NCBI GenBank assembly: GCA_002011035.2 | Contig: MTLY02000001.1 | Location: forward strand, 313,342-377,341 | Direction of reading: 5' to 3' | Length of the DNA stretch: 64,000 bases | From: Candidatus Hecatella orcuttiae | Lineage (GTDB): Archaea; Thermoproteota; Bathyarchaeia; Hecatellales; Hecatellaceae | In this document: piece by piece, positions 1 to 64,000 of the stretch | How positions within the stretch are numbered: the stretch's first letter is position 1 | Layout of the letters: each line of letters starts with the position of its first letter | Notes under the pieces: model-generated | What the model was told of the DNA's origin: nothing | What the model saw: only the letters and a program-made list of their open reading frames with translations | Databases searched by the model: none | Translations under genes and position numbers: made by a program

Positions 1-620
1 GTATTTGATGAATTTTTTTCGTCAGACGGTTGAGGATGCCGGCTGTTTTCAGTGCTTCAGGACTCTGGTCTGTTGCTTTCACCTCCAAAACCTTGGAAGA
101 GGTACGCCCCGGGTCAGAGTCGGTTACATTGCGGGAAAGTCCTTCCCCCCTCAGGATTAGGGCTCCTCGGTGTTCGGTGGTGTGAAGGAAGGAAACCTTC
201 ACGTCCGGATATTCAGGTAGGGAAAGATTTTGAAGTTGGGGGGCCAGTTGAGCGGCTAGTTCGGTTCTTATTCTTCCCGCCCTCCGGTCTAAGACCGTCA
301 TGTCCTCGTCGACGGTGGCGAAGTTAACCCTGAAGGCCACATCACCCGGCTTCACCGGGAAACCTCCACCTAAAGCCTCCAGCGCCCCTCTGCCCCGGTA
401 GACTTGGAAGGGGTCGTAGCCGAAGAGAGCCAAATGAGCGGTGTCACTGCCAGGAGGTATCCCAGGGGATATTACATCCATGATCCCGTTGACCCCTAAC
501 TTGGCGAGTTCGTCCATGGAGGATTTATCCACAGCCTCCAGCGGGGTTCTTCCCTCCAGCTCCTTCACAGGCCTGTCGGCTAGGCCGTCGCAGACGATCA
601 GCACTGCTTTGGGTTTCATG
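1..620 (-). CDS. apgM: 2,3-bisphosphoglycerate-independent phosphoglycerate mutase, archaeal type (C-terminus outside window)
   Basis: Interconverts 3- and 2-phosphoglycerate in glycolysis and gluconeogenesis in the cytoplasm. The frame starts at the ATG ending at base 620 and stays open to the window edge, giving 206 residues of an enzyme usually near 400. The N-terminus reads MKPKAVLIVCDGLADRPV, the alkaline-phosphatase-fold start with the metal-binding Asp, and continues with GIPPGSDTAHLALFGYDP, which carries the Ser nucleophile and the signature of the archaeal ApgM branch. It is divergent from proS with about 100 bases between the starts. Identification rests on these N-terminal motifs. 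Confidence 0.9.
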
Positions 621-724
621 CTAACCCAGCCTCCCCTTCTTTCAGCTTCATCTCTAAAACCTCTTAAATACTGTGTTTCTCTCTAATTAAAATTGGTTTT
701 GAAGAGGGCTCGGTGTAGGGGTTT

Positions 725-2164
725 ATGGCTGTGGAGAGAAAGCGATGGCAGAGGGAATTCGGAGACTGGTTTCACCAAGTTATTTGGGAGTCAGGGCTGA
801 TGGATTACCGCTACCCTGTGAAGGGTTGCGGGGTATGGCTTCCCTACGGTTTCAAGCTGAGAAACAACGTGCTAAACCTCATGCGGAGGCTGCTGGATGA
901 GACAGGGCATGAGGAAACCCTCTTCCCCCTCATGATAACCTCCGACATGGTGAAGAAGGAAGCTATTCATGTGAAAAGCTTCGAAGACCAGCTTTTCTGG
1001 GTAACCAAGGCTGGAGACCGAAAGCTGGATGAAGAGCTCGCCCTCAGACCCACCAGTGAGACAGCCATATACCCTATGATGCAGCTTTGGATACGCTCCC
1101 ACGCCGACCTCCCCAAGCGGGTCTACCAAGTGGTTAACACATTCCGCTATGAAACCAAGGCCACTAGGCCGCTGATCAGGGTTAGGGAAATCTCCACCTT
1201 CAAGGAGGCTCATACTTTTCACGCCACCTTCGAAGAGGCGGAAAGACAGGTGGAAGAGGCTGTGAGAATCTACAGCCAATTCTTCGACAGCCTCGCCATC
1301 CCCTACGTGGTCTCCAAGAGGCCGGAGTGGGACAAGTTCCCGGGAGCCCTCTATTCCATAGCCTACGACACCGTTCTCCCCGACGGGAAGGTCCTGCAAA
1401 TAGGAACCGTCCACAACCTAGCTCAAAACTTTTCCAAAGCCTTTGATATAACCTTCGAAAACGCTGAGGGCCTCAGGGAGTATGTCTGGCAGACTTGTTA
1501 CGGAATCTCAGAAAGAGTCATCGCAGCCCTAATAGCCGTTCACGGAGATGATAAAGGGCTTATACTTCCCCCGGGGGTCGCTCCCATTCAGGCTGTTGTC
1601 ATTCCCATACCCTATAAGAGCAAAGAAGCTGCCGTCACTGAAAAAAGCAGAGAAATCAAAAAAGTCTTGGAAAAAGCGGGCGTGAGAGTTTGGCTGGATG
1701 AGAGAGATAAACTGACTCCCGGCTCCAAGTTCTACGAATGGGAATTGAAAGGCGTGCCCCTTCGGATTGAAATTGGCCCAAGAGATCTAGAGTTCCGCAA
1801 CCTCACATTGGTGAGAAGGGACACGATGGAAAAGTTTCAGGTACCTGAAGAAGAGGCAGCATCCAGAGTTTTGGAAACATTTTCCGAAATCCAGTCTTCA
1901 CTTTCAAGAAAAGCATCCGAATGGTTGAGGCAAAGGATCCATCAGGCTGGGAACCCCGAGGAAGCCGTTGCTTTATTCCGTGAAAAACAGGGCATTGTTG
2001 AAGTGGGATGGTGCAGTAAAGAACGGTGCGGTTTGACTTGGGAGGAGGAAACCGGCCTCCAAGTGTTGGGAATTGCTTGGGGAGAGACCTCTTTAAATGG
2101 GGGCGTCTGCCCTATCTGCGGTGAAAAAGTTGGACGGGTTCTCAGGCTGGGAAAACCCTATTAA
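725..2164 (+). CDS. proS: Prolyl-tRNA synthetase, archaeal/eukaryotic type
   Basis: Class II synthetase charging tRNA-Pro. At 479 residues it has the usual archaeal length. LRPTSETAIYP lies at residues 107-117. The motif 2 region FRYETKATRPLIRVREIS follows at about 140-157. The anticodon-binding domain follows (VVIPIPYKS near 297-305). A C-terminal zinc-type domain has paired cysteines (GWCSKERCG, then CPICGEK), and the protein ends in KPY, as expected for this subclass. The ATG at 725 gives the canonical N-terminus. S26e follows 40 bases downstream, so the two are probably co-transcribed. Confidence 0.97.
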   Translation: MAVERKRWQREFGDWFHQVIWESGLMDYRYPVKGCGVWLPYGFKLRNNVLNLMRRLLDETGHEETLFPLMITSDMVKKEAIHVKSFEDQLFWVTKAGDRKLDEELALRPTSETAIYPMMQLWIRSHADLPKRVYQVVNTFRYETKATRPLIRVREISTFKEAHTFHATFEEAERQVEEAVRIYSQFFDSLAIPYVVSKRPEWDKFPGALYSIAYDTVLPDGKVLQIGTVHNLAQNFSKAFDITFENAEGLREYVWQTCYGISERVIAALIAVHGDDKGLILPPGVAPIQAVVIPIPYKSKEAAVTEKSREIKKVLEKAGVRVWLDERDKLTPGSKFYEWELKGVPLRIEIGPRDLEFRNLTLVRRDTMEKFQVPEEEAASRVLETFSEIQSSLSRKASEWLRQRIHQAGNPEEAVALFREKQGIVEVGWCSKERCGLTWEEETGLQVLGIAWGETSLNGGVCPICGEKVGRVLRLGKPY

Positions 2165-2204
2165 CTTGTCCGTGGCTTAAGCTTAACGGGAAGGTTTATG
2201 GCAA

Positions 2205-2480
2205 ATGGGGAAAAAAAGGAAAAGCAGAGGAAGGGGAAAAGGCGGTAAAGGAAGAAGTGAAATAGTTCAATGCGACAGCTGCGGAGGCATGGTACCTCGG
2301 GATAAAGTGAAAAAAGTCACCGCCTGGGTTTCCTTTGTAGACCCAGCTTTGAGTAAGGAGCTCAGAGCCCAAGGAGCCTTCATCCCCCGAGAAAGGGTGA
2401 CTAAGTATTATTGCGTATCATGTGCTGTGCACCGGGGAGTAGTGAAGGTTAGGTCAAAGGCGGAAAGAAGGCAGACTTAG
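2205..2480 (+). CDS. rps26e: 30S ribosomal protein S26e
   Basis: Small-subunit ribosomal protein found in eukaryotes and some archaeal lineages. The 91 residues have a basic Gly/Lys/Arg-rich start, then a zinc site formed by CDSCGG (C23, C26) and YYCVSC (C70, C73), matching S26e. S26e is absent from many euryarchaea, so its presence leans toward a TACK- or Asgard-side host (established distribution, recalled from memory). The gene ends in TAG and is followed by a strong hairpin with a T-tract. Confidence 0.93.
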   Translation: MGKKRKSRGRGKGGKGRSEIVQCDSCGGMVPRDKVKKVTAWVSFVDPALSKELRAQGAFIPRERVTKYYCVSCAVHRGVVKVRSKAERRQT

Positions 2481-2507
2481 TATCCCTTAAACTCAGGTAA
2501 AGTTTTC

Positions 2508-2543
2508 TTCCGCTGAAATTATCAGCGGAAAACCTTTTTTTTT
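2508..2543 (+). terminator. Hairpin plus T-tract after proS-rps26e
   Basis: A perfect 9-bp inverted repeat (TTCCGCTGA at 2508-2516, TCAGCGGAA at 2522-2530) with a 5-base loop is followed by nine T residues at 2535-2543. It lies 28 bases after the S26e stop and directly before the PadR-like gene. It fits a transcription terminator; in archaea the U-tract is the important part. Confidence 0.7.
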
Positions 2544-2880
2544 GGGGGGGGGTGGGCTGAAGCTGAGCGTCAAAAGGCTGAACGACAAACTTACTAAGGA
2601 AAACCTATGGATTTACATCCTCGCAGAACTGGTGAAACGGCCCATGTACGCCTACGAGGTTGCCAAAGCCGTCAAGCAGAAATACATGATCCCCGCTGCC
2701 ACCGTTACAACCTACGTGGTCCTCTATAAGATGAAAAGGGAGGGGTTGATAGAGAAAAAGGAAAAGTCTTTTCCCCTCTCAAGGCCGGCGAGAAAATATT
2801 ACGGGATCACCGAGAAAGGCCTTAGAGCCTTAGAGGAGGGAAAAAGGCTTCTGAGACAAACCCTCGACGTTTTAGGTTAG
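2542..2880 (+). CDS. PadR-like winged-helix transcription regulator
   Basis: A 112-residue winged-helix DNA-binding protein. The core ILAELVKRPMYAYEVAKAVK, then TTYVVLYKMKREGLIEKK and YYGITEKGLRALEEGKRLL, has the helix-turn-helix, wing and C-terminal helix pattern of the PadR family (residues about 25-108). The start is unsure: the only upstream candidate in frame is a TTG inside a run of T and G residues (2535-2552), giving an odd Met-Gly4 leader, and the true start may be further in. The target is unknown. The 3' end overlaps the convergent HD gene by 4 bases. It ends in TAG. Confidence 0.8.
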   Translation: MGGGGLKLSVKRLNDKLTKENLWIYILAELVKRPMYAYEVAKAVKQKYMIPAATVTTYVVLYKMKREGLIEKKEKSFPLSRPARKYYGITEKGLRALEEGKRLLRQTLDVLG

Positions 2881-3695
2881 CCTCTGCCAAGCGAGTAGCG
2901 CTGTCCTATTCTGGTGGCGGTGGTTTTGATTTCCACACCATTCTGGAGCGCCACGATCTCTATGAGCTCCTGAATACCTGAGGTCCTGATCTTCTGCTGC
3001 AGAATTTCCTCTATTTGAAACACACCAGCAGGGTTGCTCATCTTCACCAGAATTTTAAGCGGCCTATTTCCGCCTTTGCAGATCTCAACAGATTTGATGG
3101 ATAAGGCTGAAAGAGAGTGAATGTCAACTTTTCCAATTTCATAGGGAACCCTCGCCCTCCCTTCAGCCATGTCAAGCCCATCGGCCACTTTGACTATTCC
3201 AGCTTCCACGCTTAGGCATTTCAGGTTTTCTTCACTTGAAAAAATGCAGTGAAGGATTTCCTGCTTTAACCGAAGCATCCGCTGCCGGTCTTTCTTATAA
3301 AGAACTGGAAGAAGCCTCTCCAAAACTCCCTCCGCTAATAGGCATCCGTGGATATGATGCAGCTCCCGGTGGACAGCGTTCCCTACATCGTGAAGGTAAG
3401 CTCCGCAGAGTGTGACCAGCTGGGAGTCCACGAGGTCGCCGTCTCCATCTTTAACAACCGACATGCTCACTTTCTCCGAGATGATGTCAGCGATTTCCAA
3501 GGCTGTTCCAGCCACAATCCTCGAGTGAACAGGCCCGTGGTCGTTGTACATCAGCCTCTTAACAGCCATGGTATTGGCCATGGAAAGATAGGTTTGAACG
3601 TCCGTGTCTTTTTCTAGGAGGTTAAACATCTTTCGCAGCTTGGGATTCTTCAAGTGCGAATAGATAAGCTTGGAGGAAACCAGGACCACTCCCAC
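2877..3695 (-). CDS. HD-domain phosphohydrolase
   Basis: Predicted metal-dependent phosphohydrolase of the HD superfamily, 272 residues. Visible ligand candidates are H57 in the NDHGPVHSR segment, H102-D103 in AYLHDVGN, further His residues in HRELHHIHG (109-117), and an Asp in VADGLDMAEGRARVPYE. This order (H...HD...H...D) matches the HD fold. The C-terminal 80 residues look like a separate small domain. The substrate cannot be told from sequence. No operon partner is evident; it is divergent from nothing close and convergent with the PadR-like gene. Confidence 0.85.
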   Translation of the reverse strand: MGVVLVSSKLIYSHLKNPKLRKMFNLLEKDTDVQTYLSMANTMAVKRLMYNDHGPVHSRIVAGTALEIADIISEKVSMSVVKDGDGDLVDSQLVTLCGAYLHDVGNAVHRELHHIHGCLLAEGVLERLLPVLYKKDRQRMLRLKQEILHCIFSSEENLKCLSVEAGIVKVADGLDMAEGRARVPYEIGKVDIHSLSALSIKSVEICKGGNRPLKILVKMSNPAGVFQIEEILQQKIRTSGIQELIEIVALQNGVEIKTTATRIGQRYSLGRG

Positions 3696-3785
3696 TCACC
3701 TAACCTCAAAAAGAGAAAGCACCGTATTAATAGGTTGGGAGGCGGGAGCGACAGCGCTGGGGGAGCCCTCAAGGGAGGGTTTAGC

Positions 3786-5465
3786 TTAATAACCCCACCC
3801 CTTCAATCTTTCTCTGATGAGTTTCTCCTCCTCCGCAGACCAAACTTCCTCGGGTTGATGTTCGTAGGCGGATTCCTTCTGAAGACGTACGTCTTCTTCG
3901 CTGACACCTTCGAGGATGTTTGTTAAAACTTGCCCATCCACATCATCAGGTATGGGTAAGCCCATGAGCTGCAGAACTGTAGGGAGCACGTCCACTGTTC
4001 TCACATCCACTTCAACCCCTTGTTTGACACCGTTTCCAGCCATCAGGAAAATTCCGTCTTCTACCGAAAGCGCTTCATGAGCGCCGGAGCGTATGGGGGA
4101 GGGCATGATCAGGGCTTCGGGGTTGGAAACGGGGGTCGCTCGGTCTGTGTGCTTCATGGTGAACACTAGGTCGCTGGCTTGGTCTACGAAGGGACCGGAG
4201 TAAATTTCCTCCCTCTTGTAAACTTTGTCCACCAAGTTTTCTCCGGTTTCCGGATCCTTCAGCTTGTACAGTTCGCTGATGATGTAGTCTCTCACTTTTT
4301 CGTATTCTTCCCCCGGATTTACAATGCCCTTCGGCTCTCTCCCCTTGAGGTTGATGTAGATGTCAAAATAATTGCCACAGTAAGCCTTGGTTTTACTCCA
4401 ATCCACATCTTTAATGTTGAAACTGGGGAGAATGGACATCAAAGCCTTCTTGGCAATGAAGTCCCTGAGGAATTTCATAAGCTTCCGGCTCTTAAGCAGA
4501 AAACCGTTTTTTGAAGATTGGAAGTAAAACAGCCGCTCCACATTACCTGGCCCAAGTTTGCGGGTTAGGGTGTAGGTGGACCGCGGCTTCAACTTAAGCA
4601 AGCCAAGGGACATCAGCCACTCGTCTAAGTAGAAAATACGATATTGAGGTTCAAATCCGTGGTCTGAAAGCGCAACTACAACAGTGTCTTCGTCCAGTTT
4701 TGCAACTATCTCGCCGATGATGCTGTCGATTTTCTGGTAGAAGGAGAGGACGGTGTCTCCGTACTCCTTCGCCTCCTCTGGGTTGTAGGAAGGATGGTTT
4801 GGGTCCATGTACTTCCAGAAAAAGTGCTGAATTCTGTCAAGAGCGGTGAAGACGATGAGGAAGAAATCCCAGTCGTAGCGTTCCATGAGGTATAAAGCTG
4901 TTTTCCCCCTGTTCTCCTCTATGGAACGCAGCTCCTCGATGAAGGAATCCCGGGTGGCCATGTAGCCGCACAGCATCGGGTCAACTTCTTCCTTGTAGTC
5001 GCTGATTTCTTCCATGAGGCTCTTGGGGTACGCGGATGTTTGGCCCGGCGAGGGAATGCCTGAAATCATAAAGCCGTCGACTTTGTCAGGGGGGTATGTG
5101 GCTGGGAGGTTGACGATGCCAACTTTTCTTCCCGCCTCGTTGAGTATATTCCATATGGCCTTCGTCCTCCTCAGCTTTGAGTTGGCAATCTGCATGTCGT
5201 AGCCGCCTTCTCGCCGCTGCGTGAAATTGAAGATTCCGTGTTTCCCAGGGTTTTTTCCGGTTACGATGGAGGTCCAAGAAGTGGGGCTGCTTGGGGGGAT
5301 CGTTGAAATAAGCCTACCGCCCACCCCTTTCGCTCTTATGCGGGATAGGTTGGGTAGTTTGCCTTCCCGCATCCACTGGCTAGTAAGCTTGTAGGAGGCT
5401 CCGTCCAAACCGAAAATGAAAACTTTTTTCCTTTTCTCTGAAGCGGCTCCAGCCTCCGAACCCAT
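3786..5465 (-). CDS. Alkaline-phosphatase-superfamily phosphodiesterase/nucleotide pyrophosphatase
   Basis: A 559-residue hydrolase of the type I phosphodiesterase/nucleotide pyrophosphatase group. The N-terminus has KVFIFGLDGASYKLT (metal Asp at 21), then PPSSPTSWTSIVTGKNPGKHG, which carries the Ser/Thr nucleophile. Later VVALSDHGFEPQ supplies the Asp-His metal ligands, and RSGAHEALSVEDGIFLMAG the last His. No signal peptide or membrane segment is seen, so it is probably cytoplasmic. Related archaeal proteins act on nucleotide-linked or phosphonate substrates, but the substrate here is unknown. It ends in TAA. Confidence 0.88.
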   Translation of the reverse strand: MGSEAGAASEKRKKVFIFGLDGASYKLTSQWMREGKLPNLSRIRAKGVGGRLISTIPPSSPTSWTSIVTGKNPGKHGIFNFTQRREGGYDMQIANSKLRRTKAIWNILNEAGRKVGIVNLPATYPPDKVDGFMISGIPSPGQTSAYPKSLMEEISDYKEEVDPMLCGYMATRDSFIEELRSIEENRGKTALYLMERYDWDFFLIVFTALDRIQHFFWKYMDPNHPSYNPEEAKEYGDTVLSFYQKIDSIIGEIVAKLDEDTVVVALSDHGFEPQYRIFYLDEWLMSLGLLKLKPRSTYTLTRKLGPGNVERLFYFQSSKNGFLLKSRKLMKFLRDFIAKKALMSILPSFNIKDVDWSKTKAYCGNYFDIYINLKGREPKGIVNPGEEYEKVRDYIISELYKLKDPETGENLVDKVYKREEIYSGPFVDQASDLVFTMKHTDRATPVSNPEALIMPSPIRSGAHEALSVEDGIFLMAGNGVKQGVEVDVRTVDVLPTVLQLMGLPIPDDVDGQVLTNILEGVSEEDVRLQKESAYEHQPEEVWSAEEEKLIRERLKGWGY

Positions 5466-5808
5466 AAAACATTATCACCCTTTTTCAATTATTAAATCAT
5501 ATCGATGTCCAGAGGAGGACAGCGGAAGAAAGCACAGATTTCCCACCTTCTAATCAAATAAGAGGATAATTGGCATGAAAGCATAGACTATTCCCTATTT
5601 ATCCTGATATTTAAAATTTTATCCGGTCAATATACTTAAAACAGTCGTATGGGCGGATATCCCCGAGATAATTCTAAAGCTAGCCCGCCAGCCTATACTT
5701 TCGACCGTCTTCAGCCGGTTGCTAGTTTCTTTTAGGGTTTTTCGTCTGCCTTAAATCTTATCAGTTCGACATCCTTTTCAGCTATTAAGGGTAAAAGGGG
5801 GGAGCTGC
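5466..5808. other. Intergenic region, promoter only
   Basis: This 343-base stretch separates two divergent genes. It is A+T-rich in the middle (about 5540-5640) with TATA-like tracts that could serve either gene. I see no tRNA, no convincing small ORF and no repeat. A GGGGGGAGCTGC tract just before 5809 is a usable ribosome-binding site for the mutase gene. Confidence 0.5.
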
Positions 5809-7173
5809 TTGGCAGGTATTTTCAGAGCCTACGACATCAGGGGAATCTACGGACAAGACTTAACCCCTGAACTGGCGTTGAAAATCGGATTAGCCTTCGG
5901 GAACTTTTTGGGCGGCCGTGAACAGGTGGTTGTGGGAAGAGACTCCAGACTAAGCGGCCCTCCCTTGGAGAGAGCTCTTACAGCGGGGCTTATGGCTTCA
6001 GGCTGCAGCTGCGTAGGGCTGGGAATAGTCCCCACACCTGTTCTCTACTTCGCTTCTGTTCACTACGGACAGAGGGGGGGCGTGATGTTGACGGCTTCTC
6101 ACAATCCGCCTCAATACAACGGATTCAAACTCTGCCGGGGAGGTGTCGCCTACTCCTACGAAACCTGTATAGGGAAATTGGAGGAAGCCGTTGAGAAAGC
6201 TTCCTTTACTCTTGCAAGCTGGCAAAGAGTGGGAGCCTACGAGAAGCAAGAGGTGCTAGGCGACTATAGCAGCTGCGTGATCAAAAACCTTCGACTGGAA
6301 AAAAAATTGAAGATAGTCTTAGACATAGGCAACGGCGCTTGCGGATATTCGGAGAAAATCTTCCGAAACCTAGGCTGTCAAGTTGGCAGAACCCTCTTCC
6401 CGGAGCCTGATGGGAGATTTCCTAACCACATCCCTGACCCCCTCAAGGAGGAGACCCTTACAGCTTTGAGGCAGGAGGTAGTGGCGTCCAAAGCCGACAT
6501 GGGTGTGGCCTTCGACGGGGACGGAGACAGGGTGGGGTTTGTGGATGACAGGGGGCGCATTGTCCCCGGGGACTCTGCTTTCATTCTCTTCGTGAGAGAT
6601 GTTCTCAAAAAGCATCCTGCCTCGAAGATTGTTCTCAATGTTTTATGCTCCAAGGCGGTGGTAGAGGATATCCTAGCCCATGGGGGAGCCCCTGTAACGT
6701 CGAGGGTTGGACACTCCTACATTCAAGAAGCTTTTCTTCGGGAGGAGGCCGCTCTGGCCGGGGAGGTCAGCGGCCATTATTATTTCGGCCGAGAATATTA
6801 CGGCTACGACGACGGAATCTACGCTGCCCTCCGGATGGCTGAAATTCTCTCCAAGTCTCCTGTGAAGTTCTCCCAGCTGGTGGATGGGCTACCTCGTTAC
6901 GTTTCCTCCTCAGAGATACGTATCCCCTGCTCTGACTCCATAAAGTTTAAAGTCGTCAACAGACTTCGGGAAAAGTTTCAAGGGGAAGGTTACCGAACGG
7001 TGACCATCGACGGGGTGAAGGTGGAGCTGGAAGACGGCTGGGGAGCTGTGAGAGCCTCTAACACCGAGCCGGTTCTGGTCTTCCGGTTTGAAGCCTCAAC
7101 CTCAGAGAAGCTGGAGGAAATCCGCCGGTGGATGGTGGAGGAAGCAAAGAAGATGGCGACGTCTCTAACCTAG
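5809..7173 (+). CDS. Phosphomannomutase/phosphoglucomutase family enzyme
   Basis: Alpha-D-phosphohexomutase, 454 residues, interconverting hexose-6- and hexose-1-phosphates, or possibly phosphoglucosamine, for nucleotide-sugar synthesis. The N-terminus has FRAYDIRGIYG. The phosphoserine loop TASHNPP lies at 95-101 (Ser97), the magnesium loop FDGDGDR at 235-241, the sugar loop GEVSGHYYF at about 320, and the phosphate-binding RASNTEP near the C-terminus. The start is TTG, chosen because a G-rich ribosome-binding site precedes it and the AYDIRG motif is at the usual distance. Substrate preference cannot be read from sequence. It ends in TAG. Confidence 0.93.
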   Translation: MAGIFRAYDIRGIYGQDLTPELALKIGLAFGNFLGGREQVVVGRDSRLSGPPLERALTAGLMASGCSCVGLGIVPTPVLYFASVHYGQRGGVMLTASHNPPQYNGFKLCRGGVAYSYETCIGKLEEAVEKASFTLASWQRVGAYEKQEVLGDYSSCVIKNLRLEKKLKIVLDIGNGACGYSEKIFRNLGCQVGRTLFPEPDGRFPNHIPDPLKEETLTALRQEVVASKADMGVAFDGDGDRVGFVDDRGRIVPGDSAFILFVRDVLKKHPASKIVLNVLCSKAVVEDILAHGGAPVTSRVGHSYIQEAFLREEAALAGEVSGHYYFGREYYGYDDGIYAALRMAEILSKSPVKFSQLVDGLPRYVSSSEIRIPCSDSIKFKVVNRLREKFQGEGYRTVTIDGVKVELEDGWGAVRASNTEPVLVFRFEASTSEKLEEIRRWMVEEAKKMATSLT

Positions 7174-7270
7174 CCGGAGGCAATGCCCTCCTCCAGCAAC
7201 CTGATGCCGGGAACTGGAGCTTTCGCCTCAAGCGACTTCCACTTAAATATCTCCGTAGTGTAAAAGAGGG

Positions 7271-7852
7271 TTGGGAAGGGTCTTGGGTGAAAATGAAGAG
7301 GTGGAGAAGCTTCGGCGGAGCCGAAGCAGAGTGGAGAAACGTATCACCCGCCTAAAAGCTGAACTGGACCATCTGACTCATATTCTCTCCGTCATCGACA
7401 AGCATCTTGCCGAAAGAGAGAAAGCGGAGGCTAAGCCGCCTGAAGCCAAGCCTGCGGCTCCGGAGGAGAAGGTTACTCCGAAGCCTCCACCGGTTTCAGT
7501 CCAAGCGATTCCCTTGGTGGCTGCCTCAGGGGTTACTCTTGGAACCCTATACTTAGGTGAAAACGAGATTAGGGTGATTCCTTCTAGGGACTTAGAATTT
7601 AACGTCAATACTCCCCCTTTCAACCAGTTTCTCATAACCAAAGTGCTGGCGGGGATGGTGACTAAGGATAGGGAAGAAGCCGTGGCAGGAGCCATAACCC
7701 CGGATGAAATCTTAACCTACCGGGTGATGCGGGAGGGGGACATTCTGAAGGAGCTGGTAATCAGAAACTACAGGGAAGAGAAGAGAGCCGTCACCCTCAA
7801 AAACTCCATCCGATGGACCTTAGAGAAAATGTACGAGAAGATGAAAACCTAG
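7271..7852 (+). CDS. Conserved hypothetical protein with N-terminal coiled coil
   Basis: Up to 193 residues. The first 50 or so are charged and heptad-like (EVEKLRRSRSRVEKRITRLK), predicting a coiled coil. A Pro/Ala/Lys-rich linker follows at about 55-80, then a globular C-terminal domain of about 110 residues (GTLYLGENEIRVIPSRDLEF and onward) that I cannot assign to a family. The start is uncertain: a TTG at 7271 is used here, but a TTG 12 bases later has an equally good G-rich upstream tract. It is 98 bases after the mutase gene and 40 bases before the MBL gene, so possibly in one transcript. It ends in TAG. Confidence 0.65.
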   Translation: MGRVLGENEEVEKLRRSRSRVEKRITRLKAELDHLTHILSVIDKHLAEREKAEAKPPEAKPAAPEEKVTPKPPPVSVQAIPLVAASGVTLGTLYLGENEIRVIPSRDLEFNVNTPPFNQFLITKVLAGMVTKDREEAVAGAITPDEILTYRVMREGDILKELVIRNYREEKRAVTLKNSIRWTLEKMYEKMKT

Positions 7853-7891
7853 CGGAAGGCTAAAATATTCTAGGCTGCAATAAAACCTTCG

Positions 7892-8551
7892 GTGCTGAAA
7901 ATGCTGGAATATAAAGGCTTGAAGATAAGCTGGCTGGGCCACGCAGGCTTCAAGATAACCGACGGTAAAACCATCTACATCGACCCCTACCAGATTAAAG
8001 GCGAAGGGGAAGCTGACTTGCTTCTGATCACCCATGAACACTTTGACCACCTGAGCCTCGAGGACATCAAAAAAATTGCTTCAGAAAAAACCGTGGTGAT
8101 CACCACGCCTATGGCTGAACCTCAACTGGCTAAGCTGAAGGTTAAAGAGGTGAAAACTGTAAAGCCGGGGGATAGAGTTGACGTGGAAGGCGTCACCGTC
8201 GAGGCTGTACCCGCCTACAACTTGGACAAGTTTCGCTCACCAGGCCGAGTTTTCCACCCCAAAGAAGATGGGAAAGTAGGCTTTGTGCTCACCTTCCAAG
8301 GGGCGAAAATCTACCACGCAGGAGACACGGACGCTGTGCCGGAAATGAAAGACATCCAGCCCGATATCGCCTTGCTCCCCGTAAGCGGAACCTATGTCAT
8401 GACGGCTGTAGAGGCCGCTGAGGCTGTGAAGCTCCTGAAGCCTAAGCTGGCTGTGCCCATGCACTACGGAAGCATCGTCGGAGACGAGGAAGACGCTAAA
8501 AAGTTTAAAGAAACAGCCTCCTGCGACGTGCAGATCCTGAGTAAGGAGTAG
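7892..8551 (+). CDS. MBL-fold metal-dependent hydrolase
   Basis: A 219-residue metallo-beta-lactamase-fold protein resembling the UPF0173 group. Seen directly: LGHAGF near residue 16, the HxHxDH signature THEHFDH at 47-53, HAGDTD at about 143 and PMHYGS at about 199, which together form a two-metal site. Proteins of this group are common in archaea; a natural substrate is not established. Either ATG at 7892 or the one three codons later is possible. It ends in TAG. Confidence 0.88.
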   Translation: MLKMLEYKGLKISWLGHAGFKITDGKTIYIDPYQIKGEGEADLLLITHEHFDHLSLEDIKKIASEKTVVITTPMAEPQLAKLKVKEVKTVKPGDRVDVEGVTVEAVPAYNLDKFRSPGRVFHPKEDGKVGFVLTFQGAKIYHAGDTDAVPEMKDIQPDIALLPVSGTYVMTAVEAAEAVKLLKPKLAVPMHYGSIVGDEEDAKKFKETASCDVQILSKE

Positions 8552-8627
8552 GCTTCCCTCCCTTTTTACTCCCTGAGGAAACAGCAGCCTCGTCCACCAC
8601 CCCATTCAGCCTCATGGAGGCGACAGA

Positions 8628-8744
8628 GTGGAGGAAGAAAACCGCCTGATGAAAGAACATGAGAAAAGGAGAAAGTCGAAAAGGAAAAGAAGAGGACCCT
8701 ACCGGAAAGCTTTCTTGGGCGGGAAACAGCGGAAAATCGAATAA
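8628..8744 (+). CDS. Possible small basic protein
   Basis: A 38-codon frame starting at GTG (or ATG at 8649) encodes a very Lys/Arg-rich peptide (KRRKSKRKRRGPYRKAF in part) ending in TAA. It resembles tails of small basic RNA-binding proteins, but low complexity alone could give this. It lies between the MBL gene and the convergent MFS gene. I do not recognise it. Confidence 0.2.
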   Translation: MEEENRLMKEHEKRRKSKRKRRGPYRKAFLGGKQRKIE

Positions 8745-8801
8745 GCATACACATGAATATGGAGGAGAGAACACTAGACCCCGGGCCAGATTACGTCTTT
8801 T

Positions 8802-9494
8802 TTAAACGGACTCTTCAAGGTCGAAAAGCCCCTTAAACAGGGGTTCCGCCTTCGTTTCCGCGGAGGTGCTTCCCTCACCTTCCTGTTTTTCTTTCCACGG
8901 CTCCTTCACGTAAAGGTACATGAAGACCGTTCCGAAGACTATGAGCAAAGCTCCTACTAGGAAGGTGATCCTGAAACCTGCCTGCTGAGCTAGGAAACCT
9001 CCGAAGGCCGGCCCTACAATCCAGCCCATATACCACACTCGCTCATAGATGCCCATGGCCCAGCCACGCTGCCTCGCGGGGGCTATGTCGGCGATGTAGG
9101 CGGGCACGGTGACGCCTAAGGCCGCCCAAGTGGCGCCTTCGAGGGCTTGGATGGGGAACACGGCTATGAAACTCCCCGCCGTAGCGTAGAGGGAGAAGGC
9201 GGCCATGAAGCCGACCATGGACAAAAGCATAATCGGCCTTCTCCCCACCCGGTCTGAAAGCCTGCCGAGCATAGGGGCGGCTAGTGCTCCTGCAAGGGCG
9301 CCGGTCATGAATATGAGGCCTATGTGAAATCTTGAAGCCCCCAAGTCGTCTACAATGTAGAGGGCGAGGATGGAGTAAACCATCCCTGAGCAGATCATGA
9401 GAGGCAGGATGGAGATGCACAGTAGGTACAGTTTTCTTTTTCTCCAACCCGTTGAGGCGGAGTCTTCTGAAAAACCGAAGATCTTCCCAGCCAT
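8802..9494 (-). CDS. Half-size major facilitator superfamily protein
   Basis: A 230-residue membrane protein equal to the N-terminal six-helix half of an MFS transporter. It carries the family loop signature GRLSDRVGRRPIMLLS between TM2 and TM3 and five or six further hydrophobic segments up to about residue 195. It then ends in a hydrophilic tail of the type usually found in the central loop. No second half is found on either side; the stop is TAA and the downstream 250 bases do not continue the fold. It is either a true half-transporter or a truncated gene. Confidence 0.75.
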   Translation of the reverse strand: MAGKIFGFSEDSASTGWRKRKLYLLCISILPLMICSGMVYSILALYIVDDLGASRFHIGLIFMTGALAGALAAPMLGRLSDRVGRRPIMLLSMVGFMAAFSLYATAGSFIAVFPIQALEGATWAALGVTVPAYIADIAPARQRGWAMGIYERVWYMGWIVGPAFGGFLAQQAGFRITFLVGALLIVFGTVFMYLYVKEPWKEKQEGEGSTSAETKAEPLFKGLFDLEESV

Positions 9495-9662
9495 AAGAAA
9501 CCCTCCTATAAAGGAAAGCGAACTACCTATTTATGCTGTGCAACACCGATTTCAACGTATGGATTTATCTGAAAGCTTAGGCGGAGGAAGACCGCAGCAG
9601 ATGTAGTAGTTTATATATTTTTTTGCCATTGGTTTTATCCATCGGAATAAGGGGGAGATGCT

Positions 9663-10733
9663 GTGAAACTTTTCACCGTGGGACCCGTAGCCTGCTATCC
9701 TGAGGTTCTGGAAGAAATGAAACGCCAAATGTTCAGTCATAGAAGTAAAGAGTATAGGGAGCTTCACAGGGATACAGTGGAAAAAATGCAGCGTTTCCTT
9801 GAAACGAAAAACCAAGTATTCCTAGTGCCCAGTTCAGGGACGGGGATCATGGAGGGTTCGGTGCGAAACTGCGTGGAAAAAAAGATGCTGTGCTGTGTCA
9901 ATGGCTCCTTCGGCGAACGCTACGTGGAGGTCGGGGAATCTAACGGAAAAATCGTCGAAAAACTTGAGCCTAAGCTTGGAAGCCCTATTACCCCTGAGCT
10001 TTTAGAGGAAAAGCTTTCTTCATGCCCGGATGTGGAAGCCGTCACCATCACCCACAACGAAACTAGTGTGGGGCTGATAAACCCGTTGAAAGACCTAGCC
10101 CGGGTGGTTAAGAAACATGGAAAACTCCTGTTCGTCGACGCGGTGAGCGCCATGGGTGGAACGGAGATCAGAGTGGACGAGTGGAAAATCGACGTTTGCT
10201 TTGCAAGCTCCCAGAAATGCTTCGGCCTCCCCCCAGGGTTGGCGGTGGGAAGCGTAAGCGAAGAAGCCTTAGAGAGGTCTGAGAAAGCCAAGAATAAGGG
10301 ATGGTACTTTGACTTCAAACTCCTAGAGAAATATCAGAAAACCCAGTGGAGCACACCTATGACTCCGGCGATCCCCCAAATATTTGCCCTGAAAAAGATG
10401 TTAGAGATGATCGAGGAGAGGGGAGGCAAGCAAGCGCATTTTCAGCTCTACAGGAAGAGAAGTGAAAAAATAATGAAGGGCGTGAAAGAGCTGAACTTGA
10501 CCCTATTTCCGGAGAGGGGATATGAGAGCCCCACGGTTACATGTGTAAACGCTCCTCCAGGAGTCAGCGGTTTAGAGATCTACGAGAAGATGAGGGGGAA
10601 AGGTTTCGAGTTGGCTAAAGGTTATGGAGACATCAAGGAGAAAACCTTCCGAATCGGGAACATGGGCTACATCTCCTTTGAAGACATAGACTCCATGCTT
10701 CAAGCACTGGAAGAGGTTTTGAAAAAACCCTGA
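9663..10733 (+). CDS. Class V aminotransferase (alanine-glyoxylate/serine-pyruvate type)
   Basis: PLP-dependent aminotransferase of 356 residues. FTVGPVACYPEVL is the usual start of this subgroup, SSGTGIMEG (57-65) binds the cofactor phosphate, FVDAVSAMGG has the PLP-ring Asp159, and SSQKCFGLPPG has the Schiff-base Lys185. Members convert alanine or serine with glyoxylate or pyruvate, and some act on phosphonates. The GTG start is supported by a GGGGGAG ribosome-binding site 7 bases upstream. The nitroreductase gene follows 55 bases later with its own TATA-like tract. Confidence 0.9.
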   Translation: MKLFTVGPVACYPEVLEEMKRQMFSHRSKEYRELHRDTVEKMQRFLETKNQVFLVPSSGTGIMEGSVRNCVEKKMLCCVNGSFGERYVEVGESNGKIVEKLEPKLGSPITPELLEEKLSSCPDVEAVTITHNETSVGLINPLKDLARVVKKHGKLLFVDAVSAMGGTEIRVDEWKIDVCFASSQKCFGLPPGLAVGSVSEEALERSEKAKNKGWYFDFKLLEKYQKTQWSTPMTPAIPQIFALKKMLEMIEERGGKQAHFQLYRKRSEKIMKGVKELNLTLFPERGYESPTVTCVNAPPGVSGLEIYEKMRGKGFELAKGYGDIKEKTFRIGNMGYISFEDIDSMLQALEEVLKKP

Positions 10734-10788
10734 AAAGGGGAAAGCTTTCTTTAAATATGAGGATCCGTCTATCTAGGTGTGAGCGGTC

Positions 10789-11340
10789 ATGAGCGAAGTT
10801 TTAAACACCATCAAAAATAGGAGAAGCGTCAGGAAATTTCTGACCACCCCCATAGAAGAAGATAAAGTTGAAGCCATCCTTACAGCTGGCCAGTGGGCGC
10901 CTTCCTTCGTAAATCTCCAACCTTGGAAATTCATCGTCGTCCGAGACCCTGAGACAAAGAAGAAGCTGGCTGAGATTTTGAAGATGCCCATGGTGGGGAT
11001 TATCTATCGGGGGGAGATAGCCTACGATCAGCTTCCCCACGTTCCAGTTATCATCGTTGTTGTCGTCGACCCGAACAAAGACAAGCTTCACTATGTAGAG
11101 GATGGCGCTGTGGCTACTCAGAACATGGCCTTAGCCGCCCACAGCCTTGGACTTGGCACCTATTGGATAGGCGTTTACAACCACACCTACATTGAAGATG
11201 AAATAAAGAAGGCTTTGGAAATTCCTGTCGACTGTAGGGTTATCTCGCTGATGCCCGTGGGAGTAGCTGCGGAGACTCCCCAAAAGGATAGGGAAAGCCT
11301 CGGAAACATTGTCTACTATGATAAATTCGGAAAACGCTGA
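10789..11340 (+). CDS. Nitroreductase-family flavoprotein
   Basis: A 183-residue FMN-dependent oxidoreductase. RRSVRKF at 11-17 is the FMN-phosphate-binding start of the family, AGQWAPSFVNLQPWKF follows, and the core has GAVATQNMALAAHSLGLGTYW, the second conserved block. Members reduce nitro groups, quinones or flavins with NAD(P)H; the physiological substrate here is unknown. Its length is normal and the start is ATG. No strong operon tie beyond following the aminotransferase. Confidence 0.88.
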   Translation: MSEVLNTIKNRRSVRKFLTTPIEEDKVEAILTAGQWAPSFVNLQPWKFIVVRDPETKKKLAEILKMPMVGIIYRGEIAYDQLPHVPVIIVVVVDPNKDKLHYVEDGAVATQNMALAAHSLGLGTYWIGVYNHTYIEDEIKKALEIPVDCRVISLMPVGVAAETPQKDRESLGNIVYYDKFGKR

Positions 11341-11720
11341 ATTCAATTCAGAACTCTAACTCATCTCTTTTTTAATTAATTCTTTAAAATGAGCTCTTCG
11401 CTTATTGGCAGGGTTCTGACATTAGTCCTAGGTTTTGGAGGGGGAAACTCTCCCCTTCCCCGGTTTCAAAGGGATGGCTTGTGGCCCGAATAACTAACAC
11501 TCAGCATCACCGTTGAGCAGACGCTCATCTCAGCTGAGCTCTCTCGTATCGGGCTTTTCCGCCAAACCCTTTGCCGCCACCGCCCTGTCCCGCCGCTGGG
11601 TTTTCTCCGTCTTCATTGTAAGCGCCCGGCTGGACGCTTCCTAGGTTGGATCCGTGTCAGCGGTTTTTCGGACGGTGGTTTCGGTTTCCTTGAGGCTAAT
11701 GAAACTCTCGCGTTGGCGGC
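11341..11720. other. 380-base gap between convergent genes, possible structured RNA
   Basis: Both flanking genes end here. The stretch 11430-11680 is G+C-rich and full of short complementary arms. GGCCCGA at 11483-11489 can pair with TCGGGC at 11548-11553, enclosing smaller hairpins (CTCAGCTGAG at about 11529). No ORF of credible composition is present. I compared it from memory with RNase P RNA, SRP RNA and C/D box RNAs and found no convincing signature. A non-coding RNA is possible but not shown. Confidence 0.3.
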
Positions 11721-13394
11721 TTATATTTTTCCCTCTGGAAACAGTTGGGATAGGTTGATCTCCAAAGCGACCACAGGGTTTGGTAAGCTGAAGTTTTCCA
11801 GTACTTGAGGGTGGATCTCGCCTAAGACGGCAAAGTCTTCTTTTCCATCGAGCCTTAAGCCCGCGGCTCTACCGGGGATAAAGCTGGGATGATTTAGTCT
11901 TCTTATCTCCCAGTTTTCCACTTTTACCAGCCTCAGGAATTCGAAGGCTAAGGCTTGGATCTCCTCATAGCTGACTTTGTAGTTGCAAACAGCTGCAGCC
12001 AGTTTCCACTCTTCTTTGACGCTGTTATCGGTTTGGGGGTCAGGTTTTACGGTAGTCCCCAGCTCAAAGACCCTTTGAGGATAGTCCACATGGGTGTTGT
12101 GGGAAAGAAACTCCATCAAGCTTGGCAGCAGCCATAAGCGGAGTTGGGAAAATTCCGCGGTCATGGGGTTGGCCAACTCCACCAGTTCCCCCTCTTCAAG
12201 CCCCATCTTGGTAAGCTGGTTTTCTCTGCTTGTCAGAAGATAGCTGGCGACCTCTTGGAAGCCGAAGCCCACCATGAGGTCCCGGAGCTTTCTGGCTGCC
12301 ACCGACCGGGGAAGCTCCCTGCCTAGAGTGGATGTGGGGGGAAGCTGAGGCCCCACCCGGTGGTAGCCGTAGCCTATGATAATGTCCTCAACGATGTCGA
12401 TGGGGTGGAGAACGTCGCAGCGGTAAGGTGGGATAAGAACTTCCATTTCCCCTTTTCCCGTCGCCTTGGCTCCCAGCCTCATCCTCTCCGCCAGCCTACA
12501 AGCTTCCCGAAGGCTCAGGTTTAATCCTGAAACCTCGTTTACATAGGCTAGACTCAGCCGGAGCTTCGCAGCCTCAAGGCGGGGAGTCCTAATTCTCCGC
12601 CTCGGATAGTTCACCTGAACTCTCTCAATCCGGCCGCCTCTCTCCCAAAGGCTGGCGGCCAGAATGTTTACAGCCTTCTCAGCCACCTGCGGGCTTGTGC
12701 TTGTGGTGTCGATGAAGAGGTTTCGGGTCGAGGGCGTAACCTTAGTCTCTTCGCTGTTAACGATAGGAGGCATGGAAAGCACTTGGCCTTCCGAGTCCAC
12801 CAGCAGGGGGAAACGGGTTAAACCCTCCAAGAGGTGAGCGTACTCTAAACCTTGAGGAGTTTGGCTTAGAATCTCGCGGGCTGTGAGTGGCTGAGCGCCT
12901 TCTAAGGGGGTAAACTTTATCTTCTGAGGCTCAAGAGCCGTGTAGGTTATGGGCGGTTTCACCTTGTCTAGATCGTAGACTCCGATGGAGGCTTTTCTCC
13001 TTCGACGGCAGAGGTTTTCGTCGAGTTTATCCTGCAGTCTCATCAGCTGAGCTATGGTACTGTCAGTCATCCGGAGGCCCCGCACCACAGCGCAGGCTAT
13101 GTAGGGGCGAATCTTTTTAACAGAGTCTGAAACCTTCACCGAAACCCCGCTGGGCTTGGCGGAGTAGGGCCTGTAGCCTGTTTGAATTCCTAGGAAACCC
13201 TTGAGGGCGCGGGCGATGCCTTCGGCGGAAAGCATGTCCGGCCTGTCGGCGTTAACCTCCACCGTGAATTCCTCGCCTTCCATGTTCTTGACTTCGCATT
13301 TGATCCGAGGCAACCACTCTTCCAGTTCGGAGCGGGAGAGTTTTCTTCCCAGAAGCCGGTAGAAGTCCTTTTTTTCCAAAGTAACCGTGGGCAT
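11721..13394 (-). CDS. pheT: Phenylalanyl-tRNA synthetase beta subunit
   Basis: The beta subunit (557 residues, archaeal/eukaryotic form) pairs with PheS as an alpha2-beta2 enzyme and carries the tRNA-binding and editing modules. It starts MPTVTLEKKDFYRLLGR, has the B3/B4 editing-type core, the B5 domain (about 270-345, ending DVLHPIDIVEDIIIGYGY), and a class II-like C-terminal fold with RVFELG. The ATG directly follows the pheS TAA stop, so the two genes abut exactly and are surely co-translated. It ends in TAA. Confidence 0.95.
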   Translation of the reverse strand: MPTVTLEKKDFYRLLGRKLSRSELEEWLPRIKCEVKNMEGEEFTVEVNADRPDMLSAEGIARALKGFLGIQTGYRPYSAKPSGVSVKVSDSVKKIRPYIACAVVRGLRMTDSTIAQLMRLQDKLDENLCRRRRKASIGVYDLDKVKPPITYTALEPQKIKFTPLEGAQPLTAREILSQTPQGLEYAHLLEGLTRFPLLVDSEGQVLSMPPIVNSEETKVTPSTRNLFIDTTSTSPQVAEKAVNILAASLWERGGRIERVQVNYPRRRIRTPRLEAAKLRLSLAYVNEVSGLNLSLREACRLAERMRLGAKATGKGEMEVLIPPYRCDVLHPIDIVEDIIIGYGYHRVGPQLPPTSTLGRELPRSVAARKLRDLMVGFGFQEVASYLLTSRENQLTKMGLEEGELVELANPMTAEFSQLRLWLLPSLMEFLSHNTHVDYPQRVFELGTTVKPDPQTDNSVKEEWKLAAAVCNYKVSYEEIQALAFEFLRLVKVENWEIRRLNHPSFIPGRAAGLRLDGKEDFAVLGEIHPQVLENFSLPNPVVALEINLSQLFPEGKI

Positions 13395-14903
13395 TTAGAG
13401 GGTCCTCTCCCGGAGGAACTCTAACCTTCTAGAGTGAAGCTCTCGGATGTCGTCGATGCCCAGTTTAGCCATGGCCAGTCTGCCGATGCCTATCCCCCAA
13501 GCCAGCACAGGGTATTTGGCTCCCAAAGGCTTAGCCACCTCAGGCCTGAACAGCCCAGCTCCCGCTGCTTCCACCCAGCCTAGCTTGGGGTGGTAGACGA
13601 AAGCCTCCACGCTGGGCTCGGTGAAGGGAAAGTAGCCGGGTTTGAAGCTGAGTTTTCCCAGCCCTAGGGCTTTTCCGATCTCCTCTAAGAATCCGAGGAG
13701 ATGGCGGAAGGTAAGCCCGCGGTCCATGACGATGCCGTCGCATTGGTGGAACTCCATGGCATGCCGGGCGTCGAGGACGTCGGGTCTGAAGACTTGGGAA
13801 AGACAGAACATCTTCACAGGCGGCTTGGTGTGCTGGGCGAGAAACCTGACTGAAACTGCTGTGGTCTGAGTTCGGAGGATCAGCCTCTTAGCCACCTCTG
13901 GATTCCACTTGTACCGCCATCCTGTAGACCCTGTGACCCAGCCATTCTCATGAACCTTCTTAATCCTTCGGACAAGCTTTTCATTTCCTAGACTGCCACG
14001 GCTGGGCTTCTTCAACTGGTAGCTGTCGTGGATCTCCCGAGCTGGGTGGTCTTGAGGCTGAAAGAGAACGTCGAAATTCCAGAACTCCGTCTCCACACAG
14101 GGGCCCTCCGCCTCCTCAAAGCCCATGGAAAGCAGGATTCTTTTCACTTCTTCAAGAAATTCCATGTAGAAATGCTTCCGGCCGGGGTAGACCTTGGGCG
14201 GGGAGGCTGCGATGTCGTATTCCCGAAACTTAACCTCCCTCCACCGGCCTGAGGTTATCAGCTCCCCGGTGAGGAGGGTTGTTTCCTCCGCCGCCGGCTT
14301 AGGCTCGAGGCTAAGCTGCCTTATGCCCTCCTCTGTCAGTTGGATTTCCCTCAGAACAGAGGTACGTTCCTCCACAAGCTTTCTCCTTTTCAGCTCCGCC
14401 GCCGCCTTCAGCTGCCTTGGGTCCAGCCGTTCTGACCGTAGCTCACCTTCCAGTTTCAGCTGCCTAAGAAAACGTTCGTCTTCTCCTTCTGGGGGAGGGA
14501 CGGGGACGTGAAGCTCGATTTCCTCGTCTTTTCGGCTTATATGGCCCCAGCCTTTTCGAACCAGCCATCCTGAGGCTATGCTGACGGCTGAACTGGGGAC
14601 TCCTGCCTTTTCCATGGCTTCCTCCAAAAGAGCCCGGCCGCCGAGGGAGACCACGGTTTCCGCCAGCCTTCTTTCTGGCAGCCTGTTTTCCGCGTAGAGG
14701 CTTCCTTCCGGTGTGAGGGTGAAAACTTGCTGCTTTCTTTCGAAGGTTTGAGCCCATCCCTTTTCTACCAGCGTCAGGACGGCTCTCATGACGGAGGAAT
14801 GGCTTAGGCCAGTGGCTTTGACGAGGGCTTCAACAGAGGCTTTACCCTCCTCCCTTCTCAACGCCTTCAGGACTTCGTAGACTGTTTCCTCCATCGACGG
14901 CAA
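13395..14903 (-). CDS. pheS: Phenylalanyl-tRNA synthetase alpha subunit
   Basis: Catalytic alpha subunit, 502 residues. N-terminal winged-helix repeats (VEALVKATGLSHSSVMRAVL near 20-40) precede the class II catalytic core from about residue 230: YMEFLEEVKRILLSMGFEEA, then FDVLFQPQDHPAREIHDS, RTQTTAVSVRFLA (motif 2 region) and WGIGIGRLAMAKLGIDDIR (motif 3). It charges tRNA-Phe together with PheT, whose gene starts at the next base. The ATG at 14903 lies after a TATA-like stretch; an in-frame ATG three codons in is an alternative. Confidence 0.95.
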   Translation of the reverse strand: MPSMEETVYEVLKALRREEGKASVEALVKATGLSHSSVMRAVLTLVEKGWAQTFERKQQVFTLTPEGSLYAENRLPERRLAETVVSLGGRALLEEAMEKAGVPSSAVSIASGWLVRKGWGHISRKDEEIELHVPVPPPEGEDERFLRQLKLEGELRSERLDPRQLKAAAELKRRKLVEERTSVLREIQLTEEGIRQLSLEPKPAAEETTLLTGELITSGRWREVKFREYDIAASPPKVYPGRKHFYMEFLEEVKRILLSMGFEEAEGPCVETEFWNFDVLFQPQDHPAREIHDSYQLKKPSRGSLGNEKLVRRIKKVHENGWVTGSTGWRYKWNPEVAKRLILRTQTTAVSVRFLAQHTKPPVKMFCLSQVFRPDVLDARHAMEFHQCDGIVMDRGLTFRHLLGFLEEIGKALGLGKLSFKPGYFPFTEPSVEAFVYHPKLGWVEAAGAGLFRPEVAKPLGAKYPVLAWGIGIGRLAMAKLGIDDIRELHSRRLEFLRERTL

Positions 14904-14967
14904 GGGCTTCCCCCAGAAGCTTCGGACAATTCTTTACCTCGCAGGTTTCAAAAAGATTTCCTCTGGC

Positions 14968-15228
14968 TTAAGGCTGGGAGACTGGCTTCCTCACCCTGCT
15001 TCGAGGCTTTTGGAAGGCGGGCTCGCTGATTACCTTGGCTTCCACCATCTTGAGGACGGAACGGACACTGGCCTCTCCCTTAAGTTTGCCTAAGCCTCCA
15101 ACGGAACGAGTCCACCTTAGCTTGGTGGAGCTGCTTTTGGAGTTGTAAACCACGCCCACCACGTTTTCAGCCTTCGTAAACTGGATTTCCCCTATTTTTT
15201 TGAGGCTAACTTTGTCCTCCGCCTCCAC
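14968..15228 (-). CDS. Hypothetical protein, start unresolved (frame open to 15378)
   Basis: With the GTG at 15228 this is an 86-residue basic protein ending in a Lys/Arg/Pro tail. The same frame stays open upstream to 15378 and reads like protein (for example PPEYLRDETVYPERLAEKGL directly before the GTG), but holds no ATG, GTG or TTG. It ends at an in-frame TAG (15379-15381), beyond which the frame is again open to a TTG at about 15415. An AGGAGG tract covers 15381-15388. So the real gene may use a rare start such as ATT at 15363, or read through the TAG. I do not recognise the family. Confidence 0.5.
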   Translation of the reverse strand: MEAEDKVSLKKIGEIQFTKAENVVGVVYNSKSSSTKLRWTRSVGGLGKLKGEASVRSVLKMVEAKVISEPAFQKPRSRVRKPVSQP

Positions 15229-15446
15229 GTAGATCAGGCCTTTTTCAGCCAGCCGCTCGGGGTAAACGGTTTCATCCCTCAGATACTCTGGAGGGATGAA
15301 AGAATAGCAACAGCTTAGGATTACAAACTTCCTGAAAGCCTCCAGCGGGCATGAGGTTTCAATGGATACCGACCTCTCCTACCTCCTAACTGAACTCGCC
15401 TGAAACCCGGAAGCCAATCTATCATCTTTTTCAAAAGATTAAAACG

Positions 15447-16463
15447 TTATTCTTTGGGAAGGGAAGCAGCCTTCAAAGCCCGGGAAACAGCCTCATCCAG
15501 TTCCCTCTCGGAAGCCACCCCGACCATGCAGGCGGCCACCTTCGGGATGCTGTAAACGTAGCGGAAGGCGGTTTCAGGCGGTATCCTCCCTCCTCCCAGA
15601 GGTTTGATGGCGATAACCGGTCTGCTCGCCGCCTTCAGGGCCTCCACGGCCGCTTCCTGGGTGGGGAACATCATGATCCCCCGCCTGTTCACGGGAGTGA
15701 CGTAGCCCTCAAAACGGATTCCCGCCTTTTCTAAAACAGGCACCGTCAAGCCTGCGTGATGGATTCCTAAGAGCGTTGCGCAGCCAAGTCTATCCTGTAG
15801 CCGGCTGACGACTTCCCCCAGCAGGTCCAGCCTATCTGTGAGGGTGAGGAAATCGGTTTCAGAACCGGGTTCAGTGAACAGAAGCCTAAAGCCTTGAAGG
15901 CTTGAGGCAGCCTCGTCCAGTTTTTTAAAGTCGATTTTCATGTTTTCAATTTCTCTTCTTTCATAAGGCCTGCCGTGGAGGAGGGTGTAGCGGAATTTTT
16001 CTTCCCAGTTTTCCCTGCAGAGCAGCACCGGGTCTTCCATGTATTTCTTTAAAACTTCACCGCTCACCTTCTTTTCAGCTTGGTAGTAGGTGAGCCATCT
16101 TCTGTAGTCGTCCACGGGTTTCCCTCCCACCACCAAGGGTATTCTGAAGCAGGCTATCAGGGCCAGTTCCACTGAGGTTCGCTGCTCGGTTTTCCTCACA
16201 GCCTCCAGAAACAGGGAAGCCAGCCGGCCTTCGCTTGGCTGAGCTCCGATGACGGCGACCCCATAGTGGGCAACCGCTCTACTTAGAATTTTCACGGTGT
16301 TTTCCACGTTGGAGAAGCGGGAAGCCAACTCGCGGTTCTTTTCAGGGCCTTGGTAGGATTCTCCGACGAAAGGGAGATGACCGAGGATCAGCCGGGGGAC
16401 GGGGATTCCGCCTATCTTCACCAGGGGCAGGGAGGCGGCTTCCAGATAGTCTCTCATGCTCAC
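15447..16463 (-). CDS. Aldo/keto-reductase-like TIM-barrel protein
   Basis: A 338-residue protein. The start VPRLILGHLPFVGESYQGP and the end RPVIAIKPLGGGRI, then VYSIPKVAACMVGVASERELDEA, have the layout of the C-terminal half of aldo/keto-reductase-like barrels. The usual NADPH-binding residues and the catalytic Tyr of true AKRs are not obvious. Function unknown. It is divergent from trpS with 136 bases between the starts. Confidence 0.6.
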   Translation of the reverse strand: MSMRDYLEAASLPLVKIGGIPVPRLILGHLPFVGESYQGPEKNRELASRFSNVENTVKILSRAVAHYGVAVIGAQPSEGRLASLFLEAVRKTEQRTSVELALIACFRIPLVVGGKPVDDYRRWLTYYQAEKKVSGEVLKKYMEDPVLLCRENWEEKFRYTLLHGRPYERREIENMKIDFKKLDEAASSLQGFRLLFTEPGSETDFLTLTDRLDLLGEVVSRLQDRLGCATLLGIHHAGLTVPVLEKAGIRFEGYVTPVNRRGIMMFPTQEAAVEALKAASRPVIAIKPLGGGRIPPETAFRYVYSIPKVAACMVGVASERELDEAVSRALKAASLPKE

Positions 16464-16599
16464 CGCCTGAATAATGAGGGGTTGTTAACTAGTTTTTCTC
16501 CTCTCACCCAAAAAGCTTGCTCGGCCTCTAGGCTGCGAAAAGGTTTATTTCTGCTCAAGGCTTCAAATTTCAGTATTTGGCGGTTTCGAGGGTAGGCTT

Positions 16600-17748
16600 A
16601 TGGCGGATTTCGAAGAGGAGATGGTGGTCACCCCTTGGAAAGTAGCCGGGAAGATAGACTACGAAAAGTTGATCAAACAGTTCGGCGTGGAGCCTCTCAC
16701 CGACGAGCTTTTGAGGCGTCTGGAGAAGTTTACAGGCCGCCTTCACCTCCAATTGAGGAGGAAGATATTTTTTTCCCATAGGGATCTAGACTGGATTCTA
16801 ACCCTCTACGAACGAGGTGAAAAATTCGTCCTCTACACGGGAAGAGGCCCCTCGGGGCCTGTTCACATAGGCCACATCGTGCCTTGGATCTTCACCAAAC
16901 ATCTTCAGGAGGCCTTCGACGCTAAGCTTTACTTCCAGATGACCGACGATGAGAAATTCCTCATCCACGACGACTTCACCCTTCAAAAGGCGGTAAGCCT
17001 TACCTACGACAACGCCCTCGACGTGGTGGCAGTGGGCTTCAACCCTGAGAAGACGAGGATCATTTCCGACGTGAGGCACATCGAGTCCCTCTACCATCTG
17101 GCTCTGAGAGTAAGCCGGCATATCACCTACTCCACCATCAAGGCGGTCTTCGGCATCGGAGAAAGCGACAACATAGGATTGTCCTTCTTCCCCGCCGTTC
17201 AGGCTGCCCCCGCCTTCCTCGAGTCCGTGCTGGCTGGGAAGCCTGTTCCCTGCCTGATCCCCGCGGCCATCGACCAAGACCCCTACTGGAGGGTCACCCG
17301 GGATGTGGCTCCGAAAATAGGCTTCTATAAGCCGGCTCAAATCCACAGCCGCTTCCTCCCAGGGCTTGGGAAAGGAGGCAAAATGTCGGCTTCCCAGCCT
17401 GAAACCTGCATCTTTCTCACCGACCCTCCGGAGGTGGCTGAGAAGAAAGTCATGAACGCCTTCACAGGCGGCAGGCCCACTGCGGAGGAGCAGAGGAAGC
17501 TGGGGGGGTTACCTGAAATCTGCCCCGTCCACCAGTACCTTTTTTTCCTTTTCGAGGAAGACGACGAGAAAATGCGGCGGCTTTGGGAAGACTGCAAGGG
17601 AGGCCGAATCCTCTGCTGGGAGTGCAAGGAAATCCTAGCGGCCAAGGTTAAAAAATTCTTGGCTGAACATCAGAGGAAACGGAGTAAAGCGGAGAAGACG
17701 GTGAAAAAATACTTCTTATCCAAGGCCATCACCCCCTTCAAGGCCTAA
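16600..17748 (+). CDS. trpS: Tryptophanyl-tRNA synthetase, archaeal/eukaryotic type
   Basis: Class I synthetase charging tRNA-Trp, 382 residues. The HIGH motif is in PSGPVHIGHIVPW (HIGH at 89-92) and the KMSKS motif is KMSAS at 261-265. The N-terminal extension (first 75 residues) and QMTDDEKFL are typical of the archaeal/eukaryotic branch. The ATG at 16600 has a TATA-like element about 35-45 bases upstream. Its 3' end overlaps the convergent coaD gene by 11 bases. Confidence 0.96.
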   Translation: MADFEEEMVVTPWKVAGKIDYEKLIKQFGVEPLTDELLRRLEKFTGRLHLQLRRKIFFSHRDLDWILTLYERGEKFVLYTGRGPSGPVHIGHIVPWIFTKHLQEAFDAKLYFQMTDDEKFLIHDDFTLQKAVSLTYDNALDVVAVGFNPEKTRIISDVRHIESLYHLALRVSRHITYSTIKAVFGIGESDNIGLSFFPAVQAAPAFLESVLAGKPVPCLIPAAIDQDPYWRVTRDVAPKIGFYKPAQIHSRFLPGLGKGGKMSASQPETCIFLTDPPEVAEKKVMNAFTGGRPTAEEQRKLGGLPEICPVHQYLFFLFEEDDEKMRRLWEDCKGGRILCWECKEILAAKVKKFLAEHQRKRSKAEKTVKKYFLSKAITPFKA

Positions 17749-18226
17749 GCCTCCGGCCTGCCCTGTCTATTTCTCCAGCCCGAATCCTCGTCGCTGAGAT
17801 GGGTTTGCCGTCTTCAGCCAGCTGTTTTTCGAAGACCACGACCTCCACCTCCCTCAAGCCTCTTTCTCTTCGAGCCCTGTTTATTTCTCGGGCTACGGGA
17901 TAGGTTTCCCGGCTTACCATGAGAGCATCCAGGTCTTCGAGGAAAGGAGCTGACCCCCATCGGCTGTCGATGGGGACGACACTACTTCTTTCAAGGAAGT
18001 CCTCCGCTCGGAGAAAATCTTCCAACGCCTTTTTCCTCTCCGAGTAAGGTCTAACTGGATGGCCTTTCGCCAACTCTTCAGCCAGCCGGTCGGTGCTCAG
18101 CCCGATGATGACGTATTCGCTCAGGCTGAAGGCTTCCCGCAGGATTTTTTCATGGCCTTGGTGGAGGATGTCGAAGGTTCCGCCTAAGGCCAGTTTCCTA
18201 AACTTTTTGACGGATTCCCTCGCCAA
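17738..18226 (-). CDS. coaD: Phosphopantetheine adenylyltransferase, archaeal type
   Basis: Transfers AMP from ATP to 4'-phosphopantetheine, giving dephospho-CoA in coenzyme A synthesis. The 162 residues start with KLALGGTFDILHQGHEKIL, the nucleotidyltransferase GGTFDxxHxGH signature (HxGH at 22-25), and end with ISATRIRAGEID, matching the ISSTRIR nucleotide-binding motif. It belongs to the archaeal PPAT family, distinct from bacterial CoaD in sequence. It is divergent from the MetAP gene with 40 bases between the starts. Confidence 0.92.
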   Translation of the reverse strand: MARESVKKFRKLALGGTFDILHQGHEKILREAFSLSEYVIIGLSTDRLAEELAKGHPVRPYSERKKALEDFLRAEDFLERSSVVPIDSRWGSAPFLEDLDALMVSRETYPVAREINRARRERGLREVEVVVFEKQLAEDGKPISATRIRAGEIDRAGRRLRP

Positions 18227-18266
18227 GGCTGAACCCTACTTTTATGTGCCACCTAACTCATTTAAA

Positions 18267-19181
18267 ATGGAGGCGTTCCGGTTGCTGGAGGAGGAGGAAT
18301 TAGCTAAGCTCAGAAAGGCTGGAAAGATCGCGGGGGAAGTCAGGAGGTGGGTTGAAGGCTACGTGAAAGAGGGTATGAAGGTCATCGACCTATGCGAAGG
18401 GGTTGAAAGAGAGATCCGCCGACGGGGAGGCAGTCCAGCCTTCCCTTGCAATGTGGACATCAACGAGGTAGGCGCCCACTATACTTCGCCTCCCAGCGAC
18501 CCCAGCCTCATTCCCCCGGGTTCCATAGTGAAGGTGGACATTGGAGTTCACATCGACGGCTACATAGCCGACACAGCGGTTTCCATCTGCTTCAACCCAG
18601 AGCTCTACGTCCTCAAACAGGCTACGGACGAAGCCTTGGAGGCTGCCTTGGAGGCCTTGGCTCCGGGGGTTAAGGTTTCAGCCATAGGAGCCGTCATCCA
18701 GAAGATCATTGAAAAGTACGGGTTGAAGCCTGTGAAAAACCTGACAGGCCACGGGTTAGGCCGATACAAACTTCACACCGGAAAACCCATCCCCAACGTA
18801 GCCGGCTTAGACAGCCTAAAAATCGAGGAAGGGGAAGCCTACGCTGTAGAGCCTTTCTCCACCACTCAACAAGGAGCAGGGGAAGTGGGTGAGGCGGGAT
18901 TCGGCCACATCTTCAGAATTCTGAAGATGAAGCCTCCGAAAGAAGAAAAAGCTCGAAGCCTCTTTGAAGGTATCAAGAACCGCTTCCACACCCTCCCCTT
19001 CGCCTTCCGCTGGGTTGAAGAAATATGGGGAAAGGAAAACTTAGCGGCCTTCAGCAGCCTCCTCAAAGAAAGACACGTGACCGAATACCCTTTACTAGCG
19101 GAGAAGAACAGGCAGCCGGTAGCACAATCAGAGCACACCGTCATAGTATTGAAAGACGAGGTTCAAGTTTTAACTCTCTAA
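18267..19181 (+). CDS. map: Methionine aminopeptidase, type II
   Basis: Removes N-terminal Met from nascent proteins. From the ATG at 18267 it is 304 residues, the normal archaeal size. Metal ligands and catalytic residues are visible: H71 (NEVGAHYTS), D91 (VKVDIGVH), D102 (IADTAVS), H162 (TGHGLGRY), E195 (YAVEPF) and the final Glu near QSEHTVIV. The frame is open further upstream to 18093 but that part lies inside coaD on the other strand, so I reject the longer start. The TATA-like CTTTTATGTG is about 27 bases before the ATG, suggesting a leaderless mRNA. Confidence 0.95.
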   Translation: MEAFRLLEEEELAKLRKAGKIAGEVRRWVEGYVKEGMKVIDLCEGVEREIRRRGGSPAFPCNVDINEVGAHYTSPPSDPSLIPPGSIVKVDIGVHIDGYIADTAVSICFNPELYVLKQATDEALEAALEALAPGVKVSAIGAVIQKIIEKYGLKPVKNLTGHGLGRYKLHTGKPIPNVAGLDSLKIEEGEAYAVEPFSTTQQGAGEVGEAGFGHIFRILKMKPPKEEKARSLFEGIKNRFHTLPFAFRWVEEIWGKENLAAFSSLLKERHVTEYPLLAEKNRQPVAQSEHTVIVLKDEVQVLTL

Positions 19182-19582
19182 AACTTTGGCTCCCGCCGCT
19201 TGGGCCGCTTCTCCTCCTCGGGATAGATGGCTTCAACCATCATAGTCCCCCCGCAACTGGGACAGCTGCCCATGGGCTTGGGGATGAAATCGCCCAGCTG
19301 AAAGTTGCGGAGACTTTTGAAGGCGCATTGGCTGCACTGGAGCAAGGTTAAGGTGACCTTGGGCGGAGGCAAAGACATTTGGCCGAGGATTCGGCTTACC
19401 ATGAGGACGAGGAAGAGAATTCCGAGAAGACCTAAGAGGAGGGAGCCCGTGGATTCCCGGGGGCCCACTTCCATGTACTGGGCTATGCCTGAGAAGAGAA
19501 AGAACACGGCTAGGAACGCTATTAGAAGGAGAAGAAGCAAGCCGACGGGGGACTTTGGCGCAGGTTTTCCGGACACCTTCAA
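19178..19582 (-). CDS. Membrane protein with C-terminal zinc ribbon
   Basis: A 134-residue protein of unknown function. Two hydrophobic helices (about residues 12-34 and 46-66) are followed by a zinc ribbon: LQCSQCAF (CxxC) and GSCPSCGG (CxxC) at about 81-112, then a Lys/Arg-rich tail. The ribbon is predicted cytosolic by the basic tail. It lies 11 bases downstream of the DUF1512 gene on the same strand and is probably co-transcribed with it; both are membrane-anchored. It ends in TAG. Confidence 0.7.
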   Translation of the reverse strand: MKVSGKPAPKSPVGLLLLLLIAFLAVFFLFSGIAQYMEVGPRESTGSLLLGLLGILFLVLMVSRILGQMSLPPPKVTLTLLQCSQCAFKSLRNFQLGDFIPKPMGSCPSCGGTMMVEAIYPEEEKRPKRREPKF

Positions 19583-19593
19583 ACCTCCCAGGG

Positions 19594-20760
19594 TTACTGG
19601 CCTATCCCTATGGTGTTGCCTATTCCCGCTAGGATGAGGGTTTCCCCTTCCTGGGTGTTCTCCCTCACCAGCCGCTTAATCCGCTCCAAAGCTTTTTCCA
19701 CGCCTTCGTAGATTTCCTTTTTCATGGGGGCTATGGCTTCCCGGAGGGATTCTTTGATGATAACAGCGTACACCGGTATCTTATTCTTGTGGGCGATTTC
19801 CTCGATCTTAAACCTTTCAGTGCCTATGCCTCCGATGGCCGCTCCTACACCCTCAGCCACATCCCCCGTGTTTTCACCCTCAAACTTGAGGGCTGCGTCC
19901 ACCATGATGATGAGCGAGGGCTTAACGAAGCCCGAAGCCAGCAGGTTTTGAAGGGCGTCGCCCGGCTTGCCTACGTTGCCTCCTGGGCCTTCTGCTTTGA
20001 GGACGAGGGTTTTACGGCCTTCGATCTCCGTTTCGGCCATCACCATGTCTTTCTCTATCTTCTTTACCTCCTTCCCTCTCATGAGCTTGTTGACGAGGAG
20101 AGGCCCGGCGCCGTCTCCGATGGGCTGACCTTGGGCGAAGGCTTGCACGGCTCCGTCGTAGGCTGCGGCTATGTCCATGATCATGGGGAGGATCATGTGA
20201 AGCTGAGCGGTGATGATGTAGGCGTTGGTTCGTTTCCCCATCAGATAATAATGCTTCACAATCCGGTAGATGAGGTTCAGGTCGAGGGAGGCTTCCAGAA
20301 GGTTTTCGAGGTTGTGAAGCGTGGGGTCGTCGGCTTTTGGGGCAATTCGCTTAACCTCCTCCTTCATGCTCATGTCCCTCACATCCAATAGATGGTCCAG
20401 CTTCCAAACGATACCCGCCGGGTCCATGTCCACCGGCTGGATGAAGAAGCGCTCCAGAAACTGGTCTACCCGAGGCGTGGGGTCCTCGTTGGGTTTTCCC
20501 AGCTCTTGGACGGTGTTGAGGGAAATCTCCCTAGCCCTGTCCCTCATATACCGCAGTTTCCTCAACTGCCTTTCGATGTCGCGGTTCCACATGAACATCT
20601 GAATCTTCTGCCCGTAGAAGAAGTAGAGGAGGATGATAAACATGAAAGCGATTTGGAGAATGTAAGCGAAGATTCCCGGCTGCTCTCCGCCTCCTAAAAG
20701 CGGTGAAAGTAAAGCCATGAACCGTTCTCCTTCATACCTAACAGGGTTAAGATACTTCAA
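19594..20760 (-). CDS. DUF1512-family membrane-anchored protein
   Basis: A 388-residue protein conserved across archaea. One N-terminal membrane helix (IFAYILQIAFMFIILLYFFYG, about 30-50) is followed by a large cytosolic domain with MFMWNRDIERQLRKLRYMRD and a C-terminal Rossmann-like part (PSLIIMVDAALKFEGENTGD, then GIGNTIGIGQ). I recall this as DUF1512, function unknown. Start choice: ATG at 20760 as given; an in-frame ATG 14 codons later (MALLSPLL) would also leave the membrane helix intact. Confidence 0.8.
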   Translation of the reverse strand: MKYLNPVRYEGERFMALLSPLLGGGEQPGIFAYILQIAFMFIILLYFFYGQKIQMFMWNRDIERQLRKLRYMRDRAREISLNTVQELGKPNEDPTPRVDQFLERFFIQPVDMDPAGIVWKLDHLLDVRDMSMKEEVKRIAPKADDPTLHNLENLLEASLDLNLIYRIVKHYYLMGKRTNAYIITAQLHMILPMIMDIAAAYDGAVQAFAQGQPIGDGAGPLLVNKLMRGKEVKKIEKDMVMAETEIEGRKTLVLKAEGPGGNVGKPGDALQNLLASGFVKPSLIIMVDAALKFEGENTGDVAEGVGAAIGGIGTERFKIEEIAHKNKIPVYAVIIKESLREAIAPMKKEIYEGVEKALERIKRLVRENTQEGETLILAGIGNTIGIGQ

Positions 20761-20898
20761 AAAAGAGGGAAGATTCCCTGTTATAAAGCTTTACTCTGCA
20801 AAAAAGATAGATTACTGGAGACTTTCACCATTAGCAAACAATAAATCCCATGCCTAAGAAAAGATATATAATGTACTTTTTCAGGTAGGGGAAAACCT

Positions 20899-22269
20899 GT
20901 GATCGATCTTCTAGAACTTTGGAAACGCTCAGAATCAGGGCCAGAGATAGGGGAGAGAGAATTCGACATGAAGATTCTCCCCAAAAAGCTGGAGGAGCTT
21001 CGGAAGGAATATGGCATCCGCTACAACCCAGAAGAAGTAGTGTCCACCGACGCCTCCCTCGCCAAGGCTGTCTATGAAGCCGCCCTCAAGCTCCTCTGCG
21101 ACGTCGGAGTTTACTGTACCGACAGCGGACGAGTCATACAGGTGTCGGAGGAAGAGGTCGAGGAAGCCCTCCGCTCAGCCTCAACCCGGCTCTTTCTGGG
21201 CGGAGGAAAGGAAAGAATCGAACTCGCAGCCCGCCGGACGGGAGACGGCCGGAGGCCGCTCATAGCCGGAGGGCCTTGCGGCTGCCCTCTTTCCGAGAAA
21301 TTCTACAGAAGAATCCTGTACAGCTACGCCAAGGAAACCTCAGCGGACATCATGGTGATGGGGCCCTTGGAAAGCTTCAAGGGAATGACCATCAAACCCC
21401 GGTCGCCCATCGAAATGGCTGCTGCGAGGACTGAGGCTGTGGAGGCTAGAGAAGCCGCCAAGGCAGCGGGCAAGCCGGGCCTGTGCATCTTCGGAGGCAT
21501 CTCCGTGGTCACGGCGGCAGCCTCCAACTTCGCCGACTCCCCCGACGGGCTCAGGCCCACAGACCTGCATGAGGTGGCGCAGTTGAACGAGTTAAAGATG
21601 AGCTGGGAAGTCTTCAACAGGATGACCCACTGCCAATACCAAGGGAACCTTGTGGCCGCGGCTCAATGCCCTGTTCTCGGCCAAGCAGGCGGACCGGAGG
21701 CGACGGCCATCCTCTGCGCAGCTGAAGCCCTGCAGGCTTTCACCCTGACACGCGGCCACCTTTTCTGCATGGCGCCCTCCCACATGTGGACTTCGACCAC
21801 CACCGACAGGGAGGACCTCTGGGTGAGCTGCTTGGTCATGCAGGCGGTTAAAGGCGTTCACCCAGTTCCCATGGGAAGCTACATCTACTCGGCAGCCGGG
21901 CCTTGCACCGAAATCCAGTGCTACGAACTGGCAGCCCAGACGGCAACTCACACCGCCTCCGGGGCAGACCTAATCTGCTCTGCAGGAGGCACGCGGGGGA
22001 CCTATGTGAACCATTACACGGGAATGGAAGCTAGGATAGCGGGGGAAATCTGCCAAGCCTCAGCCTCCCTCAGAGCAGTGGAAGTCAACGAGCTTGTGAA
22101 GGAGCTGCTGAGCCGGTATGAGGAGCCGTTGCGGATGAGGAAGGCTCCTCCGGGGAAGAGGTTTGAAGAATGCTACGACATTGAGAAGATTTCACCTTCC
22201 GAGGAATATGTAAGGCTTTGGGAAACCGTTAAGCGAGAGTTGGAAAACTTAGGTATGAATTTTCCCTGA
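20899..22269 (+). CDS. MtmB-family methyltransferase homologue without pyrrolysine
   Basis: A 456-residue homologue of monomethylamine methyltransferase. It aligns without gaps around the active site with the true MtmB in this window: GKPGLCIFGG here against GRPGMGL-Pyl-GPE. The pyrrolysine is replaced by Phe198 (codon ttc, 21490-21492). N-terminal (FDMKILPKKLEELRKEYGI) and C-terminal blocks (AAGPCTEIQCYELAAQT, YTGMEARIAGEIC) are also shared. No in-frame TAG occurs inside. No corrinoid-protein gene is adjacent. By analogy with the non-Pyl MttB homologue MtgB (glycine betaine), it may demethylate a different methylated compound; that is inference. Start GTG, with TATATAAT at 20865-20872. Confidence 0.85.
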   Translation: MIDLLELWKRSESGPEIGEREFDMKILPKKLEELRKEYGIRYNPEEVVSTDASLAKAVYEAALKLLCDVGVYCTDSGRVIQVSEEEVEEALRSASTRLFLGGGKERIELAARRTGDGRRPLIAGGPCGCPLSEKFYRRILYSYAKETSADIMVMGPLESFKGMTIKPRSPIEMAAARTEAVEAREAAKAAGKPGLCIFGGISVVTAAASNFADSPDGLRPTDLHEVAQLNELKMSWEVFNRMTHCQYQGNLVAAAQCPVLGQAGGPEATAILCAAEALQAFTLTRGHLFCMAPSHMWTSTTTDREDLWVSCLVMQAVKGVHPVPMGSYIYSAAGPCTEIQCYELAAQTATHTASGADLICSAGGTRGTYVNHYTGMEARIAGEICQASASLRAVEVNELVKELLSRYEEPLRMRKAPPGKRFEECYDIEKISPSEEYVRLWETVKRELENLGMNFP

Positions 22270-22404
22270 ACCAGATAAGATCGCGCTTTATTCTACTGTT
22301 CCAACACAGCCAGAGGAATGTGCTTTGTCTGCTGAAAATCTGAAGCTGCCTACAAAACCAGTGTAGTCGGAGAGAACGCAGATTTATTTAATCGTTTACC
22401 GCCT

Positions 22405-22725
22405 TCAAGGTGAAAGCATGGTCAGGATTTCTTTCCGCTGCCTGGAGAGCTCTAGGAAAAGTCTTCCCCTTTCCGTGGTCATTATGCCCCCTCTTTCGGT
22501 GAGAGTTACTAGGCCCTTCTCCAACAAAAGTGAAACGTAGTTCTTGTAACGGTTAAAGTTGAGGTTAGCCCTGTAGACCACCTCGGTCTTTGATGCCCCG
22601 TTGAAGGCGACGGAAAGGATGTCCTCCACGATTTTTAGTCCATCCCGTCGTTTAAAGGAAATATTTTCCGGGAAACCGGAGGCCGCTGGAGGGGACTTCT
22701 GCTTGGTATCGAGGCGGCTATTCAA
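22405..22725 (-). CDS. Winged-helix transcription regulator
   Basis: A 106-residue DNA-binding protein. GLKIVEDILSVAFNGASKTE, then YRANLNFNRYKNYVSLLLEK and GLVTLTERGGIMTTERGRLF, gives the archaeal winged-helix pattern (helices at about 30-75, wing at about 78-92). The target is unknown. A 10-bp inverted repeat starts 17 bases upstream of its ATG, so self-control is likely. It may also act on the exported-protein gene at 22981, whose promoter shares the spacer. Confidence 0.75.
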   Translation of the reverse strand: MNSRLDTKQKSPPAASGFPENISFKRRDGLKIVEDILSVAFNGASKTEVVYRANLNFNRYKNYVSLLLEKGLVTLTERGGIMTTERGRLFLELSRQRKEILTMLSP

Positions 22726-22741
22726 GGGGTTTTCCCCTCCT

Positions 22742-22780
22742 ATATAAATAATATATGGTATTATAAGCTGTTATTTATAT
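22742..22780. promoter_or_regulatory. Perfect 10-bp inverted repeat upstream of the winged-helix gene
   Basis: ATATAAATAA at 22742-22751 is the exact reverse complement of TTATTTATAT at 22771-22780, with 19 bases between. The arms double as TATA-like elements. It lies just before the regulator start (22725) and could be its operator, or two opposing TATA boxes that happen to match. Confidence 0.45.
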
Positions 22781-22980
22781 GTTTTTAGAATTTTTGGTTC
22801 GAACTTTAAAATCTAGGGTAAACCGCCATGTTTAGCACATGTTCCTGTTAAAATTTGCAACATTTGGGAAGAGGCTGGGCAGTTGTATGGTTGCAGTGAG
22901 CTGATAATTGATGTTTAAGCTTGATTGTATAAAGATTTTTAAAGGGGAACGCTAAAATTTAGGAGAGGTGTCTGTTTCCG

Positions 22981-23550
22981 ATGAAACTCTCCATTGCTTT
23001 AACAGCAGCTGCTTTCATGTTTGTGCTGTTGTTTTCGCCTCTCCCTGCCGCGGAGGGGGCTGAAGAGAGCCTCGGCGCCCTAGGTTTTGATTCCGCCGAA
23101 ACCAAGACGGCGATCACGATCAACGTGGAGAGAATTCCGAAGAGAAGCTATCTGGGTGAAAGCATTTTGATCAGAGGAAACGTATACCCCGCCATGGAGG
23201 GACTTGAACTTAAAATATTCTATGGCTACGCCAAGGCCGGCGAGGAAACGGTGGAGTCGGTCATCGTCTTCACCGACGAAAACGGAGCCTTCCAATTTAG
23301 TATGATCCCGGAGGAGATTGGAAGCTTAGCCTTCGTAGTGACGCATGAAGGCTCTGACAGTACGTTGCCGGCTAGAGCCGAGCCTGTAGCCACTCTTGTT
23401 ACTCAGAAGGTGCCCATCAAGCCAGAGCAGACTTTTCTACCTTTAATATTGGTGGCGATCCTGCTTGCCCTCTGGTCTAGGTGGGACGACATTAAAGAGT
23501 TGAGGGGGAAAGGGAAGGCGACTAAAAAATTTGAGAAGTGGAGAAAATAG
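22981..23550 (+). CDS. Exported, membrane-anchored protein with Ig-like domain
   Basis: A 189-residue protein. A signal-like hydrophobic start (about residues 3-26, ending AAEGA) precedes a beta-rich domain of about 95 residues (SYLGESILIRGNVYPAMEGL, then VFTDENGAFQFSMIP), like the Ig-like or carboxypeptidase-regulatory-like modules of surface proteins. A single C-terminal membrane helix (about 152-168) and a basic tail that faces the cytosol follow. The likely topology is an extracellular domain held at the membrane. Function unknown. It ends in TAG; a GGAGAGG-type ribosome-binding site lies upstream. Confidence 0.7.
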   Translation: MKLSIALTAAAFMFVLLFSPLPAAEGAEESLGALGFDSAETKTAITINVERIPKRSYLGESILIRGNVYPAMEGLELKIFYGYAKAGEETVESVIVFTDENGAFQFSMIPEEIGSLAFVVTHEGSDSTLPARAEPVATLVTQKVPIKPEQTFLPLILVAILLALWSRWDDIKELRGKGKATKKFEKWRK

Positions 23551-23691
23551 TTAGGAAAATATTTTTAGCCAGTTAAATAATGTGTTCCAAGGTGAGATTT
23601 AAACTAGGATGTCCGCCCCTTATCTTTGGTTGGTTGTTTTCTTGATCGGCTATATGTGTTCGGCTTTAAGCTCGGGGAGTGAATTCAGTTT

Positions 23692-23916
23692 TTATCTGTA
23701 TTTACGGATGCCGATGAAGCGTGCGGATGGGCCTCTGAAGTTCTCTTCAACCTCTCCCCAGTAAGTTCCGCAGACACGGCACCAAGGGACGTTGGTGACT
23801 TGCACTCCCCACCATCCTTGGTAGCCGCATTTGGGACAGTTGGGGCTGTTCTTCTCTGCTTTTGGTTTTACTATTTCAGGGACTACAACCTTCGGTTCTT
23901 CTAGGACGGTTTCCAT
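23692..23916 (-). CDS. Small zinc-ribbon protein
   Basis: A 74-residue protein with a disordered Pro/Glu/Lys-rich start and a four-Cys zinc ribbon: CPKCGYQGWWG and WCRVCGTYWG. The C-terminus is basic (RFIGIRKYR). An AGGAGG-type ribosome-binding site is visible before the ATG at 23916. No family name can be given; such ribbons usually bind nucleic acids or protein partners. Confidence 0.65.
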   Translation of the reverse strand: METVLEEPKVVVPEIVKPKAEKNSPNCPKCGYQGWWGVQVTNVPWCRVCGTYWGEVEENFRGPSARFIGIRKYR

Positions 23917-24063
23917 TTTTCACCTCCTCCTTTTTTACCCGACCCGGGAAAGTTGGGTTTCGCTTGGTTTTCCCAAGCTCGTCAGGGGTTTATTGTGAAA
24001 TTTTTTATCCGTAATAAAGAAAGTGTTGGCGGCATATAATTATTTAGCGAAAACTATAAATTC

Positions 24064-24075
24064 TAGTATATACTA
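24064..24075. promoter_or_regulatory. 12-bp palindrome over the TATA region of the PhoU-like gene
   Basis: TAGTATATACTA is a perfect palindrome lying 18-29 bases upstream of the ATG at 24093, where the TATA box would be expected. The downstream gene encodes an N-terminal AbrB-type DNA-binding domain, so this is a natural candidate for a self-control site. Inference only. Confidence 0.45.
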
Positions 24076-24092
24076 AAGATAGTGGGGATTTT

Positions 24093-25181
24093 ATGGAGGG
24101 AAGAAAGCTTCAAAAGGTCGGCTACTCAACCCTCAGCGTTTCTCTCCCCAGCCGATGGATCAAGCGGTTTAGGTTGAAGAAGGGGGACACCGTCGTCTGC
24201 AGCTATGAGAAAGACGGCTCCCTCAGATTGATGCCTTCGGAAATGGCTGAGTCTAAGGGCAGCTTGGATGTGGCAGTGAACTTAGACCTCTGCGACAGTC
24301 CCACGCTGCTGGAGAGGCTTGTCGTGGGCTGCTACATCGTAGGCTACGACACCATAACGGTGTTTTCGCGAAACAAGATTCACGGGGATTGGCTTACCGT
24401 CTTGAGGAACGTTTCCCAGAGGCTGATAGGGCTGAGCATCATGGATGAAAGGCCTGACGCTGTCGTCCTTCAATGCACCTTAGACCCTTCCAGCATCCCT
24501 CTGACGACGATGATGAGGAGGCTTTACGCTTTGACGGCGACCATGTACACTGAGGTTTTGGAGGCACTCATGGGATTTGATCCCACCCCCGCTAAGGAGG
24601 TGGTGAACAGGGAGTCTGAAGCCAACATGCTGTATTGGCTGATTTTACGCGTCATAGAGCTGGCTCTGACCGATGTGAGGATTGCGGAGAAAGTCGGCGT
24701 GCAGAACCAGCATTATCTGCCCACCTACCGGGTTGTCATTAAGTATTTGGAGGCCATAGCGGATTATCTGGAGGAGGCAGCAAGCAACATTCTCCAGCTT
24801 ATCGAATTGAACAAGAAGCCGAACGAAGCCATGGTGAAGGAACTGCAGCGAATAGGAAAAATCGAGTTGGAGGTTTTCAGCGGCGCCTTCGAAAGCCTCA
24901 TCACCGGCGACTTGCATAGGGCGAACAAGTCTGTTGAAGATAGGATGAGGTTAAAGGACGATGCGGAGGAGATTGTCACCAGAATTCTGAGGGAAACCGA
25001 GGACCCGGAGATAGCGGTTCACATAAAGATTGTGAGTAGGGCTTTTAATAGGATCGCGGAGATAGGGGCCTCCATGGCCCATCTGGCCATCAACATGTAT
25101 GTCAGCAAACCCAGTAAGATGGTGATGCCGACGGATTCCGGGAGGCTTCCGAAGGAGAAGACAGCTGAGTCTCAGGTCTGA
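24093..25181 (+). CDS. PhoU-like protein with N-terminal SpoVT/AbrB domain
   Basis: A 362-residue regulator. Residues 1-50 (KLQKVGYSTLSVSLPSRWIK, then LKKGDTVVCSYEKDGSLRL) form a SpoVT/AbrB swapped-hairpin DNA-binding domain. The rest is helical with two PhoU-type three-helix units (about 125-225 and 230-340). This domain order is common in archaea and is linked to phosphate uptake control, but no pst genes are nearby. The next gene downstream on the same strand is the Amt-type transporter, 258 bases away with its own TATA-like element, so a shared role is not shown. Confidence 0.82.
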   Translation: MEGRKLQKVGYSTLSVSLPSRWIKRFRLKKGDTVVCSYEKDGSLRLMPSEMAESKGSLDVAVNLDLCDSPTLLERLVVGCYIVGYDTITVFSRNKIHGDWLTVLRNVSQRLIGLSIMDERPDAVVLQCTLDPSSIPLTTMMRRLYALTATMYTEVLEALMGFDPTPAKEVVNRESEANMLYWLILRVIELALTDVRIAEKVGVQNQHYLPTYRVVIKYLEAIADYLEEAASNILQLIELNKKPNEAMVKELQRIGKIELEVFSGAFESLITGDLHRANKSVEDRMRLKDDAEEIVTRILRETEDPEIAVHIKIVSRAFNRIAEIGASMAHLAINMYVSKPSKMVMPTDSGRLPKEKTAESQV

Positions 25182-25439
25182 GAGGAAATGCCGAACGGTC
25201 CGTCGAATGTTGTGCCCTGAATGTTCCCAGAAATCTGTCATAGGTTTTTCCGGTTTTCACTTTACATCCTTAAATTACTGGTAGCTTCCGAGAAACTCCC
25301 TCCCCCGTGCCCTAAGAGGCGGGGTAGAGTCTAAGATTCTTGGTTCTTACTTTAAGTTCGTCAAGTATAATAGCTCTCCTTCTCCAGTATCTCTGAAAAT
25401 TGCTACGGTATCAAAAACCATGAGAGGAGACTCTGGAAA

Positions 25440-27029
25440 ATGGCAGGAGAAGAAATGACTGTACAACAATTGGCTGAAATGCTACAGTATGCGCATGGTG
25501 TATGGGTGGAGTGGTTCTACTGGGTTACGGTCATCGTCATGTTCTTCATCCACATCGGCTTCGGCATGTACGAGGTAGGTGTTGCTAGGAGAAAGAACGT
25601 CGGCCACACGCTGATGAAGAACAACATGCTTTTCGCCCTCATCCTCTTCACCTTCTACCTCTTCGGGTGGTGGGTTTACGGCAGCTTCATGGGCCCCAAC
25701 CCCATCAACGCCTTCATACCCAACTACGAGGGCAACCCCTATGTGGGAGGAGACTTCGGACCTCTAAGCCCATTCATGACTGGCAATCTACAGGAGTTAC
25801 CGCCGGGCTTCATGTTGGCTTTCTGGGCTGCCTTCCTCCTCTTCGCCCAAACCGAGGGCTCCATCATCTCCGGAGGCATGATCGAAAGATGCCGCATCAG
25901 CTCATGCGTCGTCCTCGCCGTGATTGTGGGTTCGTTCGTGTGGATATGGCTGGCCGCCCAAGGGTGGAGCAACGGCGGATGGATGCTGAAATGGTTTGGC
26001 ATCCACGACGCCTACGCCAGCGGCATCATCCACACCATCGCCGGCTTCTTCCTCTTAGGCTGCCTCATCAACCTAGGCCCCAGAATAGGCAAATTCGACC
26101 CGCAGGGAAGACCGAGAGACATTCCCCTCCACAACCAGTGGATGACGGCTGTGGGGTTGTTCATCATTGTCACCGGTTTCTGGGGTTTCTACTTCGCCTG
26201 CAACGTCCCCCTGATAATAGCCTGGGACTTAACGCTGCCCTACTGGGGAACGGTCAACATCTTCGGGAACCCCACCACGCTGTCGCTGGTCGGCACCAAC
26301 TTCCTCATGTCTCTGGCAGGAGGGATGATGGGTGGATTCACCGTGGGCCGAGGCAATCCCTTCTGGACTTGGAGCGGAGTCTTAATGGGTATCATCGGCG
26401 CCTCGTCGGGGAACGACCTCTACCATCCCTTCCAAGCCTTCATCATAGGGTTCATCACGCCTTTCATCGGTTACAAGCTTCACTACTGGGTTGAGCGGAG
26501 GTTCAAGATCGACGACGCCGTGGGAGCCTGCGCGGTGCACGGATACTGCGGCTTCATAGGCCTAGGCATCTTCCCAGGCTTTCTGCTCTGGGGCTACCCG
26601 ACCGGGGGGGCCTACTACTTTGGCTTTGACTACATCGCAGGGGTCACCACGCCTTGGGGTCAGTTTGCCTCCGCTCTCTGGGAGGCCGGATGGGCCTTTG
26701 CCATTGGCTTCGTCTGCAGCTGGGTTCTTAAAAAAGCAAAGCTTCTCAGAGTAGAACCTCTGGTAGAGTTGGTAGGCTTAGACATGTCTTCGCCGGCCTT
26801 TGGAGACATGTACCCATACTTCCCGCAGCTTCCAACCGATAAGCTTCCGGAAATCGACAGGGTGCAGTACACGGAGATCGCTAAATACCTCGGCAAGACA
26901 CGTTCCAGTCGAGGACGGTTCGCAAGCAAGGACGCGGGTAGGAAGGACTACCTGCCGCCGGCATCGCCCAAGGAAATGCTGGAGGATGCCATAAGGCTTC
27001 AAAGAAAGCTGATGGGGGGAATTAAATGA
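25440..27029 (+). CDS. Amt/Mep/Rh-family transporter, candidate methylamine permease
   Basis: A 529-residue membrane protein with about eleven hydrophobic helices. Amt hallmarks are present: HDAYASGIIHTIAG (D190 and pore H198, spaced as in AmtB D160/H168), DDAVGACAVHGYCG (pore H367), and FAQTEGSIISGGMIER, which aligns with the AmtB phenylalanine-gate segment (F135). It is about 100 residues longer than typical Amt, mostly as a C-terminal cytosolic tail from about 430. Amt proteins conduct ammonium and methylammonium. The position directly before mtbC-mtbB and close to a PII-like gene suggests import of methylamines, which is inference. It overlaps the next small gene by 4 bases (ATGA). Confidence 0.85.
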   Translation: MAGEEMTVQQLAEMLQYAHGVWVEWFYWVTVIVMFFIHIGFGMYEVGVARRKNVGHTLMKNNMLFALILFTFYLFGWWVYGSFMGPNPINAFIPNYEGNPYVGGDFGPLSPFMTGNLQELPPGFMLAFWAAFLLFAQTEGSIISGGMIERCRISSCVVLAVIVGSFVWIWLAAQGWSNGGWMLKWFGIHDAYASGIIHTIAGFFLLGCLINLGPRIGKFDPQGRPRDIPLHNQWMTAVGLFIIVTGFWGFYFACNVPLIIAWDLTLPYWGTVNIFGNPTTLSLVGTNFLMSLAGGMMGGFTVGRGNPFWTWSGVLMGIIGASSGNDLYHPFQAFIIGFITPFIGYKLHYWVERRFKIDDAVGACAVHGYCGFIGLGIFPGFLLWGYPTGGAYYFGFDYIAGVTTPWGQFASALWEAGWAFAIGFVCSWVLKKAKLLRVEPLVELVGLDMSSPAFGDMYPYFPQLPTDKLPEIDRVQYTEIAKYLGKTRSSRGRFASKDAGRKDYLPPASPKEMLEDAIRLQRKLMGGIK

Positions 27030-27334
27030 GCATCGTTTCAGCCCTTCTATTCGCTCAGCTGCTGGCCTTCGGTACGGGAGTCACCGACTGGGAGGGCGCC
27101 TACTGGGGCGGACCGATAGAGGTCATCAGTCCTCTGTGGGGGATAGGCACCGTCATCAGCGCCCTCGTCGCCGTGGCCATATGGGCCTTCTATCACATCC
27201 TTGACGCGGTTCGAGAGGACAGGACGGAGAAAGCCGCTGTGAGGGAGTGGCTGGAGAAAGGCCTCCCAGAACCCTATACCACCTACGTCCAAGAACTGAC
27301 TGCCGCAGCGAAACCTGAAGAAGCCGAAAAATAA
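27026..27334 (+). CDS. Small membrane protein partner of the Amt transporter
   Basis: A 102-residue protein with two hydrophobic segments (about 1-17 and 35-60), then a charged tail (HILDAVREDRTEKAAVREWL). The start codon overlaps the transporter stop (ATGA), implying coupled translation and equal amounts. I do not recognise a family. It is followed by a T10 tract. The NCS1-type permease at 31141-32562 also travels with a small membrane protein, so a transporter plus small subunit seems to be a theme here. Confidence 0.7.
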   Translation: MSIVSALLFAQLLAFGTGVTDWEGAYWGGPIEVISPLWGIGTVISALVAVAIWAFYHILDAVREDRTEKAAVREWLEKGLPEPYTTYVQELTAAAKPEEAEK

Positions 27335-27357
27335 GCCGACTGTAAACCCTAAAACTC

Positions 27358-27367
27358 TTTTTTTTTT
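27358..27367 (+). terminator. T10 tract after the Amt operon
   Basis: Ten T residues, then nine A residues, lie 24 bases after the small membrane gene. A T-rich tract alone is enough for archaeal termination; it separates the transporter unit from mtbC-mtbB. Confidence 0.5.
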
Positions 27368-27387
27368 AAAAAAAAATCAGAAAATTC

Positions 27388-27399
27388 TACCGGTAAACC
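27388..27399 (+). promoter_or_regulatory. Shared 12-base motif before mtbC promoter
   Basis: TACCGGTAAACC lies immediately upstream of the TATA-like TTTTATATTC (27399-27408) and about 55 bases before the mtbC ATG. The identical 12 bases occur once more at 30628-30639, in the same position before a second gene of the island. The first eight bases form a palindrome (TACCGGTA). It could be a regulator site or a BRE-type element. Confidence 0.5.
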
Positions 27400-27454
27400 T
27401 TTTATATTCAAAAAAGGAGAGAATACCCTCGGAGAAAAAGAGGAGGGATAGATA

Positions 27455-28099
27455 ATGTCTTCTGAAGAAGCCTTGAAAAAGCTCTACGACGCCATCTTCG
27501 CCCAAGATGTGGAAGCCGCCTCCAAAGCCGCCAACGACTGTGTGGCCGCAGGCCTCGACCCTCTGAAGGCCTTGGAAGCCGCCTCCAAAGCCATGACAGA
27601 CCTAGGAAACCTCTTCGAGAGAGGCGAAGTCTTCCTCCCCCAAGTCGTCGTGGCAGCCGACGCCATGAAAGCCGCTGCCCAAGTTCTTCTCTCCAAGCTG
27701 CCCACCAAACCGTCTAAAGCAGGCAGAGTCCTCATAGGCACGGTGGAGGGCGATGTCCACGATGTCGGCAAGGGAATAGTCTCTGTTCTCCTCGACGCCG
27801 CCGGCTTCGAAGTCATCGACATAGGTCGGGATGTCCCCACCAAGGTCTTCGTCGAGAAAGTCAAAGAGCTCAAACCCAACATCGTAGGCTGCTCAGCCCT
27901 CATGACCGTCACCCGCGTAGGGCAGAAAGCCGTCATCGACGCCCTAGCGAAGGAAGGCATAAGAGACCAGGTGAAGGTCATGGTAGGCGGAGGAGCTACC
28001 ACAGGCGTTTGGGCTGAGGAAATAGGCGCCGACGCATGGGGTGAAGACGGACCGGACAGCGTGAGGAAAGCCAAAAAATTACTCGGCATAACCGAGTAG
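27455..28099 (+). CDS. mtbC: Dimethylamine corrinoid protein
   Basis: A 214-residue cobalamin-binding protein that accepts the methyl group from MtbB on its cobalt and passes it to a methylcobamide methyltransferase. An N-terminal four-helix cap (residues 1-85, with FERGEVFLPQVVVAADAM) is followed by a Rossmann-like B12 domain with the base-off signature GDVHDVGKGIV (cobalt ligand H102), then SALMT and GGGATT. A strong ribosome-binding site (AGGAGGGA) precedes the ATG. It ends in TAG, and mtbB starts 17 bases later, hence the dimethylamine assignment. Confidence 0.93.
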   Translation: MSSEEALKKLYDAIFAQDVEAASKAANDCVAAGLDPLKALEAASKAMTDLGNLFERGEVFLPQVVVAADAMKAAAQVLLSKLPTKPSKAGRVLIGTVEGDVHDVGKGIVSVLLDAAGFEVIDIGRDVPTKVFVEKVKELKPNIVGCSALMTVTRVGQKAVIDALAKEGIRDQVKVMVGGGATTGVWAEEIGADAWGEDGPDSVRKAKKLLGITE

Positions 28100-28116
28100 G
28101 AAGGTGAAAAAGAAAA

Positions 28117-29514
28117 ATGGACTACCTAACCAGAATGGGAGACGGCCGACCGGTAAGAATGAGCAAAGAGCAGATAAAAGCCGACATCGAAGCCGGAACC
28201 AAGGACGCGGCGGAAAAAGCCCACGTCCCCGAGCTTTCAGGAGCCGAACAAGAGCATCTGCTGGAGATCATCACCGACCCCAACCGGCTGGTAGCCGTGG
28301 AGCCGGGGAGAGAAGTCGTCCTCACCCACGACGTAGGGCCTTTGAAGGTGATGGCCGACCAGTCCAACAGCGGAGTGAGCATCCCATGCTCCCGGGAGCA
28401 AGCCATGTGCATCTACGAGAAAGCCTTCAGCGCCGACACCGCCGAGCTGGGGCACATCGACTACAGCTTCAAACCCGTTAAACCCATCATCACCCAGGAG
28501 CAATCGGTCCTGCAGAACGTCCTGCACATGACCATCCTCCCCATCTTCTACGGAGCCATGCCTAACCTAGGCCTATACTACGCCCCAGACGGACCCTTCC
28601 CCGAACCCATCGGGCTCATCAAGGACCGCAAGATAGGGGAAGCAAAAGAATCCATGGAAAACGCCGCCCACAGGTTTGTGGAAGACCTAGAATACATCAC
28701 CGTGAGACTCTACGAGGTAGGCTTGGACGCCTTGAACATCGACACCACCGGCGCCGGAGGCGACGCAGACTTCTACGCCTCCCTTACCGCCACGGAAAAG
28801 ATAAAGAAGGAATGCCCCTACCTCTGCGTGGAAATGGGCATGGCGGGAGAATTCATCCTAGGATTCCACACCGAGCTGAAATATCAAGGCGTCAAACTGG
28901 CGGGACTCTGGCCTCACCAGCAAGCCAGCCTCGCTGAAAAGGCAGGAGTGGACATCTTCGGCCCGGTGGTCAACACCAAGCCTTCTCTGTCCTTCCCCCT
29001 CAACATCGCCAGAGCAGTCACCTTGGTCAAGCACTGCGTCAAAGAATCCAAAATCCCCATCCACGTCAACATGGGCATGGGCGTTGGGGGAATCCCCATG
29101 TACGAAACTCCGCCGGTGGACGCTGTGACCCGGGCCAGCAAGGCAATGGTTGAAATCGCCGAGGTAGACGGCTTATAGGTGGGAGTGGGCGATCCCTTTG
29201 GGATGCCCATAGCTCACTGCGCCGCCAGCGGCATGGGAGGCATCAGGACGGCGGGAGACATGGTGGCTAGGATGCAGATGCTGAGATATAGGTTGAAGGA
29301 CGCGAAGGACTACGTGGCCAAGAAGCTGGAAACCGACACCATGGCTCTGCGGGACGAATTTGAGATGAGAAGGCTGAGGGAGAGGCTCAACATCGGCACT
29401 ATCACAGGCGTCCCAGGGGTCGCCAGGGGCCTCGAAGCCAAAGCCCGAATCGCCGAGATCCTCGGCATCCGCATCAACGCTGTCGAACGCCTTAAGGAAC
29501 TGGTGAAACTCTAA
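28117..29514 (+). CDS. mtbB: Dimethylamine:corrinoid methyltransferase, pyrrolysine at residue 354 (in-frame TAG 29176-29178)
   Basis: Demethylates dimethylamine to monomethylamine, methylating MtbC. Two open frames of 353 and 111 codons are in the same frame and split only by TAG; together they give 465 residues. The family standard in Methanosarcina is 467 with pyrrolysine at 356. Sequence before the amber ([16 protein letters not shown]) and after it ([20 protein letters not shown]) is continuous family sequence. Pyrrolysine forms an adduct with the amine for attack by Co(I). The true stop is TAA at 29514. A GAAGGTGA ribosome-binding site precedes the ATG. Full decoding needs the tRNA-Pyl and PylS encoded at 36.5 kb. 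Confidence 0.96.
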
Positions 29515-29857
29515 AGAGCCAAGCCCAGAGCCACCGCCCACCGACCCACGCGTGAAGCGAGGGGGATGAGGGAACGGCTAAGCCTCTGGGCCACAAACCC
29601 CATCTTCCTTTTTTTGAGCCGGAAGTATTGTGAAGGCTGATCTTAGAAAAAGTTAAATTCAGTGCACCGCTAGCCTTTTTAGAGGTAAAAATTGAAAAAG
29701 GACGGCAGCCGCCGAGCCTGCGTATTTCAGGTGGAAGCCAAGGAAACGGCACCTGATGTAACGGTGTCTCATCTGGGAGGCAGCCTTGGAAAAACCATGC
29801 CAAATATGTTATATTTGACATAGCCTTTTTTGGGGAAGCCTTCTTTTAGGTGATTTA
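29515..29857. other. Intergenic region with possible hairpin element
   Basis: This 343-base gap follows mtbB. A T7 tract at about 29611 may end the mtbCB message. CCAAGG at 29738-29743 pairs with CCTTGG at 29784-29789, enclosing a GGCACC/GGTGTC hairpin; this could be a folded leader, but it matches no riboswitch class I know. TTATATTT near 29809 is a likely TATA box for the TusA-like gene. No ORF is convincing. Confidence 0.4.
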
Positions 29858-30088
29858 ATGGAGGAAGCTCACGAAGTATTGGACGTTCGAAAAAAAGCCT
29901 GCCCCATGCCCGTTTTGTTGACGAAGAGAAAACTTGCGGAGTTGGAGGTGGGGAAAATTCTCAAGGTCATCGGAGACTATCCGTCGGCTAAAGAAAATAT
30001 TCAAAGATTCGTCCTCAGAGAGGGACATGAGATCCTAAACATCAAAGAGAACCGAGCTAAGTTTGAAATCGTCATAAAAAAAGCTTAA
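29858..30088 (+). CDS. TusA/SirA-like sulfur-carrier protein
   Basis: A 76-residue protein of the TusA fold. EVLDVRKKACPMPVLLTKRK holds the CPxP signature with the sulfur-carrying Cys near residue 14, and the rest follows the beta-alpha-beta-alpha-beta-beta layout. TusA-family proteins relay persulfide sulfur for tRNA thiolation, cofactor or selenium chemistry, or sulfur oxidation. Its place inside the methylamine island, between mtbB and the PII-like gene, is unexplained. A TATA-like element lies about 45 bases upstream. Confidence 0.85.
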   Translation: MEEAHEVLDVRKKACPMPVLLTKRKLAELEVGKILKVIGDYPSAKENIQRFVLREGHEILNIKENRAKFEIVIKKA

Positions 30089-30155
30089 ATCACATATTTC
30101 CCATATTCTATTTAGAGGCAGGCTAAACCCTTAGCCACCTTTTAGGAGGAATTTT

Positions 30156-30500
30156 TTGAAAAAAATTGAAGCCTACATTAGGGCTGAAAGATTGAAGGAA
30201 ACTATACAGAAATTGAAGGAAATAGGCGCACCCGGGTTCACCTACTATGATGTGAGAGGCCATGGCAGAGAATACAAGTCTGGGTTCACCCCCACGCCCT
30301 TCACGCCGCCCATCGTAGAAGATATTCTTCCTAGGTCGAAGATTGAAGTCTTCTGCGAGGATGGAGATGTAGAAAAGATCGTCGACGCCATCCGAGGAGG
30401 ATGCTGCACGGCAAAGCCAGGGGATGGCATGGTTTTCATAAGCACCATCGACGAAGCCCAACGCTTAAAAACCAAAGAAAAAGTGCAAAAACTCGAATAG
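30156..30500 (+). CDS. PII-like (GlnK-related) regulatory protein
   Basis: A 114-residue PII-superfamily protein. KKIEAYIRAERLKETIQKLK is the PII first strand and helix, YDVRGHGREYKSGF stands for the T-loop base, and TAKPGDGMVFISTID matches the B-loop GDGxIFV that binds nucleotide. The T-loop is divergent, without the usual Tyr51 context. GlnK proteins plug Amt channels, and an Amt-type transporter is encoded 3.1 kb upstream on the same strand, so control of that transporter is a fair guess. The start is TTG, preceded by AGGAGG. It ends in TAG. Confidence 0.8.
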   Translation: MKKIEAYIRAERLKETIQKLKEIGAPGFTYYDVRGHGREYKSGFTPTPFTPPIVEDILPRSKIEVFCEDGDVEKIVDAIRGGCCTAKPGDGMVFISTIDEAQRLKTKEKVQKLE

Positions 30501-30627
30501 CCGAAAACTGAAACAAACACCTCCTCCTTTTTATGGAGAAGGCGCTGTTTTTGGTGGAAATTTTGTGAGAGTAGAAACAGCCTCTCTCAAAATCTACGCT
30601 GGGAGAGGGGCAAAGTTTTAAAGAATA

Positions 30628-30639
30628 TACCGGTAAACC
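30628..30639 (+). promoter_or_regulatory. Second copy of TACCGGTAAACC
   Basis: This is identical to 27388-27399. It lies 47-58 bases before the ATG at 30686 and directly upstream of a TATA-like CATAGAATAC, the same arrangement as before mtbC. A related core (ACCGGT in TAAACCGGTGAA on the minus strand, about 32884-32895) lies before the small permease partner. Confidence 0.5.
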
Positions 30640-30685
30640 ATAGAATACACGGGGACGGAATCATCTCAGCGTTGTTGATGCCAGA

Positions 30686-30901
30686 ATGGATGTTGAAATC
30701 GAGGAACACAGACATTGTAGCGTTTGCGGCAGCGTGGTGCGGGGAAAGGGAAGAGCTAGGTCTGGCGTGGTGCTTTGCGGGCCCAGATGCGCTAAGATGT
30801 ACGAGGATGAGATGGCGAAAGCTCGAAGGCTGAAGGTGATGTGGTTTTTCCCCATCATATTTTTCCTCATAATCTTCATAATACTAGTTTTGAGAGGCTG
30901 A
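30686..30901 (+). CDS. Zinc-ribbon membrane protein (DUF2116-like)
   Basis: A 71-residue protein. HRHCSVCGSVV and VLCGPRCAKMYEDEM form a Cys4 ribbon (residues 9-40), followed by a basic helix and one C-terminal membrane segment (about 49-68), so the ribbon sits on the cytosolic face. I recall this architecture as DUF2116. A clear homologue lies at 33037-33273 on the other strand, the two bracketing the NCS1 permease. Function unknown; the shared upstream motif with mtbC suggests a role tied to methylamine use. Confidence 0.7.
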   Translation: MDVEIEEHRHCSVCGSVVRGKGRARSGVVLCGPRCAKMYEDEMAKARRLKVMWFFPIIFFLIIFIILVLRG

Positions 30902-31108
30902 AAAACCCATAGCATATGGCCACATGTGGCTCTTGTTTTCAGGCTGATCTTCCCCGACGCGAATAACCGCGTCCAGCCAGCTCCATCAAACCGAGGAATG
31001 GCTCGCCGAAGCTGTCTTCAAAGGCAACTACTCTTTGAAGACTTTTACAGATACCTGCCTTAAGGCATGAAACAAAAATTTTAGACTTCAATTTGGGTTG
31101 TTTTTTTT

Positions 31109-31125
31109 AAAAAAAAAAAAAAAAA
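31109..31125 (-). terminator. U17 tract after the NCS1-type permease
   Basis: Seventeen A residues on the + strand give a 17-base U-tract in the minus-strand transcript, 15 bases after the permease stop. It is the longest homopolymer I see in the window and fits a U-tract terminator. Confidence 0.6.
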
Positions 31126-31140
31126 GTTGTGGGAGGGTTT

Positions 31141-32562
31141 TCACTCGACCACACGTAGTCTTTTCACTTCTTGCGGGTATATCAGATGCATGAGGAGCCA
31201 GTACAAGGCGATGGCATAGCCGAACACTAGGAGAAGCCCTGAAACCCATGGGAAGCCGACGCCGAAGTAGCCTACGTAGCCTGTCAGAGGGTTGTAGACT
31301 CCCAGGTAGATTATGACACTGGAGAGATAGGTGATCCAAGCTGCCAGGTTGAAGCCTTTGTGGTATCGGAATATCTTCCCCATCATGTACATGTCTCTTA
31401 TCTCGTCCACCGTCCAGTAGCCTTTCTTCTTCCTGAAGGCGAAGAAGTCGGTGAAGATTATAGCCCCGTACACCGTCCACAGACAGCCGATGAGCGTCAG
31501 GAAGACAGCGTAGTTGTTGAACACCACTTCCTGAAACAGCACTACGGCCGGTACTGCCGCTATCGTGACGCTGGCATGCACCCACCTTATCCTAGGTATG
31601 GCCACCTTGATGGGTATAGCCGCCGTGTAGATAAGCAGCACAATCGACCCTATGTTGGCAATGGCGAAGAGGAAGAGCCCTATACCGCCGAAAGTTGCTC
31701 CACCGATAGCCATGAACCAGTCGGTTGGATCGAAGGTTCCAACGATCAAAGCCGTGAGAATGGAGAAGACCACAGCAATGCACAGGACAGGCCCCCAGCC
31801 CCACCATGGACCGTGAAGGGCCGCTGACTCGGTCTTTGCCAGACGGGACCATTGCCCCCAATAGTAGCACCAAGCAAAACCTAAGCCTAGGTTCCACTCA
31901 AAGGCATTCATCCAAGATAGATGACGAGTCTCGTATGCTGCTACCGGTTGACGGGCGAAAACAGCGCCAATTCCTTCCACGGCGAAGATGTAGTAGATCA
32001 GGCCGCCTAGCACTATCAGCATCAATGGGGACGTAACCCTCGTAAACCACTTGCATGCAATGGGACCCTTCCAAGCTACGTAGGAGGCAATGGCCGTTGC
32101 TATAACTGCCCAGAGGGTGGCGCCCGGCCATACGGTTGCGAGAACGGAGGGCACCTGAGGCCAGATCAGCGGGGTTAATTTTATCGCAGACATGCCGAAG
32201 AGAAACGCTGAATACGCTATCCACCCGTAGTTGATAGGTATCCATATGGCCAGCTGAAGGTTGCCTCCTCTGTTTCCAAAGGCAGCTCTCGTCAATAGGA
32301 ACTGGTCGGCTCCATATCTGCCAAATATCACAGCATAAAAGGCGGATGCGAAGAGGCCTAATCCCTCACCGGCTATGGCGGCTGTTATGGCTTCAGTGGC
32401 AGGCAGTACTATTCCAGTCAAGCCGCCTACTAGGAAAGCCCAAGAGGCTATACCGTAGGCCATCTGCAGCCAGACATAGTCCACGAAACCGTAGACCCGG
32501 TCTTCCGCCAGCACCGGCAAAGCGCCGAACAGTACTTCCTTTTCAATCGCTTCTTTGGCCAT
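31141..32562 (-). CDS. NCS1-like permease, candidate methylamine importer
   Basis: A 473-residue membrane protein with about twelve helices. The N-terminal ASWAFLVGGLTGIVLPATEA and the QFLLTRAAFGNRGGNLQLAI stretch follow the nucleobase-cation-symporter (NCS1) pattern. The substrate is not readable. Its place between dimethylamine and trimethylamine gene sets suggests it brings in trimethylamine or a related amine, which is inference. In Methanosarcina the amine permeases are of other families. A small membrane protein gene lies 3 bases upstream on the same strand. It ends in TGA, followed by a U-tract terminator. Confidence 0.78.
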   Translation of the reverse strand: MAKEAIEKEVLFGALPVLAEDRVYGFVDYVWLQMAYGIASWAFLVGGLTGIVLPATEAITAAIAGEGLGLFASAFYAVIFGRYGADQFLLTRAAFGNRGGNLQLAIWIPINYGWIAYSAFLFGMSAIKLTPLIWPQVPSVLATVWPGATLWAVIATAIASYVAWKGPIACKWFTRVTSPLMLIVLGGLIYYIFAVEGIGAVFARQPVAAYETRHLSWMNAFEWNLGLGFAWCYYWGQWSRLAKTESAALHGPWWGWGPVLCIAVVFSILTALIVGTFDPTDWFMAIGGATFGGIGLFLFAIANIGSIVLLIYTAAIPIKVAIPRIRWVHASVTIAAVPAVVLFQEVVFNNYAVFLTLIGCLWTVYGAIIFTDFFAFRKKKGYWTVDEIRDMYMMGKIFRYHKGFNLAAWITYLSSVIIYLGVYNPLTGYVGYFGVGFPWVSGLLLVFGYAIALYWLLMHLIYPQEVKRLRVVE

Positions 32563-32565
32563 TTT

Positions 32566-32877
32566 TTATCGCCCCTTCCTCACCCGGTCAATTCCTATGA
32601 GTACCACTAGGATCAGTAGAGACCCGTAGAAGGACATGTGCGCCCAGAGGGGTATAGGGTTCACATAACCCAGCACTGCGAAAACAATAGCCCACAGCAT
32701 GGCGAACGCCAAGGCCGCATAAGACCACATGGGGCATTTGGTAACCAAGGAGCCTTCGGTTCGAAGTTTTTCATCTAGGATCTTCAGTCTCCTCTCAAGC
32801 TCAGCGTGGAAGGCAGGGTAGAATGTTTCCGCGTCCATTCCAAACCAGAAACCTGCTCCTTTTTTCTTCTCACTCAC
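32566..32877 (-). CDS. Small membrane protein partner of the NCS1-type permease
   Basis: A 103-residue protein with a soluble start (YPAFHAELERRLKILDEKLR) and two membrane helices (about 50-70 and 76-96), ending in VRKGR. The GTG start at 32877 follows directly after an ACCGGT-core motif. The permease starts 3 bases after its stop, so they form one unit. It recalls the small DUF485/DUF4212-type subunits that accompany some bacterial symporters, though I cannot confirm homology. Confidence 0.7.
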   Translation of the reverse strand: MSEKKKGAGFWFGMDAETFYPAFHAELERRLKILDEKLRTEGSLVTKCPMWSYAALAFAMLWAIVFAVLGYVNPIPLWAHMSFYGSLLILVVLIGIDRVRKGR

Positions 32878-33036
32878 AGTTCTTCACCGGTTTATCTTTT
32901 GGAGAATTTTCAGCTACATTCAAGTTAGTATTAACTATTCTTTTAGTATTTAAATTTTTGCGGCGATCAGCTTATAAAAAACAATTAATAATTTATTTAA
33001 CAAAAAATAGATTTTTCGTAAGCCTGTTAAAATCAT

Positions 33037-33273
33037 TTAACCGAAAAGAAGCGCCAAAATTGCCAGAGGAACGAGCACGATGAACGTGGAGAGGTACCAG
33101 AGAAGTTTTATTCTCTTAACTTTTTTAACCCGCTTATCATATGTTTTTGAACACTGCTCACTGCATACGTAGGCTTTCCCAGGTTTGCCCTTGTCCTTGT
33201 GAGATATGACTGCTCCGCAAACCGCGCAGTGCTTGTGCTCCTCAAGGCCTTCCACGCTCAAAACTCCCACCAT
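33037..33273 (-). CDS. Zinc-ribbon membrane protein (DUF2116-like), paralogue of 30686-30901
   Basis: A 78-residue protein from the ATG at 33273: LEEHKHCAVCGAVI and AYVCSEQCSKTYDKRVKK give the Cys4 ribbon, then a basic stretch and a C-terminal membrane segment (about 58-78). The frame is open much further upstream, but that part is the reverse of the gene at 33394 and has non-coding composition. Domain order and spacing match the 71-residue protein at 30686. The gene is divergent from 33394-33981. Confidence 0.75.
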   Translation of the reverse strand: MVGVLSVEGLEEHKHCAVCGAVISHKDKGKPGKAYVCSEQCSKTYDKRVKKVKRIKLLWYLSTFIVLVPLAILALLFG

Positions 33274-33393
33274 GAGAGGGGTTATCGAAAAGAAACTAGG
33301 GCTCAACCATGTTATTAAATTATTTGAAGACGGTTGTCTGACCTTTAACCAAAGCTTATTTTTCAGGAGATGGTTATTTTTGAAAGATAAACA

Positions 33394-33981
33394 GTGCTCA
33401 AAATACTTGAAACCTCTCCGGGCGAGAAAAGGGAATCCTTCAAAAATCTCATAATCAAACTTTTGAAGAAAACAGGGATAACCATCCACCAAGAAAAAAT
33501 CCAAACCAAACCCCCTATAATCGATATGACCGGGCGGAAGTTCATAGGCGGAGATAAAACCGTTGTGAGAATCGACTTCAGCAGGGAAGCCGTCTCCAAG
33601 CAGCTTAAAAATTTTTCCTCCTACATCAAATCCATGAAACTCAACCAGGGCGTATACATTCCTTTTTATAAAAAAATCTGCAAGCCGAGTTTTCTGGTTC
33701 CCCCTAACGTCTACATGATCGACGGCGAAAGGCTGAGGCAGCTTATGGACAGGTTTCTGATAAAAATCTCCTCCCGCGAAGCTGAACGCATGGTTCAAAA
33801 CCTAAGTCGTGGAAAACAGCCTACTAGAAAACCGAAACTGGTATGCTGCAGAGGGCAGCTTAACTGGCTGGTCATGGCTGTGAAAAACAGGAGAAATAAG
33901 CGAATGTACTTAGTGGACGTGGAAACTGGAAACATCACTGTTAAGCCAGCCTCACCTAAAAAAAGAGATAGACTTGTATAA
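33394..33981 (+). CDS. Hypothetical protein
   Basis: A 195-residue soluble, basic protein with no family I recognise. The middle (RKFIGGDKTVVRIDFSREAV, then VYIPFYKKICKPSFLVPPNV) alternates strands and helices in a way that could suit a nuclease-like fold, and a CC pair and NRRNKRMYLVDVETGNITV lie near the C-terminus. GTG start. It is convergent with mttB and divergent from the DUF2116-like gene, so it is isolated within the island. It is more A+T-rich than its neighbours. Confidence 0.55.
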   Translation: MLKILETSPGEKRESFKNLIIKLLKKTGITIHQEKIQTKPPIIDMTGRKFIGGDKTVVRIDFSREAVSKQLKNFSSYIKSMKLNQGVYIPFYKKICKPSFLVPPNVYMIDGERLRQLMDRFLIKISSREAERMVQNLSRGKQPTRKPKLVCCRGQLNWLVMAVKNRRNKRMYLVDVETGNITVKPASPKKRDRLV

Positions 33982-34021
33982 AAAAATAGAGGGGAAATTT
34001 AGGCTGATTTAATCAGCCAAG

Positions 34022-35506
34022 CTACCCGCGCGCAGCCCTGTCCGCTTCTTTGACGATAGCCTCCATGGAGGCCAACAGGTCTTTGTCGATGGGTGGAACC
34101 TGGTGAGTCTTCAAGATTTCCTTCGACTTTTGGTAGGCCAAGTAGGCTAGGTCCTTCTTGTCTGTTTTTTTCTCCCAAGTTCCTCGCATGTCCCTGTTCA
34201 GCAGCGTGGGGAAGGATTCCTCCGCGTCCATCCATTGGAGGGTGTGCTTCTTGGAGAGGAAGTTCCCCCCAACCCCCACCTCTTTTATGAGGTCTGTCGC
34301 CAAGGTGTCATCGTTCACAGAGATGCCCTTGGTAGCCCTCCGGCACATGGCTATGATATCGTGGTCGATGATCAGCTGCTCCAAGCTGAACGTTTGACCC
34401 AGCTCCAGCATCCCAGCGCCGTAGATGGCATTGGCCCCCGCCAGCATGGGCAGGAGGGTGGTTATGGTCTTCTCGTGGGCAGCCTGCGCGTCGGGGAGCT
34501 TGGCATCAGCCTAGGTGCCTGCCACATAGCTGGGCAGCCCATAATACTGCGCAAGTTGCGAAACAGCGGCGCTTATCAGCCCCAGCTCCGGCGCTCCCAC
34601 GGGTGCTGTGGCCGTCCTGAGGTCGAACATGGTGGTGGAGCTGCCGTAGATGACAGGTGCACCGGGCTCTGTCAGCTGGGCGAGGACGATGCCTGAGAGC
34701 ACTTCTGCGTTATGGGTCACCAAAGTGCCGGCCAACGTCACGGGGCCTGTAGCTCCAGACATGGCCATGCTTAGCACGTTCACCGGGATGTCGTAGCGGG
34801 CTCCTTGGATGATGACTCCGCAGGCGTTGGCGTGCAGCTGGAGGGGACTGGTGGGACACAGCAACACGGATATGATGGGCCTCTTCCTGAAGGCTTCTTC
34901 GTCGCCTCCATAGTAGGCGACACCCATCTTGAAGTAGTACTCCATGTGCTCAGCCACCGGGTCGACGTGGTGGAAGTGTTTTCTCGTCCCCACCCAGGAA
35001 GTGAAGGTTTCGTGGACGTCCGAAGCCAAGCCTTCCATCAGAAGCTCTCTGGCTGCACAGGGCAGGGAGAAGAAGTCGATGGTGGAGCACCAATCTGCAA
35101 GGACAGCGGCTTCATAGACGTCTTGATTGTTCGACTCTCGAATGGAATTGGTTTCATATTCGTAGGTGTACAGCCCCGTGCCGAAGGTAGTGTTACCCAC
35201 TTTTCTTCCAGCCTCTAGAAGCACGTCGCTTCCCTTTTCACGGCCGGCTAAAAGGACTCGGCCGGGACACTTGTGGAGGGCGTCCTTAACGATGTGCTCA
35301 GGAATCCTCACCATGCGTTTCACCGGGTCAACGTCACATCCTCCCTTTTTGAAGATTTCCAAAGCCTCTTCATGGTAGACTCCAACTCCGCTGGTCTTCA
35401 ATACGTCCATCGTCTCCGAGTTGATGCGGTCTAGGGCGTCTCTGGAAAGTAGCTCCAACCTAGCTCCTTGAACCATGTCAAGTCCGGCGAAGAGTTTCAC
35501 TGGCAT
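34022..35506 (-). CDS. mttB: Trimethylamine:corrinoid methyltransferase, pyrrolysine at residue 332 (in-frame TAG 34511-34513)
   Basis: Demethylates trimethylamine to dimethylamine, methylating MttC. The frame is interrupted once by TAG in YYGLPSYVAGT-Pyl-ADAKLPD, the known MttB active-site context, and then continues 162 codons. I prefer the ATG at 35506 because a GGAGGTGA ribosome-binding site covers the earlier GTG at 35518; this gives 494 residues with Pyl332, against 495 and 334 in Methanosarcina barkeri. The frame seems to end at a second TAG (34022-34024), with TGA three codons further on, so readthrough there would add only three residues. It is downstream of mttC. Confidence 0.95.
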
Positions 35507-35652
35507 TGCATTTTTCACCTCCCTTTTTTCTGGGTATTTGTTTCATCACGCCCCTCCTCGGCGCTCGATGAGTGTACCCTTCAAGCATCTCCGCCCCTCA
35601 TCAACATGGTTCAGGGCAGCGGCTTGGCTGAAGGGTTAAACCGGATGATGGG

Positions 35653-36303
35653 TCATTTCTTTTCCAGAAGTTCTTTAGCCTTGTTCACAGCGTCGACAGC
35701 ATCTTCTCCTCGAGCGTCAGCACCGATGACTTTAACCCAGTCAGCGGTAACCGGCGCGCCTCCGACCATGTAGACTACTTTGTCCCTGATGCCTGCCTTC
35801 TTCAACTCTTCAGCCAAAGTCTTCTGCTCAGGCATGGTGGTAGTCATGAGGGCAGAAGCGCCGACGATATCAGCGTTGACCTCTTTGGCCTTGTCTACGA
35901 TGGTTTTAGCCGGTATGTCGCGGCCTAGGTTGAACACTTGGAATCCGGCGGCCTCCATCATCACGGCGACGATGTCTTTTCCTAGGTCGTGAACGTCTCC
36001 GAGGACTGTGGCTATCACTACTTTGCCTAGGTATTTTCTTTCCTTTCCCGCCTGAAGCTTAGGCGTCAGCATGACTATCGCTTCCCTCAGAGCATCAGCC
36101 GCCATCATGACGTGAGGGAGGTAGAGTTCACCTTTCTGGAAGGCTTCCCCTATCTTCCGCATTTCTTCGGTGCTGGCGTCGATGGCCGCTAAAGCGTCTA
36201 TGTCAGACTCGAGGATCTTGTTCACGACAGCCTTCGTGGCTTCCACGTCACCTTCGCGGATCGCTGCGCACAATTTACGCAATATTTCTTCTTTTTCAGC
36301 CAT
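35653..36303 (-). CDS. mttC: Trimethylamine corrinoid protein
   Basis: A 216-residue B12-binding protein, partner of MttB. The helical cap (residues 1-88, FQKGELYLPHVMMAADAL) precedes the B12 domain with GDVHDLGKDIV (cobalt ligand H105), SALMTTTMPEQ and GGAPVT. It lies 147 bases before mttB on the same strand, matching the usual mttCB order. Its 5' region (36304 to about 36420) holds an A+T-rich promoter and a GCTAC/GTAGC hairpin in the leader, divergent from tRNA-Pyl. Confidence 0.93.
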   Translation of the reverse strand: MAEKEEILRKLCAAIREGDVEATKAVVNKILESDIDALAAIDASTEEMRKIGEAFQKGELYLPHVMMAADALREAIVMLTPKLQAGKERKYLGKVVIATVLGDVHDLGKDIVAVMMEAAGFQVFNLGRDIPAKTIVDKAKEVNADIVGASALMTTTMPEQKTLAEELKKAGIRDKVVYMVGGAPVTADWVKVIGADARGEDAVDAVNKAKELLEKK

Positions 36304-36465
36304 AGGAGAACAACCCCTGTCGTTTCACCCCCAACTAGTAAACATTGTTTGCATTAAAAAATTTTTCCAGCTACTACTTTTCTGGTAGCGGGGAAGCGGC
36401 AGAAAAATTGAGCGGTTTAAATAATTAATGTAAGCAGATTCAAAAAAATCTCTGATTTAGATAAA

Positions 36466-36500
36466 CCAATTTATAGGGGAAAGATAAAAGTACAAATTGG
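36466..36500 (+). promoter_or_regulatory. Promoter region of tRNA-Pyl with inverted repeat
   Basis: A TATA-like TTTATAGG (36470-36477) lies about 45-50 bases before the mature tRNA end. It is bracketed by CCAATTT (36466-36472) and AAATTGG (36494-36500), a perfect 7-bp inverted repeat. The repeat could be an operator that lets the cell control tRNA-Pyl supply. Confidence 0.4.
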
Positions 36501-36520
36501 TGAACTGCGAAAAAATTGAT

Positions 36521-36588
36521 GGGGGATCGGCCGGGGGGCCACAAGAGTTCTAACCTCTTGGAGCCGGGTTCGACTCCCGGATCCCTCG
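36521..36588 (+). tRNA. pylT: tRNA-Pyl (anticodon CTA, reads UAG)
   Basis: 68 bases fold as tRNA-Pyl. Acceptor stem GGGGGAT with ATCCCTC (one G-T pair), one linker base, D-stem GGCC/GGCC with a tiny GGGG loop, one base, a 6-bp anticodon stem CAAGAG/CTCTTG, loop TTCTAAC with anticodon CTA (36550-36552), a 3-base variable loop GAG, T-arm CCGGG/CCCGG with loop TTCGACT, and discriminator G. The 6-bp anticodon stem, short D-loop and 3-base variable loop are hallmarks of tRNA-Pyl. CCA is not encoded. It lies 40 bases before pylS. Confidence 0.96.
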
Positions 36589-36602
36589 GCACAGGAAAAG
36601 GG

Positions 36603-36612
36603 CTTATTTAAA
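36603..36612 (+). promoter_or_regulatory. TATA-like element before pylS
   Basis: CTTATTTAAA lies 17-26 bases upstream of the pylS ATG and downstream of the tRNA. With no clear ribosome-binding site, this suggests a separate, nearly leaderless pylS message rather than processing from the tRNA transcript. Confidence 0.45.
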
Positions 36613-36628
36613 ATCTATGTGAGCTTCC

Positions 36629-37471
36629 ATGGGCGATTCCTCCATCACCTTTACCCCCAGCCAAAAGCAGCGTTTGATAGAGCTTGGTGCTGAGCTCAGC
36701 AAACTGGAAGCTTCTTTTACCTCCCCCAGAGAGCGGGAAAAGGTTTTCAACAGCCTAGCTGAGAAGCTTACGAGAAAAAACCGGGAAACGATAAAGAAGC
36801 TGAAGGACAGCGGAAAAAGGCCTCCCCTTAAAACCGTTGAAAGTAAGCTGGTGAACGTTTTAACCTCTCTGGGGTTCGTTGAGGTTGTCACTCCCACGAT
36901 AATTCCGAAGACCTTCATCAGCCGAATGGGGATCGAAAAGGAAAGCAACCTCTGGCAGCAGATACTCTGGCTGGACGGCCGGCGATGCCTCCGCCCCATG
37001 CTGGCACCTAACCTATACTTCGTAATGGGGAAGCTTAGAAGATTCTGGAAGCCTGTGAGGATATTCGAGGTTGGATCCTGTTTTCGAAAAGACACTCGGG
37101 GGTCCTTCCACACCGAAGAGTTCACCATGCTCAATTTCGTGGAGTTAGCTCCTGATGCAAACCCTCGGGAACGTTTGGCGGAGCTGATAGCCAAGACTAT
37201 GGGAGGCCTCGGCATCGGATCCTACGAGGTTCGATCTGAAAGCTCAGAAGTCTACGGGGAAACCTTAGATGTCTTGGTCAAAGATGTGGAGATAGGCTCC
37301 GCTGCCATAGGGCCTAAGCCCATGGATGTCAACTGGGGCATCGTTGACCCTTGGGTAGGGTTGGGCCTCGGCATTGAAAGAGTAGCCATGGTGACAGGGA
37401 ACCATCACCCCATAGCGAGGGTGAGTAGAAGCCTCATATACCTCAACGGCGCTAGGTTGGATATCAAATAG
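36629..37471 (+). CDS. pylS: Pyrrolysyl-tRNA synthetase, short class lacking the PylSn domain
   Basis: Charges tRNA-Pyl with pyrrolysine. 280 residues cover the class II catalytic domain only, without the N-terminal tRNA-binding PylSn domain of Methanosarcina; no separate pylSn is in the window. LRPMLAPNLYFVM forms the pocket helix, FEVGSCFRKDTRGSFHTEEF is motif 2, TMLNFVE supplies the Asn gate, VYGETLDV the lid Tyr, and VDPWVGLGLGIERV motif 3. Compared with M. mazei, C348 is Val and L309 is Met, as in the short Methanomethylophilus-type enzymes (from memory). The C-terminus SRSLIYLNGARLDIK also fits that class. It ends in TAG, and pylB starts 5 bases later. Confidence 0.95.
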   Translation: MGDSSITFTPSQKQRLIELGAELSKLEASFTSPREREKVFNSLAEKLTRKNRETIKKLKDSGKRPPLKTVESKLVNVLTSLGFVEVVTPTIIPKTFISRMGIEKESNLWQQILWLDGRRCLRPMLAPNLYFVMGKLRRFWKPVRIFEVGSCFRKDTRGSFHTEEFTMLNFVELAPDANPRERLAELIAKTMGGLGIGSYEVRSESSEVYGETLDVLVKDVEIGSAAIGPKPMDVNWGIVDPWVGLGLGIERVAMVTGNHHPIARVSRSLIYLNGARLDIK

Positions 37472-37475
37472 GGCT

Positions 37476-38585
37476 GTGGAATTGATGCCCCTGACGAGCA
37501 CCGCCTTGAAGGGCGAGGCTTCCCGCGAGGTTCAGGAAATTCTGGCAAAAGCCGCTGAGGGAAACTTAGAGGAGAAGGACGCCCTACGCTTGATGAAAGC
37601 CGAAGGCATAGACGACTTGTTCGCCCTGTTCAACACCGCCCATGAGATAAGAAAACGACAGTTCGGCGACAAGGTTTTCGCCTACGGCTTCGTCTATTTT
37701 TCCACCTACTGCCGGAACAATTGCTCCTTCTGCCTTTACCGGCGTGCAAACCGGTGTGCTCCCCGCTATAGGAAAAAAGCAGACGAAATAATGGAGATAG
37801 CGGAGATGTTGAAGAAGTCGGGAGTGCACCTCATCGACTTAACCTCGGGGGAAGACCCTCAAATCCATTCGGAGAAAGGGTACCGCAGACTGTTGAGCTA
37901 CGTGGAGAGGCTGAAGAAGGAATTGGACATGCCTCTCATGGTTTCACCGGGGGTTTTACCGAAAACCGTTCTCAGGGAGTTGGGAAGAAAAGGTTTGGAC
38001 TGGTATGCCCTCTACCAGGAAACCCACAACCGCCTTCTTTTCTCCAAGCTCCGCTGCCGCCAAGACTATGATGAAAGGATGAAAGCCAAGACCTACGCCA
38101 GAGAAGAGGGAATGCTTATTGAGGAGGGAATTCTCATCGGTGTAGGCGAAAGCAGGGAAGACGTGGTCGATTCCGTCTACCAGATGAAAAAGATGAAAGC
38201 CCACCAGGTTAGAGCCATGGGCTTCATACCTCAGAGAGGAACTCCTATGGAAAGCCGCCCCTCGCCGCCGATTCTCGAAGAAATGAAGGCCATATCTTTG
38301 ATGCGCCTTGTCCACCCAGATAGGCTGATCCCAGCTTCCTACGACATCGACGGTCTTAAAGGCCTAGGCCTACGCCTGATGGCTGGGGCCAACGTGGTGA
38401 CCTCCCTGATACCTCCAAGGTTTCACCTCCGGGGAGTAGCCCAGGCGGAGTTGGATGTGGAAAGCAGCCTGCGAACGCTTTCTGGCGTAAAACCCTACCT
38501 CCAAAAGCTGGGATTGGAGGTAGCTTCCCTGAAGAGTTACAGGAAATGGATTGAAGAAGAGAAAGCTCGCCTCCCGGGGAAATAG
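37476..38585 (+). CDS. pylB: Methylornithine synthase PylB, radical SAM
   Basis: Converts lysine to (3R)-3-methyl-D-ornithine, the first step of pyrrolysine synthesis. 369 residues; VYFSTYCRNNCSFCLYRR carries the radical-SAM cysteines C79, C83 and C86 (CxxxCxxC). GEDPQIHSEKGY and the barrel motifs GVGESREDVVDSVYQMKK match PylB and its biotin-synthase-like relatives. The start is GTG at 37476, or ATG three codons on. It ends in TAG (38583-38585), followed in the same frame by two sense codons and then the pylC ATG. Confidence 0.94.
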   Translation: MELMPLTSTALKGEASREVQEILAKAAEGNLEEKDALRLMKAEGIDDLFALFNTAHEIRKRQFGDKVFAYGFVYFSTYCRNNCSFCLYRRANRCAPRYRKKADEIMEIAEMLKKSGVHLIDLTSGEDPQIHSEKGYRRLLSYVERLKKELDMPLMVSPGVLPKTVLRELGRKGLDWYALYQETHNRLLFSKLRCRQDYDERMKAKTYAREEGMLIEEGILIGVGESREDVVDSVYQMKKMKAHQVRAMGFIPQRGTPMESRPSPPILEEMKAISLMRLVHPDRLIPASYDIDGLKGLGLRLMAGANVVTSLIPPRFHLRGVAQAELDVESSLRTLSGVKPYLQKLGLEVASLKSYRKWIEEEKARLPGK

Positions 38586-38591
38586 GCTTCC

Positions 38592-39800
38592 ATGCCCGTC
38601 AAAACCTTATGCATCGCAGGCGGACGGCTTCAGGGAATTGAGGCTGCCTACCTTGCCAGAAAAGCCGGATACAAAACAGTGCTCGTAGACCGGAGAGCCA
38701 AGCCACCTGCCTCAACGCTCGTTGACAACTTCAAGAGACTGGACGTGGCGAAGGATAAAGGCAGGTTGAAGAAAGCAGTAGAGGAAAGCGACGCAGTCTT
38801 ACCAGCTCTAGAGGACGAAGAAGCCTTACGGGTTCTGGAAGAAACTTGCTGCCAGGCAGGGGTTCCCTACCTGCAGGATAACAGCGCCTTCGCCGTCACC
38901 TCCAATAAAATCCAGTCTCAGAGCTTCTTCAGGAAAATGGGCCTTCCAACTCCAGAAATCTGGCCTCGATGCCGGCTGCCCGTGATAGTCAAGCCCGCTC
39001 ATGCGAGCGGAAGCACCAGCATATACAAGGTGGAAAGGATAGAGGAGCTGAGCCAAGCTGTGGATGCTGTGTTGAAGACAGACCGTGAATACCTGATCCA
39101 AGAATACGTGGAAGGCCCATCCTTGTCCTTGGAGGTTTTATCCTGGAACGGCGAAGGGCAGCCTCTTCAGGTCACAGGCCTAGAATTCGACCGAACCTTC
39201 GGCTGCAAACGGGTTGTGGCTCCATGCCGGCTTGATAGCTTTCTGGAGGAAGAGATATTCGAAATGGGAAGGAGGATGGCTGAAGGGCTGAACCTATCGG
39301 GTTTAACTGATGTTCAATTAATCCTAGGCCCACAGGGGATCAGGGTCATAGAGATGAACGCTAGGCTGCCAAGTCAAACACCTACGGTGGTATACCATTC
39401 AACCGGCGTAAACATGGTTGAATTGCTCTGCTCACTTTTCACCCAAGGCAATCTGCGCCCTGTGAAAATACCCGACCAGAAGGCTGTCATCTACCAGCAT
39501 GTGAAAATTGAAGGAAAGCAACTGACAGTGACAGGAGAGCACAGCCTCTCGGACGCTGAAGGCTTGAGGTTTGAGAAAAACTTCATGGGAGCGGATGAAG
39601 CCGTCACCAACCTCAACCCTGAGGGGGAGGCTGAAGGATGTGTAGCAACATTGATAACCGTGAGCCGTCGCCTCCGAGACGCGAAAAAGAAAATGGAAAA
39701 ATCCGTGAACTCCCTTCGACACCGTTATGGGCTCACCGGCTTCTCTGACCCCTCACCAGAAGGTTTGAGGCAGAAGTTCTATGACGAGATTGACTCCTGA
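38592..39800 (+). CDS. pylC: Pyrrolysine biosynthesis ligase PylC
   Basis: ATP-grasp ligase joining 3-methylornithine to the epsilon-amine of lysine. 402 residues, somewhat longer than the usual 360-380, the excess being at the C-terminus. The N-terminus KTLCIAGGRLQGIEAAYLAR is the PylC nucleotide-binding start, LPVIVKPAHASGS is the ATP-grasp lysine loop, and GIRVIEMNARLPSQTP holds the metal-binding Glu/Asn. The gene overlaps pylD by 20 bases and lies in the same frame as pylB. Confidence 0.94.
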   Translation: MPVKTLCIAGGRLQGIEAAYLARKAGYKTVLVDRRAKPPASTLVDNFKRLDVAKDKGRLKKAVEESDAVLPALEDEEALRVLEETCCQAGVPYLQDNSAFAVTSNKIQSQSFFRKMGLPTPEIWPRCRLPVIVKPAHASGSTSIYKVERIEELSQAVDAVLKTDREYLIQEYVEGPSLSLEVLSWNGEGQPLQVTGLEFDRTFGCKRVVAPCRLDSFLEEEIFEMGRRMAEGLNLSGLTDVQLILGPQGIRVIEMNARLPSQTPTVVYHSTGVNMVELLCSLFTQGNLRPVKIPDQKAVIYQHVKIEGKQLTVTGEHSLSDAEGLRFEKNFMGADEAVTNLNPEGEAEGCVATLITVSRRLRDAKKKMEKSVNSLRHRYGLTGFSDPSPEGLRQKFYDEIDS

Positions 39801-40608
39801 GATTTTAAAGCCCATCCCCGAGACGGTTCCCCGATTTGATGAGGAGTTAAAAGCTAAAATCGGCGTCAGCCTTCTGGAAGCAGCCCTCCGCGCAGCCGAC
39901 TGCGGTGCAGCCGTAGAGAGGGCGTTGAAACGCTGTCGGGCCGCCGTTGTACCCATAACTTCCGGGGAAGGCATCATTCCCGGCTTCGCTGAGGCTGTGG
40001 CATCCACTCTCCGCCATTTGGGATTGCAGGCTGAGCCAACCCGGAATTCGGACGTTCGGGGGTTCATCGAGGCTTTGGAGAAAAAATGTCAGCTCCTCTT
40101 CGCCGCCGACGACCATGTTTTCGCAGGCATGAACCTTCGAAATTTTAAGGTAGTGGACAACGCCCCTGCCACCGGCCGAGGCTATGCGGCGGTTTTGGAA
40201 TTAAAGCTAAAGGAGAAAAGTAAGTGCGCAGCAGTCATCGGAGTGGGAAAGGTGGGCTCCGCCGCCGTCGCTTATCTAGCTGGAAGAGGGTTTCCGGTTT
40301 ATATCTACGATTCAAACCGCGCCAAAGCTGAGCATGTGAAAAACACGAACCCGGGGAGAAACATTCAGGTATGCAGCTCTGTGGAAGAATGTTTCAGCAA
40401 AGCTAGGGGAGTCATCTTGGCAGCTCCAGCCGCCAACTTGGTGACGGAGGCCATGGTGGACGAAGACACCGTGATAGCCGCCCCGGGGATTCCTTTGGGA
40501 CTCACAGCGGAGGCAAGGCGGAAGCTTCCTGAGAGGAATCTTATCCACGAACCTCTCATGCTGGGAGTGGCGACTATGGCGGTGGAGCTTCTCAAACCTA
40601 AACCCTAA
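39781..40608 (+). CDS. pylD: Pyrrolysine biosynthesis dehydrogenase PylD
   Basis: Oxidises 3-methylornithyl-lysine with NAD, after which the ring closes to pyrrolysine. 275 residues with the helical N-terminal domain of PylD and a Rossmann domain marked by CAAVIGVGKVGSAAVAYLAG (GxGxxGxxA), followed by VYIYDSNRAKAE with the acidic residue that binds NAD ribose. AAPAANLVTEAMVDEDTVIA completes the family pattern. It starts inside the end of pylC. The order pylSBCD is the canonical one. Confidence 0.94.
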   Translation: MTRLTPEILKPIPETVPRFDEELKAKIGVSLLEAALRAADCGAAVERALKRCRAAVVPITSGEGIIPGFAEAVASTLRHLGLQAEPTRNSDVRGFIEALEKKCQLLFAADDHVFAGMNLRNFKVVDNAPATGRGYAAVLELKLKEKSKCAAVIGVGKVGSAAVAYLAGRGFPVYIYDSNRAKAEHVKNTNPGRNIQVCSSVEECFSKARGVILAAPAANLVTEAMVDEDTVIAAPGIPLGLTAEARRKLPERNLIHEPLMLGVATMAVELLKPKP

Positions 40609-40743
40609 GCTATCGGTGTCTGAAAAACCAGCAACCCCTCTAAGATTATTACCTTACCCTTGCTTTTCAGCTTAAGGAAATATGAAAGAGAAAAATACAG
40701 AGGGTAGTAGGGGAGACTGGGCGGAAATAAAAGAGAGAGGTGT

Positions 40744-42135
40744 TTAGAAGGTGAACTTCAACCCTAGTCCTTCCAAGGTCTCCACAGCCTTCCCGTAGAC
40801 CTCCACGTACTCCGGTGTAGGAGTCACTTTAACCACGTCGTAGCATTGCTGGAATGTCTTACCCTGAGGCGGGTTCCTGTAGTTTCCCTCGTAAAGGGAT
40901 ATCAGCTTGTCCAAGATCTCGTTCACAGTCTCCACCTTCATCCCAGCCACAGCCTTGGCAGCTTCACCCATAATCCTCGCCTCCATACCTGTGGTGTAAT
41001 CCAAGGCCACACCCTTAGCCGCAGCGGACCCAGACATCAGCTCCCGGCCGCTGCCTGTGTCCGTGATGGCCTGCGCAGCCGTTTCCAGGAGACACATCTC
41101 CGTGCAAGGCTGGGCTAGAGGATAGTACTGGTTGGAAGTCAACAGGTGCGTGTTGGCGTCGATGGCCATGTTGCAGTGCCCAGCCACCGTCAAGGGCTCC
41201 CGGGCGGTGGTGATCCCCCACCTGACATGAACAGGCCCGTCTAGGTGGAAGTCGGCGTTGCAGATGGTGAAGGCGATGAGGTGGGAGGACACGTCCACGA
41301 TGGTGGTTTCCTCCAAGCCGCCGGCGTAGCCGCCGAAAGTGGGCATCTGCTCGATCATGATGATGTCGCCGTTCATGATCCACCCTGCTATCATCTGAAG
41401 CCCTCCTAGGTCCACCTTCAACTCGTTGAGCAGGGACATTTCATGGGGGTCAGACGCCCTCATGCCGCCTTCGAAGTCGGCGGCAATTCGCCCCGCAGGG
41501 CTTAGGGGCGTCTCTGGTCCCTATAAGCCCATGCCAGGCCTGCCCACCTTATGGCAGGCTTGCCTGACTAAAGCGACCTCCATTCTTGTCCCTTTGATTT
41601 CCCAAGGCGAGTTGGGGAAGGGCTCGTTTCCTTCCACGGTGTTCATCACTCCGCTGACAATACAGTCGACAATGGCTTCCTGAGCGTAGCTTTGCATCAT
41701 GGGAAGGAAAATTTCCTCCGAAACCGGAGCGCCTGTAGGTCCGCCTTGGACGATAGGCCATCGGGAGTCTTGAGGAGACCTGGGAACCATGTCCACGGCG
41801 TCCCTTCCTTCGCCGATGACCAGCTTATCAGGGGCTTTCTTGATGGCCTCCTTGACCTCTTCCTCGGTGACTTTTATAACCCGACCGGTGTTGATGCAGT
41901 AGACGCCGTTCTGAACCAGCATCTCCATGCCGGCTAGGAACAGGCTGTTGATGGTGTCCTTGTCGGTGGGTATGACTTCCTTTTCATTGAACTTTATCCC
42001 GTATTTCTTCTTGAGCGCCGACGCGCTTTGAGGGATAATTTTAAAGTCCCATTCTTTTTCGGAAACCTTAGGCCCTGTCTTAGCTCTGTTGAAAGCTTCA
42101 AACACGTCTACCGGTCTTTCCACAACTTTTTTCAA
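40744..42135 (-). CDS. mtmB: Monomethylamine:corrinoid methyltransferase, pyrrolysine at residue 205 (in-frame TAG 41521-41523)
   Basis: Demethylates monomethylamine to ammonium, methylating MtmC. Frames of 204 and 258 codons share one frame and are split only by TAG, giving 463 residues (458 and Pyl202 in Methanosarcina). The amber context GRPGMGL-Pyl-GPETPLSP is the diagnostic MtmB site. YTTGMEARIMGEAAKAVAG and GKTFQQCYDVVKVTP are conserved C-terminal blocks. The TTG start is fixed by a GGAGGTGA ribosome-binding site at about 42139-42146. The real stop is TAA. It follows mtmC by 98 bases. Confidence 0.97.
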
Positions 42136-42233
42136 TTTCTCACCTCCTTTCCCTTTGATTTTTAACTGTCTCTTTTACCCTTTAGCACACCCTCATGCTC
42201 AGTCGGGCATGCGGGTTTGGTAAAAGAGTTGCA

Positions 42234-42884
42234 TCATCTACCAACTAGGTTTTTGGCTACCTTAACCGCTTCCGCTGCATCCGCCGCGTAGCCGTCGCCG
42301 GCAATCTGCTCCACATACTCCCTTGAAACCGGCGCCCCTCCGTGGAGAGTTTTAACCCTGTCTCTTAACCCTGCCTCCTTCAGAGCGTCCACTATTTCTT
42401 TTTGAGCCGGCCTGGTGGTGGTCATCAAGGTTGAGGCGGCGACGATGTCGGCGTCGATCTCCTTAACCTTCTTCAGAAACTCTGCGATGGGGACATCTCG
42501 GCCTATGTCTACAACCTCAAAACCTGCCCCTCGCAGCATGGTGGCCACGAGGTTTTTGCCGATTTCATGGATGTCCCCCTCCGGTGTGCCTATGACAACT
42601 TTCCCCAGTTTGGCTTTCTCCGCCTGAGCGGTGGTCATTTTTTCCTCCAGTATTTTTGTGGCTTCGCTCATGGCATCGGCTGCCAGCACTATTTGGGGAA
42701 GGTATAGTTCCCCTTTGTCGAAACGGTCTGAAATGGTCTCCATTCCTTTCGCGAGGCCTTGGGTGATAGCTTCATAGGGGTCAATGCCGGCTTTAAGGGC
42801 TTCTTTAGCTCCCTCGACAGCCGCAGACACGTCCATCTCTTCGATAGCCCGCTTTAGTTTATTAAATATCTCTTCTTTGGACAT
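42234..42884 (-). CDS. mtmC: Monomethylamine corrinoid protein
   Basis: A 216-residue B12 protein partner of MtmB. Helical cap with FDKGELYLPQIVLAADAM, then the B12 domain with GDIHEIGKNLV (cobalt ligand His about residue 106), STLMTTTRPAQ and GGAPVS. I choose the ATG at 42884; an in-frame TTG three codons upstream lies too close to the GAGG ribosome-binding site. A TATA-like CCTATAAAATC lies about 30-40 bases upstream. TGA stop. Confidence 0.93.
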   Translation of the reverse strand: MSKEEIFNKLKRAIEEMDVSAAVEGAKEALKAGIDPYEAITQGLAKGMETISDRFDKGELYLPQIVLAADAMSEATKILEEKMTTAQAEKAKLGKVVIGTPEGDIHEIGKNLVATMLRGAGFEVVDIGRDVPIAEFLKKVKEIDADIVAASTLMTTTRPAQKEIVDALKEAGLRDRVKTLHGGAPVSREYVEQIAGDGYAADAAEAVKVAKNLVGR

Positions 42885-43054
42885 ATAGAACAAATCCTCT
42901 TTTCATTCAGCAAGATTTTATAGGCAAATCGCGGGTATTTAAATTTTAGGAACTTGGAGGATATCGAAGAAAAAGCGTTTTCTGATGGAGATTTTACCGT
43001 TAAATGGTAGGCTGCATCTTTACTTCGAAGAAGAAGCTGGTTTCTGTCTCTTCT

Positions 43055-43687
43055 TTATATTCTTCCCCTTTTTTCGAGGGTTGTTATGACTTCTTTTATC
43101 GTTTTAGGCTCCACATCCAAGCCGTATTTCTCTTTGAATTTTCTGCTGGCTTCCCTGAAGTTTTTGCAGATGTTAGGGTCGGTTTTAATGGCTCTTTCCA
43201 TGAGGTTGCAGAGGTCCTCGGTGAGGTTCCACGGGTAAACGAACCACGCCCACCCTCTCACCTTGACGGCATAATAATCGGGAATAAACTCGGAGCTAGT
43301 GATGTACTGCAGGACGGCTACCTTAAGCTCCTCGGGGTTGAAGCGTTTAATGTACTCGACGGAGACCTTCATGCTTTTACCGGTGTCCACGATGTCGTCC
43401 ACCACCAAGACCTTCCGCCCTCTGAGTTTAAAAGGAACCTTGTAGGGGATGGTTGCCTCATCCCTATGCTGCCCTGTGGTGTCCAGCCAATGTTCAACCT
43501 TAAGCCCCAAGAGGTTGGTTATGCCTAAGAGGTCGGAGATGATCCTTCCCGGCACAAAGCCGCTGCGGGCGAGGGCTATGAGCGTATCAGGCCTGTAGCC
43601 GGATTTCTCTATCTTGGCCACGAGATTTTTGCACCATCGGTATATTTCATCCCAAGTTACTATCCTGCACCGCATCTCCAACGGCAT
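43055..43687 (-). CDS. Phosphoribosyltransferase, purine salvage type
   Basis: A 210-residue type I PRTase. VLVVDDIVDTGKSM (about 113-126) is the PRPP-binding signature, preceded by ALARSGFVPGRIISDLLG and followed by WAWFVYPWN, the hood region found in archaeal guanine/xanthine/hypoxanthine PRTases. It converts a free purine base and PRPP to the nucleotide. The start could be either the ATG at 43687 or the one four codons later. It is the first gene outside the methylamine island. Confidence 0.85.
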   Translation of the reverse strand: MPLEMRCRIVTWDEIYRWCKNLVAKIEKSGYRPDTLIALARSGFVPGRIISDLLGITNLLGLKVEHWLDTTGQHRDEATIPYKVPFKLRGRKVLVVDDIVDTGKSMKVSVEYIKRFNPEELKVAVLQYITSSEFIPDYYAVKVRGWAWFVYPWNLTEDLCNLMERAIKTDPNICKNFREASRKFKEKYGLDVEPKTIKEVITTLEKRGRI

Positions 43688-43751
43688 GATCTCCTCAACC
43701 CTGCGAGAGAACTTCCGCCATTTAGGTGGATGAACCTTTCCATGGGGTTGG

Positions 43752-43899
43752 TGGGCCCGTCCGGATTTGAACCGGAGACCATTCCCCGAGGAGGCAGGGC
43801 TTGGCCGTTCCTACCTCCCTACAGGTTATGAGCCTGTCGCTCTTTTAGTGGGTATGTCTCCCTTTGAGGCATACCATAACCTAGCTGAGCTACGGGCCC
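43752..43899 (-). tRNA. tRNA with CAT anticodon (elongator Met or Ile2), two apparent introns
   Basis: Reading the minus strand, GGGCCCG pairs with CGGGCCC, followed by discriminator A and encoded CCA (43749-43751). D-stem GCTC/GAGC, anticodon stem ACAGG/CCTGT with loop CTCATAA (CAT, + strand 43828-43830), T-arm TCCGG/CCGGA with loop TTCAAAT. The D-loop is 44 bases and the variable region 44 bases, where about 10 and 5 are expected. Each excess segment forms its own hairpin (GGTATG/CATACC; GGAGGTAGG/CCTGCCTCC). Two introns of about 34 and 39 bases are the simplest reading. CAT could be Met or agmatidine-modified Ile2. Confidence 0.88.
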
Positions 43900-44073
43900 T
43901 GATCCTAATTGGAGGGATTTACCATTTAAGATTTTTCCGAGAACAACATTAAATCCTGACTTACAGCCTACTTCTTCGCCTTTTTCCCCGTTTTCTTTTT
44001 ACTTCCACACGGCAAACTGTTTCGCCCCCTTTTAATTAACCGATTAAACGAGAGTTAAACGTTTCGACTGCCT

Positions 44074-44559
44074 TCAGGTTAAGGCTCGGGTTATCTCTCT
44101 TCTAAGCTCTTCCGCAGTTTTACCCTCCGTGGATATCCCCAGCTCCTCAGCTATCTTAACGAGCTTATCTCGGCCTACCTTTAGACTCGGAGGGGTAACC
44201 GGTAGAGGAGTGGAGGGCGCCTGTTCTCTTTTTTCAACTTTCAAATTTTTTCCGTACACGATTCTTTCTTTAGGCCTGCTCAGAGGAGGAGTCTTCCTTA
44301 CTGTTTCAGGTTTTTTGGCAGTGGCAACGGGGGGATTCGGGGTGGGGGCTTCAGGGTACACTGCCTTTTGTAGCTCCCTCTCCATTTCCATTCTAGCTTT
44401 TTCAAATTCCCCTGTGGCCCTGCCGAGGGCTCGGGCTAGTTCCGGAAGCTTGTTGGTGCCGAAGAGAAGGAAGAGAATGGCGATTAAGATGATGAACCAT
44501 TCTAGCCCCCGGATTCCGCCGACTTGTAGGATGAAGTCCAGATTCCCTGAGGTGAGCAT
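44074..44559 (-). CDS. tatA: Twin-arginine translocase subunit TatA
   Basis: A 161-residue protein. One N-terminal membrane helix (EWFIILIAILFLLFG, about 20-34) is followed by the conserved hinge and amphipathic helix TNKLPELARALGRATGEFEK, the TatA signature. A long Pro/Lys-rich linker and a short C-terminal LEM/SAP-like helix pair (LVKIAEELGISTEGKTAEEL) follow, an unusual addition. TatA forms the pore for folded, often cofactor-loaded proteins. No tatC is in the window. Confidence 0.88.
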   Translation of the reverse strand: MLTSGNLDFILQVGGIRGLEWFIILIAILFLLFGTNKLPELARALGRATGEFEKARMEMERELQKAVYPEAPTPNPPVATAKKPETVRKTPPLSRPKERIVYGKNLKVEKREQAPSTPLPVTPPSLKVGRDKLVKIAEELGISTEGKTAEELRREITRALT

Positions 44560-44721
44560 GCTGCCTACATTTAACTTTAGTCTCCCTTCCAGCTTATCAA
44601 GATTTTCCCTCGAATCCGGAATCCGGAAACGCTGCGGGAACGGGAAAACGTATTTTTGGCACAGCGTCGGTTTAATTTCAGCTGAGGAATAGTATTAACG
44701 GCTGCGAAGCAGGCGCTTGGG

Positions 44722-46518
44722 ATGAGGGTTGCAGTCATCGACAGAGACGTCTGCCGTCCTAAAGACTGCGGAAGGGCATGCTACCGTTTCTGCCCTATGG
44801 TTAGGAATAAGGTCTACGCTGTGAGGTTTGAAGAGGGAGAAGAAAAGCCGACCATCGTGGAGCCTCTATGCACAGGCTGCGGCATTTGCATCAAAAAATG
44901 CCCCTTCTCAGCCCTAAGCATCGTAAACCTTCCGGAAGAACTGGAGGGGGAATGCAGCCACCGCTACGGCGCCAACGCCTTTAAGCTCTACAGGCTTCCT
45001 GTGCCGGCGCCCTCGAAGGTAACCGGGCTCCTGGGGAAAAACGGAATAGGCAAATCCACCGCCCTCCGGATTCTTTCAGGGGAGAGTAAACTTAACCTAG
45101 GGGAATTCGCTGAGCCCCCGGACTGGAGTCGGATAATAAGGCGTTTCAGGGGGTCGCTCCTCCAAGAATATTTCACCAAACTCAGCCGGGGGGAGTTAAA
45201 AACAGTTCACAAACCCCAGTACATAACCCGCATACCTCAGCTGTTGAAGGGGGAAGTGGAAGAAGTTTTGGAGAGGCTGGATGAGCGGGGTAAGATGCGC
45301 TATGCGGTGGAGGTCTTGGAGCTTCAGGAACTCTTGGACAGGCCTGTGGAAGTCCTTTCAGGAGGAGAATGCCAAAGGCTGGCCATAGCCGCCGCCCTCT
45401 GCAAGGAAGGAGACGTTTACATTTTCGACGAGCCCTCCAGCTATTTGGATGTGAGGCAGAGGATTAACGCTGCCAAGGCTATCCGAAGCTTGCTAGGCGA
45501 AGGTAAGACGGTGCTAATAGCGGAGCACGACCTAGCTGTCTTAGACTACCTCTCCGATCAAGTGTGCCTTTTCTACGGAAAGCCGGGAGTCTACGGAGTG
45601 GTTTCTCCACCCCAAGGAGTTAGGGCGGGAATAAACATCTACCTCGAAGGCTACCTGCCCAGCGACAATGTCAGGTTCAGGGATGAGCCTATCCGTTTCC
45701 ACATCAAGCCTCCGACTCCCAGCTGGGTTTCCACGAAGCCGCTCTTCCAGTGGAGCCGCCTGCAGAAATCCTACGGAGGCTTCAGCCTGAAGGTGGAAGA
45801 GGGCGCTGTCCACGAAGGCCAAGTGGTAGGCGTCCTCGGACCCAACGGCATAGGTAAGACTACCTTCATGAAAATGTTAAGCGGGTTGGAGAAGCCGGAT
45901 GAGGGCTCCGTGGCCAACCCTGAGGAAGTTTCCGTCAGCTACAAGCCTCAATACGTTTCCACAGACTACCCCGGCTCCGTGGAGGAGTTCCTTAGGTCTT
46001 CTGCCGGCGAGGAGTTCGATTCCCCGAGGGTCAAGTCCGAGGTCTTAGCCCCTCTGGGGTTGGAGGAATTTCTGGAAAGGGATTTTTCAAGCCTCAGCGG
46101 AGGGGAAGCCCAGAAGGTAGCCATAGCCGCTTGCTTGGCTAAACGGGCTACGCTGTATCTCCTAGACGAGCCCAGCGCCTTCCTCGACGTGGAGGAAAGG
46201 CTGGCGGTGGCTAGAATCATCAGGAAGACAGCGGAGACTTGGGGTGCAGCGGCCCTTGTGGTGGAGCACGACGTCATCGTCCAAGACTTCACAGCCGACA
46301 GGCTGATACCCTTCTCCGGAACACCGGGAAGAAACGGCTACGCGTCTTCTCCCACCGGCCTGAGGGAGGGAATGAACTCTTTCCTGAAAGGGTTAGGTGT
46401 AACCTTCCGGAGAGACCCCTCCAGCGGGAGGCCTAGGGTTAACAAGGAAAACTCCCAGCTGGACCGCCGTCAAAAGGCGTTGGGCGAGTACTACTATGTT
46501 CCCTCTAGCGGAGAATAG
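44722..46518 (+). CDS. ABCE1/RLI ribosome recycling ATPase
   Basis: Splits ribosomes after termination in archaea and eukaryotes. 598 residues: an N-terminal ferredoxin-like domain with two 4Fe-4S sites (CRPKDCGRACYRFCP and CTGCGICIKKCP), then twin ABC domains. Domain 1 has GLLGKNGIGKSTAL, VLSGGECQRLAIA and YIFDEPSSYLD; domain 2 has GVLGPNGIGKTTFM, SLSGGEAQKVAIA and YLLDEPSAFLD. Length and order are standard. It ends in TAG, which is notable in an organism that decodes UAG, since this protein acts at termination. Confidence 0.96.
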   Translation: MRVAVIDRDVCRPKDCGRACYRFCPMVRNKVYAVRFEEGEEKPTIVEPLCTGCGICIKKCPFSALSIVNLPEELEGECSHRYGANAFKLYRLPVPAPSKVTGLLGKNGIGKSTALRILSGESKLNLGEFAEPPDWSRIIRRFRGSLLQEYFTKLSRGELKTVHKPQYITRIPQLLKGEVEEVLERLDERGKMRYAVEVLELQELLDRPVEVLSGGECQRLAIAAALCKEGDVYIFDEPSSYLDVRQRINAAKAIRSLLGEGKTVLIAEHDLAVLDYLSDQVCLFYGKPGVYGVVSPPQGVRAGINIYLEGYLPSDNVRFRDEPIRFHIKPPTPSWVSTKPLFQWSRLQKSYGGFSLKVEEGAVHEGQVVGVLGPNGIGKTTFMKMLSGLEKPDEGSVANPEEVSVSYKPQYVSTDYPGSVEEFLRSSAGEEFDSPRVKSEVLAPLGLEEFLERDFSSLSGGEAQKVAIAACLAKRATLYLLDEPSAFLDVEERLAVARIIRKTAETWGAAALVVEHDVIVQDFTADRLIPFSGTPGRNGYASSPTGLREGMNSFLKGLGVTFRRDPSSGRPRVNKENSQLDRRQKALGEYYYVPSSGE

Positions 46519-46650
46519 CCCACCCATGGGAAGGAACTTCCAGAAGCATATACTCCTCCCGGGGATTTTCTGCCACATAAAAAACCTATCGCCATATATG
46601 GCCATATAAGATGAGACTCGCCCGGTCTGCTGCGGCTCGTTAGGCTGTTT

Positions 46651-46998
46651 TTAGAAGGTCATTATTGTGAATCCTTCACTCAGCCGGTCTGCGATGTAGA
46701 TGGGGGCGCCCACTATCTTCACACCTTGTTCCTGAACATCCAAGTCTAAGCCCAGTTCTCTGACGTTGGCGGAGCACGCGGCTATCTCAACCCCTAAGCC
46801 CTTCACCTCCTCTAGGAGGTCTTTGACTTCCCCTGAGAGGTCTAGGGCCAGCCACTCCACGCCTGAGCCGTAGAAAAGCAGCCTGATTTCTCTGAGGAAG
46901 TCAAGCTTCTTCAGGTCTCGGGTGAGGATCAAGCCCTGCCTCACCCTGTCCTCCCCGTTCCGGCTGCTGAGGATGACCACCAGCAGTTTTTCACTCAA
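46651..46998 (-). CDS. DsrE-family protein
   Basis: A 115-residue DsrE/DsrF-like protein (LLVVILSSRNGEDRVRQGLI, then IRLLFYGSGVEWLALD, EVKGLGVEIAACSANVRELG). The Cys in AACSANV is at the position used for sulfur transfer in relatives. Its start overlaps the end of the rhodanese gene by 8 bases, so it is the third member of a sulfite reductase-rhodanese-DsrE operon and likely carries sulfur. Confidence 0.8.
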   Translation of the reverse strand: MSEKLLVVILSSRNGEDRVRQGLILTRDLKKLDFLREIRLLFYGSGVEWLALDLSGEVKDLLEEVKGLGVEIAACSANVRELGLDLDVQEQGVKIVGAPIYIADRLSEGFTIMTF

Positions 46999-47815
46999 GG
47001 CTGATGTCCCCCAACAAGTCTCTGTAGTGAGCTTCCTTCAACCTTTCCACCTGCAGCCCAGCGGACATTAGATCTTTCCAAGAGCCGGGGTAAAGCTTAA
47101 CTTTTTGGAAGCCTGCAAGCCTGAAGGCATAGAAAACAAGCGCCGCGGAGGCTCCGTCGCTGGAGTAGGTTATTATCTCCTTATCCCGGGATATGAAATG
47201 CTCGTCGATGAGTCTTTCCATTTCCTCCCGGCCTGCGAGGACTTTTCCCCTTCCAGCAAACATCTTCCAAGGCATGGTTTTAGCCCCCTTGAGGTGACCG
47301 TCCAGATAGTCAAGCCTGCTCCTCACGTCGACAAGGACCATGTGGGGGGACCCGGCTTTCTCCCTGATTTCTTCCCCCGTGGCTACTATGTGGATGTTCT
47401 CTCGGACGCTGTGCATTTTGGTTTCTTCAAGAGGCTTCTTCAAACTCACGGGGAGGCCTCTGTCAGCCCAAGAGCGGAACTCCACCTCGAGGACGGCGAC
47501 CTTGAAATGGCCTGCCCGCTCCAGAGCCCATGCCAGCCTTGAAGCGTGGGTTCCCCCTCGGTCGTCGTAGGTTACCACCAGTGTTTCATCTTCCACCCCC
47601 AGCTTCCCCAGCAAAGCAGCCACCCTCTCCGGCTGTTCATCTTCGAGAATTCTTTGAAGAGGCAGAGATACAGCTCCCTTTACATGACCCCTGCGAAAGT
47701 CTTCCGCATCCCTAGCGTCCACAACTTTCACCCCCGGGTCCTCAAGCCTTGCGCTGAGCCATTCAGCTCCCACCAGGGGGTGGGGATACCCGGTTTTCCC
47801 GCTCAAGCGGCACAC
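46991..47815 (-). CDS. Two-domain rhodanese-like protein lacking the catalytic Cys
   Basis: A 274-residue tandem rhodanese (thiosulfate or mercaptopyruvate sulfurtransferase layout). Domain 1: VVDARDAEDFRRGHVKGAVS (31-50) and loop TYDDRGGTHASRLAW, normally without Cys. Domain 2: LVDVRSRLDYLDGHLKGAKT (161-180) and the active loop IITYSSDGASAALV, where the usual catalytic Cys is Ser218. The fold is intact but sulfur transfer by the standard persulfide is unlikely. It overlaps the sulfite reductase gene by 13 bases. Confidence 0.85.
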   Translation of the reverse strand: MCRLSGKTGYPHPLVGAEWLSARLEDPGVKVVDARDAEDFRRGHVKGAVSLPLQRILEDEQPERVAALLGKLGVEDETLVVTYDDRGGTHASRLAWALERAGHFKVAVLEVEFRSWADRGLPVSLKKPLEETKMHSVRENIHIVATGEEIREKAGSPHMVLVDVRSRLDYLDGHLKGAKTMPWKMFAGRGKVLAGREEMERLIDEHFISRDKEIITYSSDGASAALVFYAFRLAGFQKVKLYPGSWKDLMSAGLQVERLKEAHYRDLLGDISLE

Positions 47816-49605
47816 TCACCCCGCGCAGTTTTCGCCACAAACTTCTCTTCACTGCCCCAGTCCATGTAAGCCTTAGGGTCTTCCCGAGGCGAAGGCAGTT
47901 TAGCCGCTTTCTCCAGCTCCCTTCTCAGGTCCTCAGCGTTTTTAATGACCGAAGCTCCTCCCCCTCGGAGGACCCGGTCGATCCAGTTGTGAAAGTCCTC
48001 GCCCTCCGCCTTCTCAGCCTTGTAAAGCTCAAACAGCCTCACCAAAACCTCCGGAAGCTTTTTGGCGGGAACCCTCATGAAGGGCTTCCCTATCCTCGCA
48101 TCCAAGCCTGTCTTCCCTCCCAACAGCATCAGATAGGCGGGGGTGAGGATGCCCTCAATCCTCTGGGTGGACCCCACCAATCCCACCGCCCCTATGGCGT
48201 GATGACCGCAGCTGTTGGGGCAGCCGCTGAGCTTCACCGCCAAATTTTTTAGATCCCCGTCCATGTCAAGGCCAAGCTCAAGAAACTTTTTCCGAACCTC
48301 CTTGGCGACTCGATGGGAATTGGTAATGGCCAAGTTGCAGGAGGCAGTCCCCGTGCAGCCTACTACAGAGGCCACGGAGAGGGCGCCGGGGCTAGCCAAG
48401 CCTGCCTCCTTCAGCTTCCAGTAGACTTCAGGCACATTCCTCCCGGGTATCCACCGGAAAACCAGACCTTGCAGAGGCGTCACCCGAACCAAACGCTCCT
48501 CCGAGTGATTTCGAGCAACCTCAGCAACGGCTCTAACCTGCTGGGCGAGCATGTCGCCGGCGGGGGTGCTGAGGTAAACCGCGTAGTAGCCTTTCTGCTT
48601 CTGGGCTGTGACGTTGGTGGTGAACCATCTCAGGTAGGCCTCATCCTTCACCCCCTGAGCCGGGTTGAAACTTTCTTCAACCTCCTTGAGGGGTGAACTC
48701 GCCTGGGGGAGGCTGAGTCTAAAATTCGCCGGCTGGGTTACTTGGACGATGCGGCGTTCCCTCAGAACCAGTTCCTTAAACTTTTGGAAACCCATTTCCT
48801 TGACCAGATACCTCATCCGGTTTTTATGCATCTTCACCCGGTCGCCCAGCCTGTCGAAAACTCTTATCACCGACGCCACTGTCTCGAGAAGCCGGTCTTC
48901 AGGCGTGAAATCTTCAAGAAGACCCCCCACATAGGAGGCAGGCCCTAAGCCTCCGCCCACGTAGACCCTGAAGCCCTTTACCCTTCGACCACCGTCCTCC
49001 CGCTCCTCAGCTACAAGGCCTACATCGTTTAGGGGAGCGAGGCTGCACCATCTCCCACATCCGGAGAAATTGATCTTGAACTTTCGGGGAAGATCCTGAT
49101 TCATGGGGTTTCTCAGCAGATAGCGGGCTGTGGCTAAGGCGTAGGGGGTTACGTCGAAAGCCTCATGGGGGCAGCAGCCGGCCAGGGGACAGCAGGTCAC
49201 GTTTCTGACAGTGTTCCCGCAGGCTTCCCGAGTGGTCAGACCTGCTTCAGCCAACCTCCTCAGGATTTCAGGCACATCTTCGAAGAGAAGCCAGTGGAGT
49301 TGAATGTTCTGCCTCGTCGTCAGGTGAAGGCTGCCGATGGAGAAGACTTCCGCCAAGTCGGCGAGGAGCTCCAACTGTTCGGGGGTGATGACTCCGGCTG
49401 GAAGTTTAACCCTAAGGAGGCCGAAGTCTGTTTGAAACCTTTCGCTGTAGATTCCATGCTGAAGCCGAAACCGTCTGAAATCGTCTTCTCCGAGTTTCCC
49501 CTCCCTGAAAAGCCTTAGAACGTGAGCAAACCGCTCAGCTTCCTCCGGCATCGCAAACCCTAAGCCACCCGCGGAGGCTGCATGCTCTTCTTTTCCCGGA
49601 TTCAA
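47803..49605 (-). CDS. Siroheme-[4Fe-4S] sulfite/nitrite reductase
   Basis: A 600-residue ferredoxin-type reductase performing six-electron reduction of sulfite or nitrite. Two ferredoxin-like/siroheme halves: TTRQNIQLHW, CGNTVRNVTCCPLAGC and KINFSGCGRW in the first; VVGCTGTASCNLAITNS and KLSGCPNSCGHH in the second. C417, C423, C462 and C466 bind the cluster and siroheme. Basic residues near 97-105 fit the siroheme carboxylate site. The operon with rhodanese and DsrE-like proteins favours sulfite as substrate. The first of three overlapping genes. Confidence 0.9.
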   Translation of the reverse strand: MNPGKEEHAASAGGLGFAMPEEAERFAHVLRLFREGKLGEDDFRRFRLQHGIYSERFQTDFGLLRVKLPAGVITPEQLELLADLAEVFSIGSLHLTTRQNIQLHWLLFEDVPEILRRLAEAGLTTREACGNTVRNVTCCPLAGCCPHEAFDVTPYALATARYLLRNPMNQDLPRKFKINFSGCGRWCSLAPLNDVGLVAEEREDGGRRVKGFRVYVGGGLGPASYVGGLLEDFTPEDRLLETVASVIRVFDRLGDRVKMHKNRMRYLVKEMGFQKFKELVLRERRIVQVTQPANFRLSLPQASSPLKEVEESFNPAQGVKDEAYLRWFTTNVTAQKQKGYYAVYLSTPAGDMLAQQVRAVAEVARNHSEERLVRVTPLQGLVFRWIPGRNVPEVYWKLKEAGLASPGALSVASVVGCTGTASCNLAITNSHRVAKEVRKKFLELGLDMDGDLKNLAVKLSGCPNSCGHHAIGAVGLVGSTQRIEGILTPAYLMLLGGKTGLDARIGKPFMRVPAKKLPEVLVRLFELYKAEKAEGEDFHNWIDRVLRGGGASVIKNAEDLRRELEKAAKLPSPREDPKAYMDWGSEEKFVAKTARGECAA

Positions 49606-49898
49606 TTCACCCGCACCCCTCCTGCTGGTTGGGTTTTAGAAAGCAAAAGGTTGGACTGCGGATTTTCCAGTCTCCATCCAAAAAAGAGATTGAGCCAAAG
49701 ACCCCTTAGCTTGAAGATGAAGCGGTGGTGAGAAATCTTCGTAGCCGGAGCTGGGGAAAGCAAAAGCACAGGGCTATCCTTGGCCCCGGAGGCAAACAGG
49801 GTCCCCTCTTTCCATCCGCTTCACCTATAACACTGTTATTGGTTGATTATTTAAGAATATCGCCCAAAAACTCAGCCGGCAAGCTGAAGGCTCCGAAG

Positions 49899-51152
49899 CT
49901 AAGCCGCCAGCCTTCGGGCAGCGACCTTTGCAACAGCGTCCTCCACGAGGTCGTAGGTTTCCACAGGCTCGATTCCCGCTTCCCTCAGATACTGCTTAGG
50001 GCCGTAGCCGATCCTCAGGCAGAGTACGGCTTGACAGTCTTTGAGAAGCTCCACCGTCCGCAGGAGGCTTTCCTCCTTATCTCCGCAGAAAGACTTTCCA
50101 AAACAGTATTGGCCTACGTTTCTCTTTTCCAAAAACTCCGTCGACTGAAGAGAAGCTCGGTAGATCAGAAAGGAGTCGGCGTGGCCGAAATGCTGGTCCA
50201 CGAGCCTGCCGCTCTTGGTCGCCACAGCCACCTTTATACCTCCGGCGGGAGAAAGCTCCCAGGGCTTCTTCTCCCTACGCTCCACCAGCTCTACTGTTAG
50301 GTTGTTTCCCAGGAAGCCCACAGCGTCCGATCGGCACTGCCGACAGTGGCGCATCTGTTTGATGTGAACTTCACACTGGTCTCGCAGTCTCTTCAGCTCA
50401 ACCAAGCTGGGTTTGCGTAGGCCTTGAAAATCGGTTCCCTCCACTGGAATGAGAGGCATGACATTCATCATGAAAGCCCCCCATTTCTTCACCTGCTCAG
50501 CAACTTGGGGAAGGTGGCTGCTGTTGACTTCGGGGATCATCACGGAGTTAACTTTGACGAGAATACCCTCTTCAGCCAGCTTCCTGACGCCCTCCTCTTG
50601 CTTGGAGAGCAACAGGGAGGATGCTTCCCTTCCCCAGTAGGTTTTCCCCTCGTAATGAACCCAAGAGTAAATTTTTTCCCCCACGGAGGGCTCCACAGCG
50701 TTTACGGTGACGGTGACATGGCCTACTCCCAGCTGGAGAATCTGGGGAACCCGCTCGGGCAACAGCAGCCCGTTGGTGCTTAGGCAGAGAATCAGCTCAG
50801 GGTACGCCCTGCGCAAAAGCCTGAGAGACTCTAAAGTCTGCTCGTTGGCCAGAGGCTCCCCCGGCCCTGCCACAGCTACCACGGTAAGCTGAGGCAGAGA
50901 ACTCCGAACCTCCGCAACCTTCGCTACGACTTCCTCAGGCCTCATAACCCGGCTGGTTACGCCGGGTCGACTTTCGTTTACGCAGTCATAACGCCTATTG
51001 CAATATTTGCACTGGATGTTGCACCTTGGCGCAACAGGCAGATGCATCCTCGCATAGGTATGGCAAGCGTAGGGGCTGTAGCATGGATGAAGCGCTATCC
51101 TATCCTCAGCCTCCCAGCCTACTTTAGGGATAGCAATCTCCCTCGAACTCAT
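49899..51152 (-). CDS. nifB: NifB, nitrogenase cofactor radical SAM protein with NifX-like domain
   Basis: Builds the carbide-containing NifB-co precursor of nitrogenase cofactors. 417 residues: HPCYSPYACHTYARMHLPVA, then CNIQCKYCNRRYDC with radical-SAM C44, C48, C51, and the later CRQCRSDAVGFLG, all matching NifB including extra cluster ligands. The C-terminal 100 residues (IKVAVATKSGRLVDQHFGHA) are a NifX/NafY-like domain. No nifHDK genes are in the window. It is divergent from a small HTH gene across a 104-base spacer with two palindromes. It ends in TAG. Confidence 0.93.
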   Translation of the reverse strand: MSSREIAIPKVGWEAEDRIALHPCYSPYACHTYARMHLPVAPRCNIQCKYCNRRYDCVNESRPGVTSRVMRPEEVVAKVAEVRSSLPQLTVVAVAGPGEPLANEQTLESLRLLRRAYPELILCLSTNGLLLPERVPQILQLGVGHVTVTVNAVEPSVGEKIYSWVHYEGKTYWGREASSLLLSKQEEGVRKLAEEGILVKVNSVMIPEVNSSHLPQVAEQVKKWGAFMMNVMPLIPVEGTDFQGLRKPSLVELKRLRDQCEVHIKQMRHCRQCRSDAVGFLGNNLTVELVERREKKPWELSPAGGIKVAVATKSGRLVDQHFGHADSFLIYRASLQSTEFLEKRNVGQYCFGKSFCGDKEESLLRTVELLKDCQAVLCLRIGYGPKQYLREAGIEPVETYDLVEDAVAKVAARRLAA

Positions 51153-51202
51153 GGGGAATCAACTCGTATTGTTCCGCTTCGTAAGGCTTATTGTGAGCCT
51201 TG

Positions 51203-51247
51203 TTTTAACAAGTGTTAAAAAAGTATTTAAGTTTAACGGACGTTAAA
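51203..51247. promoter_or_regulatory. Two TTAAC-N4-GTTAA palindromes in the nifB/HTH spacer
   Basis: Site 1 is an 8-bp perfect repeat TTTTAACA-AG-TGTTAAAA (51203-51220); site 2 is TTTAAC-GGAC-GTTAAA (51232-51247). Both contain TTAAC-N4-GTTAA and their centres are 28 bases apart. AGTATTTAAG (51222-51231) between them looks like the TATA box of the HTH gene, so a bound regulator would block transcription. Confidence 0.6.
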
Positions 51248-51256
51248 TATTAGATC

Positions 51257-51589
51257 ATGAGACATCCCTCGGCTGACGTTGCCAGGTACCTTCTCCCGGC
51301 GGTTAATGCTCTCATAGCCCGGGAGCTTGTTGAAAAATACGGCTTAAAAAGGTCTGAGGCTGCCAAAGTCATGGAGGTCACTCCGGCGGCTGTGACCCAG
51401 TATCTGAAACTATCGCGGGGCGGGAAAATCGTGGAGCAGCTGGAGGGCTCGGAGAAAATCATGCGCATTATTTTCTCCTTAGCTAGGCGAATGCGGACTG
51501 GAAAGGTGAACTCGGAAGGTTTCAACTTGGCAATTCGGAGGGTTTGTCGGGAGGCAAGGACACTGGGCATAATTCCCTGCCAGCCGTAA
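51257..51589 (+). CDS. Small HTH transcription regulator
   Basis: A 110-residue protein. RELVEKYGLKRSEAAKVMEV and TPAAVTQYLKLSRGGK form the helix-turn-helix (about 24-55); the C-terminal part is helical (IMRIIFSLARRMRTGK). It resembles the small archaeal HTH proteins grouped as COG2522, from memory. It starts 10 bases after the second TTAAC-N4-GTTAA palindrome and is divergent from nifB, so both genes are its likely targets. Confidence 0.78.
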   Translation: MRHPSADVARYLLPAVNALIARELVEKYGLKRSEAAKVMEVTPAAVTQYLKLSRGGKIVEQLEGSEKIMRIIFSLARRMRTGKVNSEGFNLAIRRVCREARTLGIIPCQP

Positions 51590-51676
51590 GCTCGCAGAGT
51601 CAAAAGGCCGGTGAGTAGGTTTAAAGGAAGAACATGGTTTTCCCGCCTGAACGCAGGGTTGGGGTTGCTTTCTTCG

Positions 51677-51958
51677 CTAACCTTTAGACTGTTCTCCGCC
51701 TCTCAGCTTAGAAAGCTCCTTAGCCAAGAGTTTTAAGGTTTCTCCCTTGGAGTTGATTTTATCCATTACCACGTAGCCGGCTTCCTTCCACCAGCATCGG
51801 GGATAGCGGGCTTCATATTTGGGTTGAGGTGAAAGGTTCAGCCTGCTGGCCGCTTCCACGATTTCCTTCAAGCTGGGAGAGGCCACGGCCATCCTTTTGG
51901 GAATCTTCCGCCCCTCGCTTCGGCTTCGGGCGATGTCAAAGTAGATGCTCCAAACCAC
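51677..51958 (-). CDS. srp19: Signal recognition particle 19 kDa protein
   Basis: Binds SRP RNA and helps Srp54 load for membrane targeting. 93 residues with YFDIARSRSEGRKIPKRMAV, then PKYEARYPRCWWKEAGYVVM, the SRP19 pattern. It lies 70 bases downstream of S8e on the same strand and is likely co-transcribed. It ends in TAG. Confidence 0.92.
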   Translation of the reverse strand: MVWSIYFDIARSRSEGRKIPKRMAVASPSLKEIVEAASRLNLSPQPKYEARYPRCWWKEAGYVVMDKINSKGETLKLLAKELSKLRGGEQSKG

Positions 51959-52028
51959 AACTCGGCGGTTGAGCTTTCTCAGAGGCTTCTCCGTCTCCTC
52001 TGGGGTGAATCTAAGCTGGACTGCCCGT

Positions 52029-52421
52029 CTAAGCCTGCTTGGGCTTCAGCAGCACAGCGTTAAGGACTCCGTGCTGGCCAGGTCTTGAGGTAACTTTGGC
52101 CGTGCCTATCTCCGTCTCCAGAATGGTTCCCTTTGTGATGATTCCCTGCCTGTCATAGGCGACATTGGAGGGGTTGCTTATAACCCTCAGGATTTGAGCA
52201 GTTTGAGTCTTTCCAGTTTTAGGATTGGAAACCTGAACCTTGCCAGCGGCTCTCAGACGCAGCTTGTAGTTGCCTCCTCGCCCCCTTTTTGGAACCCTCA
52301 AATCCTCTCCGACCACCGTCTCAGCGGGGTAGCCGCCGCGTTCAAACTTTCGCCTACCTCGGTAGGGAGTCTTCGCGCCTCCCGTCCTCTTCCGCTTGTG
52401 GAGGTCTGAATGCCAAGCCAT
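52029..52421 (-). CDS. rps8e: 30S ribosomal protein S8e
   Basis: A 130-residue archaeal S8e. The start WHSDLHKRKRTGGAKTPYRG and the block NPSNVAYDRQGIITKGTILE are diagnostic. It is longer-range coupled with srp19 downstream, a common archaeal pairing. The ATG at 52421 has a T-rich promoter region before it. It ends in TAG. Confidence 0.95.
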   Translation of the reverse strand: MAWHSDLHKRKRTGGAKTPYRGRRKFERGGYPAETVVGEDLRVPKRGRGGNYKLRLRAAGKVQVSNPKTGKTQTAQILRVISNPSNVAYDRQGIITKGTILETEIGTAKVTSRPGQHGVLNAVLLKPKQA

Positions 52422-52627
52422 AGACGTTCCTTCCAGTTTACGGTATAAGCGAAACTACGCGTTCAGCTTAAATTTAAGCATGACTATGCGCGATGGTAGC
52501 ACCTGATGCTACTTGAAATATGGCGGAGTATTTAAGCTTAGCATCGGCGGGACCTTAGCGAAAGGGGGGTAGATAGTTTTATATACGACAATAAGGGAAA
52601 AAAAGGTTCTAAGGTGAAACTATAAAA

Positions 52628-53701
52628 TTGGCTAGTGAACCACGTAGGAAGGCCCTGAAATACGGCATCGTCGCCATTGTCGCCGCTGTGGTGGCCGGTG
52701 TGGGCGGCTACGCCGCCTGGCAGGCCGCGAGGCCAGCTCCAGCCCCAACACCTACTCCTGCTCCCGTGGAAAAACCCATTAAAGTGGCCGCCATATATGT
52801 CACACCGCTTGAAGAGCCGTGGAATACGGTTCTCCATGAATCGTTAACTTGGGCTCAAGAAAATTTGGGTATCGAATACGTCTATTCGGAAAAAGTTGAC
52901 ACTGCGGATGCGGAGAGGGTGGCAAGAGAATTCATCGATGCGGGTGTCGATGTACTCTTCACTCACAGCTGGGGGTACCATCCGGTGGCCATTAAGCTCG
53001 GAGAGGAGTTCCCCGATCTAGCCCTAGCTCAAGGCTCAGGCCCCACGGACATTGAATGGCCGCCGAACATTGTGCTCTACGACTATTGGATTCAGGACGC
53101 TGCATACCTTGCTGGGATGGCTGCGGGCATGATGACCAAGGGCGACCAGATAGGCGTCGTAACAGCCTACGCTGTGCCCGACGTGAACAGGCTGGTTAAC
53201 GGCTACATTGCCGGCGCTAAATCGGTCAACCCCAACGTTAAGGCTTCGGTGGTATACTTGGAAAGCTGGTTTGACCCTGTCCGCGCAAAAGAAGCTGCAC
53301 GCGCCATGATCGACGGTGGGGTGGACTTCATATACGCTGAACGATTTGGAGTGTTCGAAGCGATAAGAGAGGCTGACAAGGTCGGTCAAGTATACGCCTT
53401 CGGGAACATTGTGGATCAGTCACCCCTAGACCCAGAGGTTGTCCTAGCCAGCATAGTTTGGGATCTACACTCGTTCGTGGAACTCCTGGTGGAGATGGCG
53501 AAGACGAACACATGGCAAGGCGGAATTTATGATTGGGGGATGAAGGAAGGCTGGGCTAAGCTGGTGTGGAATGAAGACCTCAAGGCGAAAGTGGTACCGA
53601 AAGATGTGCTGGAGGCCATAGAAGCAAAACAGGAGGAAATGCTGAAAGGCGAATTCGCAGCGCCCATCTACGAAGACTGGGTTCCGGAACGCTGGGAATA
53701 A
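52628..53701 (+). CDS. BMP-family substrate-binding protein of an ABC transporter
   Basis: A 357-residue surface lipoprotein-like or signal-anchored binding protein. A basic start and hydrophobic helix (about 12-32), then a Pro/Thr/Ala-rich linker (about 34-47), then the BMP/PnrA periplasmic fold: KVAAIYVTPLEEPWNTVLHE, LALAQGSGPTDIEWPPNIVL, AGMAAGMMTKGDQIGVV. BMP proteins bind purine nucleosides. The TTG start has an AAGGTGA ribosome-binding site and a strong TATA element (TTTTATATAC, 52577-52586). It is the first gene of a four-gene operon. Confidence 0.88.
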   Translation: MASEPRRKALKYGIVAIVAAVVAGVGGYAAWQAARPAPAPTPTPAPVEKPIKVAAIYVTPLEEPWNTVLHESLTWAQENLGIEYVYSEKVDTADAERVAREFIDAGVDVLFTHSWGYHPVAIKLGEEFPDLALAQGSGPTDIEWPPNIVLYDYWIQDAAYLAGMAAGMMTKGDQIGVVTAYAVPDVNRLVNGYIAGAKSVNPNVKASVVYLESWFDPVRAKEAARAMIDGGVDFIYAERFGVFEAIREADKVGQVYAFGNIVDQSPLDPEVVLASIVWDLHSFVELLVEMAKTNTWQGGIYDWGMKEGWAKLVWNEDLKAKVVPKDVLEAIEAKQEEMLKGEFAAPIYEDWVPERWE

Positions 53702-53706
53702 ACCCC

Positions 53707-55233
53707 TTGACGGAGCAGCTGTCTGCCGGTTTAATCGTTTCAATGCAGGGAATAACCAAAGTCTACGAAGGGCAAGTATTAGCCTTAGAAGACGTGGATT
53801 TCGACCTTCGAAAAGGAGAGATCCACGTCCTTCTGGGGGAGAATGGAGCCGGTAAAAGTACTTTAATGAAAATTCTAGCCGGGGCCTTAAAGCCTACTGA
53901 GGGACGGATATTCGTTAAAGGCCGTGAAGTGAGTTTCTCTTCTCCCAGAGATGCGTATAGAGAAGGCATAGGCATGGTCCACCAGCATTTCACCCTGATC
54001 CCTTCACTCAACGTGGCTGAAAACATACTTCTTGGCGATGAAAAAATGGACTTTCTCCTGCACATGCCTAAGATAGCAGACACCGTGATGAAGTTTGCAG
54101 ATAGAGTTAATCTAAGCGTGGACGCGAGGACGCCCCTTCACACTCTTTCGGTTGGAGAGAAACAGAGGGTTGAGATTCTGAAGCTTCTCTATAGGGGGGC
54201 GGACATAATGATATTCGACGAGCCTACATCCGTCTTAGGAGGCCTTGAAGTGGAAAGCTTTTTTGAAACCCTCAGATCCTTGACGGCTCAAGGCTCCTCC
54301 GCCATCTTGGTAACTCACAAGATAAGCGAGGCGATGAACATAGCTGACCGCCTAACGGTGTTGAGAAAAGGAAAGAAAATTGCAACCCTCACCAAAGATG
54401 AAGCAGATGAAAGAAAACTTGTAGAGCTCATGATAGGGCCGGGCGAGGTCATACCTCCTCCTCCCAGCGCAGAGCGTAAGACAGGCTCCGTGGTCCTTAA
54501 AATTAGAGGCCTCCAAGTTTTCGACGACCTAGGAAACCTGGCAGTGAGGGGGGTGAACCTCGACCTCTTTGAAGGGGAAATCCTCGGCCTCGCAGGCGTG
54601 GAGGGTAACGGTCAAGAGGAACTCGTCGAGACGCTGGTAGGACTGAGGAAAGCGCATGGAGGAACCATAGAATATCAAGGTGCGCGGATCAGAAACCTAA
54701 AGCCCAGAGACCTCCTCGACCTAGGATGGGCCTACATTCCAGCGGATAGGTTAGGCCGGGGGGTGGCACCTGAACTCGATGTTATGCTCAACTGTTGTAT
54801 GAAAAAACTGGACGAAGTGGCGGATAAATTTAAACTGATTAATCAACGCAATCTTTCTGAGCTGGCTAAAAAAGTCATTTCCATGCTGGGAGTGAAAGCT
54901 CCTTCCCAAAAGGCACCCGTCAAGTATCTTTCAGGAGGCAACATCCAGAAGCTTATTGTAGGGAGGGAGGCGCACCTGAATCCAAAGCTACTGATAGCCG
55001 AGCAGCCTACAGCCGGACTGGATGTGAAGACCACAAACCTGACCCATTCTATCCTGCTGGAGATGAGAAATAGAGGAGCTTCGGTGCTGCTGGTTTCCAC
55101 CAACCTCGACGAGATACTTAAGTTGAGCGATAGAATAGCCGTAATCTATAAAGGGGAGATCGCGGGAATCTTCTCGCCCAAGGACGATGTAGGTCTTATT
55201 GGAACATGCATGCTAAGGGGAAAACAAGGCTAA
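53707..55233 (+). CDS. ABC transporter ATPase, nucleoside type (double domain)
   Basis: A 508-residue cytosolic ATPase with two ABC modules. Module 1: HVLLGENGAGKSTLMKILAG, TLSVGEKQRVEILK, IMIFDEPTSVLG. Module 2: a degenerate P-loop LAGVEGNGQEELVETL, LSGGNIQKLIVGRE, LLIAEQPTAGLD. This is the RbsA/NupA-like form used by BMP-dependent nucleoside importers. The TTG start lies 5 bases after the binding-protein stop. It overlaps the first permease gene by 28 bases. Confidence 0.92.
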   Translation: MTEQLSAGLIVSMQGITKVYEGQVLALEDVDFDLRKGEIHVLLGENGAGKSTLMKILAGALKPTEGRIFVKGREVSFSSPRDAYREGIGMVHQHFTLIPSLNVAENILLGDEKMDFLLHMPKIADTVMKFADRVNLSVDARTPLHTLSVGEKQRVEILKLLYRGADIMIFDEPTSVLGGLEVESFFETLRSLTAQGSSAILVTHKISEAMNIADRLTVLRKGKKIATLTKDEADERKLVELMIGPGEVIPPPPSAERKTGSVVLKIRGLQVFDDLGNLAVRGVNLDLFEGEILGLAGVEGNGQEELVETLVGLRKAHGGTIEYQGARIRNLKPRDLLDLGWAYIPADRLGRGVAPELDVMLNCCMKKLDEVADKFKLINQRNLSELAKKVISMLGVKAPSQKAPVKYLSGGNIQKLIVGREAHLNPKLLIAEQPTAGLDVKTTNLTHSILLEMRNRGASVLLVSTNLDEILKLSDRIAVIYKGEIAGIFSPKDDVGLIGTCMLRGKQG

Positions 55234-56285
55234 GTCTAAGGCAGAAACTCCTTCTGCTTAGACTGGGAACCGCCTTCATAGCAATAGTCGCAGCCCTTCT
55301 CATAGCCTCCATCCTAATAGTTTCCGCGGGAGCTAACCCCCTCAGCGCCTTCTACCACATGTACGTCGGATCCATAGGCAGCTTTCCAGCTCTCGTTGAA
55401 ACTCTTGTTCGCGCCACCCCAATAATGTTGGTAAGTCAAGGTTTGGCGGTGGCATTCAGGGCGAGGCTCTGGAACATCGGCGCCGAAGGTCAGCTTCTCA
55501 TCGGCGGCACAGTGGCCGGCGCCTTGGGTCTTTACCTCCACGCTCTACCTCAACCTTTGGCGGTTCCCCTCATTCTTTTGGCTTCCGGGCTGGGGGGCGC
55601 TGTTTGGATAGTTATCCCCGCCCTCTTGAGGGCGTATTATGAGGTTAACGAAATATTCACAACTCTCATGAGCTACTACATTGCCCTTTACTTCGTCAGT
55701 TTTCTGCTCTCAGGACCCCTGCGGGACCCTGTTGGTCTTTTTCCGGAAACGACAACCCTCCCCAAGGAGATGATGCTTCCCATCATCATCAAAGAAACTA
55801 GGTTTCACGCGGGAATACTTATTCCACTGATGATCTTCGGCCCTCTTCTCTACATGGTCATCGGAAGGTCCACTGTAGGCGTGAAGCTTTCGATGGTAGG
55901 ATGCAACCCCACCGCGGCGCAATATGCAGGAGTGGATTTAAAGAGGGTGACCGTTTTCAGCTTGCTCTTCAGCGGTTTTCTGGCAGGACTTGCCGGCGGC
56001 GTCGAAGTCCTCGGCATCCAGTCGAAGATGAGGCTTGACATTTCACCAGGCTATGGGTTTACAGGCATAGTGGTGGCTTTGCTGGGATACATGGACCCCA
56101 TCGGAGTTATGGTTGCTTCGATGATCATGGGAGGCTTGATCAACGGAAGCACCACCATGCATCGGCTTGACAGGGTTCCTGTGGGAATGGCGTTCATGAT
56201 CCAAGCCATGGTCGTCATCTTCGTCATGGTAGGCTATCTTCTCTACGATAGATTTTCAAGGAAGGTTGTGGGCAGAGTTGAGTGA
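55206..56285 (+). CDS. ABC transporter permease, nucleoside type (subunit 1)
   Basis: A 359-residue inner-membrane permease of the BPD_transp_2 family, with about ten helices. NPLSAFYHMYVGSIGSFPAL and LWNIGAEGQLLIGGTVAGAL are the characteristic blocks. It pairs with the next gene as a heterodimer. It starts inside the ATPase gene and overlaps the second permease by 20 bases, so the operon is tightly coupled. Confidence 0.9.
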   Translation: MHAKGKTRLSLRQKLLLLRLGTAFIAIVAALLIASILIVSAGANPLSAFYHMYVGSIGSFPALVETLVRATPIMLVSQGLAVAFRARLWNIGAEGQLLIGGTVAGALGLYLHALPQPLAVPLILLASGLGGAVWIVIPALLRAYYEVNEIFTTLMSYYIALYFVSFLLSGPLRDPVGLFPETTTLPKEMMLPIIIKETRFHAGILIPLMIFGPLLYMVIGRSTVGVKLSMVGCNPTAAQYAGVDLKRVTVFSLLFSGFLAGLAGGVEVLGIQSKMRLDISPGYGFTGIVVALLGYMDPIGVMVASMIMGGLINGSTTMHRLDRVPVGMAFMIQAMVVIFVMVGYLLYDRFSRKVVGRVE

Positions 56286-57225
56286 GTTCATAGACTTGCT
56301 GATTTCCGTCGGCATAGCATCCGCCATGATCAGGTTAATGACGCCTCTTTTGCTCGCAGGGGTCGGAGAACTCTTCGTTCAGAAGAGCGGTGTTTTGAAT
56401 TTAGGTGTTGAAGGCATAATGCTCTTCGGAGCTTTCTTCGCTTTCATAGGCACGTTTTTCACAGGCAATGTAGGCTACGGGCTTGCGTTAGCCATAGTTG
56501 TGGGGGTGGCCATCAACCTTCTTTTCGCCTTCCTCACGGTCTCCATGGCAGTGGACCAGGTGGTGACAGGGCTTGCCATAAACATCGCTGCGATAGGGAC
56601 CACCTCCTACCTTTACAGGGCTACCTTCCCTTATGCTACAGCCATCCCTGCAAAGACCGAAACCATCATAGAGGTGGAACCTATTCCGTTTCTGTCTTCC
56701 ATTCCCTACATCGGCCCTGCCTTGTTCTCGCATACCGTGTTCACCTACGCTGCGCTGCTTCTTGTCCCTGTAGCTGCATTTATGATATCTCGCACCAGCT
56801 GGGGGCTGAGGGTCAAGGCGATAGGGGAAGACCCCCACGTAGCCGATCTTCTGGGCTTGAATGTGGTGAGAACCAGGTATTTTATTCTCATCATGGAAGG
56901 GGTGCTAGCCGCCCTAGCAGGCTCCATGCTTTCCATTTCACAGTATAACATGTTTCTGGACAATATGACGCAGGGGCGGGGATACATAGTCGTAGCCCTC
57001 ATAATCTTGGGAAGATGGTCCCCCATCAACTTCTTAGCTGGCTCACTTTTCTTCGCTTACATCGACGCGCTTCAGCTGAGAATCCAAGCCGCCGGCATCA
57101 CCATCATACCCTACCAGTTTGCACTCATGCTCCCCTATCTCGCATCCTTCGCCGCTTTGGCGTTGGTGGGCAGAAGGGTAAAGGGCCCAGCAAGTCTGGC
57201 AAAACCGTATAAAAAGGTTAAATGA
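56266..57225 (+). CDS. ABC transporter permease, nucleoside type (subunit 2)
   Basis: A 319-residue permease of the same family: TPLLLAGVGELFVQKSGVLN, LGVEGIMLFGAFFAFIG and the conserved GLRVKAIGEDPHVADLLGL cytosolic loop that contacts the ATPase. It completes a purine-nucleoside-type importer. GTG start inside the previous gene. No nucleoside hydrolase or phosphorylase is adjacent, though a molybdenum hydroxylase operon begins 4.7 kb downstream. Confidence 0.9.
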   Translation: MWAELSEFIDLLISVGIASAMIRLMTPLLLAGVGELFVQKSGVLNLGVEGIMLFGAFFAFIGTFFTGNVGYGLALAIVVGVAINLLFAFLTVSMAVDQVVTGLAINIAAIGTTSYLYRATFPYATAIPAKTETIIEVEPIPFLSSIPYIGPALFSHTVFTYAALLLVPVAAFMISRTSWGLRVKAIGEDPHVADLLGLNVVRTRYFILIMEGVLAALAGSMLSISQYNMFLDNMTQGRGYIVVALIILGRWSPINFLAGSLFFAYIDALQLRIQAAGITIIPYQFALMLPYLASFAALALVGRRVKGPASLAKPYKKVK

Positions 57226-57320
57226 ACACCCGTAATCCGGGTTGAAGCTTCAGCCTGAAGAATTGCAGAAACCCTGCGCGGCATTCAGGCTTTGAATTAA
57301 AATTAAATTTGAACGGAGTT

Positions 57321-57962
57321 TCACGCCGTCTGGCTCTCCGCCTTCTCCAAGTCTCTCAGGGGGATTGTCGGCAGCTTCTTTTTAAGCAACACAGCTACCA
57401 GCTGGATGGCAGCGGCCTCCTCCAGAATTTCCACCCTCATCCTCGCCTCCGAGAGGCTTCGACCCACACCCACCACCCCGTGGTTTTGAAGGATCACAGC
57501 CTCCGCTTTTTCCAGTCTTTCAGCCGCCAGCTCCGCCAACCTCCGGGTTCCCGGGAAAACGTAGGGTATCATCCGGGTCTTCCGTAGGTGGAGTCCTGTT
57601 TCCACCGTGAGAGGTTTAAGCTCCCCACCGGTTAAGGTAAGTCCCACGGTCAGGGGGTTGTGGGCGTGGACAACAGCGTTTACATCAGCCCTCCTTCGAT
57701 AGATGGCCGCGTGCAAGAGAGTTTCATGGGACGGCTGGCCTGCGCCTTTCACAGTCCTTCCCTGCAAGTTCACCTTGATCAAGTCTTTTGGCTTCAGCTC
57801 AGTTTTGAAGAGGCCGCGGGGCGTAATCCAAAACTCTTCCGCCCCGGGAAGTCTGGCGCTGGCGTTCCCTCCCACCGAGGAGATCAGCCTCCTTTCAAAA
57901 AGGACTCTCATGACATTGCAGATCTCTCTCTTCAAAGTTTTCTCCGAAATTTTTTTCTTCAA
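57321..57962 (-). CDS. Class II aldolase/adducin-family protein
   Basis: A 213-residue zinc-dependent enzyme like L-fuculose- or ribulose-phosphate aldolase/epimerase. GGNASARLPG and EEFWITPRG bind phosphate, VVHAHNP gives the zinc His pair, and ILQNHGVVGVG the third His. In archaea this family includes fuculose-1-phosphate aldolase and methylthioribulose-1-phosphate-type enzymes; the substrate is not resolved. It is convergent with the ABC operon and divergent from thiC. Confidence 0.85.
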   Translation of the reverse strand: MKKKISEKTLKREICNVMRVLFERRLISSVGGNASARLPGAEEFWITPRGLFKTELKPKDLIKVNLQGRTVKGAGQPSHETLLHAAIYRRRADVNAVVHAHNPLTVGLTLTGGELKPLTVETGLHLRKTRMIPYVFPGTRRLAELAAERLEKAEAVILQNHGVVGVGRSLSEARMRVEILEEAAAIQLVAVLLKKKLPTIPLRDLEKAESQTA

Positions 57963-58137
57963 TTCAGCCGCCTCTTTCCGGGAGCTACACGTCTTGTTTT
58001 CACTCTGATTCTTAAGTCTTGGTGTCTAGGAAAACTTCCGACGTCCTCTGTTGGCTGTGGCGTGCGGTGGGCGAGGTTCCGATGTCCGACAAGTATAAAA
58101 GCTTGGCTTTTTCCACCTCCTTTGAAGGCGGAATTAA

Positions 58138-59424
58138 ATGACGGTTATGGATGAGGCTAGACGGGGTAGGATCACGGAGGAAGTCAAAGCCGCTGCGAAG
58201 GAGGAAGGCCTTGAGCCTGAGAAGCTGAGGAGAGGCATAGCTTCAGGGAAAATAATTCTAACAGGATATGCCCGCGGGGAACGCTGCAAAATCGTAGCGG
58301 TTGGGGAGGGGCTGAGGACCAAGGTAAACGCCAACGTGGGCGCTTCCTCAGAATTCAGCAACATCAAAATCGAGCTGGAAAAAGCCTTGACCGCCGTCAG
58401 ATACGGCGCGGACACCCTCATGGACCTCAGCACCTCTGAAGACCTGAACGAGATCAGGCGCCTGATCCTCAAGGAGACCCCTCTGCCCGTTGGCACCGTT
58501 CCCATCTACCAAGCAGGTGTGGAGGCCATTCGGAAACACGGCGCCATCGTCGACATGGGTGAAGACGAAGTCCTCCGGGTGGTTGAAAACCACGCGAAGG
58601 AAGGTGTAGACTTCATGACAATTCACGCCGGCATCACGCAAGGGATAACCGCCCAGCTCGCTGAGCATCCTCGGGTTGCAGGCGTGGTGAGCCGGGGAGG
58701 CGTCTTCCTGGCTAGCTGGATACTTCACCATAAGGCTGAGAATCCCTTTTACAAGAACTTCGACTACCTTCTCGAGATAGCTAGGTCCTATGATTTTTGC
58801 ATAAGTCTAGGCGACTCTCTGCGGCCCGGAAGCCTAGCTGACGCCTCAGATTGGTTTCAGATCCAGGAGTTGCTCACCGTTCAAAAACTGGTGGAGAGAT
58901 GCTGGAGAGCGGGAGTTCAGGTGATGGTGGAAGGCCCGGGGCATCTTCCCCTAAACCAAGTGGAGGCCAACGTCGTCCTTCATAAATCCCTCTGCAAAGG
59001 GGCGCCTCTCTACCTTCTCGGTCCCATAGTTACAGATATCGGAGCAGGCTACGACCACATCGTAGGAGCTGTGGGGGGAGCCGTCGCAGCCATGGCGGGA
59101 GCGGACTTCCTATGCTACGTCACCCCTTCGGAGCATCTAGCCCTACCGACGGTGGAAGATGTCCGCGAGGGGGTTATCGCAGCCCGGCTGGCTGCTCACT
59201 GCGCGGACGTGGTCAAATTGGGGGAGAGAGCAAGCCGCCATGACTTGGAGATGGCGCAGGCCAGAGCCAAGCTGGACTGGGAGACCATGTACAAACTGTC
59301 CTTGGACCCTGTGCGGGCTAGGGAGGTCAGGGAGAAGGGTAAGACCAAAACCGACGCCTGTACCATGTGCGGGCAATACTGCGTCTATAGGATTCTGCCC
59401 GCCAAGCAGACTGGGTGCATTTAG
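58138..59424 (+). CDS. thiC: Phosphomethylpyrimidine synthase ThiC
   Basis: Radical-SAM-like enzyme turning aminoimidazole ribotide into the thiamine pyrimidine. 428 residues, the short archaeal/anaerobe form. RTKVNANVGASSEFSNIKIE, GADTLMDLSTSEDLNEIRR, MVEGPGHLPLNQVEANV and the C-terminal CTMCGQYC cluster motif are seen. A ThiC paralogue (BzaF) makes a cobamide lower ligand in some anaerobes, an alternative of interest in a corrinoid-dependent organism, but nothing here favours it. TATAAAAG at 58094-58101 precedes the ATG. No TPP riboswitch is seen. It ends in TAG. Confidence 0.9.
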   Translation: MTVMDEARRGRITEEVKAAAKEEGLEPEKLRRGIASGKIILTGYARGERCKIVAVGEGLRTKVNANVGASSEFSNIKIELEKALTAVRYGADTLMDLSTSEDLNEIRRLILKETPLPVGTVPIYQAGVEAIRKHGAIVDMGEDEVLRVVENHAKEGVDFMTIHAGITQGITAQLAEHPRVAGVVSRGGVFLASWILHHKAENPFYKNFDYLLEIARSYDFCISLGDSLRPGSLADASDWFQIQELLTVQKLVERCWRAGVQVMVEGPGHLPLNQVEANVVLHKSLCKGAPLYLLGPIVTDIGAGYDHIVGAVGGAVAAMAGADFLCYVTPSEHLALPTVEDVREGVIAARLAAHCADVVKLGERASRHDLEMAQARAKLDWETMYKLSLDPVRAREVREKGKTKTDACTMCGQYCVYRILPAKQTGCI

Positions 59425-60668
59425 CCTTTCAGTTTCCCGTAGCCGATGAGCCGCCATTTGCCAGCTATTCTTCTGCTTAAGGCTATTCTAGCCCCATGCT
59501 TGGCGCAGACAGGTTTCTTGAGGGCTATTTCTACGTGGTTTTTGCGGGCTAGGGTGACCACACCCACGCTGACGGCAGTGCCCACGTTTACGACGAGGCT
59601 CTCCTTAAGCTTCACCGACTCCACGTTTGTCAGCTCCGGGGTTCCCACCACATGCTGGAAGAGGGTGGGTTCGAAGCTGAGGGTTTTCTCAGCTTCAGGA
59701 AGCTGCCCTGGTCTGCCTACGACGTTGCCTATGAGGCCGTCGGCCTTGGTTAGGGAGGGGTCGAGTTTTGAGCCTAAGCCGATAAGCCCCCCGCAGCCGG
59801 CTTCCTCAACTTTTTTACCCCCCGCATGAAGACTGGTTACCTCAGTGAACAGGGTTCGGTAGTTCTGGCTTTCAGCCCATTTTATTCCAGGCCTTATCTC
59901 GATCTCCTCTCCAACCCTCAGCTTACCCTCCACCATGGTTCCTCCGAGGACACCGCCTTGAAGGTCCTCTATCTTCGTCCCCGGCTTGTTGATGTCGAAG
60001 GACCTTACTACATGCATGAAGAGAGAGCTTTTGGGATCCCGCTTCGGGGTTGGAATGCATCTCTCCAGCGCCTCGATCAAAAGATCTAAGTTAACCATGT
60101 GCTGGGCTGAAACGGGAATGATGGGCGCCTCTTCGGCCACGGTTCCTTCAAGAAACGCCCGAATAGCCTTGTAGTTTTCCAGAGCCTTTTCTTTAGAAAC
60201 TAGGTCAACCTTGTTCTGAACCACCACTATCTTGTTGGCTCCGACGATTTCCAAGGCGGCCATGTGCTCGCGGGTTTGAGGCTGAGGAACAGGCTCGTCG
60301 GCCGCTATGACCAAGATTGCCCCGTCCATCACCGCTGCCCCCGAGAGCATGGTTGTCATCAGGACCTCGTGGCCGGGGCAGTCAACAAAGCTCACAGCCC
60401 TCAAAAAATCTGTTTTACCTCCGCAGTTGGGGCATGTTGGCTGGGTAGTATAACAGGTGGGCGGAGGGCAGCTGGGGCATTTGTAGAAGGCGCAGTCAGC
60501 GTAGCCAAGCCGGATGGTGATGCCGCGGCGGAGCTCCTCCGAGTGTTTACTAGCCCAGACTCCGGTTAGGCCTTTTATCAGAGTGGTCTTCCCATGGTCC
60601 ACATGGCCGGCTGTTCCGATGTTAACCTCAGGCTGGGCTGGAAGAGGAGAAGTCAACTGCCATTTCAC
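59421..60668 (-). CDS. Translation initiation factor aIF2, gamma subunit
   Basis: GTPase core of the factor that brings Met-tRNAi to the ribosome. 415 residues: P-loop GTAGHVDHGKTTLIKG (about 18-33), zinc knuckle CPSCPPPTCYTTQPTCPNC, DCPGHE (G3), VVQNKVDLV (G4), and the C-terminal beta-barrels. Length is standard. Overlaps thiC by 4 bases, tail to tail. Confidence 0.96.
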   Translation of the reverse strand: MKWQLTSPLPAQPEVNIGTAGHVDHGKTTLIKGLTGVWASKHSEELRRGITIRLGYADCAFYKCPSCPPPTCYTTQPTCPNCGGKTDFLRAVSFVDCPGHEVLMTTMLSGAAVMDGAILVIAADEPVPQPQTREHMAALEIVGANKIVVVQNKVDLVSKEKALENYKAIRAFLEGTVAEEAPIIPVSAQHMVNLDLLIEALERCIPTPKRDPKSSLFMHVVRSFDINKPGTKIEDLQGGVLGGTMVEGKLRVGEEIEIRPGIKWAESQNYRTLFTEVTSLHAGGKKVEEAGCGGLIGLGSKLDPSLTKADGLIGNVVGRPGQLPEAEKTLSFEPTLFQHVVGTPELTNVESVKLKESLVVNVGTAVSVGVVTLARKNHVEIALKKPVCAKHGARIALSRRIAGKWRLIGYGKLKG

Positions 60669-60753
60669 CTAAGTTTCGTCTCATGAGCATAGGATGCATG
60701 TCGATTAAAAACATTACTAACCGGGTAAGGGTAAGTCTTAAGACGTCCTTGCA

Positions 60754-61764
60754 TTAACGTCTCCAAGGGATGGGCACAGAATCCAGCCGCCAACGAGGTT
60801 TAACGAGACTCCGCTCTATGCTTACCTTCACTCCTTGAAGGTGGGCGAGGAGGCCGGTCCAAGCTATCTGGGCTCCGCAGTCTCCGCTGTACTCGCGGGG
60901 GACAACGTAAAACTTGGCTTTATGCTCCTCAGCCACCTGTTTCAGCATGGTTTGAAGACGCTTGTTCGCTGCAACGCCTCCCGTCAGCAGCAGTTCCTTT
61001 TTCTCAAGAAACGCCAGAGCCCTCTCGGCAGCCTCAGCCAAAGCGGTGAAGGCAGTTTCCTGGAGGGAGTAGCAGAGGTCTTCCAGTTTATCTCCCCCCT
61101 TCTTCAGCCTCCTAACCGCCGCTGTGAGCAGGCCTGAATAGGAGACATTGTTGCCTTTGACAACCAAGGGTAGGTCGACGAGTTTTTTCCCTTCCGAAGC
61201 TTTAGCTTCAACCGCGGGGCCGCTGGGAGAAGGCAGGCGAGCCTCCCTTCCAAAGACGTCTAAGAGGTTCCCTAGGGTGATGTCTTCCGTCTCCCCGAAA
61301 ACCCTCCACCGCCCCCCGGCAAAGGAAGTCACCGTGGTATGTCCTCCAGAAACCAGAACCGTCAAAGGGTCTGAAGCTCCCGTCTTTAAGGCAGCTAACT
61401 CGATGTGGCCTACTGCGTGGTGAACCGGCACCAAGGGAACATCCAAGTAGGCGGCCAGCGCCCTTGCCACCGTGGCTCCTGTTCTCAGACAGGGTCCGAG
61501 GCCGGGTCCTTGAGAGAAGGCCACAGCGCTCAATTCCTCCGGGGTCTTTCCAGCTTTCCTCAGCGCCTCCCTAACGACCAGGGGGGACGCTTGGGAGTGA
61601 TGTTGAGCGCTTTCTCGGGGGTGAATTCCCTTCCCAACGGGAGGGGCGTAAACTTTTTTTTCATCGGAAAGGATTCTTCCCCGGCTGTCCACTAGGCTGA
61701 CGCCGAAAGTGTGAGCCGTGCTCTCGATGCCTAAGCAGATTATCTCGCCTCTGTTCAGCTTCAC
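60754..61764 (-). CDS. kae1: Kae1, KEOPS tRNA threonylcarbamoyltransferase
   Basis: Makes t6A37 on ANN-decoding tRNAs. 336 residues: CLGIESTAHTFGVSLVDS, HPRESAQHH, VPVHHAVGHIE (metal ligands H116 and H120), VSGGHT and LLLTGGVAANKRL are all present. In many archaea Kae1 is fused to Bud32; here it stands alone and the C-terminus ends at the normal Kae1 boundary. Starts at an ATG within a purine-rich context. Confidence 0.95.
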   Translation of the reverse strand: MKLNRGEIICLGIESTAHTFGVSLVDSRGRILSDEKKVYAPPVGKGIHPRESAQHHSQASPLVVREALRKAGKTPEELSAVAFSQGPGLGPCLRTGATVARALAAYLDVPLVPVHHAVGHIELAALKTGASDPLTVLVSGGHTTVTSFAGGRWRVFGETEDITLGNLLDVFGREARLPSPSGPAVEAKASEGKKLVDLPLVVKGNNVSYSGLLTAAVRRLKKGGDKLEDLCYSLQETAFTALAEAAERALAFLEKKELLLTGGVAANKRLQTMLKQVAEEHKAKFYVVPREYSGDCGAQIAWTGLLAHLQGVKVSIERSLVKPRWRLDSVPIPWRR

Positions 61765-61927
61765 CGGCCATCAACCAACAATAGAACTTAGAATCGGTAA
61801 AAGCTTTAATGTGCCGGTAGGCTGATTTTCATGTTTACAATTTTCCTTTTACTTTACATTACGAAAAACCTTAAATCTTTAATAGAGGTAAACTAAAAAG
61901 ATTAAGTAATTCCAGTTCGGTGTTCGT

Positions 61928-62800
61928 ATGCCTGTTTTCAGACCTTCTGAGTATCTTGTGCCTGAAACAGTGGATGAGGCAGTAGCCCTTCTACGGGATT
62001 ACAAGGATAGGGCGAAGATAATAGCCGGGGGAACCCAAGTCTACGAAACCGCCATGAAAGGCATGATCCCAAAAGTTGAAAAGCTACTGGACATCAGGAA
62101 GCTCGGGCTCAATTACATCAAAGAAGAAGGGGGCCATGTGAAGATAGGCGCCATGACCACCTTCACAGATATGCTGGAGTCAGAACTGCTGAAGAAGGCG
62201 CTTCCCATCATAGTCGAGGCGGTTTCCCTCATTCGCCCCGTGCAAATAAGAAACGTAGCCACCATGGGAGGAAGTATTTGCAGCGGGCTTCCCTTCTTCG
62301 ACATACCCTCAGCGCTGCTTACCTTAGACGCGACGGTGAAAGCCGTCAGTTCCAGCGGGGAAAGGGTTTTGAATGTAGACGGGTTTTTCATAGACTATTT
62401 TCTGACAGCATTGAAGCCGAATGAGCTGATTACAGAGATAGCGATACCGAAACCGCCAGCCAATACGGGGTCGGCGTTTCTGAAGATGGAAAGGACCCTT
62501 GTCGACCTCCCCACAGTAAACACAGCAGTAAGGCTGACTATGGATAATGGGCGATGTAAAGTTGCGAGAATAGCCGTGGGGGCGGTAGCTCAGGTTCCCC
62601 TAAGGCTCAAGAAAGCTGAGAAAAGATTGGAAGGAAAGGAACTAACAGAAGCAGCCATCGCTGAAGCCGCTGAGGAAGCATACAGAGAAGTTAAACCGGT
62701 CAGAGGTGTTCATGCCTCTGCCGAATACAAAAGACACGTGTGCAGAGTCCTAGTTAAGCGCGCTCTAACTCAGGTGAAAGAAAAGCTGAAAGGAGGCTGA
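61928..62800 (+). CDS. Molybdenum hydroxylase FAD-binding (medium) subunit
   Basis: A 290-residue FAD subunit of a xanthine-dehydrogenase/CO-dehydrogenase/aldehyde-oxidoreductase-type enzyme. IIAGGTQVYETAMKGMIPK and ATMGGSICSGLPFFDIPSAL are the two FAD-binding loops; the C-terminal 100 residues form the CO_deh_flav_C-like domain. It passes electrons from the 2Fe-2S subunit encoded next, 7 bases downstream. The ATG has a TATA-like element about 30-40 bases upstream. Confidence 0.9.
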   Translation: MPVFRPSEYLVPETVDEAVALLRDYKDRAKIIAGGTQVYETAMKGMIPKVEKLLDIRKLGLNYIKEEGGHVKIGAMTTFTDMLESELLKKALPIIVEAVSLIRPVQIRNVATMGGSICSGLPFFDIPSALLTLDATVKAVSSSGERVLNVDGFFIDYFLTALKPNELITEIAIPKPPANTGSAFLKMERTLVDLPTVNTAVRLTMDNGRCKVARIAVGAVAQVPLRLKKAEKRLEGKELTEAAIAEAAEEAYREVKPVRGVHASAEYKRHVCRVLVKRALTQVKEKLKGG

Positions 62801-62807
62801 GTGAGCG

Positions 62808-63281
62808 TTGAAAAAAACCATAAGATTAACCGTGAACGGGGAAGACTACACCGTATCCATTGAGCCTTTTGACACTTTAAACAAAGTTTTGAGAGAATAC
62901 CTTGGCCTAACAGGAACCAAAAAAGGCTGCGATTACGGAGGCTGCGGGTCGTGCACGGTGATCGTGGACGGGAGAGCCGTTTACTCCTGCATGTTTTGGG
63001 CAGGTCAAGCCGATGGGAGGAAGATAACGACGATAGAAGGGTTGGTGAAAAACGGCGAACTGGACCCAATTCAGGAGGCGTTCATTCAGCATGGGGCAGT
63101 TCAATGCGGCTACTGCACTCCCGGCATGATCATGAGCACAAAAGCCCTGCTGGATAAAAAGTCGAACTTCACCGAAATGGAAGCCAGGGAAGCCATCGCC
63201 GGCAACCTTTGCAGGTGCACTGGCTACGTGAAGATCGTGTCGGCGATGATGTCCTTGGCTAAAAAATCTTCGGAGGGATAA
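62808..63281 (+). CDS. Molybdenum hydroxylase 2Fe-2S (small) subunit
   Basis: A 157-residue subunit with two [2Fe-2S] clusters: CDYGGCGSCTVIVDG (plant-type, N-terminal half) and CGYCTPGMIMS plus NLCRCTGYVKI (C-terminal helical half). It transfers electrons from the molybdopterin subunit to the FAD subunit. The TTG start directly follows the medium-subunit gene, preceded by GGAGG. Standard length. Confidence 0.95.
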   Translation: MKKTIRLTVNGEDYTVSIEPFDTLNKVLREYLGLTGTKKGCDYGGCGSCTVIVDGRAVYSCMFWAGQADGRKITTIEGLVKNGELDPIQEAFIQHGAVQCGYCTPGMIMSTKALLDKKSNFTEMEAREAIAGNLCRCTGYVKIVSAMMSLAKKSSEG

Positions 63282-63286
63282 GAACC

Positions 63287-63400
63287 GTGTCTGGGCTGGG
63301 TTATCAGAAATGCCCCAAGTGCGGCTATGAGTTAAACCCGCCTATGGCTAGGTTTTGTGTAAAATGTAAGGCAGTTCTGCCTAGAAAGGTTCCAATGTAA
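63287..63400 (+). CDS. 37-residue zinc-ribbon protein inside the molybdenum hydroxylase operon
   Basis: GTG at 63287, TAA at 63400. The peptide YQKCPKCGYELNPPMARFCV, then KCKAVLPRKVPM, carries two CxxC pairs, a minimal zinc ribbon. It sits 5 bases after the 2Fe-2S gene and 14 bases before the large-subunit gene, with a GGAGG-type site before its start. Four perfectly spaced Cys in an otherwise empty gap make chance unlikely. Function unknown; maturation or small regulatory subunit are options. Confidence 0.65.
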   Translation: MSGLGYQKCPKCGYELNPPMARFCVKCKAVLPRKVPM

Positions 63401-63414
63401 GAAAGGGGATATGT

Positions 63415-64000
63415 ATGACTGAACTGTCGGTTGTTGGGAAAAGGATTCCGAGAGTTGATGCCAAATCTAAAGTTTCAGGAAGAGCCGTATATTTCGGAGA
63501 CACCGTCCTACCTAGGATGGTCTACGGGAAAATACTTCGAAGCCCCTATCCCCATGCACGGATAACAAAAATAGACACCAGCGAAGCGGAAAAGCTACCT
63601 GGAGTCAGAGCCACCCTCACCTACAAGGACGTCCCCCGGGTTATAACCTACATAGGGCACCTGCATCCTCCAGACACCCCGCTCGACCGATACATTCTGG
63701 ATAATGTTGTGCGCTACGTAGGCGACGAAGTGGCGGCGGTGGCGGCGGACAGCCCGGAAACAGCGGCGGAAGCTGTTGAGAGAATCCATGTGGAATATGA
63801 ACGTCTACCAACCGTCTTCGACCCCGAGGAGGCGATGGAACCTGGGGCTCCGAAGCTCCATGATGAAGGAGAATTCATCTTCGATATGGATCGAAACATT
63901 GCGTCCCACATAAAACTGGCTTTCGGCGACGTGGAAAAGGGCTTTAAGGAGTCAGCGGTGGTCGTCGGCCCTGAAAAATTCAAGGTTTCAGCAGCCCACA
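63415..64000 (+). CDS. Molybdenum hydroxylase molybdopterin (large) subunit, truncated by window end
   Basis: 195 codons, open at the window edge, of a subunit normally 750-800 residues. VGKRIPRVDAKSKVSGRAVY and LRSPYPHARITKIDTSEAEK form the conserved N-terminal aldehyde-oxidase/xanthine-dehydrogenase hammerhead domain, followed by VRYVGDEVAAVAADSPETAA. The active-site loops that tell CO dehydrogenase, xanthine dehydrogenase and aldehyde oxidoreductases apart lie outside the window, so the substrate is open. ATG start with a GGGGAT-type site. Confidence 0.9.
   Translation, partial: MTELSVVGKRIPRVDAKSKVSGRAVYFGDTVLPRMVYGKILRSPYPHARITKIDTSEAEKLPGVRATLTYKDVPRVITYIGHLHPPDTPLDRYILDNVVRYVGDEVAAVAADSPETAAEAVERIHVEYERLPTVFDPEEAMEPGAPKLHDEGEFIFDMDRNIASHIKLAFGDVEKGFKESAVVVGPEKFKVSAAH

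Follow-up and report, generated by a model that had tools for sequence, protein, structure and literature searches.

Pyrrolysine and methylamine methyltransferase genes in a Bathyarchaeia archaeon that lacks mcrA and also uses UAG as an ordinary stop codon

The use of pyrrolysine (Pyl) in archaea has been described in several systems that resemble the one presented here. Pyl genes together with genes for MtmB, MtbB and MttB were reported in Juan de Fuca 'Ca. Bathyarchaeota' and the PylSc was placed in a clade with Methanomethylicus V1 (Mukai 2017; PMC5424206). In Ca. Hecatella orcuttiae (JdFR-11), likewise a member of Bathyarchaeia with Mtr, methylamines were predicted to enter the Wood-Ljungdahl pathway via Mtr, which was described as a remnant of methanogenesis; the main text of that account does not mention pyrrolysine genes (Adam 2022; PMC9635834). 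The DNA analysed here probably belongs to this organism or to a near relative. Pyl use by non-methanogenic archaea has been reported in the Asgard lineage Ca. Sifarchaeia, in which the tRNA-Pyl gene lacks a CCA tail, pylS lies apart from pylBCD, Pyl occurs only in MtbB and UAG stop use is high at 21% (Sun 2021; PMC9723677). The delta-PylSn systems of Methanomassiliicoccales also combine a PylS without its N-terminal domain with three-tier methylamine enzymes, but these organisms are methanogens, their UAG stop use is low (<=11%) and the anticodon stem of their tRNA-Pyl is broken (PMC3941956, PMC9499178). The system described below is genuine but belongs to a type known from earlier work on Bathyarchaeia, and its value is in the details, such as the use of the same codon as an ordinary stop. 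The first-pass annotation had suggested methylotrophy in a lineage with few descriptions of it; three-tier methylamine demethylation is supported, but given the 2017 report of Pyl and the 2022 prediction for methylamines the suggestion is right only in part.

The locus lies in a window of 64,000 nucleotides (the whole stretch of DNA that was analysed) within a 535-kb contig. Positions 27455-42893 hold tRNA-Pyl, pylS, pylB, pylC, pylD and the pairs mtbCB, mttBC and mtmBC. The island had been drawn at 25440-42884, an interval that does contain the Pyl and methyltransferase set but whose first 2 kb are occupied by an Amt-family (ammonium/methylammonium) transporter (25440..27029, + strand; PF00909, 3.5e-55). 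No counterpart of this transporter was found in the 83% examined of G019, a genome of the same family. An ORF of 102 aa without a family match follows directly (27026-27334); it was considered as a separate PylSn and rejected, as by inspection it resembles a membrane protein. Next come mtbC (27455..28099, +; B12-binding and B12-binding_2 domains), encoding a corrinoid protein, and the dimethylamine methyltransferase gene mtbB (28117..29514, +; PF09505, 687 bits; TIGR02368, 597/369 bits, where TIGR pairs give the score and the NCBIfam equivalog cut-off). Near Amt lies a PII-family nitrogen regulator (30156..30500, +; PF00543). The second of the two transporters noted at first reading is an NCS1-like permease (31141..32562, -) with a weak match to PF02133 and a TIGR00800 score of 65 bits, under the cut-off; it is preceded upstream by a 103-aa ORF (32566-32877) and is possibly an amine transporter. 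The trimethylamine methyltransferase gene mttB (34022..35518, -; TIGR02369, 668/525 bits) and the corrinoid protein gene mttC (35653..36303, -; B12-binding domains) precede the Pyl genes, and the monomethylamine methyltransferase gene mtmB (40744..42135, -; PF05369, 731 bits) and its corrinoid partner mtmC (42234..42893, -; TIGR02370, 241/215 bits) follow them. Elsewhere in the window, S26e was located at 2205-2480 as annotated, and the 'intron-rich tRNA' proved to be one predicted intron-containing tRNA (43749-43899). Integration of the island at the neighbouring tRNA was considered and rejected, as no direct repeat of the tRNA occurs at the island's left edge.

The Pyl genes form a complete set, as had been claimed. 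The tRNA-Pyl gene pylT (36520..36590, +) was identified by ARAGORN and from the sequence, and its mature gene reads as 36521-36588 with a CUA anticodon, G1:C72, G73, a 3-nt variable loop, an unbroken 6-bp anticodon stem and no encoded CCA. The downstream gene pylS (36629..37471, +) encodes a protein of 280 aa consisting of the catalytic domain only (TIGR02367, 279/178 bits), and its nearest PDB chains are PylRS. Equivalog cut-offs are also exceeded by the 3-methylornithine synthase PylB (37476..38585, +; TIGR03910, 436/348 bits), the ligase PylC (38592..39800, +; TIGR03909, 355/248 bits) and the dehydrogenase PylD (39781..40608, +; TIGR03911, 217/150 bits; PF21455). PylSn (TIGR03912) had no match in the genome, whereas the control Methanosarcina did match, and PylS thus belongs to the delta-PylSn class of PylRS. 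It is not of the class A/B found in Methanomassiliicoccales, which requires a broken or bulged tRNA-Pyl anticodon stem, and it groups elsewhere in trees.

Each methyltransferase gene contains a single in-frame TAG, at 29176-29178 in mtbB (codon 354), 34511-34513 in mttB (codon 336) and 41521-41523 in mtmB (codon 205), and all three proteins are full-length family members when TAG is read as O. In agreement with the first-pass annotation, these TAGs occupy the Pyl position of each family. The codons in mtmB and mttB line up with the pyrrolysine in the M. barkeri structures (1tv2/1l2q and 7xcm, respectively), while the position in MtbB was assigned from homologues only; within each family, homologues in other records carry one TAG at the identical place. 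Contig C3 holds a further mtbB with a TAG, accompanied by its own mtbC, so that single TAGs at the Pyl site are found in four genes at two loci. Sifarchaeia carry Pyl in MtbB only, in contrast to all three methyltransferases and a second MtbB here. A read-through scan of 26% of the genome returned 54 stretches open for at least 80 codons on either side of a TAG, among which, on inspection, the known methyltransferases and the second MtbB are the sole convincing cases and the remainder come from adjacent genes or antisense frames.

The genome has a completeness of 97%. Whole-genome comparison places the host in the class Bathyarchaeia (TACK) through its kinship with two named members, 'Candidatus Bathyarchaeota archaeon' bin796 (CP070659.1) and bin28 (CP070759.1), which were matched by coordinates and sequence; a TACK-like host had indeed been proposed. 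MtrE/D/C/A-F/H, CdhC and RamA are present, as are six URO-D-type proteins, a count that may include true decarboxylases besides MtbA-type proteins, with one beside RamA. The gene mcrA (PF02249) is absent from this genome and 30 relatives, whereas both control methanogens were detected. The genome thus fits the Mcr-less Bathyarchaeia with canonical Mtr (Hecatellales type) and, lacking the methyl-CoM reductase of a methylotrophic methanogen, does not belong to a classical methanogen. Judged from gene content, it is quite likely that the Pyl cassette and a module for demethylation of TMA to DMA, MMA and ammonia feed the Wood-Ljungdahl pathway in this Mcr-less archaeon and that no methane is formed. 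If the genes are expressed, PylB, PylC and PylD would make pyrrolysine, the PylS without N-terminal domain would charge tRNA-Pyl, and MtmB, MttB and two MtbB would receive Pyl at UAG. These methyltransferases, with methylamines as the presumed substrates, would hand methyl groups to MtmC, MttC and MtbC, which RamA would reactivate, and URO-D-type proteins would then methylate coenzyme M. The flux through Na+-coupled Mtr would run in reverse, from coenzyme M to tetrahydromethanopterin, and the methyl group would be oxidised or built into acetyl-CoA via CODH/ACS.

Could the contig, or the island, be methanogen DNA in a Bathyarchaeia bin? The contamination estimate of 4.25% and the absence of Pyl genes and of any MtmB from the family members compared would allow for such a binning artefact. 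The 535-kb contig, however, carries housekeeping genes (PheS/T, a Trp/Tyr-type tRNA synthetase, S8e, ThiC, aIF2-gamma and Kae1) that are 55-73% identical to those on contig C7 of the Pyl-less G019 and lie in two syntenic blocks. The island shows no shift in GC content, MtmB paralogues occur on all three contigs, the second Pyl mtbB lies on C3, and no record found is more than 57% identical to PylS. Contamination was rejected on the basis of the synteny, the long contigs and the unshifted GC, and a binning artefact is extremely improbable. PylS was found in 3 of the 257 class genomes compared and in no viral contig. In PylS and PylB trees the proteins group with Methanomethylicus rather than with the other two carriers in Bathyarchaeia; a single origin of Pyl in Bathyarchaeia was rejected, monophyly with bin796 and bin28 being disfavoured by AU tests of PylB (p=0.028) and of PylS (p=0.007, a test set up after the tree was seen). 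The Methanomethylicus sister group is itself a methanogen and the gene content is like that of methylotrophic methanogens, so that a methyl-reducing methanogen with an Mcr that escaped detection or sits in the unassembled 3% has to be weighed. At 97% completeness the absence of mcrA argues against it strongly, if not absolutely; methanogen identity was rejected on this basis and is very improbable.

The behaviour of UAG elsewhere in the genome bears on how the cassette is used. Among ORFs of at least 150 aa, 25.7% end in TAG, compared with 29.7% in Pyl-less G019 (p=0.21), and TAG is not avoided as a stop. It is the natural stop of mtbC, mttB, pylS and pylB, and is therefore a normal stop in the island too; that of pylB is in frame with pylC. 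Selection for backup stops after TAG was considered and rejected, as they show no excess. Undiminished TAG use, together with the many non-Pyl MtmB and MttB paralogues, might indicate a silent or decayed cassette, with UAG as a stop only and a host living on the non-Pyl enzymes. This is unlikely given that the Pyl genes are all intact, as are the two halves of every methyltransferase, that the single TAGs fall exactly at the Pyl site in four genes, where neutral decay would be expected to leave further stops or frameshifts, and that Sifarchaeia with intact Pyl genes are also high in TAG use (PMC9723677). UAG might also be read as Pyl only where a PYLIS-type element lies downstream, and as a stop elsewhere, in keeping with the commonness of TAG stops. 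The Rfam models PYLIS_1 (59 bits, below its gathering score), PYLIS_2 and PYLIS_3 start exactly at the TAGs of mtmB, mtbB and mttB, respectively. Because they coincide with coding sequence that is conserved, these models match any orthologue and are not independent evidence, and an insertion sequence is stated not to be required (PMC9723677); decoding by local context is rather improbable. Methane-free methylamine use that feeds the Wood-Ljungdahl pathway via Mtr appears the likeliest role of the island. Constitutive Pyl decoding is difficult to square with TAG termination throughout the genome, pylS and pylB included. As UAG ends about a quarter of genes, the supply of Pyl is probably regulated or limiting, with UAG decoding in competition with termination.

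The genome also encodes eleven MtmB paralogues without Pyl, in which the residue at the Pyl site varies. One lies in the window (20899..22269, +; PF05369, 405 bits), lacks a TAG and has Phe at the Pyl position in the alignment. MtqB of Methanococcoides, also an MtmB family member without Pyl, demethylates tetramethylammonium and choline (PMC13044021). A joint reading of these observations can be offered as a speculation of rather low probability: Bathyarchaeia of this type would decode UAG as pyrrolysine although about a quarter of genes end in UAG without backup stops, the supply of Pyl would act as the switch, and the MtmB proteins with an altered Pyl site would form a large superfamily that has diversified to demethylate other methyl donors. 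If so, many proteins would gain extensions by UAG readthrough when methylamines are present, PylB would be fused with PylC, and the readthrough would act back on the cassette.

What goes beyond earlier accounts is the unavoided use of TAG to end about 25% of genes, the second Pyl mtbB, the eleven non-Pyl MtmB paralogues and the grouping of PylS and PylB with Methanomethylicus. Because one non-Pyl MtmB now has a demonstrated function, the eleven paralogues are promising places to look for new methyl-donor specificities in anoxic sediments. In this near-complete genome, pyrrolysine would serve the use of methylamines by a non-methanogen, and UAG has kept its role as a stop. Archaeal tolerance of UAG suppression thus becomes testable outside Sifarchaeia.

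The window carries a complete pyrrolysine (Pyl) island, as the first-pass annotation had proposed for 25440-42884. A tRNA-Pyl(CUA) was called by ARAGORN at 36520-36590, and the genes that follow it (36629-40608) encode the PylS catalytic domain, PylB, PylC and PylD, all scoring above the NCBIfam equivalog cut-offs. MtbB (28117-29514), MttB (34022-35518, minus strand) and MtmB (40744-42135, minus strand) are each adjoined by a corrinoid protein and are full length when TAG is read as an amino acid. Exactly one internal TAG was found in each, at codons 354, 336 and 205, respectively. The claim that these mark the Pyl position was borne out: the TAGs of MtmB and MttB align with the Pyl residue of the M. 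barkeri structures, and the homologues found in other records also have one TAG each, at the matching position. This pattern, together with the gene set, is far beyond chance. Two transporters had also been claimed. The first element of the island is indeed an Amt transporter (25440-27029) with a PII regulator nearby; the second is a weak NCS1-family match. Two DUF2116-like proteins with a zinc ribbon and a membrane helix flank the permease gene (30686-30901, plus strand, and the C-terminal part of 33037-33798, minus strand).

The contig is genuine, and its host belongs to the class Bathyarchaeia. It measures 535 kb, of which the window covers bases 313342-377341, in a genome of 1.75 Mb in three contigs (97.1% complete, 4.25% estimated contamination). 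In one scan of named genomes, the nearest PylS carriers included Ca. Methanomethylicus and two Ca. Bathyarchaeota, bin796 and bin28; JdFR-18 and JdFR-19 were also returned. Bathyarchaeota from Juan de Fuca did not appear among the hits, as would be the case if that genome is the one holding the window, which the scan left out; the window probably comes from Ca. Hecatella or a closely related organism. The two bins were matched by coordinates and sequence to genomes (G418 and G476) placed by whole-genome comparison in the same class as the window's genome, which is therefore Bathyarchaeia. Among 257 genomes of this class, PylS was found in three, each from a different family, and PylS and all MtmB are absent from the same-family genomes. 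The best of these, G019, has the window's housekeeping genes on a single contig, in two blocks of conserved synteny: PheT-PheS-Trp/Tyr-type synthetase-M24-DUF1512, and S8e-ThiC-aIF2gamma-Kae1. In the window, these blocks enclose the Pyl and methyltransferase genes, for which no counterpart turned up across the examined 83% of G019, apart from distant corrinoid-protein and radical-SAM matches. The cassette was either gained in the window's lineage or lost in its relatives.

S26e (2205-2480) and an intron-containing tRNA were both recovered, and the "intron-rich" tRNA content noted earlier comes down to this one gene (43749-43899, minus strand, at the island's right end). ARAGORN called it Pro(AGG); its "intron" contains a CAT anticodon-like loop, which points to a possible Met-type tRNA whose intron is displaced. 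Genes for a DsrE-like protein, a double rhodanese, a two-repeat nitrite/sulfite reductase and a radical SAM/NifX-like protein (46651-51152) have no counterpart in the examined part of G019 and are possibly a second acquired sulfur module adjoining the island.

The cassette likely has a mosaic history. The window's PylS and PylB group with Methanomethylicus (support 97/88 and 97/94, respectively). A clade of the window with the two other Bathyarchaeia carriers was disfavoured (AU p=0.007 for PylS, 0.028 for PylB). Within loci selected for PylS, a set lacking the methyltransferases of Methanosarcinales and most of those of Methanomassiliicoccales, the partner of MtbB is Methanomethylicus (71% identity, support 85/75), MtmB is closest by identity to bacterial MtmB (63%) and the best identity of MttB is at most 50%. 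PylS lacks the N-terminal domain, and PylSn was not found in the window's genome. The anticodon stem of tRNA-Pyl is unbroken, unlike that of the Methanomassiliicoccales class. The finding is sound, and Pyl and methylamine genes in Bathyarchaeota were already known: Mukai et al. (2017; PMC5424206) reported PylSc together with MtmB, MtbB and MttB from Bathyarchaeota of Juan de Fuca and placed that PylSc in the clade of Methanomethylicus V1, the same placement as here. A 2025 review also lists Bathyarchaeota among PylSc-bearing phyla (PMC11764691).

The natural stop of mtbC, mttB, pylS and pylB is TAG, so TAG plays both roles within the island. The TAG that ends pylB lies in the reading frame of pylC (37476-39800), and UAG readthrough would yield a 774-residue PylB-Pyl-PylC fusion. 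The same arrangement is seen at L168:5002-7110 (minus strand), where the TAG stop of a corrinoid-protein gene is in frame with the non-Pyl mttB that comes next. The pylS of Ca. Borrarchaeum weybense (L101:9998-10924) is TAG-terminated too. In 455 kb (26%) of the window's genome there are 342 ORFs of 150 aa or more, and 88 of them (25.7%) stop at TAG, compared with 214 of 721 (29.7%; p=0.21) in 993 kb of the Pyl-less G019; no excess of in-frame backup stops was found near the ends of TAG-terminated genes. TAG stops have been reported as rare in Pyl-containing archaea (under 6%; cited in PMC9723677), with at most 11% in Methanomassiliicoccales (PMC3941956); Sifarchaeia do not avoid them (21%; PMC9723677). 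Pyl bacteria are said to rely on regulation rather than codon avoidance (PMC3941956). A regulated or limiting Pyl supply is the likeliest explanation for the double use of TAG here. Matches to PYLIS coincide with conserved coding sequence and are no argument for a cis signal.

Away from the island (L053:13034-14446; contig C3:408052-409431), near a non-Pyl mtmB, there is another mtbB, which has one in-frame TAG and is accompanied by its own mtbC. Twelve MtmB were detected by PF05369 in the genome, 11 of them without TAG. These are spread over all three contigs (loci L044, L046, L051, L052, L053, L054 and L055, and 20899-22269 in the window), share 28-72% mutual identity and carry eight different residues at the Pyl position: F, V, L, I (three), Q (two), G, W and P. 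A corrinoid-protein gene adjoins 4 of the 11, which stand there singly or in a tandem pair; a fifth has a URO-D and corrinoid gene pair within 4 kb. Matches to MtmB are similarly many, some fragmentary, in the Bathyarchaeia G418 and G432. Three further MttB also lack Pyl. In 2026, demethylation of tetramethylammonium and choline was demonstrated for MtqB, a non-Pyl MtmB (PMC13044021), which makes it probable that the eleven are methyltransferases acting on other methyl donors.

The gene mcrA was absent from the window's genome and 30 relatives, with both control methanogens detected. RamA is present beside a URO-D methyltransferase-type gene, and the genome encodes six URO-D proteins, two MtrH and CdhC. 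It also carries an Mtr cluster, E-D-C-A/F-H, with fused MtrA and MtrF (L167:7551-12574, on contig C2); the examination of 83% of G019 turned up no MtrC, MtrD or MtrE. Adam et al. (2022) described methylamine use in Ca. Hecatella orcuttiae JdFR-11 and regarded its Mtr as a remnant (PMC9635834). On the best reading, methyl groups of methylamines would pass via corrinoid proteins to coenzyme M, from which Mtr would hand them on to tetrahydromethanopterin and into the Wood-Ljungdahl pathway, with the direction of flux inferred; the same pathway was proposed for this organism by Adam et al. (PMC9635834).
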